A stretch of 64,000 nt of DNA from Nostoc sp. 106C. Lineage in GTDB: Bacteria; Cyanobacteriota; Cyanobacteriia; Cyanobacteriales; Nostocaceae. Below the pieces are notes generated by a model. That model did no database searches, was not told the DNA's origin, and saw only the letters and a program-made list of their open reading frames with translations. The position numbers were made by a program, and so were the translations under genes. The stretch lies in contig NZ_MTAW01000089.1 of assembly GCF_002154725.1 (NCBI RefSeq), positions 62,001 through 126,000 on the forward strand, in the 5' to 3' direction. Shown here piece by piece: positions 1 through 64,000 of the stretch; within the stretch, counting starts at the first letter, position 1, and every line of letters starts with the position of its first letter.

Positions 1-915
1 ACCCGCGAACATGAAGAAGTAGTAGAATTAGGCGGTTTGCACGTTATTGGTACAGAACGCCATGAATCGCGACGGATTGACAACCAATTACGCGGACGAG
101 CTGGACGCCAAGGCGACCCTGGTTCAACGAGATTCTTCCTAAGTTTAGAGGATAACTTGTTGCGGATTTTTGGTGGCGATCGCGTTGCTGGGTTAATGAA
201 TGCCTTCAACGTTGAAGAAGATATGCCTATCGAATCGGGGATGCTTACCCGCAGTTTGGAAGGTGCACAGAAAAAAGTTGAAACCTACTACTACGACATT
301 CGTAAGCAGGTGTTTGAGTACGACGAAGTGATGAACAATCAGCGTCGCGCTATCTATGCCGAACGCCGCCGGGTGCTAGAAGGTCAAGACTTGAAAGAAC
401 AGGTGATTACCTACGCCGAAAAAACGATGGATGAGATCGTTGACTACTACATCAACGTAGACTTACCCTCAGAAGAGTGGGAACTAGAAAAGTTGGTGGA
501 TAAAGTCAAAGAATTTGTCTATCTGTTGGGAGACATGCAGGCAAATCAGTTAGAAGATATGGCAGTAGCCGAGATTAAAGCCTTCCTGCATGAACAGGTA
601 AGAATTGCCTATGACATCAAAGAAGCCCAGATCGATCAAATTCAGCCTGGATTAATGCGGCAAGCCGAACGCTTCTTTATCTTGCAACGCATTGACACTC
701 TGTGGCGAGAACACCTGCAACAAATGGATGCCTTGCGTGAATCTGTAGGATTGCGTGGTTACGGTCAAAAAGACCCGCTGATTGAGTACAAGAGCGAAGG
801 TTACGAACTTTTCTTGGATATGATGGTCAACATCCGCCGAGATGTAGTTTACTCCTTGTTCATGTTCCAGCCTCAGCCGCAACCAGTAGTGCAGACTTCA
901 TCAGAGATGGTTTGA
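1..915 (+). CDS. secA: SecA preprotein translocase ATPase, C-terminal part (5' end outside window)
   Basis: The frame is open from base 1 and ends at a TGA at 913-915; the N-terminal two thirds lie upstream of the window. Near the start it carries the SecA helicase motif VI region ([13 protein letters not shown]), followed by the helical scaffold and wing domains ending in a proline/glutamine-rich tail. SecA is the cytoplasmic ATPase that drives unfolded proteins through SecYEG in the plasma and thylakoid membranes. There is no C-terminal zinc-binding Cys/His cluster, which is usual for cyanobacterial SecA. The start of translation cannot be assessed. A stem-loop with a T-run follows the stop and separates it from the convergent ATPase gene. 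Confidence 0.97.
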
Positions 916-982
916 CAATAACGTAGCAAATGTTGAATATCTGATGTATACCAGCCTGTAAAATAGCGGATACGATAGAAAT

Positions 983-1031
983 AGCAGTCAAGAAGTCTAA
1001 CTTTTTCAGATTTTTTGACTGCTTTTTGCTT
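983..1031. terminator. Stem-loop terminator between convergent secA and the P-type ATPase gene
   Basis: A perfect 9-bp inverted repeat (AGCAGTCAA at 983-991 with TTGACTGCT at 1015-1023) encloses a 23-nt loop and is followed on the plus strand by a T-rich run (TTTTGCTTTT). This fits a factor-independent terminator for secA. The minus-strand side has a weaker T-run, so its use by the ATPase gene is uncertain. Confidence 0.6.
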
Positions 1032-1054
1032 TTAAAGGGTACACCCCAATTCGA

Positions 1055-3805
1055 CTAGTTGAGCGGATCGAAATGCTGCAAGATGAGAGCTATGAACACT
1101 ACTGGCAAACCTATACCCATGCAAATGAGAGCTTGGGTCAATGTCAAAGGTGTTGTGTTAAAAAACTGATTCATGATGCTCCACTGGCTGAACAGACATT
1201 GTAAAATCACTACAACCACAATTCCGATCGCCGGTGGATATGCTACGCGTGTGCGTTTACCCTGGATTCTGGCAACCAGAGATGGTAAAAACTGGGTAAT
1301 GCTTAACAGGTAAAAGACTTCTGCTGCCACCAACCCATTAATCGCCATCGTGCGAGCTAAGGCTTCATTGCCTGTAGTTTGAAGTATCCATTGAAACACT
1401 CCAAAAATTACTACCCAATTGAAGACAGAAATCGCTAAGATGCGCTTGAGTAAACTACCTGATAACAGCTTTTCTCTAGGGTTGCGTGGTGGTTGCTGCA
1501 TCAGTTGTCCAGATTTTGGCTCAAAGGCTAAAGGAGCAATCAACCCTACTGAGCTAACCATGTTCAGCCAGAGAATTTGGATTGGTAAGATGGGAAGCAC
1601 AGTTGCCAGGAGAATGGCAATTAAAATCGTCATCGATTCTCCAACGTTGATCGGCAGCAAGAAGGCGATCGCTTTTCGCAAGTTGCCGTAAACTCCGCGC
1701 CCTTCCTCCACAGCAGCTTCAATTGAGGCGAAGTTATCATCAGTTAGAAGCATATCCGCAGATTCTTTGGCAACCTCTGCGCCTGCTATACCCATCGCTA
1801 CACCAATGTCTGCCTGCTTGAGGGCGGGAGCATCATTGACACCATCTCCAGTCATGGCAACAATTTCGCCCTTGAGTTGCAAGGCTTTCACCAAACGCAA
1901 CTTTTGTTCTGGAGCAACTCGCGCAAATACCATACCTTGTTCGGCTGCTTGGGCGAATTCTTTTTCATCCATCTGAGTTAATTGCTGTCCGGTGAAGACT
2001 TGTGCTTCAGTCGAGCAAATTCCCATTTGGCGGGCGATCGCAGCTGCGGTTAGCGCGTGATCTCCAGTAATCATCTTCACTTGAATACCAGCAGATTGAC
2101 AGGCATTGACTGCGGCGATCGCTTCAGAACGGGGCGGATCGATAATGCCTTGAAGTCCTAAAAATACCAGTTCTTGAGCGAGATCGTGGCGATCCAAGGA
2201 TCGTTTAGCAGCAACTTCTTTTCTCGCAAAAGCTAGCACTCGTAAACCTTGCTTTGCCATCAGAGCAACTTCCTGTTCCACTGCGGCAGGATTAAGCTTT
2301 GCTTTTTGTCCTTGAGCATCAAGTATGTAATCGCATCGTTGGAGAATTGCCTCTACAGAACCTTTGAGATAGATCGCATTCAGCCTTCGCTTTGCATCTA
2401 ATTCATGTAAAGTCGCCATGTATTGAAATTCGGACTCAAAGGGAATGGTATCTATTCTGGGTAATTCTTGCTCTAGATTCTCTTGTGTCAATCCGGCTTT
2501 ATTAGCAGCCGTAATCAATGCTCCTTCGGTTGGGGTTCCGACTAAGTTCCACTGTCCGTCTCGCCATTCGATGTGCGAATCATTGCACAGTAATCCTGCT
2601 TCCAAGGATTCCCAAAGAGCAATATGTCCATCTGCATTAAAATCAATCGGTTGCTGATTCATCAGGATTTCACCGTCTGGGGCATAACCAACACCGCTGA
2701 CAGTATAGTGTTGCCCACCTGCATAAATCTTCTGAACCGTCATCTGATTTTCGGTCAACGTGCCAGTTTTGTCAGAGCAGATAACGGTGGTACTTCCCAA
2801 TGTTTCCACGGCGGGTAACTTGCGAATAATCGCGTTACGTCGTGCCATCCGGGAAACCCCTATCGCCAACGTGACTGTGACAATTGCAGGTAATCCTTCC
2901 GGAATTGCGCTGACTACCAGAGCCACAGTTGCTTTGAAAACATCAATCCAAGATTCGCCCTGTCCTAATCCGACTGCAAATGTCAGGGCAGCCAAACTTA
3001 AGATGACATACAACAAGGTTTTGCTAAACTTATCGATATTTCGCGTTAGCGGTGTTTTGAGATTTGTGCTGCTTTCAAGTAACTGCGAGATGCGACCAGT
3101 TTCAGTGGCATCTGCGATCGCTACTACAATTCCTTCTGCCTGTCCAAAAGTGACGAAACTTCCTGCATAAGCCATATTGCTGCGTTCGGCTAATGGGGTT
3201 TCGACAGCTAGCGATGGAGTTGCTTTCTCCACTGGAATGGATTCGCCTGTTAAAGCAGACTCGTCAACTTGCAATCCACGCACACTTAATAGCCGCAGAT
3301 CCGCAGGTACTTTATCCCCAGATGCTAGCAGTACCAAATCGCCAACAACAAGTACACTCGAAGCCAGACGAGTTTTTTGACCATCGCGAATCACAGTTGC
3401 TTCGGTAGTCACAGCTTTGGATAAAGCAGCGATCGCACCTTCTGCTTTCGATTCCTGAATGTAGCCAATAATGACATTAATCAGGGTGACAGCAAAAATT
3501 ACCCCCGCATCTATCCAATCTTGCAGCAGCAGCGTCACTACTCCTGCCGTCAGCAATATATATAGTAGTGGTTGATTAAATTGCTCTAGAAATCGTAGCC
3601 AAGGACTTTTTACACCTTTACTAGTCAGTTGATTTGCACCCATCTGTTGATGCCGGGTGGTGGCTTCTTCATGACTCAAGCCTGCTTGTGAATGGCTGCC
3701 TAACGTTTGCACAACCTCTTGTTCCGCCAGAGTATGCCATTCATAGTTGAGTAAATCTTTTGTTGTCTCAGGAAAAGTATTTGTAGCGATCGTATTTGCT
3801 GTCAT
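1055..3805 (-). CDS. P2-type cation-transporting ATPase (PacL-like)
   Basis: A 916-residue P-type ATPase that would pump a cation across the membrane using a phospho-aspartate intermediate. In order (numbered from the chosen ATG) it has the cation-ATPase N domain (about 20-65), the actuator motif TGES (186-189), PEGLP in the fourth membrane segment (302-306), the phosphorylation motif DKTGT (345-349), the hinge motif TGDGVND (652-658), and C-terminal membrane helices. Compared with the SERCA calcium sites, the TM4 Glu and the TM5 Asn and Glu (NVGE, 720-723) are present. The TM6 motif reads LWLNMVSS (745-752), with Ser in place of the calcium-binding Asp, so the ion may not be calcium. The ATG at 3805 is chosen because a GGAG lies 6 nt upstream; an in-frame TTG lies 12 nt earlier. 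It follows the 3898-4437 gene by 92 bp on the same strand and is probably co-transcribed. Confidence 0.93.
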   Translation of the reverse strand: MTANTIATNTFPETTKDLLNYEWHTLAEQEVVQTLGSHSQAGLSHEEATTRHQQMGANQLTSKGVKSPWLRFLEQFNQPLLYILLTAGVVTLLLQDWIDAGVIFAVTLINVIIGYIQESKAEGAIAALSKAVTTEATVIRDGQKTRLASSVLVVGDLVLLASGDKVPADLRLLSVRGLQVDESALTGESIPVEKATPSLAVETPLAERSNMAYAGSFVTFGQAEGIVVAIADATETGRISQLLESSTNLKTPLTRNIDKFSKTLLYVILSLAALTFAVGLGQGESWIDVFKATVALVVSAIPEGLPAIVTVTLAIGVSRMARRNAIIRKLPAVETLGSTTVICSDKTGTLTENQMTVQKIYAGGQHYTVSGVGYAPDGEILMNQQPIDFNADGHIALWESLEAGLLCNDSHIEWRDGQWNLVGTPTEGALITAANKAGLTQENLEQELPRIDTIPFESEFQYMATLHELDAKRRLNAIYLKGSVEAILQRCDYILDAQGQKAKLNPAAVEQEVALMAKQGLRVLAFARKEVAAKRSLDRHDLAQELVFLGLQGIIDPPRSEAIAAVNACQSAGIQVKMITGDHALTAAAIARQMGICSTEAQVFTGQQLTQMDEKEFAQAAEQGMVFARVAPEQKLRLVKALQLKGEIVAMTGDGVNDAPALKQADIGVAMGIAGAEVAKESADMLLTDDNFASIEAAVEEGRGVYGNLRKAIAFLLPINVGESMTILIAILLATVLPILPIQILWLNMVSSVGLIAPLAFEPKSGQLMQQPPRNPREKLLSGSLLKRILAISVFNWVVIFGVFQWILQTTGNEALARTMAINGLVAAEVFYLLSITQFLPSLVARIQGKRTRVAYPPAIGIVVVVILQCLFSQWSIMNQFFNTTPLTLTQALICMGIGLPVVFIALILQHFDPLN

Positions 3806-3897
3806 CTCTATCTCCAAATTGAAAGAACCGTTAAATTAATTTGTAATTAAGACTCATCAGATTTAATCTGGATTTCTATTTTTTAAAATTGGTGTTA

Positions 3898-4437
3898 TTA
3901 AGAGAATTTTTTGCTAGATTCATAAACGCGCCACTCTCGCACACCCCAGTAACGCAGAATCGATTCTGCCTGATAAATTTCATCTACTGTTCCCTCTACC
4001 ATTACTAAAAATTCTTCTTGAGTGGTTGGCTCACAGAATCTCGCTTGCCTTTGGGGAGCAAACCAACCTTGAAAAGCACCATAAACACCGCCAAACATCG
4101 CACTTGCTCCACCCGCCAGCAGCATACCCACCACAGATTCAACCGCTAACGCCGGGCCAAAACCGGGAATAATTAATACGCCAAGTCCGGTTGTGAGTGC
4201 CAGGAATCCCCCAGCTGTTCCTCCTGTAATTGCACCTGCTTTGGCACCTTCAATTGGAGCCATAGTATATTTATTCGCATTAGCATCCTTGTGCAACTTT
4301 TCGCGTTCGGAGTCTAAAGTAAACACAGAAATTTTCTGCATAGGAAAGTCAATTGCTCTGAGTTCATCAAGCACCTGTGTTGCAGCTTCACGGGTAGAAA
4401 TGATGCCTACTGCATTTTTAATTGCACTGAAATTCAT
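3898..4437 (-). CDS. Glycine-zipper membrane-associated protein, general-stress-protein-like
   Basis: A 179-residue protein. The first 60 residues look like a small alpha/beta fold of the kind seen in general stress protein 17M-type domains (VGIISTREAATQVLDEL). The middle is a long Gly/Ala-rich hydrophobic stretch with GxxxG spacing (about 75-130), typical of glycine-zipper membrane segments. The C-terminus (about 135-175) looks like a second small alpha/beta unit. Homologues are often labelled with uninformative names, so no reaction can be given. A GTG-ATG pair lies at the 5' end; the ATG at 4437 is preferred because a GGAG lies 8 nt upstream. It sits directly upstream of the cation ATPase on the same strand, suggesting a shared transcript and perhaps a membrane-stress role. 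Confidence 0.75.
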   Translation of the reverse strand: MNFSAIKNAVGIISTREAATQVLDELRAIDFPMQKISVFTLDSEREKLHKDANANKYTMAPIEGAKAGAITGGTAGGFLALTTGLGVLIIPGFGPALAVESVVGMLLAGGASAMFGGVYGAFQGWFAPQRQARFCEPTTQEEFLVMVEGTVDEIYQAESILRYWGVREWRVYESSKKFS

Positions 4438-4440
4438 CAC

Positions 4441-4811
4441 AACGTCTCCTATAAAAATAAGTAAGTTGAAAACGAAGCTTTATTTATCTCCAAATATTAG
4501 GAAGCTATAGTTTTGTAGTATGAGCATGAGCCGTATTAGATTAGGTATTCGTTTCACGCCTCAGTTAGGTTAGTTCGTTTATATGCTTCTATTTCAGGAT
4601 TGCTGATAAATGTGAACGAAAAGTGAATAGCTCGTTTATCCTACTCACATTCACTTTTGAATCACATTTGTCCCTCAAGCTAGAAGACAACACCTGTGAA
4701 TGAAGTAATTGATAATTGGAGCTGCATATGAGCTTTAAGAAGAATTTAGTCGCGGTTGATGATTGATCTGCTACTGCGCTTTAATTCTGGTTTTCCTATC
4801 AACTTACACCC
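4441..4811. other. Intergenic region with a 10-bp inverted repeat
   Basis: This 370-bp divergent region has no convincing reading frame. It holds a perfect 10-bp inverted repeat (AAAAGTGAAT at 4619-4628 with ATTCACTTTT at 4649-4658) separated by 20 bp. That could be a stem-loop or a pair of regulator half-sites serving either neighbour. Confidence 0.5.
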
Positions 4812-5267
4812 ATGAAAATCTACACTGAAATCGAAATTCAGGCATCCGATGAGCAAGTCTGGAACCTACTGACTGATTTTGCTAGTTTTCCACGTTGGAA
4901 TTTGTTTATTCGTCAAATTAATGGCTCGCTGATTGAAGGGGCACAGCTAACCGTTTACTTTCAGCCACCAGGTAAAAATATTATGACCTTTCGACCTACT
5001 GTGATTACCGTAGAACCCAATCGCAAATTGCGTTGGTTAGGGCATTTTTTGATACCAGGACTATTGACAGGCGAACACAGCTTTATCATTGAGACGTTAG
5101 CAAGCGATCTCGTTCGCTTCATTCAGCAAGAATCTTTCCACGGCTTACTAGTACCTCTGCTGGCGCGTCGATTAAATATTGATGTTCGCCAAGGGTTTGA
5201 AGCCATGAACCAAACATTGAAAACAAAGGCAGAACACATTTATCAATCTCAATTCACAATCTCATAG
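4812..5267 (+). CDS. SRPBCC (START-like) domain protein
   Basis: A 151-residue protein spanning one SRPBCC/polyketide-cyclase-type fold. It opens with the usual beta strand and helix (EIQASDEQVWNLLTDFASFPRWN), has a central PG and LRWLGHF region typical of the ligand-binding cavity family, and ends in a long amphipathic helix. Such proteins bind hydrophobic ligands; nothing in the sequence identifies the ligand. The single-domain length is usual for the family. Its 3' end overlaps that of the convergent 5249-5635 gene by 19 bp, so the two cannot be separated by a terminator. No strong ribosome binding site precedes the ATG. Confidence 0.85.
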   Translation: MKIYTEIEIQASDEQVWNLLTDFASFPRWNLFIRQINGSLIEGAQLTVYFQPPGKNIMTFRPTVITVEPNRKLRWLGHFLIPGLLTGEHSFIIETLASDLVRFIQQESFHGLLVPLLARRLNIDVRQGFEAMNQTLKTKAEHIYQSQFTIS

Positions 5268-5635
5268 CGCACTAACTTCCTAACATCCTCACGGGGTAGA
5301 CCTAGTTCTTGGGCAATTGTCACTTCTATCTGGCTAAATTCTATTGTTGGCAGTTCTAATTCCAATCGCTTCAGGATGGGGTCTGCTGTTTCGACTTCTA
5401 CCTGAGTAATTTTCTGAGTTCGGTTAACAGTGGCGTTAATCAGCAACACATTGACTGATAGCCGTGCTTCGAGTTGAGTATCTGACTGAAGTTTTTTCTC
5501 TGTAGAGTAGGATTGACTTAACTGCCCAGCAGCTAGAAAACTACAGCCAAACCAAAATGCGATCGCTACTACTGGTAGAGGCAACCAAAATTCTAATCCC
5601 AGTCCTTGCAGCCAACGTTTGCTAATATGCCGCAC
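5249..5635 (-). CDS. Hypothetical protein with one N-terminal membrane anchor
   Basis: A 128-residue protein not recognised as a named family. Residues about 14-36 form a hydrophobic segment (WLPLPVVAIAFWFGCSFLAA) after a positively charged N-terminus, so it is probably membrane-anchored or exported. The rest is a predicted alpha/beta region with a charged C-terminus (PREDVRKLVRYEIVN). It starts at a GTG preceded by AGGTG. It diverges from rppA, with start codons about 110 bp apart, so it may be controlled by or linked to that two-component system. Its 3' end overlaps the SRPBCC gene tail-to-tail. Confidence 0.65.
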   Translation of the reverse strand: MRHISKRWLQGLGLEFWLPLPVVAIAFWFGCSFLAAGQLSQSYSTEKKLQSDTQLEARLSVNVLLINATVNRTQKITQVEVETADPILKRLELELPTIEFSQIEVTIAQELGLPREDVRKLVRYEIVN

Positions 5636-5747
5636 ACTACACCTGCCTGCGATCTTGCCAAGTTATTACACATTCATTCTGACTGATGAAAGATGTTGAG
5701 ATTGCCTCAATGCATTATTCTAAATAAGCCCGAGCCGCACAAAGGTG

Positions 5748-6428
5748 ATGAAAATCTTACTGGTAGAGGACGATCCAAAGCAATTAATGCCGCTACAAAT
5801 GGTTCTTTCACAGGCTGGGCACAGCGTTGATGGTGTCAAGGATGGTGAAACGGCTCAATGGCTTTTGACCGAAAAAGAATATGACCTGCTAATTTTGGAT
5901 TGGATGTTACCTCGAATTAGTGGTGTAAGTTTATGTCAACAGTATCGGGCGGCGGGAAAAACAGCTCCCGTACTAATGATCACGGCAAAAGATACCACAC
6001 CTGATAAAGTCATCGGATTAGATGCGGGAGCAGATGACTACCTAGTCAAACCAATTGATATTATAGAGTTCATGGCGCGGGTGCGGGCATTGAGGAGGCG
6101 ATCGCCTCTCTGGCAAGGAGACACTCTCCGCTTGGCAGACCTCGAACTTCATCTCGACAAACTGACTCTGGAGCGACTTGGGGCAACTGTTTCTCTTTCC
6201 AGCCAAGAATTTCAGTTACTAGAGTATTTCATGCGTCATCCCAAGCAAGTACTCACTCGTAACCAAATTGAGCAAGCCGTATGGGAGTGGGGTAGTGAGC
6301 CAGAAAGCAATGGAATTACTGTTCTAGTTCGTAAACTTCGCCAACGGTTGCAAACATTAGCAGCAGGAGATTGGATTGAAACTGTTTATGGTATGGGCTA
6401 TCGCCTCAACCCTCCAGAACCAACTTGA
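5748..6428 (+). CDS. rppA: OmpR/PhoB-type response regulator RppA
   Basis: A 226-residue regulator: a receiver domain (about 1-118, acidic pair ED at 7-8, phospho-acceptor Asp51 in LILDWMLP, Lys in the VKPI motif) followed by an OmpR-type winged helix (about 130-222, ending in the family motif VYGMGYRL). The sequence resembles the cyanobacterial RppA/NrsR group, whose Synechocystis members have been tied to redox or nickel responses; the signal here is not known. A GTG lies 3 nt before the ATG; the ATG at 5748 gives the usual MKILLVEDD start. The kinase gene rppB follows after 87 bp on the same strand, forming a cognate pair. Confidence 0.88.
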   Translation: MKILLVEDDPKQLMPLQMVLSQAGHSVDGVKDGETAQWLLTEKEYDLLILDWMLPRISGVSLCQQYRAAGKTAPVLMITAKDTTPDKVIGLDAGADDYLVKPIDIIEFMARVRALRRRSPLWQGDTLRLADLELHLDKLTLERLGATVSLSSQEFQLLEYFMRHPKQVLTRNQIEQAVWEWGSEPESNGITVLVRKLRQRLQTLAAGDWIETVYGMGYRLNPPEPT

Positions 6429-6515
6429 GATTTAATTGAGAGTCTACAATCAAGTAGAATGCTACTTTGATTTGATTGCATTTTGAATTCTAGCTTGTGA
6501 ATTCTTCTTCTACTT

Positions 6516-7838
6516 GTGTTTAACCGCAGTCGTCGTAACTTAGCTCGTTGGTTTACCCTTTCAATGGGGTGCATTCTCATTCTCTTTGCGGGAGTCATTT
6601 ATAATCTTGAAGTAAAAGACAAGCTCAAAGCATTAGATCAACTGCTTTATAAAAGAGCAGAGCTAATGGCAGCCAGTTCGCAATACCGACTGTATCAAGG
6701 ACGAAAACAAGTCGATCTGAGCAATATACCGCTATTGGGTAGTGGTTCTCATCCTGCTGATATTGAACTGGTTTATGTTCGCTGGTATGACCCGAATCGC
6801 AAATTCAAACGGTTTTTTGGTACTCCACCTCCAGAGCAATTAAAAACAGCATCTGGCTTTCTCACGATTAAGTCCATTGACCAATTAACAGGTGAGACAA
6901 TTTGGCTTCGTCAAGTTACGCTACCTGTGCAAGGCGGAAATTCGGTCATCGGCTATCTGCAAGTTGCTATTCCGCTGACAGAAACTCAAAACGATCTCAG
7001 AGAATTTCAGTTAATGTTGACCCTAGCGGTGCCTGTAGCATTGGGGTTAATTGGACTTACAGGTTGGGTACTCGGTGGTATAGCTATGCAGCCTGTTCAG
7101 TCAGCCTATAACCAACTACAACGCTTTACATCAGATGCTTCTCATGAATTGCGATCGCCCCTTTCTGCGATTTTGACCAATGCCCAAGTCGGGCTACTAA
7201 TGGCAACAGACCGTCCTCAGCTTCATCCCATACTAGAGAACATTATTGATAGCACGAAGTCGATGAGTACCTTGGTCAATAATCTACTGCTGTTGGCTCG
7301 CCATCAAGGACAATTAACTCCGGAATCTCTCAAAAAAGTAAATCTTAATAACTTGCTGGAGGATTTAGCCGTTCACTATACTACTGTTGCTGCAAAAGCG
7401 TCGCTCGAGTTGATCGGGCATTTACCAGAACAACCTATTAAGTTATGGGCTGACCCCGATTTGCTACGGCAAGCTGTTGAAAACTTGCTCAACAACGCCT
7501 GCAATTACACTCAGTCTGGTGGAACTATCTGGTTACGCTTAGAACCTCACCCAGATCGGGCAGTAATTCAGGTCATCGATACTGGAATTGGAATTCCAGA
7601 GGCAGATTTACCTTACATTTTCGATCGCTTCTACCGGGTTGACACAGAACGGGCTAGAGAAAGCGGTGGTTTTGGGTTGGGATTGGCGATTGTTCAACAA
7701 ATTGTCCAGGCTCACGGCGGTCATATTCATGTGATGAGCAATGAAGGTAAAGGCTCGACGTTCCAGATAAAATTACCGCTTATTAGCCATAATTTTTCGC
7801 GCCAGCGAGTCTCTAAAAGAGTGATGATGTCAAGGTAA
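6516..7838 (+). CDS. rppB: Sensor histidine kinase RppB
   Basis: A 440-residue membrane kinase with a transmembrane helix at about 14-30, an extracytoplasmic region of about 135 residues, and a second helix at about 166-190. The kinase core has the H-box SHELRSPL (phospho-acceptor His210), an N-box around [10 protein letters not shown] (323-332), DTGIG (355-359) and GFGLGL (385-390). It would autophosphorylate and pass phosphate to RppA, encoded directly upstream. The reading frame can only start at the GTG at 6516, since an in-frame TGA lies 18 nt upstream. All catalytic boxes are intact. Confidence 0.9.
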
Positions 7839-8258
7839 TCTGCCGCCGCTTATCTAGGTCGTTATACGTCAACAATATTTATGTGGATGTGACAAAACTA
7901 ACTCATACTTTTCTATTGAAATAGCTGCGACCGGGCAAGAAAGGTGCTCGGTCGAGCCTCGCAAGCTGGGGGAGCAGGGGAAGCTGGGGAGGCTGGAGGA
8001 GAAAGATGTTTTCAAATATACTGCTGTTGTAATTATCTATACTTTGGCAATACAGTTACTATGTCAGTCTTTAAGCCTAAGCAATAGTTAATAAAAACTG
8101 AATTTACGAGAGAATATAGTTTTAATCAAGCGTTCTAGTTTTACATTTTGGGGGCGAAGCGATCGCGCTCTGGATAAAACTCAACTCAATTTATTGATAT
8201 AGCAATCCTAAATAATATATGAGAAAATACGGAGAGAGTATATAAGTAAGATTTAAAA
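7839..8258. other. Intergenic region with purine-rich cyanobacterial repeat
   Basis: No gene is apparent in these 420 bp. At 7967-8003 there is a G/A-rich direct-repeat stretch built on GGGGAGCAGGGGAAG-type units, common between Nostoc genes. Just before it, a 9-bp imperfect inverted repeat (GACCGGGCA at 7929-7937, TGCTCGGTC at 7945-7953) could form a hairpin downstream of rppB, without a T-run. Confidence 0.5.
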
Positions 8259-8426
8259 CTAAGGTACAGTAGTAGCGATATTGAGAGAAACCCGATTATG
8301 GTTGCGCGTACCACCACTCATCGCTACAACTTCCCCATCCCAATACTCGTAGCGTTGCTCTTGGGTGGGTTCCCAAATGAGATATTCCTCTGCATTCATC
8401 AAAATGCGATCGGGTAAAGCAACCAT
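8259..8426 (-). pseudogene. Remnant of a Uma2-family (DUF820) endonuclease gene
   Basis: The 55 codons from ATG 8426 encode the N-terminus of a Uma2/DUF820 PD-(D/E)XK-like nuclease (RILMNAEEYLIWE, then YEYWDGEVVAMSGG and HNRVSLNIA). The family is normally about 190 residues. Here the frame stops after HNRVSLNIATTVP, losing the catalytic part. No continuation is visible in the neighbouring frames, so this is a truncated relic rather than a frameshifted full gene. It lies immediately downstream of uvrB on the same strand. Confidence 0.7.
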
Positions 8427-8457
8427 CGGCGCGATCGGGAAATCATTAACTTTATTT

Positions 8458-8495
8458 AGGATAGCAATTAAGAGCATTCTCTTAATTGCTATCCT
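8458..8495. terminator. Perfect 17-bp stem-loop downstream of uvrB
   Basis: The 17-nt arm at 8458-8474 pairs perfectly with 8479-8495 around a CATT loop. It begins 9 bp after the uvrB stop and probably forms the 3' end of that transcript. There is no clear T-run on the uvrB strand, so it may act as an RNA-stabilising hairpin or an attenuated terminator rather than a classic intrinsic terminator. Confidence 0.6.
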
Positions 8496-8504
8496 GATTA
8501 AGTA

Positions 8505-10502
8505 CTAACGTCCCAACATTTTATCCCGCAGATGCTTAATGCGATCGCGGAATTTTGCTGCCTCTTCAAATTCTAGTTGCTTTGCGGCTTCTTTCATCTG
8601 TGCTTCGAGTTTCACAATCAAGTCAGGAATGTCTTCTAACGGTAGTTCATCTATATGTTCGTCTACCTCTTTTAAATCTGTTGCATTTAACCGCCGAGAA
8701 ACTTCTAAAAAAGACAAAATAGCATTACTTGATCTTTTCACAATCGGTTGAGGTGTAATTCCATGCATTTTGTTGTATGCCATTTGGATTCCACGTCGTC
8801 TATCAGTTTCATCGATAGCTTTAATCATGCTATCTGTGAGGTTATCAGCATACATAATTGCTTGTCCTTTGACATGACGTGCGGCTCTTCCAATAGTTTG
8901 GATTAAAGAACGCTCGGCTCGTAAGAATCCCTCTTTATCTGCATCCATAATTGCTACTAGGGAAACTTCTGGTAAATCCAAACCTTCCCGCAGCAAGTTG
9001 ACTCCCACTAACACATCAAACTTCCCTGCACGCAATTCTTGCAAAATTTCAATCCGTTCAATGGAGTTAATTTCTGAATGCAGATAACGCACGCGAATGC
9101 CGTTATCTTCTAGATATTCTGTTAAATCTTCCGCCATGCGCTTAGTTAGCGTAGTTATCAAAACCCTTTCCTGGCGGTCAACTCTGTCCTTAATTTCGCC
9201 TAATAAATCATCAATTTGTCCTTCTGTCGGACGCACAGAAATTTCTGGATCGATTACCCCAGTTGGTCGAATCACTTGCTCAACTATATGACCATCAGAA
9301 ACTTCTAATTCCCAATTTCCTGGGGTTGCAGAAACAAAAATACACTGGTTCACCTTTTCCCAAAATTCCTCTGCTTTCAATGGACGGTTATCAGCAGCGC
9401 TGGGAAGTCGAAATCCATGTTCAATTAGAACTTTTTTCCTAGCTTGGTCGCCGTTGTACATCCCACGAATTTGCGGTACGGTAACGTGAGATTCATCAAT
9501 CACTAACAGCCAATCTTTAGGAAAGTAATCAATTAAAGATTCTGGGGGTTCCCCTGCTTTTCTTCCTGCTAGATGGCGGGAATAATTTTCTACGCCGTTA
9601 CAGTAACCAACTTCGCGCAACATTTCTAAGTCATAGCGTGTACGCTGATCTATGCGTTGCGCTTCTAATAATTTCCCAGCTTCCTCTAATTCTGCTTTGC
9701 GTTGTTTTAATTCGGCTGCAATATCATCACAAGCAACTTCTAAGCGTTCTTCTGGGGTAACAAAGTGGCGTGCTGGGTAGATATTTACAGCTTGCAGACT
9801 GCTAATAATTTCACCTGTAACTGGATCAATATAACGAATCGCATCAATTTCATCACCAAAAAATTCGACGCGAATAATTCTATCTTCGTAGGCGGGGCCA
9901 ATTTCTAAGACATCCCCCCGGACGCGAAAACGTCCCCGACCCATTTCGATATCGTTGCGGCTGTACTGCACAGATGCCAATTCTCGTAAAATCTGGCGTT
10001 GATTCACTTCCATACCTATCTGTAGGGGGATTGAAGCTTTAAGATATTCTGCTGGAATACCCAAACCATAGATACAGCTGATGGAAGCAACCACAATCAC
10101 ATCACGGCGTTCAAAAAGCGATCGCGTCGCTGAGTGACGCAACATATCTATTTCATCATTAATCGAAGCTGTTTTTTCGATATAAGTATCGGTAACTGGA
10201 ATATACGCTTCCGGCTGATAATAATCGTAGTAACTAACAAAATACTCAACGGCGTTATTAGGAAAGAACTCCCGCAACTCGTTACAAAGCTGTGCAGCCA
10301 GAGTTTTATTATGGGCCAGTACCAAAGTAGGTTTACCAATTTTCTCAATAACTGCTGCTACTGAAAATGTCTTACCGGTTCCCGTAGCACCCAGTAAAGT
10401 TTGGTACCGATTACCAGCTTGAATACTGCCTACTAGTTGCGCGATCGCTTGTGGTTGATCGCCAGTTGGACTAAAGGGAGCTTGAAGACCAAATTCTGTC
10501 AT
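8505..10502 (-). CDS. uvrB: UvrABC excision repair helicase subunit B
   Basis: A 665-residue UvrB, the damage-verifying ATPase of nucleotide excision repair that is loaded by UvrA and recruits the UvrC nuclease. Visible parts are the Walker A motif GATGTGKT (about 38-45), the beta-hairpin region that inserts between DNA strands ([12 protein letters not shown], about 92-103), the DESH-type Walker B (VIDESHVT), helicase motif VI (QTIGRAARH), and a C-terminal UVR motif ([19 protein letters not shown]) that contacts UvrC. The length is normal for the family. The ATG at 10502 begins the conserved [17 protein letters not shown] region; there is no strong Shine-Dalgarno sequence. It stands alone, far from uvrA and uvrC within this window. 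Confidence 0.97.
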
Positions 10503-10751
10503 ACAGTTGTGCCAGAAATATCCTCTCCCATAGTAGCGATCCCACTCTGCACTCGTGGCACCAGATTAGTTAAATGGATAAATAGCAATCTTTATTTATA
10601 AAATTTTACTTATTGCATTTACTTATGTGTACATTTTAAAGATAATTATACCTATATGAGGTTTTTTAAGGTTAAACTCTCTTATATAGAAAAAAATTCA
10701 CATCAGTTTAATTATTGTAAAAACGAGTTAACAAACCGGAGGAATTAAGTT

Positions 10752-11222
10752 ATGAGCATTAGTAGCACTGGCAAGGCAGTCAGTCCTCGACAAAAGCGTG
10801 CCAAGCTAAAAGGAGAAAGTACAGTGGAAGTAGAAAATAATCAGGGTAATAGCTTGAATACAGATAAAGTCGAACAGGGTAAGGATCAGCCAGTGCACAA
10901 TGAGACTCAAGGAACACTCGCGATCAGTGGAATTCGTCCTATAGGCGCTAGCGACATAGAAGTTGCTGAAAAACTCTCAATTGCTGGGGTGCGTCCCGTT
11001 AGCACCAGTACGTTAGAAGTCGTTGAAACCTATAACGCAATGGGTACTCGTCCAATTGGTGCTAATACATTCCAAGTTGTTGAAAATATCAATCTCTCTG
11101 GTATTCGCCCAGTTAGCTCAAGTACATTGGTAATTTCTGAAAGCTATTCAACATTCGGCAACCGTCCGATAGCACCAAATGAGATTGATGATTCTGATGG
11201 TCTGATGGGCTTTCTAGATTAA
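10752..11222 (+). CDS. Arg-Pro repeat protein of unknown function
   Basis: A 156-residue soluble protein with no signal peptide or membrane segment. The first 55 residues are polar and basic. The remainder consists of five imperfect units of about 20 residues, each centred on (I/V/T/N)RP(I/V) followed by a Ser/Asn/Thr-rich turn and a beta-prone stretch: GIRPIGASDIEV, GVRPVSTSTLEV, GTRPIGANTFQV, GIRPVSSSTLVI, GNRPIAPNEI. This periodicity suggests a small solenoid or repeated binding motif. A strong ribosome binding site (GGAGG, 7 nt before the ATG) and a strong terminator after it indicate a real, well-expressed monocistronic gene. I do not recognise a characterised homologue. Confidence 0.8.
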   Translation: MSISSTGKAVSPRQKRAKLKGESTVEVENNQGNSLNTDKVEQGKDQPVHNETQGTLAISGIRPIGASDIEVAEKLSIAGVRPVSTSTLEVVETYNAMGTRPIGANTFQVVENINLSGIRPVSSSTLVISESYSTFGNRPIAPNEIDDSDGLMGFLD

Positions 11223-11249
11223 ATATAAAAATTCTCTTCATAACTTTAT

Positions 11250-11283
11250 AAACCCAGTTCTTTAGAGAACTGGGTTTATTTAT
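11250..11283 (+). terminator. Intrinsic terminator of the Arg-Pro repeat gene
   Basis: A perfect 12-bp stem (AAACCCAGTTCT at 11250-11261, AGAACTGGGTTT at 11266-11277) with a TTAG loop, followed by ATTTATTTA. It lies 28 bp after the stop codon of the upstream gene. Confidence 0.85.
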
Positions 11284-11328
11284 TTAATATTCAACAATAT
11301 TAGCGTGAACTATTCAGGATTTCTTAAC

Positions 11329-11548
11329 AGGACTTACGCAAAAATTGCTGAAAAGCTTAATTTGTCGAACAGCCTTTCGGTTGACGCTCCTGCGTCGCTA
11401 CTGCTTGCGCTAACGCCACTTTGCCATCGTAATGGGAGGAGCCACTGCGTTGGGCGGCTGTGCCGACTTGAAGCATGTGGCGTCCAATACGGCAATTGGA
11501 CACCAAGATGCCAACAATGCTAATAATTCGTAGAAGTGCGTAAGTCCT
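11329..11548. mobile_element. 220-bp MITE-like element with 12-bp terminal inverted repeats
   Basis: The ends are perfect 12-bp inverted repeats: AGGACTTACGCA at 11329-11340 and TGCGTAAGTCCT at 11537-11548. Ends of the form GACTTACGCA are common on insertion sequences of filamentous cyanobacteria. The inside has no transposase; the 72-codon frame across it looks like chance. The interior (about 11385-11480) is made of GC-rich dispersed repeat sequence typical of Nostoc intergenic DNA. It is probably a non-autonomous element moved by a transposase elsewhere. No clear target-site duplication was seen. Confidence 0.65.
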
Positions 11549-11884
11549 ACTTAAAAATAATTATAAGTACTGTCATAATTGGCTATTCAATTGTTAGTTG
11601 ATAAATTTTACTTTCCAAGCATTACGATAAAGCCAATTTTCTTATGAAATGAGGAGCATAAATTTCAGGATAAGTTCTTATTATCGACTTAAGCTGTTAA
11701 ATCACAACAAGATATCTATCATTTATGTCATATCTTCTCTCTCTATTTGCATAGGTAATTAATATATCTTGTGACAGAAGGCTAAGAAAAAATTTTTAAG
11801 CTACTTTGTAAGGGTAATAACAAAAAGTTTCGGAGTCTTAATACAACTTTGAAACTAATTATTTATTGAAAGAAGGAGTAGAAA
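11549..11884. other. AT-rich region upstream of csbD-like gene
   Basis: No reading frame or hairpin of note is present. The stretch presumably holds the promoter of the CsbD gene, but I could not assign boxes with confidence. Confidence 0.4.
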
Positions 11885-12067
11885 ATGAGCATAGAAGATA
11901 GAGCAAAAGCCGCAGGTAAAAATATTGAAGGGAAAGCCCAAGAAGCTTTAGGTAACCTGACTGGTGACCCAGAAGACAAAGTTGAAGGTAAAGCTAAACA
12001 AGCCGAAAGCGAAGTTCGTCACGGCATAGAAGATGTGAAAGATAACGTCAAGAAAAAAATTGACTAA
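11885..12067 (+). CDS. CsbD-family stress protein
   Basis: A 60-residue, highly charged, helix-prone protein with the CsbD signature: KAAGKNIEGKAQEALGNLTGDPEDKVEGKAKQ followed by a second helix. CsbD proteins are small general-stress proteins of unknown mechanism, induced by the general stress response in other bacteria. A strong ribosome binding site (AAGGAG, 8 nt before the ATG) precedes it. The next genes on the same strand also encode small proteins with strong binding sites, so this may be a set of stress-responsive genes, although the gaps (over 100 bp) allow separate promoters. Confidence 0.9.
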   Translation: MSIEDRAKAAGKNIEGKAQEALGNLTGDPEDKVEGKAKQAESEVRHGIEDVKDNVKKKID

Positions 12068-12299
12068 AGCTAATATTTTTTGCTTAAGTTTTAGAAATCA
12101 GGTCTAGGTGCAAATACTTCTGCAAAAATAAAGGCTAATTAGCAATCAGGTTTGACCCCTATTATTCTCTTTATAGCAAGGGGAATATTAGGGGTATTAT
12201 GACCTTTCTTTATCGAGATTTTGTGAATCGAAAAGCTTTTTAAAGATAGGCATACAGGCTGTTTAATTTACTCTTCAATGATTTTTAGGAGGTAAAACA

Positions 12300-12740
12300 A
12301 TGATTCTGCTTCAGCAGAGTCGCAAAATCTTGATGGCTGGCATCTTGATTTTGGTTCTGACAATAACCACTGCCTGTGGTGGTAGTAACGTGGCACAACT
12401 TGACCGCACAACCAGCACTCCAGCAATTGGTCGAGATGTAACCTATACAGAATTAGAGCGAGGTAATAGTCCCTCAGGGCAAAATTTTGGTAACTGGGTT
12501 GTACAAACATCTAACGGATTAATTAAAGATGCCTATGTGCGTGATAACAACAAACTAGGCATTGTTATTTCCCCACAAGTGCGTCCTCAAGAGGTACGAC
12601 CATTAGCAAAATCTTTAGTACAAGGGTTTCGCAAGCAATTCCCCAACCAAGACTTAACAGTGTTGGTCTATGCTCCTGACAAAAAACTGATTTTGACAGC
12701 TAAGTACGACACTCAAACAAGCCAAGTTCAGTATACCTAA
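12300..12740 (+). CDS. Small exported lipoprotein, function unknown
   Basis: A 146-residue protein with a basic N-terminus, a hydrophobic core (LMAGILILVLTITTAC) and a candidate lipobox cysteine at residue 26, followed by GG. It is therefore probably a lipoprotein exposed to the periplasm. The mature part is a compact alpha/beta domain without a recognisable family motif (NFGNWVVQTSNGLIKDAYVRD, then VLVYAPDKKLILTAKYD). A strong ribosome binding site, TAGGAGG, lies 7 nt before the ATG. It sits between the CsbD gene and another small gene on the same strand. Confidence 0.75.
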   Translation: MILLQQSRKILMAGILILVLTITTACGGSNVAQLDRTTSTPAIGRDVTYTELERGNSPSGQNFGNWVVQTSNGLIKDAYVRDNNKLGIVISPQVRPQEVRPLAKSLVQGFRKQFPNQDLTVLVYAPDKKLILTAKYDTQTSQVQYT

Positions 12741-12843
12741 TTGCTGAGTTGGCAATAAAAGCCAAAGACTAATCTCTGCAGATAATCAAAGTTCCCAGAA
12801 TGTCAGGTGATTAAAAATTAACCTGAAAAAGGAGAGAACCAAA

Positions 12844-13365
12844 GTGACAAGCAGCGAACAATACAAACGTCAAATCATGAAAGATTTGGCTGGAGGAAAT
12901 GTTGAATCTTTAGATGATGTAACAATAGATTCAACCACCGAATACGAAAACTTTGACGATTTTGCTCAACGCACTACACCAGATCAGCGTCGTCAGTTAT
13001 TTGGTCGGTCTTTACATCCAGAGAAGATTCCCACTAGCCAAATGGAGCCGGAATTACAACAGGCGATCGCACAAATCAAACCCAACGAACGCGATGATGT
13101 AGCACGCGCTTTTTTCAAGCATTTAAAGGAAAGAGGACTCGATGAGCGCCATCTAGAACAACAACTTGGTCTTTCCACTCATCACGCCAGCCGCATGAGC
13201 GCTGATGATGTCAGCAAACTTGCATCCTTCGTTTATCACAACCACCCCGACGTTTTCCGTGAGGTGTTAGCAGAGCAACCAGGGATTATTAAATTCCTCA
13301 GCAATCCCGTTGTTGCGGGCATTATCGGCGTTGCAGCAGCCAAGTGGCTAGGTAGGCACAAGTAA
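12844..13365 (+). CDS. Conserved-looking hypothetical protein with C-terminal hydrophobic segment
   Basis: A 173-residue protein starting at a GTG that has AAAGGAGAG upstream. The N-terminal two thirds are acidic and helical (DDFAQRTTPDQRRQLFGR; DDVARAFFKHLKERGLDE). The C-terminus contains a short hydrophobic glycine-rich helix (VVAGIIGVAAAKWLG) that could insert in or lie on a membrane. I do not recognise a named family. A terminator follows. The small size, strong ribosome binding site and neighbours suggest a stress-related membrane-peripheral role, but that is inference. Confidence 0.7.
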   Translation: MTSSEQYKRQIMKDLAGGNVESLDDVTIDSTTEYENFDDFAQRTTPDQRRQLFGRSLHPEKIPTSQMEPELQQAIAQIKPNERDDVARAFFKHLKERGLDERHLEQQLGLSTHHASRMSADDVSKLASFVYHNHPDVFREVLAEQPGIIKFLSNPVVAGIIGVAAAKWLGRHK

Positions 13366-13404
13366 GCGCTGATTCTCAATTAAATGATAAATATTGAGTA
13401 AGTA

Positions 13405-13430
13405 AAGGTGGGCATTACCCATCTTTTTTT
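13405..13430 (+). terminator. Intrinsic terminator after the 173-residue protein gene
   Basis: A six-base-pair stem with one G-U pair (GGTGGG at 13407-13412, CCCATC at 13418-13423), loop CATTA, followed by seven Ts. Confidence 0.75.
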
Positions 13431-13894
13431 CTTTAAAACTTCTTAGAGGAGGTGTCGCATTTAGGAAATTGTGAATAAAACATAGTGACTAAGTAACAAG
13501 GAAGCTAAATTTACATAAAATTTATACAATAAATTATCCCATTATATGGGTGTAATCGTTTTCATTCCTGAATTTAGCAATATAAAAGATACAACCTTGA
13601 TAAAGTAAATACTATAAATTTTTCATAAACTTAAGTATTCTTTCTTAAGAGTATATTCTCTACTGCAATATTAATTACAGGGATATTTGCTTAGGAGCTA
13701 TCCCCTATAGTTTTAACAGATCAAATGCAGAAGCAATACTCAGACTTCAGCTATTTTGGTTGCTGCTTTTGGATTTGAGAAGCTGATTAATTTTCTATGG
13801 CATGAACTATCATGTCCAATTTTTTGGGTGCTGGAAAACTCCAGTTTTGGGTACATCTACTACCAATTTTTACCTTAAAAACGGAGTAATTTTC
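13431..13894. other. AT-rich upstream region of the PEP-CTERM gene
   Basis: Apart from an upstream in-frame extension of the following gene that lacks a ribosome binding site, I see no gene. No distinct repeat was recognised. Confidence 0.4.
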
Positions 13895-14731
13895 ATGAGT
13901 AGATTTGGCATCAGAAGAGGTTTGTTGAAACTGGCAACGGCAACAGCCCTCAGTATTATTACTTTTCAAGCAGCAGGGTCAGCGCAGGCAACTACCTTGA
14001 CTCTCACTTCCCCAACTTCTGGAGGAGCATTGTCCAGTGGAATCAGCCCGGTAGGTGGAATTGTCTTGGATCTTATTGGTCTGAACAATACAAGAGTAAC
14101 TAGCCAATTGGGAGCTAGTCAATTGTACATAGGTTATTATAATAGTGGTACTCCATCTGCTTACCAAGGCAATCCTGGCACTATCGGTATTCAGAGCGGC
14201 TTTACTCCAACAATCACAGGAGCGCTTGGGGGTGGATTGAAAGAGCTTGCTGTTCGTTTCAGTCTTTATGATGGTGATACTGCGGCAGGTGACTTTGATG
14301 AAAATGATAATACACTATTGGTAAACAACATTAACTTTGGTAATTGGAGCAGTGTTAATACTGAAAATACCAATGGGCTAGGAAATGCTGGTGGTGCTGG
14401 TTTTAGCGGCGGTGGTTTTCGCAATGATACTCTGGATACAGGGTGGTTCCATGTGACTAATGCCTCAACTCTTAGCAACTTCTTTAACAGCCTTGTGAAT
14501 ACACAACAAGCTATTTACCAAGTTAATGATGTAGACCCTTACGATAACTATTACGACTTCACACAGGGAATTGACTCAAGTCTCATAAACGTAGGTCAGG
14601 GCCCAGTAGTGCAACCACCTAACTCTGTTCCCGAACCTATAACTATTTTGGGTACATTGACAGCAGCAGGTTTTGGTGTGGCTTTGCGTCGCAAACAAAA
14701 GCAGCAACAACAAGCTACGGTAAAAGCATAA
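13895..14731 (+). CDS. PEP-CTERM sorting-domain surface protein
   Basis: A 278-residue exported protein. The N-terminus is a typical signal peptide (MSRFGIRRGLLKLATATALS, cleavage after about AQA). The C-terminus is the PEP-CTERM signal: VPEPITILGTLTAAGFG, a hydrophobic helix, then RRKQK. That signal directs processing by an exosortase/archaeosortase-like enzyme and surface anchoring or release. The body is a Gly/Asn/Thr-rich beta domain of unknown ligand, probably an extracellular matrix component. The ATG at 13895 is chosen because it begins the signal peptide and has GGAG upstream; an in-frame ATG 93 nt earlier would add an unlikely leader. No exosortase gene lies in this window. Confidence 0.88.
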   Translation: MSRFGIRRGLLKLATATALSIITFQAAGSAQATTLTLTSPTSGGALSSGISPVGGIVLDLIGLNNTRVTSQLGASQLYIGYYNSGTPSAYQGNPGTIGIQSGFTPTITGALGGGLKELAVRFSLYDGDTAAGDFDENDNTLLVNNINFGNWSSVNTENTNGLGNAGGAGFSGGGFRNDTLDTGWFHVTNASTLSNFFNSLVNTQQAIYQVNDVDPYDNYYDFTQGIDSSLINVGQGPVVQPPNSVPEPITILGTLTAAGFGVALRRKQKQQQQATVKA

Positions 14732-14781
14732 GCTAGAAGCTACAACTAATACATAGTTGCGTTCATATAAAGTATGTACTA

Positions 14782-14882
14782 ATACCAAATCAAATAATGT
14801 TTGCGACATATCAATAATATTCTAGAGGTCACGGCAGTGCCGTGCCCCTACAATCTGTCGCATTCTTTTTTCAAATTGGTAT
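14782..14882. repeat. 101-bp dispersed repeat element with ATACCAA ends (family copy 1)
   Basis: Bounded by ATACCAA (14782-14788) and TTGGTAT (14876-14882), with a nested inverted pair GCGACA/TGTCGC (14803-14808, 14856-14861) and an inner palindromic core GGCAGTGCC within CACGGCAGTGCCGTG. Read on the minus strand its start closely matches the elements at 62621-62695 and 39261-39455. It is non-coding and is probably a small non-autonomous element. Confidence 0.65.
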
Positions 14883-15484
14883 AAGTATTGGGTGCTTAAG
14901 AATTGAGTGTACAATTTATAACTCAATGTTTAAGCACTCCTTCCCATACATTCTTGGATGGATAATAGCATTACCTAAAAAACGTATCGCACTCAAGATT
15001 TACTTGTAATGTTGTGTAAATAAGTACTTTTTTCTATAAATCGCAGAATAGATTTACACAAAATTCATATAGCAAATAACCTGCTTTCCACTGATAATCC
15101 TGATGAAATCTTGTTTTTGGTATAAAGTGCAATAAAGTTTTATAAAATAATGAAATTAAAGATTTGATTAAGCTCTACTAAAATCCTTGATTATAAATAC
15201 TTAGCACGTAATGATAATTACGGTTTTTTCAGGATAATTACGGAAAAATTACCATTACAGTCAAAACGAAACAAAGATGAAATACTTCATTAATTGTTAT
15301 CGGTAACTGTATAGGCAATAAAAGAATTAATATTTGTCAGGGCTTTACCAGGGTAAAAACTACCATTAGCTTTTTTTATACTTTTCCACTACGTGGCGAT
15401 CGCAGTGCTGATTTTGGTGTTATTCTATCTTTTCTGTTGCCGGAGTGGGAAGTAACCAATTTAGGATGTAGCTGAGTTTTAAAG
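14883..15484. other. AT-rich intergenic region
   Basis: No gene, terminator or repeat could be supported in about 600 bp of AT-rich sequence. Confidence 0.4.
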
Positions 15485-15487
15485 GTG

Positions 15488-15700
15488 ATGACTTTGTGGA
15501 AACAACTGCGAATCATGTTTTTGGCTATAACCTTAGGTGGTGTAATCTTCGTTTTAGTAAAAGTTTTTCTGACGACGAGTATTAATAAGCCAAAATCCGA
15601 ACAGTCTCAGCACGAATTAAATAGTCTTGCATTGTTTGAAGACCATATTTGCATAGTCTCACGCTTTCATGCAAACTATAATACCGTTCCTCCTTGCTAG
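15488..15700 (+). CDS. Possible small membrane peptide
   Basis: A 70-codon frame from ATG 15488 (GTG 3 nt earlier), with AAAGG just upstream. It encodes one membrane helix (IMFLAITLGGVIFVLVKVFL) and a polar tail. The helix looks like a genuine single-pass segment, but the C-terminal half has no recognisable pattern. It may be a degraded gene or chance. No family is known to me. Confidence 0.3.
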   Translation: MTLWKQLRIMFLAITLGGVIFVLVKVFLTTSINKPKSEQSQHELNSLALFEDHICIVSRFHANYNTVPPC

Positions 15701-15879
15701 GAGGCTATAGATGTAAGAACTACATAAGGGTTGTATCTAAGCAAGGTATCTTGCCAATTTATATAACTAGAAAGTTTTAGAAAAGGTCTAATGTTATTTG
15801 AATTAATAGCGACAAAGCCTTTATCCAAAACCACAAATTTCCCTCATTTCAGATCTCTGTTTTTTATTGTGCTAGGAAC

Positions 15880-16605
15880 ATGACTAAATCAAGTAGCGAT
15901 AAATTCATTCCCGGTTTGGTACAAGAGTTACAAGAGTTTGCTTTTAGCCAAATAGGCTCAACGAGAATTTTACGAATGCTTGGCTACGGACTGCTGCTAT
16001 TAGCATTGTTCGACGTAGTTGAGATGTTGGTTCCACCCAACTTTATGAATCCTGTTTGGGAATTTCAAACTTTCGGAGCATTGGTTGAAAGAGTACCTGT
16101 GCCTTTAATTGGTCTAGCGCTAATATTTTATGGAGAACTGCATTCTCGAAGCAAATGGGAATTCCTCAGTTTGAAGTTAATATCTTGGTTAACTTTATTG
16201 TTAGCCTTAATCTTTTTATTACTAATACCTTTAGGAATTGGTAACACTGTTCGTCTCAGTAAACAAAGTGCTGCGCAAATTACTAATGTATCCAAACAAC
16301 AATTATCCCAGGCGGAACAGGTAGAACAGAAACTAAGCGAAGCTACACCGGAGCAAATAAGTAATTTCTTGAAGGCACAAGGTCGCTCATTAGATGGTAA
16401 AAGTACTCAGGAAGTAAAAACCCAAATCTTATCAGAAGTCTCTAAGGCTAAATCACAAATTCAGAACCAAGCAAAAGCTACTCAATCTTCTCAGGGACTA
16501 AACTTACTCAAGAATTCTGTTAAATGGAATCTTGGAGCTTTGGTTTCGGCTGCTTTATTTTTTAGTTTTTGGAAAGCAACTCAATGGGCAAGAATCAGTA
16601 GATGA
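15880..16605 (+). CDS. HpsJ-family membrane protein
   Basis: A 241-residue membrane protein with about four hydrophobic helices (about 30-50, 70-90, 105-130 and 215-235) and a long charged coiled-coil-like region between the third and last (about 135-205; QLSQAEQVEQKLSEATPEQ). The segment VWEFQTFGALVERVPVPL followed by a short helix ending FYGE resembles the HpsJ family, named after a hormogonium polysaccharide secretion locus of Nostoc punctiforme. A role in motility-associated polysaccharide export is therefore possible, but no other hps genes are nearby. A bidirectional terminator separates it from rpe. Confidence 0.7.
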   Translation: MTKSSSDKFIPGLVQELQEFAFSQIGSTRILRMLGYGLLLLALFDVVEMLVPPNFMNPVWEFQTFGALVERVPVPLIGLALIFYGELHSRSKWEFLSLKLISWLTLLLALIFLLLIPLGIGNTVRLSKQSAAQITNVSKQQLSQAEQVEQKLSEATPEQISNFLKAQGRSLDGKSTQEVKTQILSEVSKAKSQIQNQAKATQSSQGLNLLKNSVKWNLGALVSAALFFSFWKATQWARISR

Positions 16606-16663
16606 GAATAATAAAAAAATTCATCAACGCCTGAATATTCAGCAAAAGCCTCTGTAAAAAATA

Positions 16664-16692
16664 AGGGTGGGCATTAATGCCCACCCTCTTTG
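16664..16692. terminator. Bidirectional terminator between hpsJ-like gene and rpe
   Basis: A perfect 10-bp stem (AGGGTGGGCA at 16664-16673, TGCCCACCCT at 16678-16687) with a TTAA loop. T-rich sequence follows on both strands (CTTTGTTTG on plus, TATTTTTTA on minus), so it can serve both convergent genes. Confidence 0.85.
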
Positions 16693-16721
16693 TTTGTGTC
16701 GTATAGTTAATTCATTATGGA

Positions 16722-17429
16722 TTACACCTTAGCTAGTTCTGGTGTAGGACGCTTGCTGTTACGAATTGCTGTAATTGCCTCAGCATAATCAGGAGCGTTA
16801 AATACAGCTGAACCAGCAACGATCGCATTAGCTCCAGCTTCTAAAACCTGCCAAGTATTATTTGCTTTCAGCCCTCCATCCACTTCAATCCAAGGATCGA
16901 GTCCGCGTTCATCACACATCTGACGCAGCTTGCGGATTTTGGGCACTACACCAGGAATAAAGCTTTGACCGCCAAAACCAGGGTTGACGCTCATAATTAA
17001 GATTAAATCGCAGAGTTCTAGTACATACTCAATAAAATCCAAAGGTGTGGAAGGGTTGAGTACAACTCCTGCTTTTTTACCGAGTTCTTTGATTTGTCCT
17101 AGAGTGCGGTGTAGGTGCGGTGAAGCATTGTGTTCTGCGTGTACTGAGATAATATCAGCACCTGCTTTCGCGAAGCCTTCTACATACTTTTCTGGCTCCA
17201 CAATCATTAAGTGGACATCTAGCGGCTTTGTTGTCACCGGACGAATCGCCTCCACAACCAGAGGACCTATCGTAATATTAGGTACAAAACGACCGTCCAT
17301 TACATCGACATGAATCCAATCAGCTCCAGCAGCGTCTACAGCACGAACTTCGTCACCTAAACGGCTAAAATCGGCTGATAGGATAGATGGAGAAATCACA
17401 ATGGGCTTTTTAGATAGGTTTTGGGTCAT
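16722..17429 (-). CDS. rpe: Ribulose-phosphate 3-epimerase
   Basis: A 235-residue TIM-barrel enzyme interconverting ribulose 5-phosphate and xylulose 5-phosphate, used in the Calvin cycle and the pentose phosphate pathway in the cytosol. Diagnostic motifs are [10 protein letters not shown], the metal-binding [29 protein letters not shown] and the phosphate-binding VDGG and AGSAVF. The start at 17429 (MTQNLSKKP) is chosen because it precedes the conserved region directly; the frame is open further upstream with two other in-frame ATGs, giving an extension with no family character. It is transcribed alone toward a bidirectional terminator. Confidence 0.96.
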
Positions 17430-17620
17430 GGCTGGTGGGTTTTCAAGCATCCTCGTCTGTAAACATTGTAACAAAATATTTAGCCATCGCTCATAAATTT
17501 GATCCCGCCTTTGTAGAGTAGCTGGGGTACTGGGGAGATAAGGGGACAAGGAGCGGGGGAAGGAAGAAATAATCTAACTATTGGCTCTTACCTATTGCCT
17601 TTTGACTGACCAATTAACTA

Positions 17621-19246
17621 ATGACTATGAATAAAAAACTAACTTGGGTATTGTGGGGACTAAGTGCTTCTTGTTTGAGTGTGCCAGCGCTGGCTTCAGT
17701 TTTACAAACTTCTTTAGGAACCAACGGTATTGATGCTCTCAGGCTACACCAACCTCCTTATAATTTAAGCGGTCGTAAGATTGCTATTGGTCAGGTAGAA
17801 ATTGGACGTCCAGGAATGTTTGGTTGGGATAAAGCCGTGTCTAAAAATCGTGCTGTATCCCTAGCAGCAGTTTTCTTACGCAATGGTCCAGCTAAATCAA
17901 ATAGTGGCGTTGATCCCCATGCCTACAATGTTGCTGGTGTGATGGTCAGTAAAGACAAAGCTTGGCCGGGGGTTGCTCCTGAGGCGCGATTGTATTCTTC
18001 AGCTGTTGGCTCGACTAAAAACATGGGTCAACCAGAAGAGTGTTTATCGGCACAACACATTGCATTACAAAATAATGGTGATATTCGTGCCATTAATTTC
18101 AGTTTTGGTGAACCTCTAAACCGCGATCCGCGTCCTGATGCTATTTTAGATGGCAATGCTTTACTCACCCTCTGTATTGATTGGTCCAGTCGTGTTCATG
18201 ATGTGTTGTATGCGATCGCTGGCAACCAAGGGAAAGGAGGTATTCCTATTCCTACAGATAATTTTAATGGAGTAAACGTGGCTTTTTCATCCCGTCGAGA
18301 AGGGATTTTTAGTAAAGTTGACGTTTCTAATCTCGCAGGTGCTAACCAAGGAGTAAATGGTAGGTTAGCAGGCAAAGAATTTAATATCGGTGGGCGTCGT
18401 GCTATTAGTTTAGTTGCACCTGGCAGTAATATTGCTCTGCTCAATCCAGATGGCAAAGTTAATAAGGTCACAGGTACAAGTTTTGCAGCACCTCACGTTA
18501 CAGGTACTGTTGCTTTGTTGCAGGAATTTGGCGATCGCCAGTTGCGCACAAAACAACCTCACTGGAGTATTGATTCTCGCCATCACCAGGTGATGAAAGC
18601 TGTATTGCTTAATTCCGCAGACAAGGTTAAAGATAGCGGAGATGGTTTGCGCTTGGGAATGACCCGGACACTCATTGATAAACAAAATCAAGACTGGCTA
18701 GCTTCTGATGCTTATCAAGACCCCAAAATTCCCTTAGATTCCCAAATAGGAGCAGGCCATTTGAATGCATTTCGCGCTTATCAGCAATTTAGTGCAGGTC
18801 AATGGCAACCATCAACTGCTGTGCCTGCCATTGGTTGGGATTACCGAACTGTGGATGCACTTGCGCCTGTAGAATATGTCCTAGCAAAACCCTTAAAACA
18901 AGGAAGTTTTGTTGCTATTACCTTGGCTTGGGACCGATTGGTAGAGCTCGACGATAAGAATAAAAATGAGCTTTATGACGTCGGAGATACTTTCCGCGAT
19001 CGCGGTTTGAACAACCTCGATCTCTATCTGGTAAAAGCTGATGCTCAAAATCCAGATGTTGCTACTGTTTGCTCATCTATCAGTCAAGTTGATAGTGTAG
19101 AACATATTTTTTGCCCTATTCCTGCTAATGGTAATTACAAAATCCGCATCCAGATGCGCCAACAGGTCAATGAACCCAGTCAACCTTACGCTTTAGCTTG
19201 GTGGACTCTACCCGTTAGCTCTATTGGGGAGTTTCAAAATAAATAG
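17621..19246 (+). CDS. Subtilisin-like (S8) serine peptidase, exported, with atypical catalytic acid
   Basis: A 541-residue protein with a signal peptide (about 1-26, ending VPALASV), so it acts outside the cytoplasm. The S8 catalytic Ser lies in GTSFAAPHVTG (Ser287), the oxyanion Asn in AIAGNQG (Asn202), and the His is probably His100 in DPHAYNVAG, corresponding to HGTHVAG. At the usual Asp motif (IDTG) the sequence reads VEIG with Glu60. The triad would then be Glu/His/Ser, or the enzyme may be impaired. A C-terminal beta domain of about 200 residues follows, as in pro-protein-type S8 enzymes. A serpin gene lies 675 bp downstream on the same strand. Confidence 0.82.
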   Translation: MTMNKKLTWVLWGLSASCLSVPALASVLQTSLGTNGIDALRLHQPPYNLSGRKIAIGQVEIGRPGMFGWDKAVSKNRAVSLAAVFLRNGPAKSNSGVDPHAYNVAGVMVSKDKAWPGVAPEARLYSSAVGSTKNMGQPEECLSAQHIALQNNGDIRAINFSFGEPLNRDPRPDAILDGNALLTLCIDWSSRVHDVLYAIAGNQGKGGIPIPTDNFNGVNVAFSSRREGIFSKVDVSNLAGANQGVNGRLAGKEFNIGGRRAISLVAPGSNIALLNPDGKVNKVTGTSFAAPHVTGTVALLQEFGDRQLRTKQPHWSIDSRHHQVMKAVLLNSADKVKDSGDGLRLGMTRTLIDKQNQDWLASDAYQDPKIPLDSQIGAGHLNAFRAYQQFSAGQWQPSTAVPAIGWDYRTVDALAPVEYVLAKPLKQGSFVAITLAWDRLVELDDKNKNELYDVGDTFRDRGLNNLDLYLVKADAQNPDVATVCSSISQVDSVEHIFCPIPANGNYKIRIQMRQQVNEPSQPYALAWWTLPVSSIGEFQNK

Positions 19247-19921
19247 AATCAAGTTAAGGGTTAAGGGTTAAGGGTCAAGATTCAAAAGGTAATAGGCAAG
19301 AGTCATTAGTTTTTGGCTCTGTCTTCCTAGACCTCCTTATTTCCTTTGTTGCCCCTCACGATTTTCTATTCAGCTTTTTAATGATTTCAACGCTCGTGAG
19401 GGGTTTAACCTAACATACTATTATCGTTGATATCTGCTATATGGTAACTCATTGGGTAGATTACTACTTTTTTCAATTCTGCAAACAACTACCAACGCAT
19501 TTATCCAGATGACATTCAGCGATAGGAAGGAGTATTTATACCCGTTTTGGGATAGAATGTAGAAGCGTTTTATTCTCAGCAAAGTTTGCCTCATACTAGA
19601 GAAACTTTGCACGAAATCCAGACCGAAATTATTATATTTATTTATTACTACAAATTCAGCGTGAAGAAATTATTGAGTTGTTTTGTAGTTTAAAATACGT
19701 TTAGCTAAAAATCAGGAAATAGCTAATAATCAGGAAATAGCTAATAATCATGGATGTGTATTGCCTACTCAATTAGCAATTAGTAGCTTGCATAAATTCT
19801 ATTGAATTGCTGCAAATTATTTACTGTTACCAAAACTGTAACAGCCAGGTTTTTCTGCTGTAGTAAATGCCATAGTTAACACTTGAGAAGTCATTAAATC
19901 TATGGCGAACGAGGTGGCAGA
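19247..19921. other. Intergenic region with long stem-loop and a short tandem duplication
   Basis: It contains TTAAGGG direct repeats just after the peptidase gene, a 10-bp perfect inverted repeat around a 32-nt loop (CCCCTCACGA at 19352-19361, TCGTGAGGGG at 19394-19403), and a tandemly repeated 20-bp unit around 19711-19750 (ATCAGGAAATAGCTAATA core). No supported gene. Confidence 0.5.
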
Positions 19922-21250
19922 ATGAATCGGCAGAAATTTAGTGGTGTGAAAGAAAATTTCTTGCAAAGACGTTACGGTGTGCGGTTAGGAAGACGTTACG
20001 TGCTGGCTGCTGCTAGCGTTGTACTTTTGGGTGTATTAGGCTGTTCTCAAGTCAATGGTGATACGAGCGCACTGGCCCAATCTCGTTTGCCTAATTCAGA
20101 GTCTCCTCTGCCAAAAAAAACCGCTACCCCTGATACAAAATTAGTTAATGCCAACAATAAATTTGGCTTCAAACTATTTTCAGAAGTTCTGAAACAGGAA
20201 AGTAGTGAAAAGAACGTTTTTCTTTCTCCTTCGAGTGTAGCGATCGCCTTGGCTATGACCTACAATGGAGCTAGTGGCTCTACCCAAAAAGCTATGGCGA
20301 AAACCCTGGAATTCCAGGGTTTAAATTTGTCAGAAATTAACTCATCTTATGCAGCATTAAAAAAGCTGTTAGAAAATCCTGAGACTGATGTACAACTGAC
20401 TATTGCTAACTCCCTTTGGGCGAATCAAAACACCAGCTTTAAGTCAGGCTTTCTCCAGAGAAATCAGGATTTTTACAAAGCCAAGGTGACGAGTTTAAAT
20501 TTTCAAGATCGGGAAGCACCCAATATTATCAATAGCTGGGTTAAGGATAATACCCAGGGGAAAATCAACAAAATAGTTGATCAAATTCAACCCGACCAAG
20601 TACTATTTCTGATTAACGCCATCTACTTTAAAGGAAAATGGAGCAACGAATTTGATAAAAGTCAAACTGCTGTATTGCCCTTTTCTCTAAAATCTGGGAA
20701 ACAAAAACAGCACCCGATGATGTCGCAAGATGGCGACTATAGATACCAAGAAAATGAGCAATTTCAGGCAGTGAGTTTGCCTTATGGCAAAGATGGTAAA
20801 ATCAGCCTTTATATCTTTTTGCCTAAACAAAACTCAAGCCTGCAAGCCTTATATCAAAACTTGAATACTGAGAATTGGGACAAATGGATGACTCAATTCC
20901 GCAAGCGGGAAGGATTGATTCGTTTGCCTCGGTTTAAAACAGACTATGAAGTTACGCTCAATGATGCACTAAAAGCCTTAGGTATGGAGGAGGCTTTTAG
21001 CACCAAAGCTAATTTCTCTGGTATTGGCGAAAACCTTGCAATTAGCCAGGTTAAGCATAAAACTATTGTGGAAGTAAATGAAGAAGGCACTGAAGCCGCA
21101 GCGGCAACTTCAGTAGGCATAGTGGCAACATCCGCTATGCAAAAACCAGAACCATTCAGAATGATTGTTGACCGTCCTTTCTTTTGTGCTATTCGAGATA
21201 ATCAGACAGGAAGCGTTTTGTTTATGGGTTCAATTGTCGAACCACAGTAA
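19922..21250 (+). CDS. Serpin-family serine protease inhibitor, predicted lipoprotein
   Basis: A 442-residue serpin, a suicide inhibitor that traps serine or cysteine proteases by insertion of its cleaved reactive loop. The N-terminus has a lipoprotein signal (VVLLGVLGC, Cys41), so it is probably membrane-anchored outside the cytoplasm. Serpin landmarks are FLSPSSVAIALAMTYNGASG near residue 100, NAIYFKGKW, and the C-terminal RPFFCAIRDNQTGSVLFMG. The hinge EEGTEAAAATS (387-397) has the small residues expected of an inhibitory serpin. By the standard 17-residue count P1-P1' would be Thr403-Ser404. The subtilisin-like peptidase encoded upstream is a plausible, unproven partner. Confidence 0.93.
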   Translation: MNRQKFSGVKENFLQRRYGVRLGRRYVLAAASVVLLGVLGCSQVNGDTSALAQSRLPNSESPLPKKTATPDTKLVNANNKFGFKLFSEVLKQESSEKNVFLSPSSVAIALAMTYNGASGSTQKAMAKTLEFQGLNLSEINSSYAALKKLLENPETDVQLTIANSLWANQNTSFKSGFLQRNQDFYKAKVTSLNFQDREAPNIINSWVKDNTQGKINKIVDQIQPDQVLFLINAIYFKGKWSNEFDKSQTAVLPFSLKSGKQKQHPMMSQDGDYRYQENEQFQAVSLPYGKDGKISLYIFLPKQNSSLQALYQNLNTENWDKWMTQFRKREGLIRLPRFKTDYEVTLNDALKALGMEEAFSTKANFSGIGENLAISQVKHKTIVEVNEEGTEAAAATSVGIVATSAMQKPEPFRMIVDRPFFCAIRDNQTGSVLFMGSIVEPQ

Positions 21251-21252
21251 AC

Positions 21253-21281
21253 AATTCAAAATTCTTTGCTTTTGAATTTTA
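21253..21281. terminator. Stem-loop between serpin and AI-2E permease genes
   Basis: A perfect 9-bp inverted repeat (AATTCAAAA at 21253-21261, TTTTGAATT at 21270-21278), 8-nt loop, lying in the 36-bp gap between two convergent genes. It is AT-rich, so its efficiency is uncertain. Confidence 0.5.
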
Positions 21282-21286
21282 ACTTT

Positions 21287-22465
21287 CTAAGGTGATGTAG
21301 CTTCTGATACACTCAGGGAACTTTTCGCTTCAGTTTTTGGGGATGCTTCTGGTGCAACGGGTGCAGCTATGTCCCCGGAATTGGCATATTCATCAGTATC
21401 ACCGCTTAGTGTCGCAGGACGTATGACACTGATAGCGGTTTTAATCACAACAGCACTGGGTACTGCCACAATTACACCTAGAAGGCCCCCAATTCTCGCC
21501 CCTGTCAAAACTGAAATCACTACCAAAGCTGGGTTTAAACCTGTAAAACTCCCTAAAATCCGGGGGGCGATTAAGTTCTCCAGAATTTGCTGAACGATAA
21601 CTGCTGCCATCAAGACTCTTGCCCCCATCCAGACATCTTGCAGCGACACCAATAAGGTAGTCAGGGCAATGCCTACGGAACCTCCAAAAGGGACGAGAGC
21701 CATGATGCCGATAGTTAACCCAAATAATAGCCCAAAAGGCACTTTCAACCACAAAAATGCCGGAATCAAAGCTGATGCCATACAGGTAGATAAAATCAGC
21801 TGGGTAATAAAGAAATTTTGAAAGCTCAGACGTACTGTTTGAGAAAAAGGCTCACGAAATCTTGAGGGTAGCCATTCTACTAAACTCTGCCAGAGTTCAC
21901 CTCCGTGTTGTAGAAGATAGAAAGTCAAAATCATTGTCAAGACGAAATCTAGCAAACTAGTGACTGTGACTACAGCTAGATTGAGAACTTGCCCGGCGAT
22001 CGCTTGCAATTGTCCCTTGACGCGATCGTTAATTTGCACGACTAGGGCATCAAGGTTGATCGGTAAGCCAAAAACCTCTGCTTTCTCGTTTAACAGCATT
22101 AACTGGGAACGTCCAGAGTCAATTAACTCTGGCAAGCGAGCCACTAGTTGCTGAGCTTGCGTAAGGGCTAGCGGAAACAGGGTGACACCCAACGCTAATA
22201 AAATTGATAAAGCCAATAGAAATACTAAAATAGCAACCGGCTCTCGCCTAGCACCGTGACGCTCCATCCAGCTAACGGGGTAGTTGAGCAGAAATGCTAG
22301 CACTGAGGCTCCAACTAAAATGACTATCAGGGAGTGGAAATAATTAAAAATTGACGAGATTGCCCAACCATTGAGCACTAACAGCGGAATGAATAACGCG
22401 ATCGCTGTGATGCGCGCTAGGGGTGTTAGTGTCTCCCACCAGTCGAGTAGCTTGCGTGTCTGCAT
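21287..22465 (-). CDS. AI-2E family (YdiK/TqsA/PerM-type) membrane permease
   Basis: A 392-residue polytopic membrane protein with paired helices at the N-terminus (about 17-65 and 75-105), a soluble helical region (about 105-165), and a C-terminal cluster of helices. The latter contains the family signature LVPFGGSVGIALTTLL and the conserved NLIAPRILGSFTGLNPALV. The family is named for autoinducer-2 exporter TqsA, but many members have other or unknown substrates. The C-terminal 40 residues are Ala/Pro/Ser-rich and probably disordered. It converges with the serpin gene and diverges from the 160-residue membrane protein gene, with about 108 bp between starts. Confidence 0.9.
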   Translation of the reverse strand: MQTRKLLDWWETLTPLARITAIALFIPLLVLNGWAISSIFNYFHSLIVILVGASVLAFLLNYPVSWMERHGARREPVAILVFLLALSILLALGVTLFPLALTQAQQLVARLPELIDSGRSQLMLLNEKAEVFGLPINLDALVVQINDRVKGQLQAIAGQVLNLAVVTVTSLLDFVLTMILTFYLLQHGGELWQSLVEWLPSRFREPFSQTVRLSFQNFFITQLILSTCMASALIPAFLWLKVPFGLLFGLTIGIMALVPFGGSVGIALTTLLVSLQDVWMGARVLMAAVIVQQILENLIAPRILGSFTGLNPALVVISVLTGARIGGLLGVIVAVPSAVVIKTAISVIRPATLSGDTDEYANSGDIAAPVAPEASPKTEAKSSLSVSEATSP

Positions 22466-22573
22466 CTTTAGCCGATTACAGGATAGAACTAAATAAAATC
22501 CTTCTTTACAGCTTATTATCTCTAACTACATGACTCTCATTCATCTTCCTAGTTTAGGATTAGACTCAACCAA

Positions 22574-23056
22574 ATGGAAAATCTTCAACCAAATCACAAT
22601 TCGCCTGCATCTGAGTCAACAGACACACAGACATGGGGGTACAGTGACAGGGAGAGTTCCGTCACCGCGTCTTCTTCATATTCCCAATCCTTAATTCCTG
22701 ATGAAGACTCAGCCACCCCTAAAACACAGCTGCTTGTGTATTTGATTCCAGTTATTGGCTTTTTCCCATCGCTGTGGACTCTCTATCGCCGTCAGGGAAG
22801 TCGGGAACAACTAGCTGCTAGCCGGCTGTCTATTACTTTGGCATTTACCTGGTTTTTGGGTTACTTTTTGTTAGCAACCGGGGCTGAGAATTTAGAATTT
22901 TTCGGACTGCGACTATTAATTCTCAATAGTTTTCTCACTTCTGGTTACTTTTTGGTGAGTGTCTGGTTGATTTTTCGCCTAATTCAAGGAAAATCTCACC
23001 GTTTGCCAGGGTTTAGTCGGTTTGCCGAGCGAGTGATTGGCAAGTATTTATCTTAA
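22574..23056 (+). CDS. Hypothetical membrane protein
   Basis: A 160-residue protein with a polar Ser/Thr-rich N-terminus of about 50 residues and three hydrophobic helices (about 52-70, 83-103 and 112-137), ending in a basic amphipathic tail (LPGFSRFAERVIGKYLS). I do not recognise a characterised family. It precedes the LCP-family gene by 276 bp on the same strand, which suggests but does not prove a cell-envelope role. Confidence 0.7.
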   Translation: MENLQPNHNSPASESTDTQTWGYSDRESSVTASSSYSQSLIPDEDSATPKTQLLVYLIPVIGFFPSLWTLYRRQGSREQLAASRLSITLAFTWFLGYFLLATGAENLEFFGLRLLILNSFLTSGYFLVSVWLIFRLIQGKSHRLPGFSRFAERVIGKYLS

Positions 23057-23209
23057 TTTCTAGGTAATAATTAGGTCAGTACTTTTACTTAATTTTTTGC
23101 CAAATTAAAGATTATATCTTAAGGGATCTGGTCAAAGTCGTTTATTGTTGTCATACTGCAATAACACATCATCCAATTTGTCGAAAAAAAAGAAAAAGAC
23201 TGCTATAAG

Positions 23210-23228
23210 TGTTGTGGTTGACACAACA
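23210..23228. promoter_or_regulatory. 19-bp palindrome upstream of the LCP gene
   Basis: A perfect 7-bp inverted repeat with a 5-bp spacer (TGTTGTG at 23210-23216, CACAACA at 23222-23228), about 105 bp upstream of the LCP start codon. It could be a regulator-binding site or a small RNA hairpin. Confidence 0.35.
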
Positions 23229-23332
23229 ATCAAAAAGTTAGCACTAATAATTAAGAATTAGCTATCATCGTTTGATTTGTCTGCATATTTATTAGTCTGC
23301 AAATGTACCGGATTTGATCAGTAAGTGTGAGG

Positions 23333-24760
23333 ATGTCTGTGACCATTCAAAGAACTTCGGCGGAAGAAAACCCATCGGCAAACGTCTCCAAAGCCAGCAG
23401 AAAAAAGATCCAAAGCTCTAAATCTGGACGTTGGTTGTGGTTTTGGGTAGGTATGAGCGGTATTGCGATGGTTTCAGCTACAGCAGGGGCACTGTTGGCA
23501 GTTTCTTTAACCAGTAATTTACAGCAAGCCCAACTTAGTCCCCAAGAAGAAGCAGTATTCGATGGCGATCGCATCTCTGGAAGTGGGTTGCGATTTTCAC
23601 AATTAACTCGCCCCGTCAATATCTTACTTATGGGGATGAGCGTACTCCCACCAGATGTTCAAAATCCTCCTGCCGAAACCAAAAATCTCAGCTACCAGCC
23701 TCAGGTAAACTCTTTTGATGGTCTTTCTGATGTCATGCTCTTGATCAAATTTGATCCAGAGACAAAAAAAATTATCATGCTTTCGATTCCCAGAGATACA
23801 CGCACGGAAATAGAAGGGCATGGCATCAAAAAAATTAATTTTGCCAATGTTGAAGGTGGACCAGCCTTAACCGCCAAAACAGTCAGCAATCTTTTAAATG
23901 GAGTAGCCATTGATCGCTATATCCGAATTAACGTTTTGGGGGTTGCCAAGCTAATTGATGCTTTGGGTGGCGTTACTGTCTACGTTCCCAAAGATATGAA
24001 GTATCAAGATGAATCCCAGCATTTGTACATCAATTTGAAGGCAGGTAAACAGCATCTTAATGGCGATCAGGCGCTGCAATTATTACGGTTCCGCCATGAT
24101 GCACTCGGGGATATTGGGCGGATTCAACGCCAACAAATGGTGCTGCGTGCTTTGATGGATCAGTCACTTAACCCTGCAACTGTGACTCAATTGCCAAAAG
24201 TACTTGATGTCGTTAAAGAAAACATAGATACCAACTTGGCTGTTGAGGAGTTGTTGGCGCTAGTGGGTTTTGGTGTGCGAACCAATCGCTCAAATATGCA
24301 GATGTTAATGGTTCCAGGTCGCTTTAGCGAAAAAGGTGAATTTGATGCTAGCTATTGGTTACCCAATAAAGATGGGATTGCCAAGCTGATGGCAAAACAC
24401 TATGGTGTGGAATCAACACAAGCACAAGAACAGCAGACTGTTGAACCAGGTTCTTTACGTGTAGCTATTCAAGATAGCACAGGTAGCGATCGCACTAATT
24501 TGCGACCTTTAATTAGATCCTTGGAAAAAGCTGGATATCGCAATGTTTTTGTAGCCAAAGCTTGGGGTGAACCTTTGGATGTGACTCACATTGTCGCTCA
24601 ACAAGGAGATGGTAACAGTGCAGAAGTAGTTCGCCAAACTTTAGGATTTGGGGAAGTACGCGTGGAAAGCACTGGGAATATCGGTTCTGATGTCAGTATT
24701 CAAGTGGGTAAAGATTGGTTGCAACAAAAAGCCCTCCTAGAAAAGTCTACTCAACCTTAA
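23333..24760 (+). CDS. LytR-CpsA-Psr (LCP) family protein with C-terminal LytR_C domain
   Basis: A 475-residue protein with a short cytoplasmic N-terminus, one membrane helix (about 33-58) and an extracytoplasmic LCP domain. The LCP features include LSDVMLLIKFDPETKKI, the arginine motif SIPRDTRTEI, and RFRHDALGDIGRIQRQQ. A LytR_C domain follows (about 375-470, GSLRVAIQDSTGS). LCP enzymes transfer undecaprenyl-linked glycopolymers onto peptidoglycan or proteins, so a role in attaching cell-wall polysaccharide is likely. Three start codons lie close together (GTG 23327, ATG 23333, GTG 23339); GAGG lies just upstream of the last, so the exact start is uncertain. Its 3' end faces a shared terminator. 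Confidence 0.92.
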   Translation: MSVTIQRTSAEENPSANVSKASRKKIQSSKSGRWLWFWVGMSGIAMVSATAGALLAVSLTSNLQQAQLSPQEEAVFDGDRISGSGLRFSQLTRPVNILLMGMSVLPPDVQNPPAETKNLSYQPQVNSFDGLSDVMLLIKFDPETKKIIMLSIPRDTRTEIEGHGIKKINFANVEGGPALTAKTVSNLLNGVAIDRYIRINVLGVAKLIDALGGVTVYVPKDMKYQDESQHLYINLKAGKQHLNGDQALQLLRFRHDALGDIGRIQRQQMVLRALMDQSLNPATVTQLPKVLDVVKENIDTNLAVEELLALVGFGVRTNRSNMQMLMVPGRFSEKGEFDASYWLPNKDGIAKLMAKHYGVESTQAQEQQTVEPGSLRVAIQDSTGSDRTNLRPLIRSLEKAGYRNVFVAKAWGEPLDVTHIVAQQGDGNSAEVVRQTLGFGEVRVESTGNIGSDVSIQVGKDWLQQKALLEKSTQP

Positions 24761-24884
24761 ACAATACTATTAACTTTGATGAGAGACATTGATTAGCCTT
24801 TAATTATCAAGCTGCACTATCTAAATTAAAAGTTGATTTTTGTTATGCTCCTATTCAATACTGAATATCAGCATCCTTAAACAA

Positions 24885-24916
24885 AAAGGCGTGGGTAAAA
24901 CCTCACGCCTTTAGTT
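24885..24916. terminator. Bidirectional terminator between LCP gene and a 50-residue gene
   Basis: A perfect 9-bp stem (AAAGGCGTG at 24885-24893, CACGCCTTT at 24904-24912). On the minus strand it is followed by TTGTTTAAG after an extended T-run, and on the plus strand by AGTTTATT. It fits best as terminator of the small minus-strand gene and probably also stops LCP transcription. Confidence 0.75.
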
Positions 24917-24956
24917 TATTAATTTCAAAATATCTCATTTATGACTAATCTTTTAT

Positions 24957-25109
24957 TTACCAATCATCTGCCATACCTTTTCTGTAAGGATCGCCTGTAA
25001 AGGGTTGAACACCAATCACAGGATAAGCATCATCATTAGGACCAAAAATCCGCATTGCGGCTTCAGAAATAAATTGAGTTATGCTAGCGATGATTCTGGA
25101 AATACCCAT
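24957..25109 (-). CDS. Small 50-residue protein, unknown function
   Basis: A short gene of 50 codons plus TAA. It has a very good ribosome binding site (AAGGAG, 9 nt before the ATG) and a strong terminator 40 bp after its stop on the same strand, so it looks like a real monocistronic gene. The product begins with an amphipathic or weakly hydrophobic helix (GISRIIASITQFISEAAMRI), continues with an acidic loop and a Pro/Gly/Asp-rich tail (FGPNDDAYPVIGVQPFTGDP), and ends MADDW. I do not recognise a named family. The helix-plus-acidic-tail pattern would suit a small membrane-peripheral or complex-associated subunit. Confidence 0.65.
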   Translation of the reverse strand: MGISRIIASITQFISEAAMRIFGPNDDAYPVIGVQPFTGDPYRKGMADDW

Positions 25110-25493
25110 AATCTTAGACTCCTTTTTATGAGTCGCATTAATTGGTGATGTCTTTACTTTAATTCTGATATTCTACCCTTGCTTAAATCCTCAATATATC
25201 AACAAGCTCTGCAATACTTTTACAGATATGTTTGCAATACTTTAGCTTCTTTGCTAGTTAAACTTTTGTGTTTAATTCTAATTGTAAATTAGCTATTTCT
25301 CAAACCCTTGATTGACAAAGATGCTGCTAATTTTTCAGACAACTTATTGTTACATTTCATTATACTTTTGGCAAGCTACTTTCTATATTATTAGCTATAA
25401 CTATTAAAAAATATTAAATAATTTATGAAAATTAGATTAATCTGCTGATAAATCTAATTTTTTAGAACCATTAATTACAGAACTTGCCAAGGC
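25110..25493. other. AT-rich region upstream of the NAD gene block
   Basis: About 380 bp of AT-rich DNA holding the upstream signals of the small minus-strand gene. No other gene or repeat is supported. Confidence 0.4.
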
Positions 25494-25524
25494 TTGACAT
25501 TATTTATGGTGAAAGTTACCATAA
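25494..25524 (+). promoter_or_regulatory. Candidate promoter of the NAD operon overlapped by a 21-bp palindrome
   Basis: A TTGACA -35 box (25494-25499) is followed after 17 bp by TACCAT (25517-25522), a plausible -10. A perfect inverted repeat with 7-bp arms and 7-bp spacer (TTATGGT at 25504-25510, ACCATAA at 25518-25524) covers the spacer and the -10, the position expected of a repressor site. Since the downstream block encodes an NrtR-type regulator, this is a candidate NrtR operator. That assignment is inference. Confidence 0.5.
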
Positions 25525-25556
25525 TAATACAAGCATTCTTGTAAGGACGCTCCGGC

Positions 25557-26972
25557 ATGACCACTTTCCCGGACTTGGAGAGATATACAAACAATCAACA
25601 ACAGCAAGATTACCCTAACCAGGAACTGAATTTTGCTGCTGAGGATTACAGCCTGCTGACTGACCTTTACCAACTAACAATGGCAGCTTGTTATGCAGGT
25701 GAAGGTGTAGAACAAAAACAGGCCAGCTTTGAATTATTTGCTAGGAAGTTACCAGAGGGTTTTGGCTATTTAATTGCGATGGGACTGGCGCAAGCCTTGG
25801 AATATTTGAAAAAATTGCGTTTTAGTTCCTCTCAGATCGAAGCTTTGCAAGCAACGGGAATTTTTAGTCAAGCTGGCGATCGCTTTTGGTCGTTGCTAGC
25901 CGAAGGGTGTTTTACTGGAGATGTCTGGGCAGTACCAGAAGGAACCGCTGTGTTTGCAAATCAGCCATTGTTGCGGGTGGAAGCACCCCTTTGGCAAGCA
26001 CAGTTAGTAGAAACTTATCTATTAAATACGATTAATTATCAAACTTTAATTGCCACAAGAGCCGCCAGGATTAGAGATGTAGCCGGAGAACAAGCCACAC
26101 TTTTAGAATTTGGTACAAGACGGGCATTTAGCCCCCAAGGATCATTGTGGGCAGCGCGGGCGGCGTTAGCAGGAGGATTGGATTCAACTTCTAATGTGTT
26201 AGCCGCGCTACAACTCAACCAAAAGCCCAGTGGTACGATGGCTCACGCTTTGGTGATGGCACTTTCAGCAATGGCAGGTAGTGAAGAACAAGCTTTTAGC
26301 GCGTTTCATCGATATTTTCCGGGTGCGCCATTGTTGATTGATACTTACGATACGATCGCTGCTGCCCAACGGTTAGCTCAAAAAGTAAATTCTGGGGAAA
26401 TGCATTTGACTGGAGTCAGGTTAGACTCGGGAGATTTAGTTACCTTGTCAAAACAAGTGCGATCGCTGCTTCCTGGTGTGCCAATTTTTGCTAGTGGCGA
26501 CTTGGACGAGTGGGAAATTGCCAGACTCAAAGCCGTTGGTGCCCAAATTGATGGCTATGGATTAGGTACGCGACTAGTTACAGGTGCGCCTGTCAATGGT
26601 GTTTATAAACTTGTAGAAATTGATGGTATCCCCGTCATGAAAGAATCGCGGGACAAAGCTACCTATCCCGGACGCAAGCAAATTTTTCGCTCCTTCGCTG
26701 GAGGCACAATAAAAGTAGATAGATTGGGATTAGCCACAGAAACTTCTCTAGGCGAAGAACCTTTATTGCAACTTGTGATGAAGGAAGGTCAACAGCTGCA
26801 ACCGCCAGAGTCTTTAGCAACAATTCGACATCGTACCGCCGCCTCGGTCGCCAGTCTACCACAACAGACAAGGCGATTAGATCGTCCTGTATCAGTGAAT
26901 GTAGAAATTTCCAACGCCCTGCAAGGATTGACACAAGAGACTAAAAAACAAACTCCAAAGGATGCAAAGTAA
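25557..26972 (+). CDS. pncB: Nicotinate phosphoribosyltransferase
   Basis: A 471-residue enzyme converting nicotinate and phosphoribosyl pyrophosphate to nicotinate mononucleotide, the entry step for recycling nicotinate into NAD. Visible signatures are LLTDLYQLTMAACY, LLEFGTRRAFSPQG (with the catalytic-region Arg pair), and ASGDLDEWEIARL in the phosphate-binding part. The last 30 residues are polar and probably disordered. It opens a same-strand block pncB-nadD-nrtR-nadE; nadD begins immediately after its stop. A candidate regulated promoter lies at 25494-25524. The ATG at 25557 has AAGGAC about 11 nt upstream. Confidence 0.95.
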   Translation: MTTFPDLERYTNNQQQQDYPNQELNFAAEDYSLLTDLYQLTMAACYAGEGVEQKQASFELFARKLPEGFGYLIAMGLAQALEYLKKLRFSSSQIEALQATGIFSQAGDRFWSLLAEGCFTGDVWAVPEGTAVFANQPLLRVEAPLWQAQLVETYLLNTINYQTLIATRAARIRDVAGEQATLLEFGTRRAFSPQGSLWAARAALAGGLDSTSNVLAALQLNQKPSGTMAHALVMALSAMAGSEEQAFSAFHRYFPGAPLLIDTYDTIAAAQRLAQKVNSGEMHLTGVRLDSGDLVTLSKQVRSLLPGVPIFASGDLDEWEIARLKAVGAQIDGYGLGTRLVTGAPVNGVYKLVEIDGIPVMKESRDKATYPGRKQIFRSFAGGTIKVDRLGLATETSLGEEPLLQLVMKEGQQLQPPESLATIRHRTAASVASLPQQTRRLDRPVSVNVEISNALQGLTQETKKQTPKDAK

Positions 26973-26973
26973 G

Positions 26974-27576
26974 ATGAAAAAAATTGCTTTGTTTGGTACT
27001 AGTGCCGATCCACCAACAGCTGGGCATCAGGCGATTCTGGGTTGGTTATCTGAGCGTTATGATTGGGTGGCAGTTTGGGCTGCGGATAATCCTTTTAAAA
27101 CTCATCAAACAGCATTAGTACATCGGGCGGCAATGCTGCGATTGTTGATTGCGGATATCCAGACATCACGGCACAATATTGCTTTAGAACAGGAGTTAAG
27201 TAGCTTCCGAACGCTAGAAACAGTGGCAAAAGCGAAACTTCGTTGGGGAGAGGATACCGAGTATACCTTAGTAATTGGTTCAGATTTACTGAGTCAGCTA
27301 CCCCGTTGGTATCAAGTTGAAGATTTGTTGCGGCAAGTGCAATTATTAGTAGTACCGCGACCGGGATATGCGATAGATGAGTCTAGTTTAGAGGGAGTGC
27401 AAAAGCTAGGCGGGAAAATGGCGATCGCCAGCTTAACTGGACTAGATATTTCCTCGACAGCCTATCGCGAACATGGAGATTCTCAAGCTCTAACTCCATC
27501 TATCGTTGCCTATATTCATCAAGAGCATTTGTACAAATGCCAGGACGCAACCACAAAAAGTTTCCAACTCCGTTAA
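26974..27576 (+). CDS. nadD: Nicotinate-nucleotide adenylyltransferase
   Basis: A 200-residue nucleotidyltransferase that adenylates nicotinate mononucleotide to deamido-NAD, acting between PncB and NadE. The N-terminus has the Rossmann/nucleotidyltransferase signature FGTSADPPTAGH, a (H/T)xGH form with Thr at the first position. The C-terminal part has the ISSTAYR motif typical of NadD. The ATG at 26974 is chosen because it lies 1 nt after the pncB stop and gives the usual MKKIALFGT start; an in-frame ATG at 26962 would overlap pncB. Its last 40 bp overlap the start of the NrtR gene, indicating translational coupling. Confidence 0.92.
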   Translation: MKKIALFGTSADPPTAGHQAILGWLSERYDWVAVWAADNPFKTHQTALVHRAAMLRLLIADIQTSRHNIALEQELSSFRTLETVAKAKLRWGEDTEYTLVIGSDLLSQLPRWYQVEDLLRQVQLLVVPRPGYAIDESSLEGVQKLGGKMAIASLTGLDISSTAYREHGDSQALTPSIVAYIHQEHLYKCQDATTKSFQLR

Positions 27577-28283
27577 ATCAACAACCTTTGGCTGATTTTA
27601 AAGTTGGTGTTGATAATGTAATTTTTTCTGTAGATACTGCACAAAATCGACTGCTCGTGCTCTTGGTTATGCGACAGCAGGAACCATTTTTAAATTGTTG
27701 GAGTCTTCCCGGTACTTTGGTTCGTCAAGGTGAATCTTTAGAAGATGCTGCCTATCGGATCATGGCTGAAAAAATTCGCGTGAAAAATCTCTATTTAGAG
27801 CAGCTATATACCTTTGGCGGACCCAATCGCGATCCACGGGAAGCTACCGATAGTTATGGTGTGCGTTATCTCTCAGTCAGCTACTTCGCCTTAGTGCGGT
27901 TTGAGGAAGCAGAATTAATTGCTGATGGAGTCACTGGCATAGCATGGTATCCGGTGAAACAATTACCTCAATTAGCTTTTGATCATAATCAAGTTTTAGC
28001 TTACGGACACAGGCGTTTACGCAATAAGTTGGAGTATAGCCCGGTAGCTTTTGAAGTTTTGCCAGAAATGTTTACTTTAAATGATTTATATCAGTTATAC
28101 ACCACAGTTTTAGGCGAAAACTTCTCCGATTATTCTAATTTTCGGGCGCGTCTACTCAAGTTAGGTTTTTTATGCGATACCGGAATTAAGGTATCGCGTG
28201 GTGCTGGTCGTCCGGCCAGTTTGTATAAGTTTGACGCCGAAGCTTTTGACCCTTTTAAGGATAAGCCTTTGGTATTTATTTAA
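27537..28283 (+). CDS. nrtR: NrtR-type regulator of NAD metabolism (Nudix domain plus winged helix)
   Basis: A 248-residue protein with an N-terminal Nudix fold (about 20-155) and a C-terminal DNA-binding winged-helix region (about 165-235; LYQLYTTVLGENFSDYSNFR, then the wing around KVSRGAGRPASLYKFD). The Nudix box is degenerate: where hydrolases have REUxEE this reads RIMAEK, losing metal-binding glutamates. That fits the NrtR family, in which the Nudix domain senses an ADP-ribose-type ligand and the protein represses NAD genes. It lies inside the NAD block and overlaps nadD by 40 bp. A Nudix hydrolase activity cannot be excluded but looks unlikely. Confidence 0.82.
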   Translation: MPGRNHKKFPTPLNQQPLADFKVGVDNVIFSVDTAQNRLLVLLVMRQQEPFLNCWSLPGTLVRQGESLEDAAYRIMAEKIRVKNLYLEQLYTFGGPNRDPREATDSYGVRYLSVSYFALVRFEEAELIADGVTGIAWYPVKQLPQLAFDHNQVLAYGHRRLRNKLEYSPVAFEVLPEMFTLNDLYQLYTTVLGENFSDYSNFRARLLKLGFLCDTGIKVSRGAGRPASLYKFDAEAFDPFKDKPLVFI

Positions 28284-28422
28284 CTGTAAAGTCCAGAGTC
28301 AATGGTCAAAAGTCAAATGACCAATGACAATTGACCCTTCGGGTTCACCAGTTGCTCATGGAGGAAACCCTCAAGACCGCACTGGTTCACCAATGACAAA
28401 TGACCAATGACAAATAACTAAT
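28284..28422. repeat. Short tandem repeats with an inserted dispersed repeat before nadE
   Basis: Both sides hold heptamer-type repeats built on CAATGAC/AAATGAC (about 28296-28335 and 28391-28420). Between them lies a GC-richer stretch (about 28336-28390) with the inverted arms CACCAGT and ACTGGT, resembling a dispersed Nostoc repeat inserted in the array. The spacing may separate nadE into its own transcript. Confidence 0.5.
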
Positions 28423-30162
28423 ATGAAAATTGCGATCGCTCAACTTAATCCTAAAATTGGTGATTTAACCGGAAATGCCCAACAAATTCTGCAAGCAGCA
28501 CAACAGGCCGTAGCAGGTGGTGCGCGGTTGCTGTTAACACCAGAACTTTCTTTGTGCGGCTATCCACCAAGAGATTTATTGCTAAATCCTAGTTTTGTGG
28601 CGACGATGGGTATTACCCTAAAAAAATTAGCGAGAGATTTGCCACCAAATTTAGCTGTTTTAGTAGGAACTGTAGAAGAAAATCTCAAAGCAAATACTAC
28701 AGGTGGTAAAGGTTTATTTAATAGCATTGCTTTATTGCTAGGCGGACAGGTAAAGCAAGTTTTTCACAAGCGGCTTTTACCTACTTATGATGTATTTGAC
28801 GAATACCGCTATTTTGAACCAGGGTTACAAGCGAACTATTTCACCTTGGACGATCTGCATATCGGTGTCACTGTTTGCGAAGATCTATGGAATGATGAGG
28901 AATTTTGGGGTAAACGCACTTACGCAGTCAACCCGATCGCTGATTTAGCAATTTTGGGTGTGGATTTGATTGTGAATTTGTCTGCCTCACCTTACACTGT
29001 CGGCAAGCAGCAATTTAGAGAACTCATGCTGAAGCATAGTGCAGTGCGTTTTCAACAGCCGATGATCTATGCTAACCAAATCGGAGGCAATGACGACCTA
29101 ATATTTGATGGTTGCAGTTTTGCCTTGAGCCGTCAAGGTGAAATTATATCTCGTGCCCGTGGTTTTGAGGCAGACTTGGTAATCGTTGAATTTGACGAAA
29201 AACAACGGGATTTTAAGTTAGGTACTGTAGCACCTGCATATCAGTCTGAAGACGAAGAAATCTGGTCAGCTTTGGTTTTAGGCGTGCGCGATTATGCCCA
29301 TAAGTGTGGCTTTGCTAAAGTAGTACTAGGTTTAAGTGGAGGGATTGATTCCTCATTGGTAGCTGCGATCGCTGTTGCTGCACTCGGCAAAGAAAATGTC
29401 TTCGGTGTTCTGATGCCTTCTCCTTATAGTTCCGAACATTCGATTAGCGATGCTTTGGCATTAGGAGAAAATCTCGGCATTAAAACTACTGTATTACCAA
29501 TTGCCGAACCTATGCAATGCTTTGATCGCAGTTTAGCTGAGTTGTTTGCTGGGACTGAGTTTGGCATTGCTGAGGAAAATCTGCAATCTCGGATTCGGGG
29601 TAACTTATTAATGGCGATTGCTAACAAATTCGGCTATCTCCTCTTGTCTACTGGCAATAAATCAGAAATGGCAGTTGGTTACTGTACCCTTTATGGCGAC
29701 ATGAATGGCGGGTTGGCAGTAATTGCAGACGTTCCCAAAACCCGCGTTTATTCAATTTGCCATTGGTTAAATCGTAACAGCGAAATTATTCCCCAAAATG
29801 TTCTTACCAAAGCACCCAGCGCCGAACTTAAACCAGGCCAAGTCGATCAAGATTCTCTCCCACCTTACGAGGTTTTAGATGACATTTTGGAACGCCTGAT
29901 TCACAAACATCAATCAGCCGCCGAAATTGTCACCGCCGGACACGATGCAGTAATTGTAGACCGAGTTATCCAAATGCTTGCACGTGCTGAATTTAAGCGG
30001 CGACAAGCACCTCCTGGACTAAAAATCACCGATCGCGCCTTTGGTACTGGTTGGCGAATGCCAATTGCTAGTAGCTGGGTTGCTTTAAAAAATGCCTCTC
30101 AAGCTAAAACCAATCCTACTCCTACCTTAGTAGGCAAAGATGGCAAAGATGCAAATGCATAA
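28423..30162 (+). CDS. nadE: Glutamine-dependent NAD+ synthase
   Basis: A 579-residue two-domain enzyme that makes NAD from deamido-NAD, the final step of the pathway encoded by this block. Residues about 1-265 form the nitrilase-type glutaminase domain, with the catalytic triad Glu41 (TPELSLCGYPP), Lys116 (HKRLLPTYDVFDE) and Cys152 (TVCEDLW). Residues about 280-560 form the synthetase domain with the ATP pyrophosphatase loop SGGIDSS (305-311) and STGNKSEMAVGY. The length fits the fused glutamine-using form rather than the short ammonia-only form. It follows the NrtR gene by 139 bp of repeat DNA. Confidence 0.96.
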   Translation: MKIAIAQLNPKIGDLTGNAQQILQAAQQAVAGGARLLLTPELSLCGYPPRDLLLNPSFVATMGITLKKLARDLPPNLAVLVGTVEENLKANTTGGKGLFNSIALLLGGQVKQVFHKRLLPTYDVFDEYRYFEPGLQANYFTLDDLHIGVTVCEDLWNDEEFWGKRTYAVNPIADLAILGVDLIVNLSASPYTVGKQQFRELMLKHSAVRFQQPMIYANQIGGNDDLIFDGCSFALSRQGEIISRARGFEADLVIVEFDEKQRDFKLGTVAPAYQSEDEEIWSALVLGVRDYAHKCGFAKVVLGLSGGIDSSLVAAIAVAALGKENVFGVLMPSPYSSEHSISDALALGENLGIKTTVLPIAEPMQCFDRSLAELFAGTEFGIAEENLQSRIRGNLLMAIANKFGYLLLSTGNKSEMAVGYCTLYGDMNGGLAVIADVPKTRVYSICHWLNRNSEIIPQNVLTKAPSAELKPGQVDQDSLPPYEVLDDILERLIHKHQSAAEIVTAGHDAVIVDRVIQMLARAEFKRRQAPPGLKITDRAFGTGWRMPIASSWVALKNASQAKTNPTPTLVGKDGKDANA

Positions 30163-30555
30163 ATTAAGCGAACATCTATTTTAGAAAGTCAATGGTCAAT
30201 ATTGACGCTGGTCTTATTGACTGTTGACTATTGATACCATGTGATAATTAGTATTGTTTGAGATTGCTGAAGAAAGCTCAATAAACTTTATTTGTAATCT
30301 GTGCCATCAAAAAGTTAAAAAACCGTCTTATTTTTATTTTTTCAGAGTGATTAAGTTGCGTTAAATATAAAATTTAGCTTTGCCTTTCTCCTATCCTAAG
30401 TTCAATTTAGATGAAGCAACCTCATCTTCAGCAAACAGGTCTAGCTACGTGCGACGTTGGCTATGCGCAAGAAGCGCTCTATTGCATTTATCTAAACATC
30501 AAGACACTCTCAAATAAATATGAGACTATAGATGCAGTAAGACATTCTCAAACAC
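30163..30555. other. Intergenic region with repeat fragments
   Basis: It contains TTGAC/GTCAA short repeats after nadE (about 30187-30236) and a GC-rich dispersed-repeat fragment at about 30441-30479. A 64-codon frame overlapping the HicA start has no supporting features and is not called. Confidence 0.45.
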
Positions 30556-30822
30556 GTGAGTCAACCAGATCCAATCTTAGCGAAAATTCTAGCGGGGACT
30601 TCTGATACAGCAATCCCTTTTGCTCAACTATGGCAACTCTTAAACAGACTAGGCTTTGATGAGCAAATTCGTGGCGGAAATTATATCTTCACCAAAAAAG
30701 ATATCCCAGAAATATTAAACCTACAGCACAAAAAAGGCAAAGCTAAAGCCTACCAAGTTAAACTAGTGCGTGCAGCCATTCTGAAGTACCAGATAGGAAT
30801 TAAAAATGAATCTTCGTTATGA
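30556..30822 (+). CDS. hicA: HicA-family toxin-like protein, catalytic histidine absent
   Basis: An 88-residue protein with the HicA double-stranded RNA-binding-like fold: IPFAQLWQLLNRLGF, then the central YIFTKKDIPEILNLQ and the C-terminal helix KAYQVKLVRAAILKYQIG. HicA toxins are mRNA interferases held inactive by HicB. Their active histidine normally lies in a GSHH-type motif; here the corresponding residues are GGNY, with no histidine. The RNase activity may therefore be lost. The GTG at 30556 is the only convenient start and has no clear ribosome binding site. The HicB gene overlaps its 3' end by 17 bp, the usual arrangement. Confidence 0.78.
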   Translation: MSQPDPILAKILAGTSDTAIPFAQLWQLLNRLGFDEQIRGGNYIFTKKDIPEILNLQHKKGKAKAYQVKLVRAAILKYQIGIKNESSL

Positions 30823-31018
30823 AATAATTCTCTACTGGAGCCAAGAAGACCAAGCATTTATTGCCGAAGCTCCAGAATTACCGGGATGTGCTGCCGATGG
30901 AGAAAGTTATCAACAAGCACTGCAAAATATAGAAATTATCATGCAAGAATGGGTAGAAATTGCTCAACGATTAGGGCGTCAAATTCCTGAACCCAAACAA
31001 CGCTCAGTAACTACCTAA
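30806..31018 (+). CDS. hicB: HicB-family antitoxin
   Basis: A 70-residue protein consisting of the HicB partial RNase H-like fold: YEIILYWSQEDQAFIAEAPELPGC, followed by a helix with ADGESYQQALQNIEIIMQEWV. It would bind and neutralise the product of the overlapping hicA gene. It lacks the extra DNA-binding domain found in longer HicB proteins, so autoregulation by HicB alone is less likely. A palindromic repeat follows at 31050-31066. Confidence 0.85.
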   Translation: MNLRYEIILYWSQEDQAFIAEAPELPGCAADGESYQQALQNIEIIMQEWVEIAQRLGRQIPEPKQRSVTT

Positions 31019-31049
31019 AATTAGGAAAAATCCTAGCCATTTACTGTAG

Positions 31050-31066
31050 GGTGGGCAGTGCCCACC
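31050..31066. terminator. Palindromic stem-loop after hicAB
   Basis: GGTGGG (31050-31055) pairs with CCCACC (31061-31066) around CAGTG, within GTAGGGTGGGCAGTGCCCAC. It resembles the inner palindrome of the dispersed repeats in this window. It may end hicAB transcription, but there is no T-run. Confidence 0.4.
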
Positions 31067-31186
31067 TATCGCTGTCTACTATGTGTCGTCTAATTATTTA
31101 CTTTATAATCGCCTCTGAGTTCTAGAGCGATCGCCTGATATTTTTCTCAGACGATATGTTAATTAGTGCTTGCATAAAAGACGCAG

Positions 31187-31495
31187 CTATTTATCTTTTT
31201 TATCAAATAACTCTAACAAACCAACTGTGCCGACAAAAAAAGTATAAGTAGCATATTGTATTGGCATCTTCTTTCTGGAAGGTGCGTAAAAAGCTGCTAT
31301 AACTGCCTCAATTAAATGGCAGCTAACAGCAAAGCGTTCAATCCAAAAAATAGGATTCAGGCTGCTGGGTACTTGAATATTATTTGTTACTGCATAAACA
31401 TTCCATAATTCCAAGCCAATTGCACTGGCTATCAGCACTGTAGATATAACTTTTATAATAGGGGAAATTTTTTCTTTTATATAGTTTAAATTCAT
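31187..31495 (-). CDS. Hypothetical small membrane protein
   Basis: A 102-residue protein with about three hydrophobic helices: SPIIKVISTVLIASAIGLEL near the N-terminus, a middle segment WIERFAVSCHLIEAVIAAFY, and a C-terminal one ATYTFFVGTVGLLELF. It ends in a charged DKKDK tail. No named family is recognised. The ATG at 31495 is preferred over an in-frame TTG 9 nt upstream. It diverges from the methyltransferase gene, with start codons about 20 bp apart, so the two control regions overlap. Confidence 0.6.
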   Translation of the reverse strand: MNLNYIKEKISPIIKVISTVLIASAIGLELWNVYAVTNNIQVPSSLNPIFWIERFAVSCHLIEAVIAAFYAPSRKKMPIQYATYTFFVGTVGLLELFDKKDK

Positions 31496-31517
31496 GGTAT
31501 CCAATCCTATTTGATTT

Positions 31518-32426
31518 GTGATTGACTTTCATAAACAGTCATTTGTCATTAGTAGTGTCTCACAGATGATTTGGGACTGCTATATCACGGTGATGGAAAC
31601 AGGTGAGGTTGCTGTGTCAATAATTGATTATCCGATTGGGCAACTTTTTTTAAAGTCGCTGCTGCGTCTAGTAATTGGAGATGATAAACTGCGGTGGTAT
31701 GAAACTATCGATTGGCAGCAAGAAAGCGATGTCTGGCGACAAGCAGACTTGATTTATCCCAACTATTACAGCAGCCAGAATTTTCATGGTATTGCAGGTG
31801 GCTATCTAAATTCTGTAGCAGCGATGACTTACGATCCGGTGACGGCTTTTGCTTCCCCACCCAATGAAACTTGGATTCGCAAGCAGTTAATTACTGCAAT
31901 TAAGTCTCAGCCAACAAGGATTCTCGATCTGGGTTGCGGTACTGGTTCTGCAACTTTGATGTTAAAGCAAGCTTTTGGGCAAGCGGTAGTCATCGGGTTA
32001 GATTTGTCTGCGTATATGATAGTTGTGGCGGACTACAAAGCTAAACAAGCAGGATTGAATATTCAATGGTTGCATGGTTTAGCTGAGAACACTGGTTTAG
32101 AAGAAGCTACCTTTGATTTAGTGACAGCCTCGTTTTTATTCCACGAAACGCCACCGAATATTTCTCAGTTAATTTTGCAAGAATGCTTCTGCCTCCTGAA
32201 ACCAGGAGGACAATTGATTGTTCTTGATGGTAATCAGAAAAGGCTGCGTCATGCTGCATGGCTAATCAAAATCTTCAAAGAACCTTATTCCCAAGCTTAT
32301 GCCGCAGAGAGTGTAGATGATTGGATGAAGCTAGCTAAATTTGAAAATGTGCAAACAAAATATGTTGGTTGGATTAGCCAAATTACAAGCGGTATAAAAC
32401 CAATAAACCAAAATTGTGATGTATGA
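31518..32426 (+). CDS. Class I SAM-dependent methyltransferase
   Basis: A 302-residue protein. From about residue 130 it has a Rossmann-type methyltransferase domain with motif I ILDLGCGTGSATLML, the acidic residue of motif II in VIGLDLS, motif IV-like FDLVTASFLFHE, and the post-motif region LKPGGQLIVLDG. The N-terminal 120 residues precede the fold and include WQQESDVWRQADLIYP. The substrate is unknown; ubiquinone/menaquinone or lipid-type substrates are common in this group. The GTG at 31518 is the longest start; ATGs at 31566 or 31593 are possible. The C-terminus appears complete. Confidence 0.85.
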   Translation: MIDFHKQSFVISSVSQMIWDCYITVMETGEVAVSIIDYPIGQLFLKSLLRLVIGDDKLRWYETIDWQQESDVWRQADLIYPNYYSSQNFHGIAGGYLNSVAAMTYDPVTAFASPPNETWIRKQLITAIKSQPTRILDLGCGTGSATLMLKQAFGQAVVIGLDLSAYMIVVADYKAKQAGLNIQWLHGLAENTGLEEATFDLVTASFLFHETPPNISQLILQECFCLLKPGGQLIVLDGNQKRLRHAAWLIKIFKEPYSQAYAAESVDDWMKLAKFENVQTKYVGWISQITSGIKPINQNCDV

Positions 32427-32620
32427 GGTGGCATAAAAATTGTTGCTTACTTACCAAAACTATTAAAGCGATTTATGCATGGCATAATTCTGTACTGAAC
32501 GGCAACAGATAAATTTTTAGCATCAATTGCCAAATCTAAAATAATCAACTCTAATTATATCTGGCACTGATGTAATCTTATTCCCAGTACCCATTACTAA
32601 AGTGAACTCTGGATTTTTAA

Positions 32621-33409
32621 CTAAGTAGCGATCGCCACGCTTAAAAAGTATTCTCCTAGTAAATTTCCGCAGTCAATGGCCGGATCAAATGCATCGTGAT
32701 CGCACAGAAATTGATATGTAAAATCCCAAATATTGCCAATCTCTTTAGCTGTTATTTGACGACGAATTGACCAAAAGTATGCTGTTTGTTGAGCTTCCGG
32801 ATAGTCATCTGGGTAGGGAGACAAGATATACCGTTGAGCCTCGATACTGTGCTCATCAAAATCTTCAGGTGATTCATCATATTCCAACCCACTAAAGCAC
32901 TCAACAAGTTCTCCACCTTCAAACAATTCATAGCTAATGCAGCAGCTAGTGTCACTCACAATTAATCTAATAACTGGCTGTTCCAACTGCTTTGAAAGCT
33001 GAGCTAACTCTGTTGAATACAAAACTGCTAAATCACTGAGTATATCAGGAACAATAATAGACCAATCATGTCCAACTAGTTGATATGCGAACACGAAAGA
33101 ACCTGACACTTCAATTTCTGAACTTATGACATCGCGTTTTGATTCAATTGCTTTAGCTGCAAGGACATCAGATAGTAAATTCAATGGTACTTTCACAAGT
33201 ATGACTTCAGCATTGCGATCAATTGACTCAATTCCTCGTCTTTCAGACCAAGGACGTGTGAAATGTGCTGCTAATTTCAGGTTCCATTGCGCGTCCAAGT
33301 CATTATTCCTTGCTGGTATCGCTTCAGTTAGCCCTGTTAAAAATTCATGCAACCTAAACACCAAGAGAGTATCGTGACTATTTGCCAGATTTTTACTCTC
33401 ATGTTGCAT
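32621..33409 (-). CDS. Hypothetical soluble protein
   Basis: A 262-residue acidic protein with no signal peptide or membrane helix. It alternates beta-prone and helical segments, with clusters such as SEIEVSGSFVFAYQLVGHDW, an acidic middle GLEYDESPEDFDEHSIEAQ, and YFWSIRRQITAKEIGNIWDF near the end. I do not recognise a family. It lies 30 bp downstream of dnaJ on the same strand, so it is probably co-transcribed with dnaK/dnaJ or reads from their promoter. A chaperone-associated role would be speculation. Confidence 0.65.
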   Translation of the reverse strand: MQHESKNLANSHDTLLVFRLHEFLTGLTEAIPARNNDLDAQWNLKLAAHFTRPWSERRGIESIDRNAEVILVKVPLNLLSDVLAAKAIESKRDVISSEIEVSGSFVFAYQLVGHDWSIIVPDILSDLAVLYSTELAQLSKQLEQPVIRLIVSDTSCCISYELFEGGELVECFSGLEYDESPEDFDEHSIEAQRYILSPYPDDYPEAQQTAYFWSIRRQITAKEIGNIWDFTYQFLCDHDAFDPAIDCGNLLGEYFLSVAIAT

Positions 33410-33439
33410 CTCTAAAATTACAAGCGATTATCTAAATCC

Positions 33440-34438
33440 CTAATTCAGTAAATCAGCACGAGGTTTAAAAGTTTCAATTTGGCGGATTTTTTCGTAGAGT
33501 TCTTGTTCTTCAGGAGTAATAGTTTTTGGCGTAACTATTTGAATTTCCACCAACTGATCGCCACGTTTACCACTGTCATTGGGGTAGCCTTTATTCGCCA
33601 ACCGAAATCTTTGACCAGATCTAACTCCCGGGGGAATGGTCATCTTTACAGGCCCATCAAGAGTTGGTGCTTCTACGTGTCCTCCCAAGACAGCCTCACT
33701 GGGGGTCACAGGTATCTGGCAAACAATATTGGAACCGTCTAGCTTAAACAAATGATGCGGCTCGACAGTAATTTTTAAGTATAAGTCACCGCCACCAATG
33801 CCTTGGTTACGTAGTCGGATAGTTTGACCTGTTACCATCCCAGTAGGCATACTTACTTCTAGCGATCGCCCATCTTCAAGACGAATGCGTTCATTACCAC
33901 CTACATAAGCTTTTTCTAATGGTAGGGTTAATCTAGCTTCTATATCCCGACGGGTGGGGCGTGGTTGGCTCTTGGGTACTGTGTACTCTACTCTACTTTT
34001 TGGGGTACGGAACGGATCGCTATTCGTGTTGCTAGCTGACCCATTTCTGGTGTCTTTACGACCAACGCCGACACCGATTACTTGGTTAATAAAACTTTCA
34101 AAATCTGCAAATTGCCCAGGATCTACTTCTTGAGTGCTGTTACGGTTGTTAGCCGGATTATCCCAAATTTTACTCTTTGGCGTTTGTTTATTAAAGCCTT
34201 TTTGCTTCCAGTAGCGGCTAAATTGATCGTACTGCGATCGCTTGGCTGGATCGGAAAGGACTTCATAAGCCTCACCAATAACCTTAAATTTTTCCTCAGC
34301 TGCTTTGTTTCCAGGATTGAGGTCGGGGTGATACTGTCGTGCTAAACGCCGATAAACCTTTTTAATTTCCTCACTTGAGGCTTCTTTAGGTACTCCTAAA
34401 ATCTCGTAGTAATCGCGAAAATTCTGCAAATTTTGCAT
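33440..34438 (-). CDS. dnaJ: DnaJ-type co-chaperone (J domain plus C-terminal substrate-binding domains)
   Basis: A 332-residue Hsp40. Residues about 8-72 form the J domain with the essential HPD motif ([11 protein letters not shown]), which stimulates the DnaK ATPase. A linker of about 90 residues rich in Ser/Asn/Arg follows. The two C-terminal beta domains (about 160-315; [38 protein letters not shown]) bind clients. There is no zinc-finger Cys repeat, so it is a class B (CbpA-like) J protein. It lies about 190 bp downstream of dnaK on the same strand, a dnaK-dnaJ order that is also seen for the cyanobacterial DnaK3 pair. Confidence 0.9.
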
Positions 34439-34537
34439 AGTTCAGTTATTCAACTTTAAATTTTAGATTTGAGATTTTGGTAATAAGTAACGGGTGCTGT
34501 CAGTTGTCGGCTATTTTCCTAAATACTGCTGACTAAT

Positions 34538-34562
34538 AACAAATTACCAATTACCAATTACC
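34538..34562. repeat. Heptamer short tandem repeat between dnaJ and dnaK
   Basis: Three tandem copies of the heptamer AATTACC follow AACA in the dnaK-dnaJ gap. Heptameric short tandem repeats of this kind are typical of filamentous cyanobacterial intergenic DNA. Confidence 0.7.
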
Positions 34563-34631
34563 AAATCCGAATTTTGAAGCAATTTCACTCGCTTTTCCGG
34601 ACTACTAAACCCATGTGGTAGCTCAGGAGTA

Positions 34632-36806
34632 CTACAACCAATCGTCATCATCGTCATCCCAGTTATCCTGGTAGCTTGGACGAGGAGGTTTGCGAGAAGA
34701 CCGATTATCAGAAGAAGAACGATTATCTCTACCAAAGTCCCTGTTAGAGTCTCTGCCAAAGTCCCTGTTAGAATCTCTCCCGTAATCCCTGGTAGAATCC
34801 CTGCCATAATCTCTAGTAGAATCCCTGCCATAATCCCTAGTAGAGTCTCTGCCGTAGTCTCTAGTAGAGTCTCTACCATAGGAATCACGATCCCAATATG
34901 AATCTTTAGGATAATCGCGTTCCCGTTCTTTGTCGCCACCAGTAAAGATGTCGCGAATAGTACCAAATAAGTCGTCGTCTTCGTCCTCAGCATAATACTG
35001 GCGGACTTCCCGGTTTAGCTCATACAAAGCATCTTGTAGATCGGCGTAAGCTTGGTCAATTCCGCGATCGTCGTTGTCTTTTAAAGCGTCCTTCAGTTCC
35101 CGAGAAATGTTGTCAATTCGTTGGCGGCGACTACGGGCGAACTGCATCCCAAACTCCAACGCCACTTCTCTAAGTTGGCGTTCGGCTTGGCCAATCAATC
35201 CCTCAGCACGAGTGCGCTTTTCTACTCGTTCTTTGCGTTCGCGATCGATATCAGCATATTTTTGAGCATCTTGAATCATCCGATTCACTTCAGATTCACT
35301 CAAGGTAGAAGCACCTTGGATTGTGATACTTTGCTCTCTACCAGTAGTTCTATCCAGGGCTGTTACTTGTAAAATCCCGTTTGCATCAATATCAAATGAC
35401 ACTTGAATTTGGGGAATTCCTCTTGGTGCTGGGGGAATACCATACAGCTTGAAACGTCCTAAAGACTTGTTATTGGCTGCCATTTCCCGTTCGCCCTGGA
35501 CTACGTGGATTTCCACAGTATTCTGGTTATTTTCTGAAGTAGAGAAAATATCAGAACGGCGCACTGGGATGGTAGTATTTCGAGGAATCAATTTTTTCAT
35601 TACGCCCCCGATGGTTTCCAACCCAACAGATAGGGGCGTTACATCCAAAAGCAGCACATCTTTAAGTTCGCCTGCAAGAATACCAGCTTGAATTGCTGCG
35701 CCTACTGCTACTACTTCATCGGGGTTGACGTTTTCATTGGGTTCTATGCCAATTAAGTCACGCACTAACTGCTTGACCATTGGAATCCGGGTGGAACCGC
35801 CTACTAACACCACTTCTTCAATGTCTGCGGGTGAGAGTCCAGAATCTTTCAATGCTCGTTTGACTGGTGTCCGCAAACGTCCTACCAAATCACCGCACAA
35901 ATCCTCAAATTGGGAACGAGTGATGCGAGTTTCCAGATGTTTGGGACCATCCTCAGTCGCGGTGATAAAGGGCAAGTTAATATCGGTAACGCTGACAGCA
36001 GAAAGTTCAATTTTGGCTTTTTCCGCAGCTTCCATCAGACGTTGTAAAGCTTGGCGATCGCGTCTTAAGTCTACCCCTTCTGCCTCTAAAAATTGCTCTG
36101 CTAACCAATCTACAATTTTTCTGTCAAAATCATTACCACCAAGTTGTGTATCTCCACTAGTGGCTTTAACTTCAAAAACCCCATCGCCTACTTCTAGAAT
36201 CGATACGTCAAAGGTGCCACCACCTAAATCGAATACTAAGATGGTTTCCGTATCACCACGATCCAATCCGTAAGCTAGAGAAGCGGCAGTAGGTTCATTG
36301 AGAATCCGCAACACATCTAAACCAGCAATTCTGCCAGCATCACGAGTGGCTTGTCGCTGGGAATCATTAAAATAAGCAGGAACCGTAATCACTGCCCCTG
36401 TTACTGGTTCGCCCAAGTAGGTACTGGCGTCGTCTGCCAATTTCTTCAGCACCATTGCCGAAACTTCTTCGGCGGCAAATTCCTTATTCAACCGAGGACA
36501 AGCAATCTTAATATTACCGACTTCGTCCTTGCGGATAGTATAGGGTACACGCTTCGATTCTGGGCTTAGCTCACTATACCTGCGTCCAATAAAGCGTTTC
36601 ACCGCAAAAAAAGTATTTTGGGGATTCAGAACGGTTTGTCGTCGTGCCATTTGACCCACGACTTTTTCGCCTTCTTTGCTAAAGCCCACAACGGAGGGGG
36701 TTGTTCGCATTCCTTCTGCATTGGCAATCACCACCGGCTTGCCACCCTCCATTACGGCGACTACTGAGTTGGTTGTACCCAAGTCGATGCCGACTACCTT
36801 GCCCAT
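34632..36806 (-). CDS. dnaK: Hsp70 chaperone DnaK with repeat-built C-terminal tail
   Basis: A 724-residue Hsp70. The nucleotide-binding domain (about 1-385) has [12 protein letters not shown], the phosphate loop [11 protein letters not shown] and [13 protein letters not shown]; the substrate-binding domain follows (about 390-510, [14 protein letters not shown]), then the helical lid. After a DDD-rich segment the usual EEVD-like end is replaced by about 95 residues. These are dominated by six 8-residue units of the type [16 protein letters not shown] and end in an acidic patch [11 protein letters not shown]. Extended C-termini occur in the cyanobacterial DnaK3 group, which is membrane- or polysome-associated; the downstream dnaJ supports that grouping. 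GGAG lies about 11 nt before the ATG. Confidence 0.93.
34732..34875 (-). repeat. 24-bp minisatellite inside dnaK (six units)
   Basis: Six tandem 24-bp units (34732-34755, 34756-34779, 34780-34803, 34804-34827, 34828-34851, 34852-34875), differing at a few positions, encode the charged 8-residue repeats of the DnaK tail. The unit length is a multiple of three, so changes in copy number keep the frame. Confidence 0.9.
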
Positions 36807-37132
36807 GCGTTACTCTTCTCCTAAATGTGTCTTACTATTACTATATTTATTATGATTGGGCGAGACTGCCTCTAGCTTTTTGCTCTGGGATGAAAACCCC
36901 TCAACGGTATAATAGTCATTATTAAGGTAGAAAGGATCGGGATTTTAGCTAAAGAAGCTAGTTGCAAGACTAGGATAACATTGACAATGGTTGGTGTGTT
37001 CAAACACCCTCAACCCTTGCTATCCAAGCTATTTACTTTACGCATCTTAGAATTGGGAAATGCACTTTAATCATACTTGCTCTGTGTTTCCCTCTGCCTG
37101 CAAATTTTGATATTGCGACTATATTTAAACAA
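36807..37132. other. Divergent upstream region of dnaK and the M28 peptidase
   Basis: About 326 bp without a gene. I looked for a CIRCE heat-shock element (TTAGCACTC with inverted GAGTGCTAA) and did not see one. Confidence 0.45.
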
Positions 37133-37981
37133 TTGAATTTAAAAGAACGATTACAAACTTACCTGACGGAAATAGCGCGAGAACGCGATCCCTACATGGC
37201 AACAGCTGGACATTTTTTTGTCCAAGAATATATTCGACAGCAATTTGCTCAATGGGGAAGTGTGGAAATCCACACCTTTGAGGTAGGGAGCAAAACCTGC
37301 CAAAATCTCATACTAAATTTACCTGCTCAAGCAAGAAGGCAAAAGCGAAATTTGCCACCAATTTTAATTGCTGCTCACTATGATGCTGTCCCTGGAACAG
37401 TAGCAGCTGATGATAATGCTACAGGTGTGGCAGTTTTATTGGAATTGGCCAAGAAGTTTGCGGCTGAACCAGTAAAATATCCCTTACGCCTAGTTGCTTT
37501 TGATATGGAAGAATATGGCTTACTGGGTAGTGCTGACTATGCAGCTTTGTTGCGCCAGCAAAAGCAGCCATTACGCTTGATGTTGTCTTTGGAAATGCTG
37601 GGTTATACAGATTCTACGCCAGGTAGCCAAAGTTATCCACCTCCACTAGAACGCTTTTACCCAAATCGCGGTGATTTTATTGGTTTAATTGGGAATCTGC
37701 GGACAATACCTGACTTAATTAGCATGAGTCGGAGTATTCGCAAATTTGGTATATCTAGTCAGTGGCTACCAGTACCAAATCGAGGTTTAATTGTTAGGCA
37801 AACTAGACTAAGCGATCATGCACCTTTTTGGGATGCAGGTTATCCAGCAATTATGGTGACAGATACGGCATTCTTACGCAATCCAAATTATCACAAACCT
37901 AGTGATACGATTGCTAGCTTAGATTTAGATTTTCTTACAAGTGTATGTGAAGGTTTAGAAATTGCGATTAGGCGATTATAA
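37133..37981 (+). CDS. M28-family zinc metallopeptidase
   Basis: A 282-residue aminopeptidase-like protein. The zinc-binding residues of family M28 are visible: the His and Asp of AAHYDAVPGTVAADDNATG (about 84-102), the catalytic Glu pair in FDMEEYG, a further Asp/Glu in LSLEMLGY, and the C-terminal His in NYHKPSD. It would remove N-terminal residues or act on a related peptide-like substrate. No signal peptide is present. The only conserved-looking start is a TTG at 37133 (NLKERLQTYL); no ATG lies nearby and the ribosome binding site is weak, so the start is uncertain. Confidence 0.87.
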   Translation: MNLKERLQTYLTEIARERDPYMATAGHFFVQEYIRQQFAQWGSVEIHTFEVGSKTCQNLILNLPAQARRQKRNLPPILIAAHYDAVPGTVAADDNATGVAVLLELAKKFAAEPVKYPLRLVAFDMEEYGLLGSADYAALLRQQKQPLRLMLSLEMLGYTDSTPGSQSYPPPLERFYPNRGDFIGLIGNLRTIPDLISMSRSIRKFGISSQWLPVPNRGLIVRQTRLSDHAPFWDAGYPAIMVTDTAFLRNPNYHKPSDTIASLDLDFLTSVCEGLEIAIRRL

Positions 37982-38171
37982 AATTAATGCAAGTTCAAAT
38001 AAACTTCTTGCATAAGTAAATGTTTTAGAGATGAAACAACAGATAATTTATCGGTGTTTGTCGGTGTTTATCCGTGGTTATTTTTTTGTTAAGATTGTAT
38101 TGTTTTTGCAATCATTTTAATCAGGAATGGAATCTTAATGAAGATTACCCCTATTTCATATCTTGCTAGTT

Positions 38172-38192
38172 GCCGAAGCTCAAATCTTCGGC
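38172..38192. other. Stem-loop between convergent M28 and bestrophin genes
   Basis: A perfect 7-bp inverted repeat (GCCGAAG at 38172-38178, CTTCGGC at 38186-38192) with a 7-nt loop and no T-run. It is a possible transcript end but not a convincing intrinsic terminator. Confidence 0.4.
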
Positions 38193-38219
38193 ATTAATCA
38201 AATTATCTCGAGGCGATGT

Positions 38220-39122
38220 CTACGACGGGCTATGCCTACGCACATTGGGAGTTAAGCTGGTTAAATCATCGATATTGCGCTTCATGGTCTTGCAAATCGT
38301 ATCTAAGGGTAAGTCGTTGGCATCATAACCAAAAGGGTTTTCTATTTCTAAGCCAATCGCTTCTATACCAAATAAAGTAAAACTGACTAAAGCAGTAATT
38401 AAACCCGTCCACCACTCAAGACTATCTACCATCTGAAAAGGTAATAAGAGACAATACAGTAATAACAGTTGCTTAAGATGAATAGCATAAGCAAGGGGCA
38501 TAGGCGTTTTTAAAATGCGCTCGCAAATACCTAAATTATCTACAAGATTATTCAATAACTCTTGTATAGATATTAACTGATAACTATTGAGGCAATTGCG
38601 GTCATATTGCCGTTGTAAATAATCTCCAATCCAGAAAGCTACTTCTATGGGTGGATTATTCATTATCTTTAATTCAAGATACATAGAGGACGGCATTAAT
38701 TCTTTTAACTCATGATTTACAGGTTCCCCCCGTAAATGCAATTTAGTAGCCACAGCAAAAGCTACTAATAGATATAAAGCTGTAATTTTATCTTTTTTGT
38801 CTTCAGGAGAGATTTCATCTATAGTCACCCAGATTTGCCGCGCCAAATTCCGAACAGTATTGACTATAGAACCCCAGCTTTTTCTTCCTTCCCAAAAACG
38901 CTCGTATGCTGTATTTGTGCGAAAAACAAGTAATAAACCTAAAACGATACTAGGAATAACACTCCCTAAAATAGGTTGCGAAACAGGAAATTTAAAATAG
39001 TGAAGTATCCAAACAATAGTACCGAAAATTCCACACCATATAACATGTTTAGCAATTGCTTTGATAACCGAACCCTTAAGCTGTAACACTATTGGAACCC
39101 GTTTTTCTTTGTCAAATGTCAT
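38220..39122 (-). CDS. Bestrophin-family ion channel
   Basis: A 300-residue membrane protein of the bacterial bestrophin (YneE/RFP-TM) family, usually anion or cation channels. Conserved features include the N-terminal helix pair, the pore-lining region PSIVLGLLLVFRTNTAYERFWEGRKSWG, RNLARQ, and the C-terminal IENPFGYDANDLPLD. In cyanobacteria and chloroplasts some relatives affect thylakoid ion balance; the location here is unknown. The last seven residues (VRRHSPS) and the TAG stop come from a dispersed repeat sequence, so the natural C-terminus has probably been replaced. Confidence 0.9.
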   Translation of the reverse strand: MTFDKEKRVPIVLQLKGSVIKAIAKHVIWCGIFGTIVWILHYFKFPVSQPILGSVIPSIVLGLLLVFRTNTAYERFWEGRKSWGSIVNTVRNLARQIWVTIDEISPEDKKDKITALYLLVAFAVATKLHLRGEPVNHELKELMPSSMYLELKIMNNPPIEVAFWIGDYLQRQYDRNCLNSYQLISIQELLNNLVDNLGICERILKTPMPLAYAIHLKQLLLLYCLLLPFQMVDSLEWWTGLITALVSFTLFGIEAIGLEIENPFGYDANDLPLDTICKTMKRNIDDLTSLTPNVRRHSPS

Positions 39123-39260
39123 GCAATTTACCTAAATAAGTGATGAGGTGTGCAACTGATATTTAAAAAATAATAACTCTAGGTGTAGCACAATTGACAA
39201 CGATGATTCTATAGCGCGATCCTACAGCAAGGAATTCTTCCTAGTTTTTATCCAGAGCTA

Positions 39261-39455
39261 ATACCAATTCCAGCAAAAAATGAGACAGATGCGTAGGTTG
39301 GGGAGCCACTCACGTGGGCGGGTTTCCCGACTTGAGTGAAGTGGTGTTTGAACTCAGTGAAACCCAACAATTAAAAGACTTTGGAATGTTGGGTTTCGTT
39401 CCTCAACCCAACCTACATCCACTACATCTACATCATATTTTTTGTGAAATGGTAT
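39261..39455. repeat. 195-bp dispersed repeat element with ATACCA ends (family copy 2)
   Basis: Bounded by ATACCAATT (39261-39269) and TGGTAT (39450-39455), with about 20 bp of imperfect terminal inverted repeat (CAGCAAAAAATGA against the minus-strand CACAAAAAATATGA). The inside has inverted copies of AACCCAAC-rich sequence (GTAGGTTGGG near 39292 and CCCAACCTAC near 39410). The start matches the elements at 14782 and 62621, including GACAGAT followed by GTAGG. It abuts the 3' end of a gene remnant. Confidence 0.65.
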
Positions 39456-39777
39456 AACTTGCCGCTTTGACTTCTGGGTATGATCTGTGTTATTAACAAT
39501 AGTTGAATAACCAATCTTGCTTGATTTCGACAATACTTATAACATTCTTGAGCAGATTCCGCCACAGCTTCTCTTTTAGCCAGCAATTTGGCATAAGAAT
39601 TCTGTATTTACTCTGAAATGCTGTGATTAATTTTTAGTAGCAATCTAGAAGCTTTTCTCTGCATTTGTAGTGTTATAACCTGAGATATAAATTCCTGTAA
39701 ATCTGGCTGTCTCAACTGCTTTACAGCGTTTAGCAAATTCTTGAAGATAGATGGAATTCAAGTTTAACTGTTGCCAT
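39456..39777 (-). pseudogene. Degenerate gene of a common cyanobacterial small-protein family
   Basis: Starting at ATG 39777 (preceded by GAGG), the minus strand reads MATVKLEFHLSS and then loses frame. The next frame continues NLLNAVKQLRQPDLQEFISQ, then VITLQMQRKASRLLLKINHS, meets a TAA, and resumes as SYAKLLAKREAVAESAQ. This matches from memory a frequent family of unknown function (MATVKLxLSLExLLxAVKQL and LLLKINxGIP). With at least one frameshift and one stop it is dead. Its 3' end runs into the repeat element at 39261-39455. Confidence 0.6.
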
Positions 39778-40049
39778 TTTCCACCTCTTTTTGGCTAATC
39801 TAGCGATATTCTATCAAGCCTATTAACGGTGAGTTTGGCTGTTGCGATTAGCCTAACGGCATAGCTACGCTGCGGGTTCTCCGAACGAGTACGCTTACCG
39901 CACTTTCAATTTCATCTTTTTCCACCCTTGCAGACTTACTATAAATAACACTTTAGCTTGCTATAGCGGTTTTTATGCCTCTCGACTGATTAATTACGCT
40001 GCCATAGTCAACATAATGAGCAGGTATAAATCAGCAGCAAGGACAAATT
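39778..40049. other. Intergenic sequence with a GC-rich repeat fragment
   Basis: A dispersed repeat fragment (ACGGCATAGCTACGCTGCGG at 39856-39875, continuing to about 39901) lies here. It is similar in style to the one that ends the bestrophin gene. No gene is seen. Confidence 0.45.
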
Positions 40050-40265
40050 ATGGCTGAAGAGTTAAGCAAAGGCGACAAGGTGAAGTGGAATACAGCCCAA
40101 GGTGAAACCACTGGCGAGGTTGAAAAAAAATTGACTTCGCCTACAGATATCAAAGGACATCATGTCGCCGCGTCTAAAGACAATCCCCAATACTTAGTCA
40201 AAAGCGACAAAACTGGCAAAGAAGCCGCTCATAAACCTGAGGCTCTTGAAAACATTGAGGAGTAA
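40050..40265 (+). CDS. DUF2945 (Tudor-like, HVA1-type) small protein
   Basis: A 71-residue protein with the DUF2945/hypervirulence-associated Tudor-like pattern: KGDKVKWNTAQGETTGEVEK, followed by HHVAASKDNPQYLVKSDKTGKEAAHKPEAL. It is a single small beta-barrel domain of unknown ligand. GGAC lies 8 nt before the ATG. The DUF3140 gene begins 9 bp after its stop; these two families often sit together, so they probably form a two-gene operon of shared, unknown function. Confidence 0.88.
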   Translation: MAEELSKGDKVKWNTAQGETTGEVEKKLTSPTDIKGHHVAASKDNPQYLVKSDKTGKEAAHKPEALENIEE

Positions 40266-40274
40266 TTTGGCTTT

Positions 40275-40568
40275 ATGAGTAAAGATGTCAAATTAGTAAT
40301 AGATGAATTTTATTCCTCAGTCAACATGACACCAAAAGAGCTAGAATCTTGGCTGAAGACGGAGGAATCTCAATCTGTAGGACAAAAAAAGGATCACGAT
40401 GAATCAATCGGACATAAATCCGGTAAGCGGATCATCGAAATGTTAGAAAAGACAAAAGATGACTACACTGATGATGAGTTATCGCACATGAAAAAAGTCG
40501 TCAGCTATATCCATCGTCACTCAGCACAGCAGCCTGAAGGTGATGTGGAAAATACGCGCTGGCGCTAG
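40275..40568 (+). CDS. DUF3140 protein
   Basis: A 97-residue helical protein with the DUF3140 pattern: FYSSVNMTPKELESWLKTEE, SVGQKKDHDESIGHKSGKRI, and KKVVSYIHRHSAQQPEGDVE ending in TRWR. Its function is unknown. The charged helices and the SxGHxSG-type motif suggest nucleic-acid or protein contact, but this is inference. It follows the DUF2945 gene by 9 bp and ends before a bidirectional terminator. Confidence 0.88.
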   Translation: MSKDVKLVIDEFYSSVNMTPKELESWLKTEESQSVGQKKDHDESIGHKSGKRIIEMLEKTKDDYTDDELSHMKKVVSYIHRHSAQQPEGDVENTRWR

Positions 40569-40616
40569 TCATTAATGAATTGGGGACACGATCCTTTAAA
40601 AGTGAAAAGTAAACGC

Positions 40617-40640
40617 TGAGGAGTTAAAACAACTCCTCAT
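40617..40640. terminator. Bidirectional terminator between DUF3140 and ComFB-like genes
   Basis: A perfect 9-bp stem (TGAGGAGTT at 40617-40625, AACTCCTCA at 40631-40639) with an AAAAC loop, between two convergent genes. The flanking T-runs are moderate. Confidence 0.6.
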
Positions 40641-40653
40641 TCCTAGCTATAGT

Positions 40654-41028
40654 TCATCCAAACCAGTGAGATGGTTCCAAACCAGGCTGAACTTTTTCAC
40701 AAAGATGATGGCTAATCCAATCTGATTTCTCTTGAAAGATTGAGTAAATGCCTTGATGAATCAAATTTTGTACATGGAGTTGTTGCTCCAAAGGACTACG
40801 GGGTAGTTTGTAGTTGAGCAAACATTCTTTTTCTGCCTCAGCAGAAGGAAGCCCTTCAGACATTGTGTAATAAAGGCAAGGAATACGGCTAAGGACAAAA
40901 GCAATTAGTTCTTGACGCAAGTCAGGAATAGCAAAAGCTTGTTGATAAGGCTGGTATGGATATGTATCCAATACACTTTCAATCTCTCCAAGGACTGATT
41001 GTTGTGTTAAATTAACTACAGTTTTCAT
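40654..41028 (-). CDS. ComFB-like (late competence) domain protein
   Basis: A 124-residue protein. Its centre, LRQELIAFVLSRIPCLYYTMSEG, resembles the ComFB signature in which a helix ending in (A/V)LxRxPxLY is conserved. The N-terminus VLGEIESVLDTYPYQPYQQ would form the preceding helix. Some cyanobacterial ComFB proteins have been reported to bind cyclic dinucleotides and to affect motility or competence, so a signalling role is possible. The ATG at 41028 is preferred over one 9 nt upstream because AAGGAG sits 9 nt before it. The family assignment is moderately sure. Confidence 0.55.
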   Translation of the reverse strand: MKTVVNLTQQSVLGEIESVLDTYPYQPYQQAFAIPDLRQELIAFVLSRIPCLYYTMSEGLPSAEAEKECLLNYKLPRSPLEQQLHVQNLIHQGIYSIFQEKSDWISHHLCEKVQPGLEPSHWFG

Positions 41029-41037
41029 AAATTTCAT

Positions 41038-41919
41038 CTCCTTTATTATCCAGTTAATAACTAGTACAGGTGCAAATTTTATTAAGAGAACCCGCTAGAA
41101 ATAATTTGCATTAAGAGATGGTCTAACCCTGAATTAAAAATTTTATCTCGGTACAACTATTAAACATCTATCTTCTGTCTATTATTAGTTAAAACTTATA
41201 CCTAAACCTAGTATAAATTCTAGCAACAGCACTCAATAGAGTGGGAAAGTACCGATATTTTATCTCTCTAATGCCAATTATTCCAAATTTTGAATTTAGT
41301 ATCAGGAAACTACACAAAACGCAGCATAAGTTTTTAGGGATCAATTTTTTTGGTAAGCCGTTAGAGTTTATTCTTGTCAAATTTTAACTAAGCTTAACTC
41401 TATGGTATCCTTTACATTACTTATTAAAGTCAATAAGACTTCTCACCCTAGGATTTTGGTTGTGAATTATGTAGCCTAAACAAATTATCGTTTTGTACAT
41501 TCATTTAGCAAATTCCTAAAATAGTAACTTACTATACTGAAAAACCAGTCTATTCATAGATATATGTATTCGGGGAAAAAGTTGAAAAAGTTAACATTAG
41601 ATAGAAGTAAATACCTTAGCCGATATTAATTCCAACAGCAGCAACTACGAGCAAAAAAATCGCACATTCAACGAGATTGCTACCATCTTTTTATACTTTT
41701 TTTAAAGAATAATTTATCAAGTAGGAAATTACAAAGTTTTGTAACAAGAAGATTTAAATAATAAATAATATCCAATGGGGAGAGAAAGTATTATTTGAAA
41801 TTGAGAAACTGCTTGTTAGTAATTATTTGTAATATAAAATTAAATAAAATTACACGATCGCTTCATTCATAGAGAGTATTTTTAAATTATTCATAGAGAA
41901 AAATGCCCACAAGCCCTAG
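41038..41919. other. Long AT-rich intergenic region
   Basis: Nearly 900 bp with no supported gene; a 63-codon frame at 41189-41380 has no family features. It lies after the 3' end of the large surface-protein gene block and upstream of the ComFB-like gene. Confidence 0.45.
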
Positions 41920-43221
41920 CTAAATAGGTAGAATCATCATAAACGTTGTTCCCTTGCCTGGGATTGATAAGCAATTGATTTGTCCATTATGTTTATCGAC
42001 AATAATCTGATAGCTGATAGCCAATCCTAGTCCTGTTCCTTTGCCTACAGGCTTGGTGGTGAAAGATGGCTCAAAAATACGAGCTTGCACTTCTGGAATC
42101 ATGCCAGGGCCGTTATCTTGGATGCAAATGCTGACAGTTCCTTCATGAGGCTCAATCGATGTAGTGATAGTAATAGTATTGGGGTCAGCAGCTATCTGTT
42201 GATAAGAGTGGCTGCGATCGAATTCATCAAATGCATCAATGGCATTAGCGATGATATTCATGAATACCTGGTTGAGTTGTCCAGGATAGCAAGCGATGGG
42301 GGGTAATTCAGCGTATTTTGTGATAACTTGGATTTTGGGGCGATCGCCATTACCTTTGAGTCGATGTTTCAACAGCATTAAGGTGCTATTTATTCCTTCG
42401 TGAATTTGATATTCCACCTTAGATGACATATCCGAGCGAGCAAAGGTTCTCAGCGATAAGCTGATTTCCTTCAGGCGGTCAATTCCTTGAGCCATTGATG
42501 CCAACAATTTGGGTAAATCCTCAGTCAGATACGCTAAATCGATTTCTTCAACCAGCTCTTCGATGTCCGCGTCTGGATGGGGTAATTTTTCTTGATAGAG
42601 ATGTACTAGGCGCAGCAGATTGTTGACATATTGCTCAATATGAGAGCGATTACCGCCAATAAAACCAACTGGATTATTAATCTCATGTCCGATACCTGCA
42701 ACCAGTTGTCCTAGAGTGGACATCTTTTCACTTTGGATTAGTTGGAGTTGGGTTTGTTTTAACTGTTGTAGAGATTGGCTTAATTGGGCGGTGCGTTCTT
42801 CGACCCGTTGTTCTAATGTCCGTGTGAGATGGGAAATTTTTAGGTGTAACTTTAATCGAGCAATTACTTCTTCTTGTTGAAAAGGTTTGGTAATGTAATC
42901 AACTGCACCAATTTCCAGTCCTTTTACCTTATCTGTAGCATCAGATAAAGCAGTCATAAAAATCACTGGAGTAGTTTGCGTCAGTGGATTAGCTTTCAGT
43001 CGGCGACAAGTTTCAAATCCATCCAGCCCAGGCATCATTACATCCAGGAGAATCAGATCGGGATGAGCGTATTCGGTTTGTTCGATTGCGGACTCCCCAT
43101 CTGTGGCCATTAGTGCTTTCCAACCACATCCTTGAATCGCTTCTGATAGCACTTTGAGATTGTTGGGGTTGTCATCTACCAAAAGGATGTGCATGGGCTT
43201 CAAAAGAGAATTGGTCATCAT
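41920..43221 (-). CDS. Response regulator fused to a histidine kinase
   Basis: A 433-residue soluble protein with a receiver domain first (about 10-128, phospho-acceptor Asp60 in [10 protein letters not shown]), then a coiled coil (about 132-165) and a kinase core. The core has H-box GIGHEINNP (His179), N-box [15 protein letters not shown]1 DNGPGM and GTGLGLA. This layout suits a phosphorelay partner that takes phosphate at its receiver and controls its own kinase. Its start overlaps the stop of the CHASE2 hybrid kinase gene by 4 bp (ATGA), indicating translational coupling. It is the last gene of the block. The output is unknown; no DNA-binding domain is present. Confidence 0.93.
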
Positions 43222-46013
43222 TGAGGTAACTCCGTTGTGACAAAAGATTTAAGGAATTTACGGATTTTTGCAGTTTGGAAGTTGGCAGTAAGTTTACTCA
43301 ACTCAGTTGCAAAGGGAGTTAGCTGGCTGTCTTGCTGAATTAGCTCTCCTATAATTCCCTCAATCGCCGGAATATCTCCCATCATTGCCAGATGATAGAG
43401 TTGCTGTAAAACATCGTGTGATGGTAAAGCCAATTCAGCATCTGCTTTCTGCTCAGGTTGGGAAAATGACTTCTCTGGTGTAGATTGAGCATAAATCCAC
43501 TCGACTTTGAGCAGCGATAGCTTCGCTGCTGTCTCAAAGACAGAACGCAATGCATTGAAGAGTTCATCAATTTGCAGGGGTTTGGGTACAAATGCTGTTG
43601 CTCCTGCTTGTAAACTCCGTTGACGATTTTCCTCAAATACGTTAGCGCTAGAGACAATAATCGGAATATTACGAGTTTGGGGATTTTCTTGTAAATGAAC
43701 CATGAGTTCAAAGCCATCCATATTAGGCATGGCTAGATCGAGCAAAATTACATCTGGGAGATGTTCATTGGCCAGATGTAATCCATGTTTGCTGTCGTTT
43801 GTTTCCAAGGTTCGACAGCCAATTCCTTGCAGTAAAGTAGTCAACATCGAACAGTGCTTGTCATCATCATCAACAATCAAAATTAGAGGTGTGCTACCCT
43901 GAATGCCGATGATTTTCCGATCGCTTGGGGCGATTGTCTCTGTTTGCCAGTCATGGGTTACTGGTATTGCTACTGTCAAATCCAGCCAAAACAGACTACC
44001 TTCACCTAGATGGCTCTGTACTTGAATTTGGCTTTCCATCAATGCGGCAATTCTTTGACTGATCGCTAATCCCAAGCCAGTACCTTCAGATTTTCGTCCA
44101 GCTTCACCTACTTGCTCAAAGGCCAAAAAGATTTTTTCTAGTTGGTTTGGTGACATTCCAATACCTGTATCTTCAATTTGGAAGCGAAGCTTTTGATGTG
44201 TCGTTTGTGACAACTCTCGCTCAATGACATCTACTTTAAAGGTGACGCTACCGTTGTCTGTGAATTTGATCGCGTTACCTAGTAAATTGATCAAAACTTG
44301 CCGTAGCCGCTTTTCATCTACTTGAATCACAGCTGGTAAGCAATCGCCGATCGAGACATTAAATGCAATTCCTTTTTGCTCTGCTCGAATACTGCAAATC
44401 TCGGTGACACTATGTAAAAAAGTGGGCAAATGTACATTAGTTGCAACCAATTCTAATTTACGAGCTTCAATTTTTGACAGGTCAAGAATGTCATTGATCA
44501 GCATCAGCAGATGTTTCCCACAATCGTAGATAATCCTGACTCCTTCTAGATCTTTTTTTGTCAAGTTTGGCGATGTTTCTAATAGCTGCGCAAAACCAAG
44601 GATGCCATTAAGCGGTGTACGTAACTCGTGGCTCATATTTGCTAGAAACTCGCTCTTTGCAGAGTTAGCAGCATCAGCAGCTTGCTTTGCCTCTAGCAGT
44701 TCATGAGTTCGCTCTTCAACTTTGAACTCCAGAGTTTTGGAATAATCCAATAGTTGAGCGTTGGCAATTTCCAATTGGTGATTTGTTTGTTCTAATTGCT
44801 TCTGTTTATAAGCATTTGTTGTCGCAATCACGCTGCTGATAAACGAAGCTAACGCAGGTGTGACTGGAATCAGAATGCCATACAAAAACATCCCATAGCT
44901 GCCTCCTATACACACACCGCTGATGCCTACAGTTGCCCAGAGAATTTTGCCACCTGGAATCCGCAGCCTGCTACTAGATAACAGCCAACTACCAATAGAA
45001 CCGATAAGAGACCATAAAATAATCCAGAGCGACACAGCTATGCCAGAAATGCCGTGCAGGTTTGCTTTTCCTGTTTTTGCCCCTTGCACCAATTGATGAG
45101 CAATGTTGGCATGGACAACAACCCCAGGCATAGTTTTTTGAGCTGATATCCAGGAGGAACTGAAGGGTGTGTTGAAGAAATCATTGGTACTAGCGGCGGC
45201 TGACCCAATAAACACCATGCGATCGCGCATGAGGTTGGCTGGAATTCGCCCTGCTAAGACATCACGCATAGCAACTGTGCGAAATGCCGCTTCTGAACCA
45301 TGCCAATTGAGCAGAATTTGATAGCCGCCTAAATCAGCATCGGCATAGCCTGCTTCTTGATTGCTCAGTGGGAGGTAAATTGCCTTGCCCAATTGAAACT
45401 TTTGCTGCTTGGGGTCAATACTTTCTAAGGTAATCTTTTCCGATTCCAGGTACTTGAGCGCCACAAGGGTTGCCAGCCCAGCTTTGAGCGTGCCTTGCTC
45501 TTTCGCATCAACTGCTGTCAAAAGGGCACGACGCACAAAGCGATCACCATCCAACACTAAATCTGCTAATCCGACTCGATCGAGTTTCTTCAATTCGGGT
45601 GGTGGATTGACACGCTCTCCGGTCATTTTCTCAACACCGATTAAATTGGGAGTGCTGCGAAAGATTTTGGCAAGTTCCTCATGTCCGCTTCCCTCGGGTA
45701 AATCTCGATAAAGATCCAAGCCGATGGCTCGAGGCTGCTGTGCCCGAATCTTTTCGAGTAATTTTGCTAATGCCCAATCTGGAATTGGCCATTTACGCAC
45801 CGATTGAATATCGCGTTCATCGATTGTCACAATCACGATTTCATCAGCGATCGCAGGAGATGATTGTTGACGAACCCATTCATCGCGAATTTTCCATTCA
45901 AGTAAATTGAAAAATCCCAAGGATTGACCGACAATAACTGTCAAGGCAATACTGGGAGTAATAATCAAAACGCTACGAGTGCGTTGGATGAAAGTCTGGA
46001 ATCTGCGCCACAT
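43218..46013 (-). CDS. CHASE2-domain hybrid sensor histidine kinase
   Basis: A 931-residue membrane receptor. A first helix (about 15-33) precedes an extracytoplasmic CHASE2 domain (about 45-310; [36 protein letters not shown]). Three membrane helices follow (about 320-400), then a coiled coil, HisKA with [10 protein letters not shown] (His462), and the ATP domain with [16 protein letters not shown] and GTGLGLA. A receiver (about 710-830, Asp759 in VILLDLAMP) and a helical C-terminal extension of about 90 residues complete it. CHASE2 senses extracellular signals of unknown nature. It is translationally coupled to the downstream regulator-kinase and lies behind the exoprotein, CHAT and DUF928 genes on the same strand, so it may report on that surface system. 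Confidence 0.95.
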
Positions 46014-46106
46014 ATTTGCGCTAAAAAAGATTAGGGACTGGGTGGAAGGAGGACAAGGAGGACAAGGAGAATAATTACTTGCCCATGCCCCATGCCCAAA
46101 TTGCTA
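46014..46106. repeat. Short tandem repeats between DUF928 and CHASE2 genes
   Basis: Contains GGAGGACAAGGAGGACAAGG and a second small array, TGCCCATGCCCCATGCCC. Both are typical cyanobacterial short tandem repeats; no gene. Confidence 0.6.
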
Positions 46107-47093
46107 TTAGTTTGCAGATGCTAATAACGGAGATGTGACAATCTCCTTCAAGTTAACTGAGGAGAGAAGTTCTTCCCATTGCTTGGTAATTGTCACATTG
46201 GTAGGTTGAGTGCTATGTAGGCTTGCTAGTGTTTCCACGCAGTCATACCATACGCCATTTTTACCAAAAGCCGCTGCCCGCTTTAAAGCATCTTCTTGCT
46301 GCATCACTGTTGCCAGTTCAGTAGTAGGCTGGATGCGCTGAATCCAACCATCGACATAAGGCGTACTTGGGCTGAGTTGTTCATCAACTTTGACAGCGAG
46401 GAACCAATGGTAGTTTTTTCCAACAGCTAAAGCGGGTGCATCGGTGGGTAATTTCATAGCGATTACCCCAGTTTTCCCTGCAACGGGAATGGTCATTTGA
46501 TACTGGGTATTACCAGCTTCATCTTTGAGGCTAAACACAGCTTCTTGTGCATTAGAAGCAGGAAGATATACAAGAATTGTGGGACGTTCGGATACTGTTG
46601 TGCCATAAAAGCTTTGGGGTAGGAGTGCAATTAAAGCTGCTGGGCCTGCTGCTCCTACAGTTGAAGGATTTAAGTAGTAAGTCCCAACGCGAGAAGCTCC
46701 CCCACTTGCCTGTTGAGGAGCCTCTTTTCCAGAAGCAGGTGTAAACAGGTTACCTCTGGACGCGCCTCCCGTTGCTTGCCTGGGTGTACCTTTGCCCGCA
46801 CTAGGCGTAAAGAGATTGCCTCTGGACGCGCCTCCCGTTGCTTGCCTGGGAGCTTCTTTCCCAGCGCTAGGTGTAAACAAACTACCTCTGGACGCTCCTC
46901 CTGTTGCTTGACTAGGAGCACCTTTCCCAGAAGCAGGGATAAAGAAACTGCCACGGGAAGCTCCCCCAGTCGCTTGGCTGGGAGCGCCATTATTGATTGG
47001 TGGAGTAAATGTCACAGCATGAGCACTGTTCCATGTACTGCTAGTAAGCAGAGCGATAACGCTCAAAGTACTAGCTAAATATTGACGTTTCAC
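46107..47093 (-). CDS. DUF928 exported protein with N-terminal 22-residue repeat array
   Basis: A 328-residue protein with a signal peptide (MKRQYLASTLSVIALLTSST, cleavage after about SAHA). Next come about four and a half copies of a 22-residue unit (GAPSQATGGASRG followed by a phenylalanine-rich stretch and SAGK). The C-terminal DUF928 domain contains FYGTTVSERPTILVYLP, VAGKTGVIAMKLPTD and WYDCVETLA. DUF928 proteins are cyanobacterial, extracytoplasmic and uncharacterised. The GTG at 47093 is chosen because GAGG lies 9 nt upstream and it starts the signal peptide; an ATG 15 nt earlier has no binding site. It lies between the CHAT and CHASE2 genes in one apparent transcription unit. Confidence 0.88.
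   Translation of the reverse strand: MKRQYLASTLSVIALLTSSTWNSAHAVTFTPPINNGAPSQATGGASRGSFFIPASGKGAPSQATGGASRGSLFTPSAGKEAPRQATGGASRGNLFTPSAGKGTPRQATGGASRGNLFTPASGKEAPQQASGGASRVGTYYLNPSTVGAAGPAALIALLPQSFYGTTVSERPTILVYLPASNAQEAVFSLKDEAGNTQYQMTIPVAGKTGVIAMKLPTDAPALAVGKNYHWFLAVKVDEQLSPSTPYVDGWIQRIQPTTELATVMQQEDALKRAAAFGKNGVWYDCVETLASLHSTQPTNVTITKQWEELLSSVNLKEIVTSPLLASAN
46692..46989 (-). repeat. 66-bp tandem repeat inside the DUF928 gene
   Basis: Units at 46692-46757, 46758-46823, 46824-46889 and 46890-46955 plus a partial unit encode the N-terminal 22-residue repeats. Two units (46758 and 46824) are nearly identical over much of their length, so copy number may vary between strains without breaking the frame. 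Confidence 0.85.
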
Positions 47094-47280
47094 GATCTTG
47101 CACCTCATTAAAAAACTAACAATAAATACACTTAGTCTGATTGTGGGAAGAAGCTTGTAAAATTGTTTCGGCTAACAGTCAAATGCTGAAATACCTACTA
47201 GCAATATAAACGAAATTTGGCTGGGATACCGTAAAAAATATGTGGTAAATCACTAGGCTTTTCTCAGTATGATTACGTAA

Positions 47281-49842
47281 TTAAAGCCAGTTGCCAACCA
47301 AAACAAAAGCAGACCAAAAGAAAGGATCGTGGAAATCAGTTTGGCGAATCATATTGATTTGAGCTTGCCGTAGCGCTTCGGCTTTGGTGATTTTGGGCTG
47401 TCGTAATTGGTCATAGAAGCGCGTCATTAACATTTCGGCTGCTTTATCTTTGACGGGCCAGAGAGTGGCGATGGTTGAGCGAGCGCCAGATTTGACAGCC
47501 AAGCCTGCTAGTCCTAGAACGGCGTGATCGTCCCCTGCTGCCGTATCACAGGCGCTAAGTACTAGCAACTCGATCGCTTTTGATGATTCACCACTACGAT
47601 TTTTGAGGAGTTCGGACAATTCCTTAACGTTGACTTGTCCATCCCACGTAAGTAAGAAGGTATCTTCGAGACGGGAGCTAAACTGTCCGTGGGTTGCTAG
47701 ATGGACAACATCAGCACTACTGAATTTCACGCGCTCGGCAAGGGCTTGACTGGTGAATTGCTGGTTGAGCAACATCGAAGATGGCACCGCCTTCGAGATT
47801 TGCTTGACTTCTGCTTCCACAGCAGGCAAAGCACTAAAGCCATTACGAGATTGGCTAATACCGCCGACGATCGCATCAATGTGGTTTTCCTGAAGCGATC
47901 GCGCAGTCATCAATTGCATTCCCGGTGAAAGGGCAACAGCATACTTCTCGATCAGATATTGCTTACCGTCATACAGGGCTGCTATGGGGATATTACGTAA
48001 CCGACCATCTAATACAAATACCAGTGTCTTGCTGTCTTTGAAGGCTCGATCCATTTCCGCAGGACGAATTAGCCAATCATAAATTTCTTGGGACAAGCGA
48101 TCGCGATCTTTGGAATCTGAGACAGGATTCAAGCTCACTAATAATTTATCTAGAGTTTGTTCGATGTCTGCTTGAGATTTTTGTGTTACATAGTAACGCA
48201 ACGGTTGTCCGGTTTTGGAGAGGATGACTGCCAGGCGATCGCTCAAAATAATCGGATACACGACAGTTGCATTCGGGTCAACTTGGTCAATCTGCTGCGC
48301 CCGATCTAAACAAGCTTCCCTAAAAAAGTTATCGAGTTCTGCAACTTGCAGTGCTTCAATCAAATCGCGAGCTGTCGTCAGTGCGGCTTGGCTGGGTTGT
48401 CCATCTAGAAGTAAACCTACAAGTTCGCGGTAGACAGGCTCTACACTTTCACGGAAGGAGAACTGCACATCAGGGTTGACAGCAACCAAATCCCCTCGTA
48501 GGGACTTTAAAGCTTTGACTGCTTCAGTATAGGCACTAATTGCTTGGGGGCGATCGCCTTGTTGTTTATACAACTGTCCTACTTGCCAAGCAGATTGAGC
48601 AATAATATCGTCAGCTTGGAGTTGACGCGCAATGTTAAGGGATTTCTGAGTTAATTCCTGTGCTTGTGATAACTGCTGTGTACGACGATAGAGTTTTCCC
48701 CACTGATGCAGTGCATAAGCTTCTGCTTGAGCATCTTGGATTTGTTGTGCAGACTTGACTGTGGTTGCCATCAGTTGTGCCAAGTCTTTCAGCGGTACAA
48801 TTTGGTCAGGATTTGACAGCCGATTTACACTGGCAACAAAATTAATAGCTGCGTAGAGGGAAGTGTGGCTAGGAGGCAGTTCTGTCAGTTGTTGTAGTAG
48901 TTGCGGTGCGAGTGAAGTAGCCAACTCAGGCTTGTTGTAATCGAGCAAAAGTTTGAAACGTCCTAAACTTGCTTGTAAGCGCTCGCTGGGATTTGTCGCT
49001 ACCTGTTCTGCCTGTTCAAAATAGTCTAATGCCGCCTGTGGATCTTGCAAGTCAAAGGTAGTTTTTCCTAAGTTCAGCAGGATGGAACTTAAATGAGGTG
49101 TGGTTTCGAGTTTGCGCGCGATCGCTAAACTTTGCTCTAACACTTGTTGACTTCTACCAGAATCACCGATCGTTTGCAAAGCTAAACCAAGCGATCGCAA
49201 CCCACTAACTTTCACTTCCGAATCTGGCATCGCTCCTAACTTTTGATTTAACGCCTCTAATTGCTGTTTAGAACGACGATAAAATCCCAAACTTTGTAAA
49301 GCTTGTGCAGAGTTGATTTGACTACCCAAGCTGCCCAGTTGGTCGCCTGCTTGTTCGTAATATTTTTGCGCTTGTTGCCAACTTTCCAGGGCAATTTCGG
49401 CTTTACCAGTATGCAGTTGCAAATTCCCTCGTGTATTCAGTACTTGTGCCCAAACAATTGCATCGGCAGGAGGTGCCATTGTTTGCAATAGTTTTACGCT
49501 TTGTTCAATAGATTGGCTAGCTGCTTCCCATTGATTAAGTTCTTGTTGTGCTAATGAAAGGTAACTTAAGCTGAGAGCTTCATTGGTGCGATCGCCTTGG
49601 GTATGGTAGTTTTGTACTGCCGTTTGCCAAGTTGTCACCGCTTCTGCAAAGCGTCCCGAACGGTAGAGGTTTCGTCCCTGTTCTAGCCAATTGGTAGGCT
49701 GAGTCGATGCTGATACATTCAGGATAGAAGTTGTTGGTAATGGTACAGATGCTCTAGCAGGTGTAATAGTCACTGCCAAACACAAACTTAAAATACTCAG
49801 ACTTATATATAGCCAATGGTATTTTTTAATGGGGAAGGTCAT
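47281..49842 (-). CDS. TPR-CHAT caspase-like protein with signal peptide
   Basis: An 853-residue protein. It begins with a signal peptide (about 1-32; YISLSILSLCLAVTITPARA), then a long tetratricopeptide array (about 50-445). The C-terminal CHAT domain (about 520-853) is of the caspase-HetF-associated clan CD fold. The catalytic dyad is visible as His718 in VVHLATHGQF and Cys765 in VLSACDTAAG, with GLAGLAVKSGARSTIATLWP and the C-terminal FHDPFFWSAFVLVGNW typical of CHAT. CHAT proteases act in regulated proteolysis, for example in the gRAMP/Craspase system, but this one is probably exported. It lies directly downstream of the four exoprotein genes and could process or monitor them; that is inference. 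Confidence 0.93.
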   Translation of the reverse strand: MTFPIKKYHWLYISLSILSLCLAVTITPARASVPLPTTSILNVSASTQPTNWLEQGRNLYRSGRFAEAVTTWQTAVQNYHTQGDRTNEALSLSYLSLAQQELNQWEAASQSIEQSVKLLQTMAPPADAIVWAQVLNTRGNLQLHTGKAEIALESWQQAQKYYEQAGDQLGSLGSQINSAQALQSLGFYRRSKQQLEALNQKLGAMPDSEVKVSGLRSLGLALQTIGDSGRSQQVLEQSLAIARKLETTPHLSSILLNLGKTTFDLQDPQAALDYFEQAEQVATNPSERLQASLGRFKLLLDYNKPELATSLAPQLLQQLTELPPSHTSLYAAINFVASVNRLSNPDQIVPLKDLAQLMATTVKSAQQIQDAQAEAYALHQWGKLYRRTQQLSQAQELTQKSLNIARQLQADDIIAQSAWQVGQLYKQQGDRPQAISAYTEAVKALKSLRGDLVAVNPDVQFSFRESVEPVYRELVGLLLDGQPSQAALTTARDLIEALQVAELDNFFREACLDRAQQIDQVDPNATVVYPIILSDRLAVILSKTGQPLRYYVTQKSQADIEQTLDKLLVSLNPVSDSKDRDRLSQEIYDWLIRPAEMDRAFKDSKTLVFVLDGRLRNIPIAALYDGKQYLIEKYAVALSPGMQLMTARSLQENHIDAIVGGISQSRNGFSALPAVEAEVKQISKAVPSSMLLNQQFTSQALAERVKFSSADVVHLATHGQFSSRLEDTFLLTWDGQVNVKELSELLKNRSGESSKAIELLVLSACDTAAGDDHAVLGLAGLAVKSGARSTIATLWPVKDKAAEMLMTRFYDQLRQPKITKAEALRQAQINMIRQTDFHDPFFWSAFVLVGNWL

Positions 49843-49948
49843 AGATATTTACTGATAGTGTAAGAGTTTGTTTAGTAAAGTAATTGTGTAGCGGCGAAGT
49901 GGGTTTTTATGAAGAAATTGCCTGTTAAGTTTGTCTTTTTCAAGAAAA

Positions 49949-52588
49949 TTAACTCTTAGGAAGTGCAGCACAAGTTAGCTGTGGCTGTATGTTTGTAGGA
50001 GATTTTGCCGCAACTAATTCAACTTTGCCTTGGGCGTTACGATGCCAGGAAGTTGCTTGGACAAGAACCTCTGGTGATGTAGGCGTTTGGGCAGTCACAT
50101 TGCCAGTTTTGCGTAATGCAGAGATATCGCGAGTGTCAGACCAAGTGCGATCGCTCATTACCTGTTGATTAGGATTTTGTGGTATGCCACCGCGACCCGT
50201 GGCTACAAAGCGACTGCCTTCATCACCCGCGCAGCCTGTAGCAATTTGCTGGGATGGATCGGTGACATTTGCAGGCAGTTCGACTAAACCCGAATTTGGA
50301 TCGATACCGATAGTATTAACTTGAACCGTGCCACTTACCCCAAATTGAGAACTGGCGGTGATGTCACTTTCTGGAGTGAGTTGGGGACGGAATTTCAGCC
50401 CAAAGATGCCTTGGGTGGTGATTTGAATATTTCCACCGCTTCCGAGTACCGCATTGGCAACGATATCGCTATCTTCGTCAGGAAGGGCAATAATAGCTCC
50501 AGCAGTAATATCAATGTTACCTCCGGTAGAAGTACCAGTGGCATTAGTTGTAATATTACTGCCACGACGTAACAACAAAACATCATTTGCTTGGAGGTGA
50601 ATGTTACCTTGACTACCTCCTTTGACTTCCGAGCGCAGACTGGCTTTATTGTCGAGGAAAATATTATTGGCTGTAATATTCAAATTACCTGCATCTCCGC
50701 CTCCTATATTGCTCACGGTCACTTCCGCATTATTACGTATTTTAACTATATCAGATATAATTTTTATCGTTCCGGCGTTAAAATTAGTTGTCGAAGATGC
50801 TGCGATCGCACTGGGCACAATTTGACCGTTAGTTAAAGGTTGAGACATACCCTGGATATCAATGTTTTTAACCTGTAAGTTAATATTCCCCGCATTTGCC
50901 TGACCCTGGCTAGAAGAGGTGATCTGTCCTCCATTAAAGAGCCGTAGGTTGTCAGCAGTTAAGGCGATATTTCCACCTGAACCTACTGAATTATCACCCA
51001 CGGAAACAGTAATGCCACCAGCTAATTTGCTGATAACATCAATTACTGGATCGCTAACTGCTACCTCTTGCGCCTGAATAGTGATATTTCCCGCTTTCCC
51101 TTTTCCTGATAAAGTACTGCGGATAGACCCGCCATTAAACAGATGCAAACGTCCAACATCGATTGAGATATTTCCCGCATCTCCTTCTGTTTGACCAATT
51201 CTCGTACCCACTCCAGACAGTAGTAGAGAGGGTGTGTATCCTGAGATATCAAGGCTCTCAGTTGCTCGGATTGAGATATTTCCAGCCTTGCCTGTGGGAG
51301 GAGAGATACCGTTAAAGGGTATCAAAGATGTACTGACGATTCCACCATCTTGCAGCCGCATTCGATTTGTTTCGATGGAAATATTTCCACTCTCATTGTT
51401 CTTGCCACTAAAGAGAGTGGTGGTAATCGAGGTGGGGATTTCAAAAAATGGATTAGAACCTACCACCTGTATATCTGAAGCCCGAACAGTTACATCTCCC
51501 GATCGAGAATTGTTGCCATTAGAAGAGGACTGAAGCCAAGCTCCATTTGCTAACTTTAAGCGTCCTGTCTCTACTGTTACATCTCCAGCTCGTCCAGTTG
51601 CTGGAGGTCCAAAAAAGATACCTAAAGAAGTTCCAATGCCAGGATTAAATTGTCCTGGGAGAGAAGCACCCAGCAGGTCAACAAAGTCTGTGGTCTTGAC
51701 AGTAATTCCCTTACCTTGCCCAGCAAAGGTAGTAGAACTAATATTCGACCCATCCTGCACCGTCAACCCACGTCCACGGATGTTGATTGCACCCCCGTTA
51801 ATTCCACTTGCATCAACCAATGAAGCTTGTTGTAACGTAATTGTGCCCCAATTTGTCGTAGCCACAGGACTCGTCAGTTGCCATTGAGCTTGATTTTCCA
51901 TTTGAATCCCAGCATTCTGCACAGCCCATAGTTCGATATGTCCATTTGGTGCCGTCAGTTTTGCCCCTGTCATGTCGATTTGACTACCAACTAACGCTAG
52001 TGTTTGTCCGGTTTTAACTCGCAAGTCTGCCCCTTGAACTTGTATCGCTCCAGCATTGGCTCCCAATTGCAACCCCACAGGCACACTCATGGTCAATAAA
52101 GGTGCAGAGGTAGCATCAATGGTGCTAAACTTCGTTCCGTCAGCGAAAATGACATTGTTCGCAGTGCTGCCAATGAAGGAACCACCAATATTTAACTGAG
52201 TATTGGGGCCAAACATAATGCCTGCTGAGTTGAGCAAAAATAGGTTGGCAGTACCGTTAGCACGAATCAAACCATCAAGATTGGACGTACTACCGCCAGT
52301 AACTCGCGCAAAAATATTCTCAATAGTCGTGGGATTGTTGAAAAAGGCAGAGCCTCCTGTAGGCACGGAAAATAGGCTGAAGCTGTGAAACAGATTACTG
52401 CCTACAGCAGTGCCATTAGTAATCGTGAAGTTGTTGCCGTTCTGAGAGATTGTAGTATTGAGGCTGCCATCTGAAGCTATCTGAGCATTGACGTAGCCGT
52501 TGCTAAGAAACATGATTCCTGTTGGCAACAGTATAGAACCCGCAAACATTCGACTCATCAAACTCAAATAAACTGAAAGCAGCTTCAT
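49949..52588 (-). CDS. Two-partner-secretion exoprotein (TpsA-type), type A, fourth of four
   Basis: An 879-residue exported protein. After a signal peptide (about 1-36, ending GYVNAQ) comes the filamentous-hemagglutinin N-terminal secretion domain (about 38-165; DGSLNTTISQNGNNFTITNG and LFLLNSAGIMFGPNTQLNIG, with NSAGI replacing the usual NPNGI). A long beta-helix of Gly/Asn-rich repeats follows (about 170-740; GNISI/GNITI periodic). The C-terminus has ATGC, VATGRGG and LTCAALP, a tail shared by all four paralogues. It would be secreted by the TpsB protein encoded at 60459 and act as a surface adhesin or matrix fibre. It closely resembles the 55323 gene at the N-terminus and in its upstream leader. 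Confidence 0.93.
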   Translation of the reverse strand: MKLLSVYLSLMSRMFAGSILLPTGIMFLSNGYVNAQIASDGSLNTTISQNGNNFTITNGTAVGSNLFHSFSLFSVPTGGSAFFNNPTTIENIFARVTGGSTSNLDGLIRANGTANLFLLNSAGIMFGPNTQLNIGGSFIGSTANNVIFADGTKFSTIDATSAPLLTMSVPVGLQLGANAGAIQVQGADLRVKTGQTLALVGSQIDMTGAKLTAPNGHIELWAVQNAGIQMENQAQWQLTSPVATTNWGTITLQQASLVDASGINGGAINIRGRGLTVQDGSNISSTTFAGQGKGITVKTTDFVDLLGASLPGQFNPGIGTSLGIFFGPPATGRAGDVTVETGRLKLANGAWLQSSSNGNNSRSGDVTVRASDIQVVGSNPFFEIPTSITTTLFSGKNNESGNISIETNRMRLQDGGIVSTSLIPFNGISPPTGKAGNISIRATESLDISGYTPSLLLSGVGTRIGQTEGDAGNISIDVGRLHLFNGGSIRSTLSGKGKAGNITIQAQEVAVSDPVIDVISKLAGGITVSVGDNSVGSGGNIALTADNLRLFNGGQITSSSQGQANAGNINLQVKNIDIQGMSQPLTNGQIVPSAIAASSTTNFNAGTIKIISDIVKIRNNAEVTVSNIGGGDAGNLNITANNIFLDNKASLRSEVKGGSQGNIHLQANDVLLLRRGSNITTNATGTSTGGNIDITAGAIIALPDEDSDIVANAVLGSGGNIQITTQGIFGLKFRPQLTPESDITASSQFGVSGTVQVNTIGIDPNSGLVELPANVTDPSQQIATGCAGDEGSRFVATGRGGIPQNPNQQVMSDRTWSDTRDISALRKTGNVTAQTPTSPEVLVQATSWHRNAQGKVELVAAKSPTNIQPQLTCAALPKS

Positions 52589-52697
52589 TACTTGGTCTCC
52601 TTTTATACCAATTTAATATTCCCTATATGTTATTGTTTCTAACACCAGTGACAAAGGTATTGTTTGAGCACTGGGAGTAATTGCAATCGTTTGGCAT

Positions 52698-55205
52698 TTA
52701 GATATTTGAATTTTTGGGCAAATTGTCTTTTGGAAGCGCAGCACAAGTTAACTGCGGCTGTAAATGTGTAGGAGATTGCGCTGCAATTAACTCAACTTTG
52801 CCTTGGGTGTTGCGATACCAGGAGGTTGCTTGAACAAGAACCTCTGGTGATGTAGGCATTTGCGCAGTAACATTGCTAGTTTTGCGGTATGCAGAAATGT
52901 CGCGGGTATCAGACCAAGCGCGATCGCTCCCTATTTCTCGTGTCGGATTTTGCGGCACACCACCTCGTCCTGTCGCCACGAAAGTACTACCAGTATTGGC
53001 AGAACAACCTGTAGCTATTTGTTGGGATGGATCGGTGACATTTGCAGGTAATTCGACTAAACCAGAATTGGGATCGATACCGATGTTATTAACTTGAACA
53101 GTACCATTGATATTAAATTCGGAACTAGCTGTGATGTCGTTGGTAAGGTCTTCTCTCGGAGTCAGGGTATTGCGGAAATTCAGACCAATAATACCTTGAG
53201 TGGTAATGGCAATATTGCCACCTTTTCCTTGCACAGCATTAGCAATGATATCACTATTTTCTAAACCAGTAATAATTGGTGCATTAATGTTAATGTTCCC
53301 TCCTTTACCATTACCGCCTGCGGTCGAGGTAATTTGGCTATTATTCCGCAGCAGCAACAAATTCCCCACCTGTAAATCGATATTGCCACCATGACCGGAT
53401 TCTGTCCTGGCCTCGATGAAAGCTTGATTTTTTAATTGGATACTATTTGCATTAATTTTGAGACTGCCACTATCACCAGTGCCTTGATTGGTAACGGTAA
53501 CAGTTCCTTGGTTCTTCAGGATGAGGTTTGGTGTCGTAATGTTAACCGTACCAGAATCAGCAGTCAGTTTATATTCTGATAGCCCAAATAACTTCTGCAA
53601 AACTGGGTTGAGAATCAGGGCAGAGGAGCTAATAGCACTTGGTGTTAATGGATTATAACCATTAACTTCAACAAATTCTGTAGCATCGATCTTCACATCC
53701 CCAGCGTGACCGATTAAGTATGAACTAGTGCCGATCGCACCACCATCTATAACTTTTAACCTGGCGGTATCTAGGGTTAAAGTTTTAGCATTGCCAACGT
53801 TGAAAGTGACTGAGGCAATTCTTGTGCCAAAAGGAGAGCTATTACTACTCTGCACGGTGGTATCTAGGTTGCGAACCACAATTTCACCGCTTGAACCAAC
53901 ACCCCGCGATACGGAAGACAGTCCGCCACCATAGGATACGAGTAAACTATCACCTTGGACAAGAATATTACCTGCATTTCCAGAACCAAAGGTACTGGTG
54001 TTAATAAAACTGCCACTGGCATTAAGGGGCGATAACCCAGATATTTCTACGTTTTTGGCATTAACCTGAATATTCCCACTGTCAGACGCCCCATAAGTGT
54101 TACTACTTAATATTCCTCCTTCATAGAGATTGAGTTTAGGGGTAATAACAGTGATACTGCTCCCAGTTCCCTGGCTCCAGGTTTCACTCCGAACCCCGCT
54201 GGCTGCACCAGTCAGATTGATGCTTTCGGTTGCCTGAAGATGCAAGTTGCCACCAGGAAGATTACCGTAATTTTGCGCCAGTAACAGTGAGCCATCGGTA
54301 AATTGAATCTGCTTACCTTGCACCTGCACAGAACCAGCATTGACTCCACTGACATCTAGTAGGGATTTTTGGGTAACTTGAATATCTCCAAAGCTGTGTA
54401 CGTTCCCGTACCCCAGCGTATACCCTTGAGCCGTTGATATCAGGTCAACAGATTCTGAGCTACCCAAACTACCCAACTCAATATGACCAGTTTCAGCTGT
54501 CAGAGTGGCTCCATTTAGATTCAGATTACCACCCACCAACGCCAGAGTTTTTCCAGGTTCTACTTTCAGTTGTGTCAGACTAGGAGTACGGATAATTGGA
54601 GATAAGATATTAGCAATATTTAAGCTGTATCCCGTACTTTGAACGGCGATCGCTCCTGGATTTTGTCCCATTTGTAAGCCAACAGGCACACTCATCGTCA
54701 ATACAGGGGGTGTTGTCGTGTCGGTAGCATTAAACTTGAAACCATCGCTGAAATTAATACTATTCGCTGTTGTTCCCACAAACGAGCCGCCAATATCCAA
54801 TTTGGCATTTTGTCCAAATATAATCCCCGCAGGATTCATCAAAAACAAACTCACAGGATTATTCGCGTTGAGAGTTTGAATCAACCCATCAATATTGGAA
54901 ACATTTCTACCACTTACCCGACTGAATATAGTTTTAATATTTGGTGTGTTAACTAAATCAAATGTTGCTGAACCACCTGTCGGGACAGAAAATTTACTGA
55001 AGCTATGAAATAAATTACTGCCTGCGGTACTACCATTGGTGATCGTGAAGTGATTGCTATTTGGGGAGACAATAGTATTGAGGCTACCATCAGAGGTAAC
55101 TTGAGCATGGGCATAGCCGTGCCAAAGCAAAATGATTCCTAATGGCAGTATATAACCTACATAAATTCGATTCATCAATCCAAAATAAATAGGATATAAT
55201 TTCAT
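52698..55205 (-). CDS. Two-partner-secretion exoprotein (TpsA-type), type B, third of four
   Basis: An 835-residue exported protein with signal peptide (ending WHGYAHAQ) and a TPS secretion domain. The latter includes GSLNTIVSPNSNHFTITNG and the motif LFLMNPAGIIFGQNAKLDIG, with the NPAGI form closer to canonical NPNGI. A GNI-type beta helix with an inserted segment EPGKTLALVGGNLNLNGATL follows. The C-terminus has the shared tail (ATGC, VATGRGG, LTCAALP). Its N-terminal half resembles the 57897 gene more than its direct neighbours. A stretch near its 3' end is almost identical in DNA to the corresponding part of the 55323 gene. Confidence 0.93.
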   Translation of the reverse strand: MKLYPIYFGLMNRIYVGYILPLGIILLWHGYAHAQVTSDGSLNTIVSPNSNHFTITNGSTAGSNLFHSFSKFSVPTGGSATFDLVNTPNIKTIFSRVSGRNVSNIDGLIQTLNANNPVSLFLMNPAGIIFGQNAKLDIGGSFVGTTANSINFSDGFKFNATDTTTPPVLTMSVPVGLQMGQNPGAIAVQSTGYSLNIANILSPIIRTPSLTQLKVEPGKTLALVGGNLNLNGATLTAETGHIELGSLGSSESVDLISTAQGYTLGYGNVHSFGDIQVTQKSLLDVSGVNAGSVQVQGKQIQFTDGSLLLAQNYGNLPGGNLHLQATESINLTGAASGVRSETWSQGTGSSITVITPKLNLYEGGILSSNTYGASDSGNIQVNAKNVEISGLSPLNASGSFINTSTFGSGNAGNILVQGDSLLVSYGGGLSSVSRGVGSSGEIVVRNLDTTVQSSNSSPFGTRIASVTFNVGNAKTLTLDTARLKVIDGGAIGTSSYLIGHAGDVKIDATEFVEVNGYNPLTPSAISSSALILNPVLQKLFGLSEYKLTADSGTVNITTPNLILKNQGTVTVTNQGTGDSGSLKINANSIQLKNQAFIEARTESGHGGNIDLQVGNLLLLRNNSQITSTAGGNGKGGNININAPIITGLENSDIIANAVQGKGGNIAITTQGIIGLNFRNTLTPREDLTNDITASSEFNINGTVQVNNIGIDPNSGLVELPANVTDPSQQIATGCSANTGSTFVATGRGGVPQNPTREIGSDRAWSDTRDISAYRKTSNVTAQMPTSPEVLVQATSWYRNTQGKVELIAAQSPTHLQPQLTCAALPKDNLPKNSNI

Positions 55206-55322
55206 TTTTAGTAGATTTTTATATTGATTTTTGTAGTTAATTTAGTGTTCCCATAATCGTATTGTTGCTAACATTAACCAGCGACAAGGAAGGTATGAGA
55301 AATTTTTGAATTTTTCACAAAA

Positions 55323-57812
55323 TTAACTCTGAGGAATCGCAGCACAGGTTAATGCTTGCTGAGTATGGGTAGAAGATTGTGCTGCAACTAACTCAACTTT
55401 TCCGTTAGCATTACGATGCCAAGAAGTGGCTTGGACAAGTTCTGGTGATGAAGGGATTTGAGTTTGTAAAGCTTGTGTTTTGCGGAATGCAGAGATATCG
55501 CGGATATCAGACCAAGTGCGATCGCTCCCTACTTCTCGTGTCGGATTTTGCGGCACACCACCTCGTCCTGTCGCCACGAAAGTACTACCAGTATTGGCAG
55601 AACAACCTGTAGCTATTTGTTGGGATGGATCGGTGACATTTACTGGTAATTCAACTAAACCCGAATTGGGATCGATACCAATATTATTAATTTCCACTGT
55701 CCCATTGACATTAAATGCGGAACTAGCTGTAATATCATTGGTCAAATCTGCTCTAGGAGTTAGAGTATTGCGGTATCCTAGACCGATAATACCTTGAGTA
55801 GTGATGTTAATATTACCACCACGACCTTGAACCGCATTGGCGATCATGTCGCTGTTTTCTAAACCTACAATCACAGGGGAGGTAATTGACAAGTTACCAC
55901 CATTACCTGTGCCCGCAGATGTAGCAGAAATAACGCTATCGTGACGCATCAACAGATAATCTTGTAAGTTTAATCTGACATTTCCCCCGTTACCAGAGGC
56001 GGTGGATGCAGTGATGTTGCCTTGTTGGTCTAGAACAATTGAGTTAGCATTTATCTGTAAATCTCCAGCTTTACCAGTTCCATCATTTTTGACGCTCACC
56101 GCTCCTCCATCGATCAGGTGTAACAATGGTGTGTTGATTATTAAAGAACCTGAATTGCCAGTAGGTATCGGAGGGAGTTGAAAGATAGCTTGAGTAACAG
56201 CATCAGTCATCTCGGCGTTGGAAAAAATGCGAGCGGGTAATTCAGTGACACTACCTTCGGTAAAACTATCTGCAATATCGATGGATTCAGAAGCGTTGAC
56301 TACCACGCTACCAGCCGAACCACTTGCTACAGTCGTAGAACCTAAAGACCCCCCCTTTTGGATTGTTAATCGAGCAGTATTGATAACTGCGCTATTTGCA
56401 TTACCCGATCCCTGAGTGAAGGTAGCGAGACTACTGCCAGGATCTGTAATTTCCACTATATCGGTGGCATTTACTTGGATTGCTCCACTCTGTCCAGAAC
56501 TGACAGCGACAGAAATAATATTACCGTTATCGAGAAGCTTGAGATCCCCAGTGGATACCGTGATGTTCCCTGCATTACCACTATTTAATGAAAATGTGAC
56601 GATCGCAGTATAAATAGCTGGATTGGCGCGATTAAAGCCACCGATCTCGGTTCTACCGCCCACATTGGTGACAATGTTTGCACCTGCTGTTTGACTCCGA
56701 GTTCTAGTCACAATTCTTCCGCCATCTTGCAGGAAGAGGTTGGTGGCCGAGATTGCTATATCTCCTACCTGACCTGTACCAAAATTGTTACTTTGGATCA
56801 AACTTCCTAATTGACCGTTGGCTGTATTTCCTGTCAGACTTAGGGAACCTGTGGCATTAGCTGTAATTCCTCCAGAGGATTGTGTTCCCAGGTTTTGGAG
56901 CAAAGCAGCAGAACCCTCAGTCAAACTAATGTTTTGTCCTTGTAAGAGGATTGAGCCATTGCTACCAGTGGCATTCAGCAGCGATTGTTGCGCCAGATCA
57001 ATATCATTAAATTGTTGCACGTTGGAATAATCACCAATCCAGCCTGTTGGAGTGGGTTTAAGTCCAACTTGTCCATTCTTGACACTGCCCACTTCTAGAT
57101 GCCCACTGTCCTTGGTGGAAGCAACTCCACCGGAAAAGTTCACTCCAGCGCCAATCAAAGCTAGTGTTTGATTTGTTCCAGCTTGTAATCCGGGGGGGCT
57201 TTTGCTGGCATTAGCTTGACCAAAGCCAGTACTATCTGTCAACAGGTTTCCCCGTCCCCGCACGGTAATGGTTCCTGAGTTTTGACCCATCTGCAAGCCG
57301 ATAGGTACACTCATAGTTAGTAAAGGAGTACTATTAGCATTTACTGCACTAAACTCTGCACCATCGCTAAATTTAATACTATTTGCTGTCGTTCCTAGAA
57401 ATGAACCACCTATATTTAAACTGGCATTTTCTCCAAAAATAATCCCAGCTGAGTTAAGCAAAAACAGGTTGGCAGTACCATTCGCACGAATCAAACCATC
57501 AATATTAGATGTACTACCGCCAGTGACTCGCGCAAAGATATTCTCAATGGTGGTGGCGTTGTCGAACAAGGCAGAGCCTCCGGTAGGTACGGAGAATTGG
57601 CTGAAGCTGTGAAACAGATTATTGCCTGTGACAGTGCCATTAGTAATCGTGAAGTTATTGCCATTCTGGAAGACAGTAGTATTGAGGCTGCCATCTGAAG
57701 CTATCTGAGCATTTGCGTAGCTGTTGCCAAAGAACATGATTCCGATTGGTAGCAGTATAGAACCTGCCCATATTCGATTCATCAAACTCAAATAAACAGA
57801 AAACAGCCTCAT
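55323..57812 (-). CDS. Two-partner-secretion exoprotein (TpsA-type), type A, second of four
   Basis: An 829-residue exported protein. The signal peptide and TPS domain (MRLFSVYLSLMNRIWAGSIL; LFLLNSAGIIFGENASLNIG) match those of the 49949 gene almost residue for residue. The central beta helix has its own sequence, including ATNLFLQDGGRIVTRTRS and NGSILLQGQNISLTEGSAAL. The C-terminus carries the shared cysteine tail. The 65 bp upstream of its ATG, including TATAAAAGGAGAC, resemble those upstream of 49949-52588. It would be exported through the TpsB encoded upstream. Confidence 0.93.
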   Translation of the reverse strand: MRLFSVYLSLMNRIWAGSILLPIGIMFFGNSYANAQIASDGSLNTTVFQNGNNFTITNGTVTGNNLFHSFSQFSVPTGGSALFDNATTIENIFARVTGGSTSNIDGLIRANGTANLFLLNSAGIIFGENASLNIGGSFLGTTANSIKFSDGAEFSAVNANSTPLLTMSVPIGLQMGQNSGTITVRGRGNLLTDSTGFGQANASKSPPGLQAGTNQTLALIGAGVNFSGGVASTKDSGHLEVGSVKNGQVGLKPTPTGWIGDYSNVQQFNDIDLAQQSLLNATGSNGSILLQGQNISLTEGSAALLQNLGTQSSGGITANATGSLSLTGNTANGQLGSLIQSNNFGTGQVGDIAISATNLFLQDGGRIVTRTRSQTAGANIVTNVGGRTEIGGFNRANPAIYTAIVTFSLNSGNAGNITVSTGDLKLLDNGNIISVAVSSGQSGAIQVNATDIVEITDPGSSLATFTQGSGNANSAVINTARLTIQKGGSLGSTTVASGSAGSVVVNASESIDIADSFTEGSVTELPARIFSNAEMTDAVTQAIFQLPPIPTGNSGSLIINTPLLHLIDGGAVSVKNDGTGKAGDLQINANSIVLDQQGNITASTASGNGGNVRLNLQDYLLMRHDSVISATSAGTGNGGNLSITSPVIVGLENSDMIANAVQGRGGNINITTQGIIGLGYRNTLTPRADLTNDITASSAFNVNGTVEINNIGIDPNSGLVELPVNVTDPSQQIATGCSANTGSTFVATGRGGVPQNPTREVGSDRTWSDIRDISAFRKTQALQTQIPSSPELVQATSWHRNANGKVELVAAQSSTHTQQALTCAAIPQS

Positions 57813-57896
57813 TATTAGTCTCCTTTTATACCTAATTACTATTCCTTAAATGTTATTGTTCCTAACATGAGTGGGGAACTGTTTGAGCGCTGGAAG

Positions 57897-60419
57897 TCAT
57901 GGCGCTTGCTTGACATTCAAAATATTTGAATTGCTGGACAAATCAACTCTTGGAACCGCAGCACAAGTTAACGGCGGCTGGATATGTGCGGGAGATTGTG
58001 CCGTAACTAATTCAACTTTGCCTTGGGCGTTACGATACCAGGAAGTAGCTTCCACAATGACATCTGGCAATGTAGGTGTTTTGGCAGTTACATTACTAGT
58101 TTGGCGATATGCAGAGATGTCGCGGGTATCAGACCAGGTGCGATCGCTCTTCACTTCTTGTGTGGGATTTTGCGGCATACCACCCCGTCCCGTAGCCACA
58201 AATTTACTGCCTTGCTTGCTGGCACAATCTGTAGCAATTTGCTGGGATGGATCGCTGACATTTGCAGGTAATTCTACTAAGCCAGAATTGGGATCTACGC
58301 CGATGTTATTAATTTCAACTGTGCCACTAATACCAAATTGGGAACTAGCGGTGATGTCATTTTCTGGGGTGAGTTCGGGACGAAACTGCAATCCAATTAT
58401 TCCCTGAGTGGTGATTTGAATATTGCCACCCTTACCTTGAAAGGCATTAGCAATAATGTCGCTGTTTCCCACTCCAGCAACGATTGGTGCATTGATATTG
58501 ATATTACCGCCATTACCATTACCGCCTGCGGTGGCTGCGATCGCGCTATTGCTACGCAGCAGCAACAACTTCCCAACATCTAAAGCGATATTCCCGCCAT
58601 TACCCGATTCTGTTGCTGCTTGGATGCTGGCTTGACGCTCTAATCGAATGGTATGAGCTGTAATGTTGAGACTGCCACCATTGCCGCTACCTTGACTAGT
58701 AACACTCACTGTTCCGCCATCCATTAACATCAGGTTGGGTGTAGTAATGCTCACATTACCCGCATTGGCTGTTAGTATGTTTGGCAAACCAAATAGCTGC
58801 TGGAGTTGTGGGTTTAAGCTAAGGACAGATGAGTTGATGCTGCTGTAATTGCTTTGACTACGACCACTAATCTCGATTGATTCCGTGGCATTAATACTAA
58901 TATCTCCACCATTACCTGTGAAGAAGGTAGTTGCAGCAACTGCCCCTCCATTGAGAATTTGTAACTTGGCGGTATCCAGCGACAATTTTTTAGCGTTTCC
59001 GGTTGCAAACGTGGTTGAGGCAATGTTGCTATAGAAGCCAAAGGGACTTTCTCCCATTACAGTCGTGTGATTGTTGCGAATTGTCACTTTTCCACTAGAG
59101 CCACTACCAAATGTAGCTGAACCTAATGAAGCTCCACCTGATACTACTAAACTATTGCCATTGACAAAGATGTCGCCAGCGTTACCCGAACTATAATAGC
59201 TAGAAGTACCAAGAGTACTAATGTCTCTAGGATTGCTTGGTGAAAATCCAGACAGTTCAATAGCAGTTGCCTGAATTTCGATATTGCCACTTGCAGCCGT
59301 TCCTATAGTTGAACTATTCAACCCTGCTCCCTCTTGGATTGTCAGCTTGGGAGTAATGACACTGATATTACCGCCTGCTGCGCTGCCGAAAGTTTCACTG
59401 CGAATTCCACTCCAAATTCCTGCATCGGTTCTACCAATCATGTCTATCGCTGCTGATGCTTGCAAGTGAATTTCACCACCGGGTAAATAACCGAAATTCT
59501 GCGTCAGTATGAGTGAACCATCAGTAAATTTAATGTTTTGCCCCTGAATCTGTACAGATCCTGCATTAATGCCACTTACATCAACTAGCGATCGCTGTGC
59601 TAGTTGAATATCGCCAAAGCTTTGCCCATTTTCATAACCCAAGGTATAGCCTTGTACTGTGGGTATGAGGCTGACCAATCCTACACCACTCACGCTGCCT
59701 AATTCTACTTGCCCCTGTTGAGCAGTTAGAGTTGCCCCATTCAGATCCAAATTGCCCCCTACCAAAGCTAGAGTTTGTCCTGGCTGTACCCGTAGTTCGC
59801 TAGCACTAGGAACCACACTGATCGGCGGCAATCCATTGGGATTGGGATTGCTCAAGGAGTGTCCTGTGCCTTGGACAGCGATCGCCGCCGGATTGCTGCC
59901 CATTTGCAAACCAATGGGAACATTAATGCTTAAAAGGGGCTGAGTTTGGGAATTAATCGCACTAAACTCTGCACCATCAGCAAACTTAATGCTATTTGCA
60001 GTTGTACCAACAAACGATCCACCAATATTCAGTTGAGCATTAGGGCCAAAGATGATGCCACTGGGATTGATCAAAAATAGGCTCACAGGATTATTACTGT
60101 TGATGGTTTGAATCATGCCATCAATGTGAGAAATGCTACCACCTGTAACCCGACCGAATATGGTAGTTATGTTTGGTGAGTTAACTAAATCAAAGATGGC
60201 TGAAGTACTAGTAGGAACGCTAAATTGCTGGAAACTGTGAAATAAATTACTGTTGGCAACACTGCCGTTATTGATGATAAAATTGCTACCACTTTGGGAA
60301 ACATTTGTATTAAGAGTGCCATCAGATGTAACCTGGGCGTTGGCAAAGCCACACCAGAGAAATATGCTACCTGTCAAAATTCCATTAACCAAATCCCAGC
60401 AAACAGAGGGCGCTTTCAT
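57897..60419 (-). CDS. Two-partner-secretion exoprotein (TpsA-type), type B, first of four
   Basis: An 840-residue exported protein and the first TpsA after the transporter gene, 39 bp downstream of it. It has a shorter signal peptide (ending WCGFANAQ), a TPS domain with LFLINPSGIIFGPNAQLNIG (NPSGI), an inserted region with QPGQTLALVGGNLDLNGATL as in the 52698 gene, and a GNI/GDI-rich beta helix. The shared tail reads ATDC, VATGRGG and LTCAAVP, followed by a longer C-terminus. The very short gap to tpsB suggests co-translation and that this may be the original partner of the transporter. Confidence 0.94.
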   Translation of the reverse strand: MKAPSVCWDLVNGILTGSIFLWCGFANAQVTSDGTLNTNVSQSGSNFIINNGSVANSNLFHSFQQFSVPTSTSAIFDLVNSPNITTIFGRVTGGSISHIDGMIQTINSNNPVSLFLINPSGIIFGPNAQLNIGGSFVGTTANSIKFADGAEFSAINSQTQPLLSINVPIGLQMGSNPAAIAVQGTGHSLSNPNPNGLPPISVVPSASELRVQPGQTLALVGGNLDLNGATLTAQQGQVELGSVSGVGLVSLIPTVQGYTLGYENGQSFGDIQLAQRSLVDVSGINAGSVQIQGQNIKFTDGSLILTQNFGYLPGGEIHLQASAAIDMIGRTDAGIWSGIRSETFGSAAGGNISVITPKLTIQEGAGLNSSTIGTAASGNIEIQATAIELSGFSPSNPRDISTLGTSSYYSSGNAGDIFVNGNSLVVSGGASLGSATFGSGSSGKVTIRNNHTTVMGESPFGFYSNIASTTFATGNAKKLSLDTAKLQILNGGAVAATTFFTGNGGDISINATESIEISGRSQSNYSSINSSVLSLNPQLQQLFGLPNILTANAGNVSITTPNLMLMDGGTVSVTSQGSGNGGSLNITAHTIRLERQASIQAATESGNGGNIALDVGKLLLLRSNSAIAATAGGNGNGGNININAPIVAGVGNSDIIANAFQGKGGNIQITTQGIIGLQFRPELTPENDITASSQFGISGTVEINNIGVDPNSGLVELPANVSDPSQQIATDCASKQGSKFVATGRGGMPQNPTQEVKSDRTWSDTRDISAYRQTSNVTAKTPTLPDVIVEATSWYRNAQGKVELVTAQSPAHIQPPLTCAAVPRVDLSSNSNILNVKQAP

Positions 60420-60458
60420 CTCTCGGTTTCCAACAATACTTATATAAATAGAGTTCCC

Positions 60459-62228
60459 TCAAAACGGCGAATACTGCACTGAGAAATACACTCCATTTTC
60501 TTGAAGCGATCGCTTTTCACCCTCTACTGATGTCAGCGGAATACCCCAATCCAAACGAGCTGAGAAGTTATTGCCCTGTTTCCATAGCAGCCCTAATCCC
60601 GTACCTACTAACGTACTTGGTGAGGGATTGTCGCCTTTGGTATTCCAACCTTTACCAACATCGATAAAGGGTGTCAGTTGCAGCACCCCTCCTAGCTTGG
60701 GCGCACGTAAAATTGGCAAGCGAAACTCTGCCGAAAACAACATGCCATTGTCTGTGAGTAATGTGTCTTGACGATAGCCTCGTACACTTACTTGTCCGCC
60801 CAGACCGAATTGTTCTAAAGGAACTAGAGAATCTGCTGCTAGTTGTAAATCGCCTCTAGCTAAAAACAAAGTATCTGGTGCTAACTGTCGCACCCACTGC
60901 GCCTGTCCCCGCCAGGCGAAAAAGCGGCTATCCGGGCCATCATCACTCACATTGGCATCGAACCAATCTACACCCAAGCTAAATTGCGATCGCACAGCAA
61001 ACACGTGCTGATTGCTGCGCTGGGTATACTCCTGAAAGAAGCGGAGGGCAGAAATATTGGTTCTTCCTTGGGCATCTGCACCAGGCGAAAGTCGAAACGG
61101 GCCAATGTTATCAATGCCCAACTCTGTTTGGCTTTCTTGGCGCGAGAACGATAATCCGACAGCTAAATCCTGAGTAGGTTTTTGCAGCAATGGTTGGCGA
61201 TAGCCAAATTCGTAAGATGTGGTATTTGATTGAATATCCAAGACGCTGAATGGTTCTTCAATCACGTTGTTCCAACCCTGGTTAAAACCAAACCAGAGAG
61301 TGCCGTTGTGAGGATTAATTGGTAGTGCGTAATTGAGATTGATTGTATTACTGCCATCGGTATTGGCGTATCCGACGCTCAGGGTGTCACCTAAACCAAG
61401 TAAATTGGCTTGTTGGAGATCTATTCCCCGACGGAAACTGCCAACACTGGGCGATCGCCCATTATCGAGGGTAGCTGTGAGTGAAAATGTGTCGGCTTCT
61501 TGAACCTCGACTTGCAATATATTGGTTCCCGGACTTACACCCATCTGCAATTCAGCTGATAGATTTTGAATCCGCGGATCGAGGCGCAGTAGTTGTAACT
61601 TTTCCATTAAGCGCGGGATATTTAAAGGTTTTCCCGCACCAAGTAGAATGCGATCGCGAATGTATTGACTGCGCAATCGTCTGTTACCAGTGATTTTGAT
61701 TTCTTGCAGACTACCCTCGATTACCTGAATTTTGATTGTTCCGGCTTCTACTGTCTGCGGTGTAATCAATGCCCCTGTAGTGACATAACCGTTATCAATG
61801 TAAAGCTTGGCGATCGCATCTTTGATTTGCAGTAATTCTGCAAATGTCAGTTCTCTGCCAACGAAGGGATTGGTAATTGCAGCAAACTGTTGTGGTTTGA
61901 AGACTGTACTGCCAACAACTTCAATGCGATCGACTCGAAATTTGGCATTAGAGTCATCCTGTCCTGGAATTGATGGTTCTGGTAGTGTTGGTGGCGGAAG
62001 CAATTGATTGTTTTCTGGTGGCTTCGGTAATACATCCGCAGGTAAGGGAGTAGCAGGAACCTCTTCTATCCGTCCAGGCGGTAAGGTTTGAGGATTTGGA
62101 GTTTGGGCGAGTGCTTCCTGATACTGGCCTAGTACTGCTGCTAAAACAAAGCCGAATGTCAGAGGTTTCAGCTTAAAGCGAAATTTGAGAGGCCTATTCA
62201 ATGTTGGCTTAGAGCCGACGGTAGTCAT
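60459..62228 (-). CDS. ShlB/FhaC/HecB-family outer-membrane transporter (TpsB)
   Basis: A 589-residue outer-membrane protein that would export the four TpsA proteins encoded downstream. It has a signal peptide (about 1-41, ending EALAQ) and a proline-rich linker (about 45-90). Two POTRA-type domains follow (FRVDRIEVVGSTVF onward, and IKIQVIEGSLQEIKITGNRR). The 16-stranded beta barrel contains the conserved VRGYR motif of the translocation loop and ends in the terminal aromatic residue (VQYSPF) used for barrel assembly. It is the first gene of the block. AAAGGA lies 7 nt before the ATG at 62228. Confidence 0.95.
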   Translation of the reverse strand: MTTVGSKPTLNRPLKFRFKLKPLTFGFVLAAVLGQYQEALAQTPNPQTLPPGRIEEVPATPLPADVLPKPPENNQLLPPPTLPEPSIPGQDDSNAKFRVDRIEVVGSTVFKPQQFAAITNPFVGRELTFAELLQIKDAIAKLYIDNGYVTTGALITPQTVEAGTIKIQVIEGSLQEIKITGNRRLRSQYIRDRILLGAGKPLNIPRLMEKLQLLRLDPRIQNLSAELQMGVSPGTNILQVEVQEADTFSLTATLDNGRSPSVGSFRRGIDLQQANLLGLGDTLSVGYANTDGSNTINLNYALPINPHNGTLWFGFNQGWNNVIEEPFSVLDIQSNTTSYEFGYRQPLLQKPTQDLAVGLSFSRQESQTELGIDNIGPFRLSPGADAQGRTNISALRFFQEYTQRSNQHVFAVRSQFSLGVDWFDANVSDDGPDSRFFAWRGQAQWVRQLAPDTLFLARGDLQLAADSLVPLEQFGLGGQVSVRGYRQDTLLTDNGMLFSAEFRLPILRAPKLGGVLQLTPFIDVGKGWNTKGDNPSPSTLVGTGLGLLWKQGNNFSARLDWGIPLTSVEGEKRSLQENGVYFSVQYSPF

Positions 62229-62620
62229 GTTTTAATCCTTTTGTCACTCCCCGACAAATTAACAATCAAGACAATTTGTAAGTAAAGCCAGTTTCGGTCA
62301 AGCTGTTGGTCAACCAATAGCCCTACTTCCAATCACAGGGAACTGTGCCCGTCAAATGTTCAATCAGAGATAATCAGTAAAATTCCCATGTGCTGCTTAC
62401 AGTAATTGAGCTAAAGATAGAGAAGCTACCAATAAGCACCAATTAAATGAATACAAGTAATGATAAATTTTAGACTTTTATTATAAGTAATAATCCTGGG
62501 AAAATTCAGAAAAAATTAATTGTTAAATTACTCAATATGCTTGTTTGTAAGACTATATGTTGAGAAATCTTGATATGGAACAAAATGCAACTGTGCCTTT
62601 GTTTCCGCGTAATATACGCA
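62229..62620. other. Upstream region of the two-partner-secretion block
   Basis: About 390 bp of AT-rich DNA that should hold the promoter of the nine-gene block. A small palindrome, GCGTAATATACGC (62607-62619), lies at its far end. No gene. Confidence 0.45.
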
Positions 62621-62695
62621 ATATCAGTTTGAACAAGAATGCGACAAATACATGAGGTAGGGGCGCACAGCTAGCTGTGCGCCCTTAAATGGTAT
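62621..62695. repeat. 75-bp dispersed repeat element (family copy 3) with perfect palindrome
   Basis: It begins ATATCAGTTTGAACAAGAAT, continues GCGACAAATAC, and ends TGGTAT. Inside is a perfect 24-nt palindrome at 62661-62684 (GGGCGCACAGCT with AGCTGTGCGCCC). The start matches the minus strand of the 14782-14882 element (ATACCAATTTGAAAAAAGAA, then TGCGACAGAT and GTAGGGGC). Confidence 0.65.
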
Positions 62696-62857
62696 AGATT
62701 GAAACAACCGATCAAAGAAATAGAAGATGTGCGTAGACATGAAGTGGCTTGTCGTTAGCAGTCCATGTGCAGGGCGAACCTTCAGGATGAAACAAAGCTA
62801 GGGATCGATTGAGTATTTATGCTTAAATAAAAATCACTTTGTTAGGAGATATCGCCT

Positions 62858-63091
62858 TTGACGGATAGGCAATTGGTGTTAATTTCTTTATTGGCAATCG
62901 ATGCGGATAAGTTACGAATATTGCAAGAATGGTTAGATATTCTCAACTAAGTTAATAATTACTACCTGTCACTACAGTTCAAACGAGCAGACGTGGGGTG
63001 ACATGTCCTGGCACTGAATAAAGCAGGACAATTTGCTGATGAAGTCCGAATCTTGCAACAAACGTTACTAAATGACTGCTGAAAGCTAATA
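62858..63091 (+). pseudogene. Possible degenerate coding stretch before yaaW-like gene
   Basis: A 30-codon frame at 62858-62950 (TDRQLVLISLLAIDADKLRI, then LQEWLDILN and stop) follows TTAGGAG. It is followed after a gap by another coding-like stretch (LNKAGQFADEVRILQQTLLN, stop near 63080). Both look like real protein sequence cut by stops. I do not recognise the family; they may be pieces of one broken gene. Confidence 0.3.
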
Positions 63092-63135
63092 GTAGAATAG
63101 GGTACAGAAAGCAGCACGGAAGGGAGGAAGGGAAA

Positions 63136-63978
63136 TTGGATGAACTGAGGGCGGCTCTAGAGCTTGCAACTGAAGAAGAATTGCAAGACTTAACGGCAAT
63201 TCTGTTTAGTCGTAAGTTTAATCCCTTAGACTACGTTCACACACCTGAACCGATCGAAGTCCAGAGTCAAGACCGCAAGGCTTGGTTAGATACACTAGAG
63301 GATCGTTTTCGCTTTTTGGCAGCAGATGGGATGACAGTATTGCGAGGACGCACTAACCAGGTAACTTATCGACAAGCGCTAATTCAAGTATGTAAGTATT
63401 TAAAAATACCTTATTCTAGTCAATTAGCAACGGTTGATTTAGAAGCAGAAGTATTTTTGCATCTATTAGGACATGTGTGGAAAAAGTTGCCGGAAAAAGA
63501 AAAGCAAAAATTAACTGTACAGGTGCAGCGTCACCTAATTAAATCAGAAGCCAAAGAACCGCTACCAATTTTATTGCAACGTGACCCCTTAGGATTAATT
63601 TTTAAAGGTGGTAGTGCCATAGCTGTCACTTCTGTTGTCCAACCACTTGTACTGAAACAAATTGCCCGCCAATTTGCTATACACTTTGCAACCTATCAAG
63701 TAGCCAAACAAGCAGCAATTGAAGGCTCAGCAGCAGCGACAACGCAGTTTCAAAGCTATTTAACGTTGCAAATGGCACAACGGGGTATGACTGTAAATGC
63801 AGCTCGTTATGGAGCAGTTCGCAGTGTCTTTGCCTTTATTGGGCCAGTCATGTGGGCTTGGTTTTTTGCAGATTTGGGGTGGAGAGCGATCGCTACTAAC
63901 TACGGTCGGATTATTCCTACTATTTTTGCCTTAGCGCAAATTCGTCTTACACGTAGTGAATGTTGGGAGCTAGCTTGA
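63136..63978 (+). CDS. YaaW-family protein
   Basis: A 280-residue protein resembling the YaaW (UPF0174) family: ELRAALELATEEELQDLTAI at the N-terminus, the central EVFLHLLGHVWKKLPEKEKQ, and two hydrophobic C-terminal stretches (GGSAIAVTSVVQPLVL; SVFAFIGPVMWAWFFADLGW) that may insert in a membrane. Its function is unknown. It starts at a TTG, justified by a strong purine-rich binding site (GGGAGGAAGGG) just upstream and by the absence of a nearby ATG. The gene is complete, ending 22 bp before the window edge. Confidence 0.8.
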   Translation: MDELRAALELATEEELQDLTAILFSRKFNPLDYVHTPEPIEVQSQDRKAWLDTLEDRFRFLAADGMTVLRGRTNQVTYRQALIQVCKYLKIPYSSQLATVDLEAEVFLHLLGHVWKKLPEKEKQKLTVQVQRHLIKSEAKEPLPILLQRDPLGLIFKGGSAIAVTSVVQPLVLKQIARQFAIHFATYQVAKQAAIEGSAAATTQFQSYLTLQMAQRGMTVNAARYGAVRSVFAFIGPVMWAWFFADLGWRAIATNYGRIIPTIFALAQIRLTRSECWELA

Positions 63979-64000
63979 ACCAAGCTGTTTACCATCCCAA

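Follow-up and report, generated by a model that had tools for sequence, protein, structure and literature searches.

Why do genes for an outer-membrane exporter and its exoproteins share a run with genes for a caspase-like CHAT protein, a DUF928 protein and a CHASE2 kinase, and might their products act together? The window that we analysed is a stretch of 64,000 nucleotides from Nostoc sp. 106C. Nine minus-strand open reading frames fit exactly inside positions 41920-62228, according to the ORF list and coordinates, and each of the nine products matches its defining Pfam family above the curated cut-off:

60459..62228, minus strand: TpsB outer-membrane transporter, POTRA_2 plus ShlB barrel, 589 aa (Pfam; orthologues 67-88% identical in four genomes)
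57897..60419, minus strand: TpsA1, 840 aa, with a TPS domain spanning residues 28-290 (Pfam)
55323..57812, minus strand: TpsA2, 829 aa (Pfam)
52698..55205, minus strand: TpsA3, 835 aa (Pfam)
49949..52588, minus strand: TpsA4, 879 aa, a strand-rich portion modelled with confidence and then the tail (Pfam, structure model)
47281..49842, minus strand: TPR-CHAT protein, 853 aa, signal-peptide-like N-terminus (Pfam)
46107..47108, minus strand: DUF928 protein, 333 aa, signal-peptide-like N-terminus (Pfam)
43218..46013, minus strand: CHASE2-HisKA-HATPase-REC hybrid kinase, 931 aa (Pfam)
41920..43221, minus strand: REC-HATPase response-regulator kinase, 433 aa, overlapping the preceding gene by 4 bp (Pfam)

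The sequence-only reading had placed nine genes on one strand, which the ORF coordinates and Pfam matches bear out. It had also given gaps of 39-190 bp and one 4-bp overlap; from the coordinates the gaps are 39, 84, 117, 109, 106, 172 and 93 bp, so that the lower bound and the overlap stand and the upper bound should be 172. The 4-bp overlap is the commonest spacing at the junction between the hybrid kinase and REC kinase genes (51 loci). Scans of the window with Rfam (gathering threshold) and for tRNAs gave no matches, and an NCBIfam scan of all nine proteins added no specific system. Promoter and terminator scans covered 41000-52000 and 52400-63600 and are not used in our conclusions; terminator-like sites were in mild excess at most (15 versus 9.8 and 13 versus 9.0 in shuffles).

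TpsB matched PF03865, PF08479 and PF01103 above cut-off, corresponding to POTRA and a ShlB-type barrel, and the N-terminal TPS domain (PF05860) was present in all four TpsA proteins. A signal-peptide test, crude enough that 19 of 60 cytoplasmic controls passed it, was passed by 55 of 69 TpsA and 11 of 15 TpsB.

A near-fixed core of four genes

Scanning with the CHAT gene identified 65 loci, most of them assigned by record title to Nostocales and 60 of them with a full CHAT gene. Wherever the stretch had room for it, DUF928 came next (54 of 54 loci); the CHASE2 kinase was present at 52 of 53 core loci, and the REC kinase at 48 of 50. Of the 49 stretches that extend 9 kb or more upstream, 41 encoded a TpsA or a TpsA tail, and the other eight showed no TpsA and no TpsB (the TPS-domain model alone scored ten as empty, and tails revealed TpsA in two of these). 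On these counts, CHAT, DUF928, the CHASE2 kinase and the REC kinase are a near-fixed core, and the full set of nine does not behave as an invariant unit. TpsA copies beside the core vary from 1 to 12, array TpsA are divergent in their middles, and kinase genes on the minus (opposite) strand break up the run in several relatives. The “self-contained” surface machine proposed earlier is partly supported.

Chance co-location of the neighbourhood families is rejected by rotation tests. Family positions were rotated 1000 times in seven chromosomes, six of which come from one family; the test used hand-copied hit tables and left out the draft genome G000, G023, contigs other than C1, CHAT matches below 75 bits and partial TpsB matches. 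Within 12.5 kb, and among the matches listed, DUF928 lay near CHASE2 in 32 of 40 cases (rotated mean 1.65), near CHAT in 23 of 40 (4.17) and near TPS in 18 of 40 (2.11), and TpsB lay near CHAT in 22 of 34 (3.48); all four values were reached in 0 of 1000 rotations. At the same distance, DUF928 with TpsB (1 of 40 among the matches listed) and CHASE2 with TpsB (3 of 77) were not above chance. The sequence-only reading had staked its grouping on a neighbourhood conserved in related genomes, and the neighbourhood survived both the rotations and the synteny counts.

In 145 Cyanobacteriia, TPS was found in 110, CHAT in 129 and the tail model in 78, and none of the 16 CHAT-less genomes had TPS; this pattern carries little weight because the CHAT-less genomes are small and belong to few families. 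Among five further TPS loci, L137 carries every member of the set and L136 has its TpsB at a contig edge, and in L134, L135 and L138 the partner families are absent from the stretch, except for a kinase match in L138; no support for linkage of TPS with CHAT comes from these.

The TpsA tail and the CHAT protein

Each TpsA protein of the window ends in a segment with two cysteines bracketing a GRGG motif:

49952..50308, minus strand: TpsA4 C-terminal tail; Cys codons 50231-50233 and 49970-49972 bracket GRGG at 50186-50197 (codons checked)
52959..52970, minus strand: TpsA3 tail GRGG; Cys 53004-53006 and 52743-52745
55557..55568, minus strand: TpsA2 tail GRGG; Cys 55602-55604 and 55344-55346
58179..58190, minus strand: TpsA1 tail GRGG; Cys 58224-58226 and 57963-57965

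GRGG together with both tail cysteines was found in 37 of 39 array TpsA from five genomes and in 12 of the 13 complete non-array TpsA of Nostoc sp. 106C; the two C-terminal cysteines by themselves were found in 38 of 39 and 13 of 13, respectively. All 69 TpsA from the scan had the two cysteines, 67 had GRGG and 63 had TGRGG. Between the signal peptide and the tail, 37 of the 39 array TpsA are free of cysteine. The tail is the most conserved TpsA segment (mean entropy 0.95, versus 1.33 for signal plus TPS), and its best match was a paralogue in the same genome in 25 of 39 array TpsA, versus 7-14 of 39 for other segments. Despite this conservation, it is modelled below pLDDT 50. A model of the C-terminal 330 residues of TpsA4 has confident repeated strands in residues 1-205 and no significant fold match (Foldseek, no match at E 0.001). 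The two tail cysteines lie 85-100 residues apart, a longer spacing than that in HMW1.

The tail does not single out CHAT-linked genes, since the same tail is found on TpsA without CHAT in the surrounding 9-12 kb (contigs C62, C48 and C232 of Nostoc sp. 106C). The genome G136 has one TPS gene and one CHAT gene, and its family members in the sample are without TPS. Its TpsA keeps the two cysteines, lacks GRGG and has no CHAT in the 19.6-kb stretch that contains it; for these last two reasons it counts against the model that we prefer below.

The window CHAT protein matches PF12770 and has no TPS match in Pfam. Two motifs are present in 60 of 60 orthologues, and their putative catalytic roles are those of the CHAT family:

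47689..47691, minus strand: His718 of HLATHG, putative catalytic His
47548..47550, minus strand: Cys765 of LVLSAC, putative catalytic Cys

Searched by sequence against the PDB, the protein gave matches to TPR stretches only. A direct tie between CHAT and TPS export comes from eight open frames in which a TPS domain is fused to CHAT, with CHAT at the extreme C-terminus, replacing the Cys/GRGG tail. Both domains were confirmed by hmmscan in five fusions and by genome searches in the other three, and the His or Cys motif was missed by pattern in three of the eight. The count excludes L060 (3935 aa), whose TPS domain appeared in the genome search and was absent in hmmscan, and L143, known from genome-search coordinates only. 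With the tail motif, these fusions lend some support to the “proteolytic maturation” suggested earlier. Similarly, the proposal that the locus has its “own sensor” gains from a CHAT-like-CHASE2 fusion that adjoins DUF928.

DUF928 and the CHASE2 receptor

An Ig-plus-TPR architecture is predicted for the DUF928 protein, which has two parts:

46704..46997, minus strand: GGASRG-type repeats; the modelled portion is predicted to be disordered (sequence, model)
46125..46703, minus strand: DUF928 domain, predicted to form an Ig-like sandwich and a helical portion (Pfam, model)

Its top Foldseek match was MtxA (E 7.2e-06), a match of fold only with TM 0.43-0.54; a sequence search detected no similarity between the two. 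In published accounts of magnetotactic bacteria, the mtxA gene precedes a CHASE2-adenylate cyclase gene. MtxA may thus resemble DUF928 in its predicted Ig-plus-helical fold, and the genes of both adjoin a CHASE2 receptor gene; the two systems differ in their undetectable sequence similarity and in the receptor output, which here is a kinase. CHASE2 also adjoins DUF928 in a CHASE2-DUF928-WD40 cluster of Nostoc punctiforme, reported in one of seven species in an account whose text does not mention CHAT (PMC5587647).

A candidate adhesin-release module

The TpsA tail motif, the TPS-CHAT fusions and the DUF928-MtxA fold match with CHASE2 adjacency together argue for a joint function. We tentatively propose, at rather less than even confidence, that the window holds one instance of a surface-adhesin module of cyanobacteria. 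TpsB would export the TpsA proteins, probably as beta-helices, which would be held at the outer membrane by the conserved tail; this tail is probably unstructured, and a disulfide joining its two cysteines would make it a cysteine hook. The CHAT protein, putatively exported and a candidate caspase-like cysteine protease, would act on this tail, most likely at or near GRGG, and so release or mature the adhesins. DUF928 would be the periplasmic Ig-plus-TPR partner of the CHASE2 receptor, and together they may inform the two kinases of the state of the envelope or of the adhesins.

Published work offers precedents both for anchoring TpsA through a disulfide and for releasing it by a periplasmic protease. 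In the CdrA-CdrB-LapG system of Pseudomonas aeruginosa, as described, the C-terminus of a TpsA adhesin is held in TpsB via a cysteine hook and freed by a periplasmic protease, as we propose here. In contrast, the putative protease here would be CHAT rather than LapG, several TpsA often accompany one TpsB, and a CHASE2 kinase pair stands in place of c-di-GMP control. The LapG family (PF06035) was found in none of nine genomes; among 14 control genomes, it was detected in Caulobacter. In Haemophilus HMW1/HxuA, a C-terminal disulfide anchor is described as locking TpsA in the TpsB pore, and a similar arrangement is predicted here, although the tail is about 119 residues with GRGG, and CHAT, DUF928 and CHASE2 genes adjoin.

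It is possible, if somewhat unlikely, that the core is its own periplasmic stress-sensing and protease unit, that TpsA and TpsB are frequent neighbours as surface genes under common regulation, and that CHAT has another substrate, such as the repeats of DUF928 or a target in cell death. The core is near-invariant and TpsA is not; within 5 kb, among the matches listed, DUF928 lay near CHASE2 in 31 of 40 cases and near TPS in 3 of 40, the latter equalled in 62 of 1000 rotations and not above chance; DUF928 orthologues bear 0-7 GGASR repeats; and a metacaspase-CHASE2 fusion has been described in Trichodesmium (PMC2853523). Against this, the TPS-CHAT fusions link CHAT directly to TPS export, TpsB and CHAT lie together as counted above, and all 10 genomes whose locus the TPS-domain model scored as empty encode a tail-bearing TpsA.

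We consider it improbable that TpsA is tail-anchored and that any release depends on a different protease, CHAT being a surface enzyme that the TPS machinery delivers or that travels with it. The fusions do put CHAT on a TPS protein, and anchoring as published does not need cleavage; however, the window CHAT begins with a signal-peptide-like segment of its own and gave no TPS match, and LapG was not found, in a protease survey that covered the LapG family. CHAT and caspase-like proteins are known from anti-phage and programmed-death systems, but such a locus is very improbable here: beyond the CHAT domain, PADLOC gave weak matches to TPR, BovA, SduA and two further models (best E 1.2e-06, seven of nine proteins scanned) and no specific system, and CHAT is signal-peptide-like in a TPS context. 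Contact-dependent inhibition or kin recognition, with tandem TpsA as variable effectors, would suit the copy number and divergent middles, but we dropped this equally remote reading: VENN or (Q/E)LYN occurs in 0 of 39 array TpsA, the C-terminus is the most conserved part, the opposite of CDI toxins, and the gaps between the window TpsA genes hold no ORFs of at least 100 aa.

The adhesin module that we prefer may represent a system so far little described, with a caspase-like enzyme that would cut exported adhesins off the cell. A fuller version, in which CHAT replaces LapG in cyanobacterial adhesin release and cuts the tail at GRGG under CHASE2-DUF928 control, with the DUF928/MtxA-CHASE2 pairing a sensor design shared across phyla, is doubtful. 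If true, these proposals would assign a first function to DUF928 and to exported CHAT proteins. Both families are sparsely covered in the literature searched, and the Nostoc sp. 106C genome has 10 DUF928 and 45 CHAT matches. On the same condition, a caspase-fold enzyme would control adhesion, not death, and CHASE2 would gain a testable partner. Even without cleavage, a TpsB beside as many as 12 TpsA is a natural case for the study of TpsB specificity and adhesin diversification.

Gene content and conservation of the locus

In the window (G000:C72:62001-126000, from the 8.66 Mb draft home genome, G000), nine open reading frames occupy positions 41920-62228 on the minus strand. Pfam matches identify them as the outer-membrane transporter TpsB (POTRA_2, ShlB), four TpsA exoproteins (TPS domain), a TPR-CHAT protein, a DUF928 protein, a CHASE2-HisKA-HATPase-REC hybrid kinase and a REC-HATPase kinase. 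The sequence-only reading was right about nine same-strand genes with one 4-bp overlap, but its gap range of 39-190 bp narrows to 39-172 bp. The home genome holds 20 TPS, 10 DUF928, 16 CHASE2 and 45 CHAT matches.

An orthologous locus was found in four further genomes (G007, G001, G005 and G015), with identities to the window of 74-84% for CHAT, 63-76% for DUF928, 71-81% for the CHASE2 kinase and 67-88% for TpsB. TPS matches number 12, 11, 8 and 5, respectively, against 4 in the window; a broken gene holds one of the eight in G005. Scanning with the CHAT orthologues yielded 65 loci, nearly all titled Nostocales with a few others (e.g. Pantanalinema, Alkalinema, Lyngbya), and 60 of these held a full CHAT gene. 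The neighbourhood, whose conservation in related genomes the sequence-only reading had set as a test, is real and conserved: among loci with a full CHAT gene and enough sequence, CHAT is followed by DUF928 in 54/54, by the CHASE2 kinase in 52/53 and by the REC kinase in 48/50, the commonest spacing between the two kinase genes being a 4-bp overlap. Where at least 9 kb of upstream sequence was available, TpsA or its C-terminal tail was present in 41 of 49 loci (upstream and on the same strand in 38), and a tail-bearing TpsA is encoded in each of the 10 genomes that an initial scoring had counted as without a local one. In the 11 scan loci with a full upstream TpsB in the fetched stretch, one or two TPS genes separate TpsB from CHAT; with 12 in G007, the TpsA array thus ranges from 1 to 12. 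Minus-strand kinase genes break the run in G015 and in loci L072, L073, L074, L114 and L119 (L072 and L119 are probably the same genomes as G001 and G007), which rules out one nine-gene transcript as the general case.

Several loci have local peculiarities. Two TpsA genes of the G005 array (L034/L035) are fragmented; one surrounds a 455-aa frame on the minus strand that shares its start with a frame of 268 aa upstream of TpsB and looks like a mobile element. A protein of ~820 aa containing LTELARHEDI lies between TpsA genes in the arrays of G007 (L032 region) and G001 (L036). At the expected core position in Tolypothrix brevis (L125), a 547-aa frame matches first CHAT and then kinase and receiver families, as if a deletion had joined the first and third core genes.

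In order to compare co-location with chance, the positions of one family were rotated 1000 times against those of another on seven chromosomes, six of them from genomes of one taxonomic family; the draft G000, G023 and contigs other than C1 were left out, and the test used CHAT matches of at least 75 bits, full TpsB matches, and DUF928 and CHAT among the matches listed. Within 12.5 kb, the expected co-occurrence was borne out for DUF928 with CHASE2 (32/40, rotated mean 1.65), CHAT (23/40, mean 4.17) and TPS (18/40, mean 2.11) and for TpsB with CHAT (22/34, mean 3.48), counts that no rotation reached. However, it failed for DUF928 with TpsB (1/40) and CHASE2 with TpsB (3/77), which showed no excess over chance on these chromosomes; nor did DUF928 with TPS within 5 kb (3/40).

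Gene order was examined in five of 16 plasmid records. By annotation, a Pseudanabaena sp. ABRG5-3 plasmid carries TpsB-CHASE2-TpsA-CHAT-DUF928 on one strand, three Nostoc plasmids group at least three of the families, and a fourth has CHASE2 and DUF928 only. In a contig from another taxonomic family (G035), TPS, TpsB (split into two frames) and CHAT are followed by DUF928 and CHASE2, which lie on the opposite strand. DUF1822 genes adjoin CHASE2 in the plasmid copies L065 and L066, with a sigma-70 gene also in L065; possibly these represent an alternative output.

The TpsA tail and the CHAT fusions

The tail comprises the last ~119 residues of TpsA, in which two cysteines 85-100 residues apart bracket GRGG, usually as F-V/I-x-TGRGG-x-P. 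Five genomes supply 39 array TpsA proteins longer than 700 aa, of which 38 have the two cysteines, 38 GRGG, 37 both and 35 TGRGG; the corresponding scan set (n = 69, sharing two identical proteins with the first) has two cysteines in 69, GRGG in 67 and TGRGG in 63. Complete home-genome TpsA proteins outside the array, fusions aside, have the cysteine pair in 13/13 and also GRGG in 12/13. One TpsA (L133, from G136) has the two cysteines without GRGG, and no CHAT lies in the 19.6 kb examined there.

The stretch from the signal peptide to the tail has no further cysteine in 37 of the 39 array proteins. Conservation is highest in the tail (entropy 0.95, versus 1.33 for the signal-plus-TPS segment and 1.44-2.06 for the middle). 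In 25/39 proteins the tail is matched best by a paralogue from the same genome, versus 7-14/39 for other segments, indicating that it is homogenised within genomes; TpsA2 and TpsA3 share 90% DNA identity over a 300-nt block near their 3' ends. In an AlphaFold2 model of the C-terminal 330 residues of TpsA4, the strand-rich region is confident, whereas nearly all of residues 211-330 score below pLDDT 50. A segment that is conserved yet lacks a confident fold fits a role in recognition or anchoring. According to a review, a C-terminal disulfide anchors HMW1 and HxuA in the TpsB pore; CdrA is reported to be held by a cysteine hook and released by LapG. The LapG family (PF06035) was found in none of the nine genomes searched.

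Eight open frames combine TPS with CHAT at the very end and lack the two-Cys GRGG tail (L054, L061, L062, L142 and L144 by hmmscan; L139, L140 and L141 in genome searches). Because CHAT is terminal and the tail absent, CHAT occupies the place of the tail. Two frames have GRGG inside the body (L141, position 823; L144, position 664), both CHAT motifs were matched by pattern in 5/8, and a TpsB gene lies nearby in 6/8 fetched stretches. In L054 (4737-10169) and L142 (4339-9993), a single frame runs by Pfam from a family 2 glycosyltransferase through a hydrophobic, signal-like stretch to TPS and CHAT; these frames are either genuine fusions or an upstream gene in phase with a second gene that has its own internal start. 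The N-terminal part of the L140 frame is similarly long. CHASE2, too, occurs in fusions: with a CHAT-like N-terminal part in L047 (4547-6880), adjoining DUF928, and with an AAA_35 N-terminal part in L050 (6397-8724), with a DUF928 gene nearby, neither frame having a kinase match. It is mainly these TPS-CHAT and CHASE2 fusions that argue for a joint function.

Searches of the open-licence literature found no match joining cyanobacterial two-partner secretion with the CHAT domain; filamentous hemagglutinin, Nostoc and the CHAT domain; CHASE2 with the CHAT domain; or the CHAT domain, cyanobacteria and hemagglutinin. For N. punctiforme, PMC5587647 describes a CHASE2-DUF928-WD40 cluster; it also cites work in which a Synechocystis DUF928 protein responds to acid. 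PMC2853523 describes a Trichodesmium metacaspase with CHASE2.

DUF928 and a proposed mechanism

DUF928 was modelled with pLDDT 77, and mostly >85 for the blocks between 51 and 210; the predicted structure is a sandwich of seven strands with four helices after it. Its top PDB fold match was MtxA (4z29; E 7.2e-06, TM 0.43-0.54), and sequence searches detected no relation between the two. MtxA is described as combining an Ig-like part with TPR and as carrying a predicted signal peptide; in magnetotactic bacteria, mtxA immediately precedes a gene for a CHASE2-adenylate cyclase, and its deletion gave no phenotype under standard conditions. Both proteins, matched by fold and not by sequence, are encoded beside CHASE2 genes, an agreement that is independent since the fold search took no account of gene neighbourhoods. 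We infer that DUF928 partners CHASE2 receptors in the periplasm.

CHAT proteins are caspase-like His/Cys peptidases, and the CHAT motifs are intact in 60/60 orthologues. A crude test for signal peptides was passed by 58/60 CHAT and 57/59 DUF928 proteins, and also by 19/60 cytoplasmic controls. From the gene content, synteny, tail conservation, fusions and intact CHAT motifs observed here, we propose that CHAT and DUF928 would be exported, TpsA would be anchored by its tail disulfide, CHAT would act on that tail, and the DUF928-CHASE2 pair would sense, with output via the REC kinase. This putative mechanism is plausible and directly testable. By gene content, the locus is a new variant of two-partner secretion.
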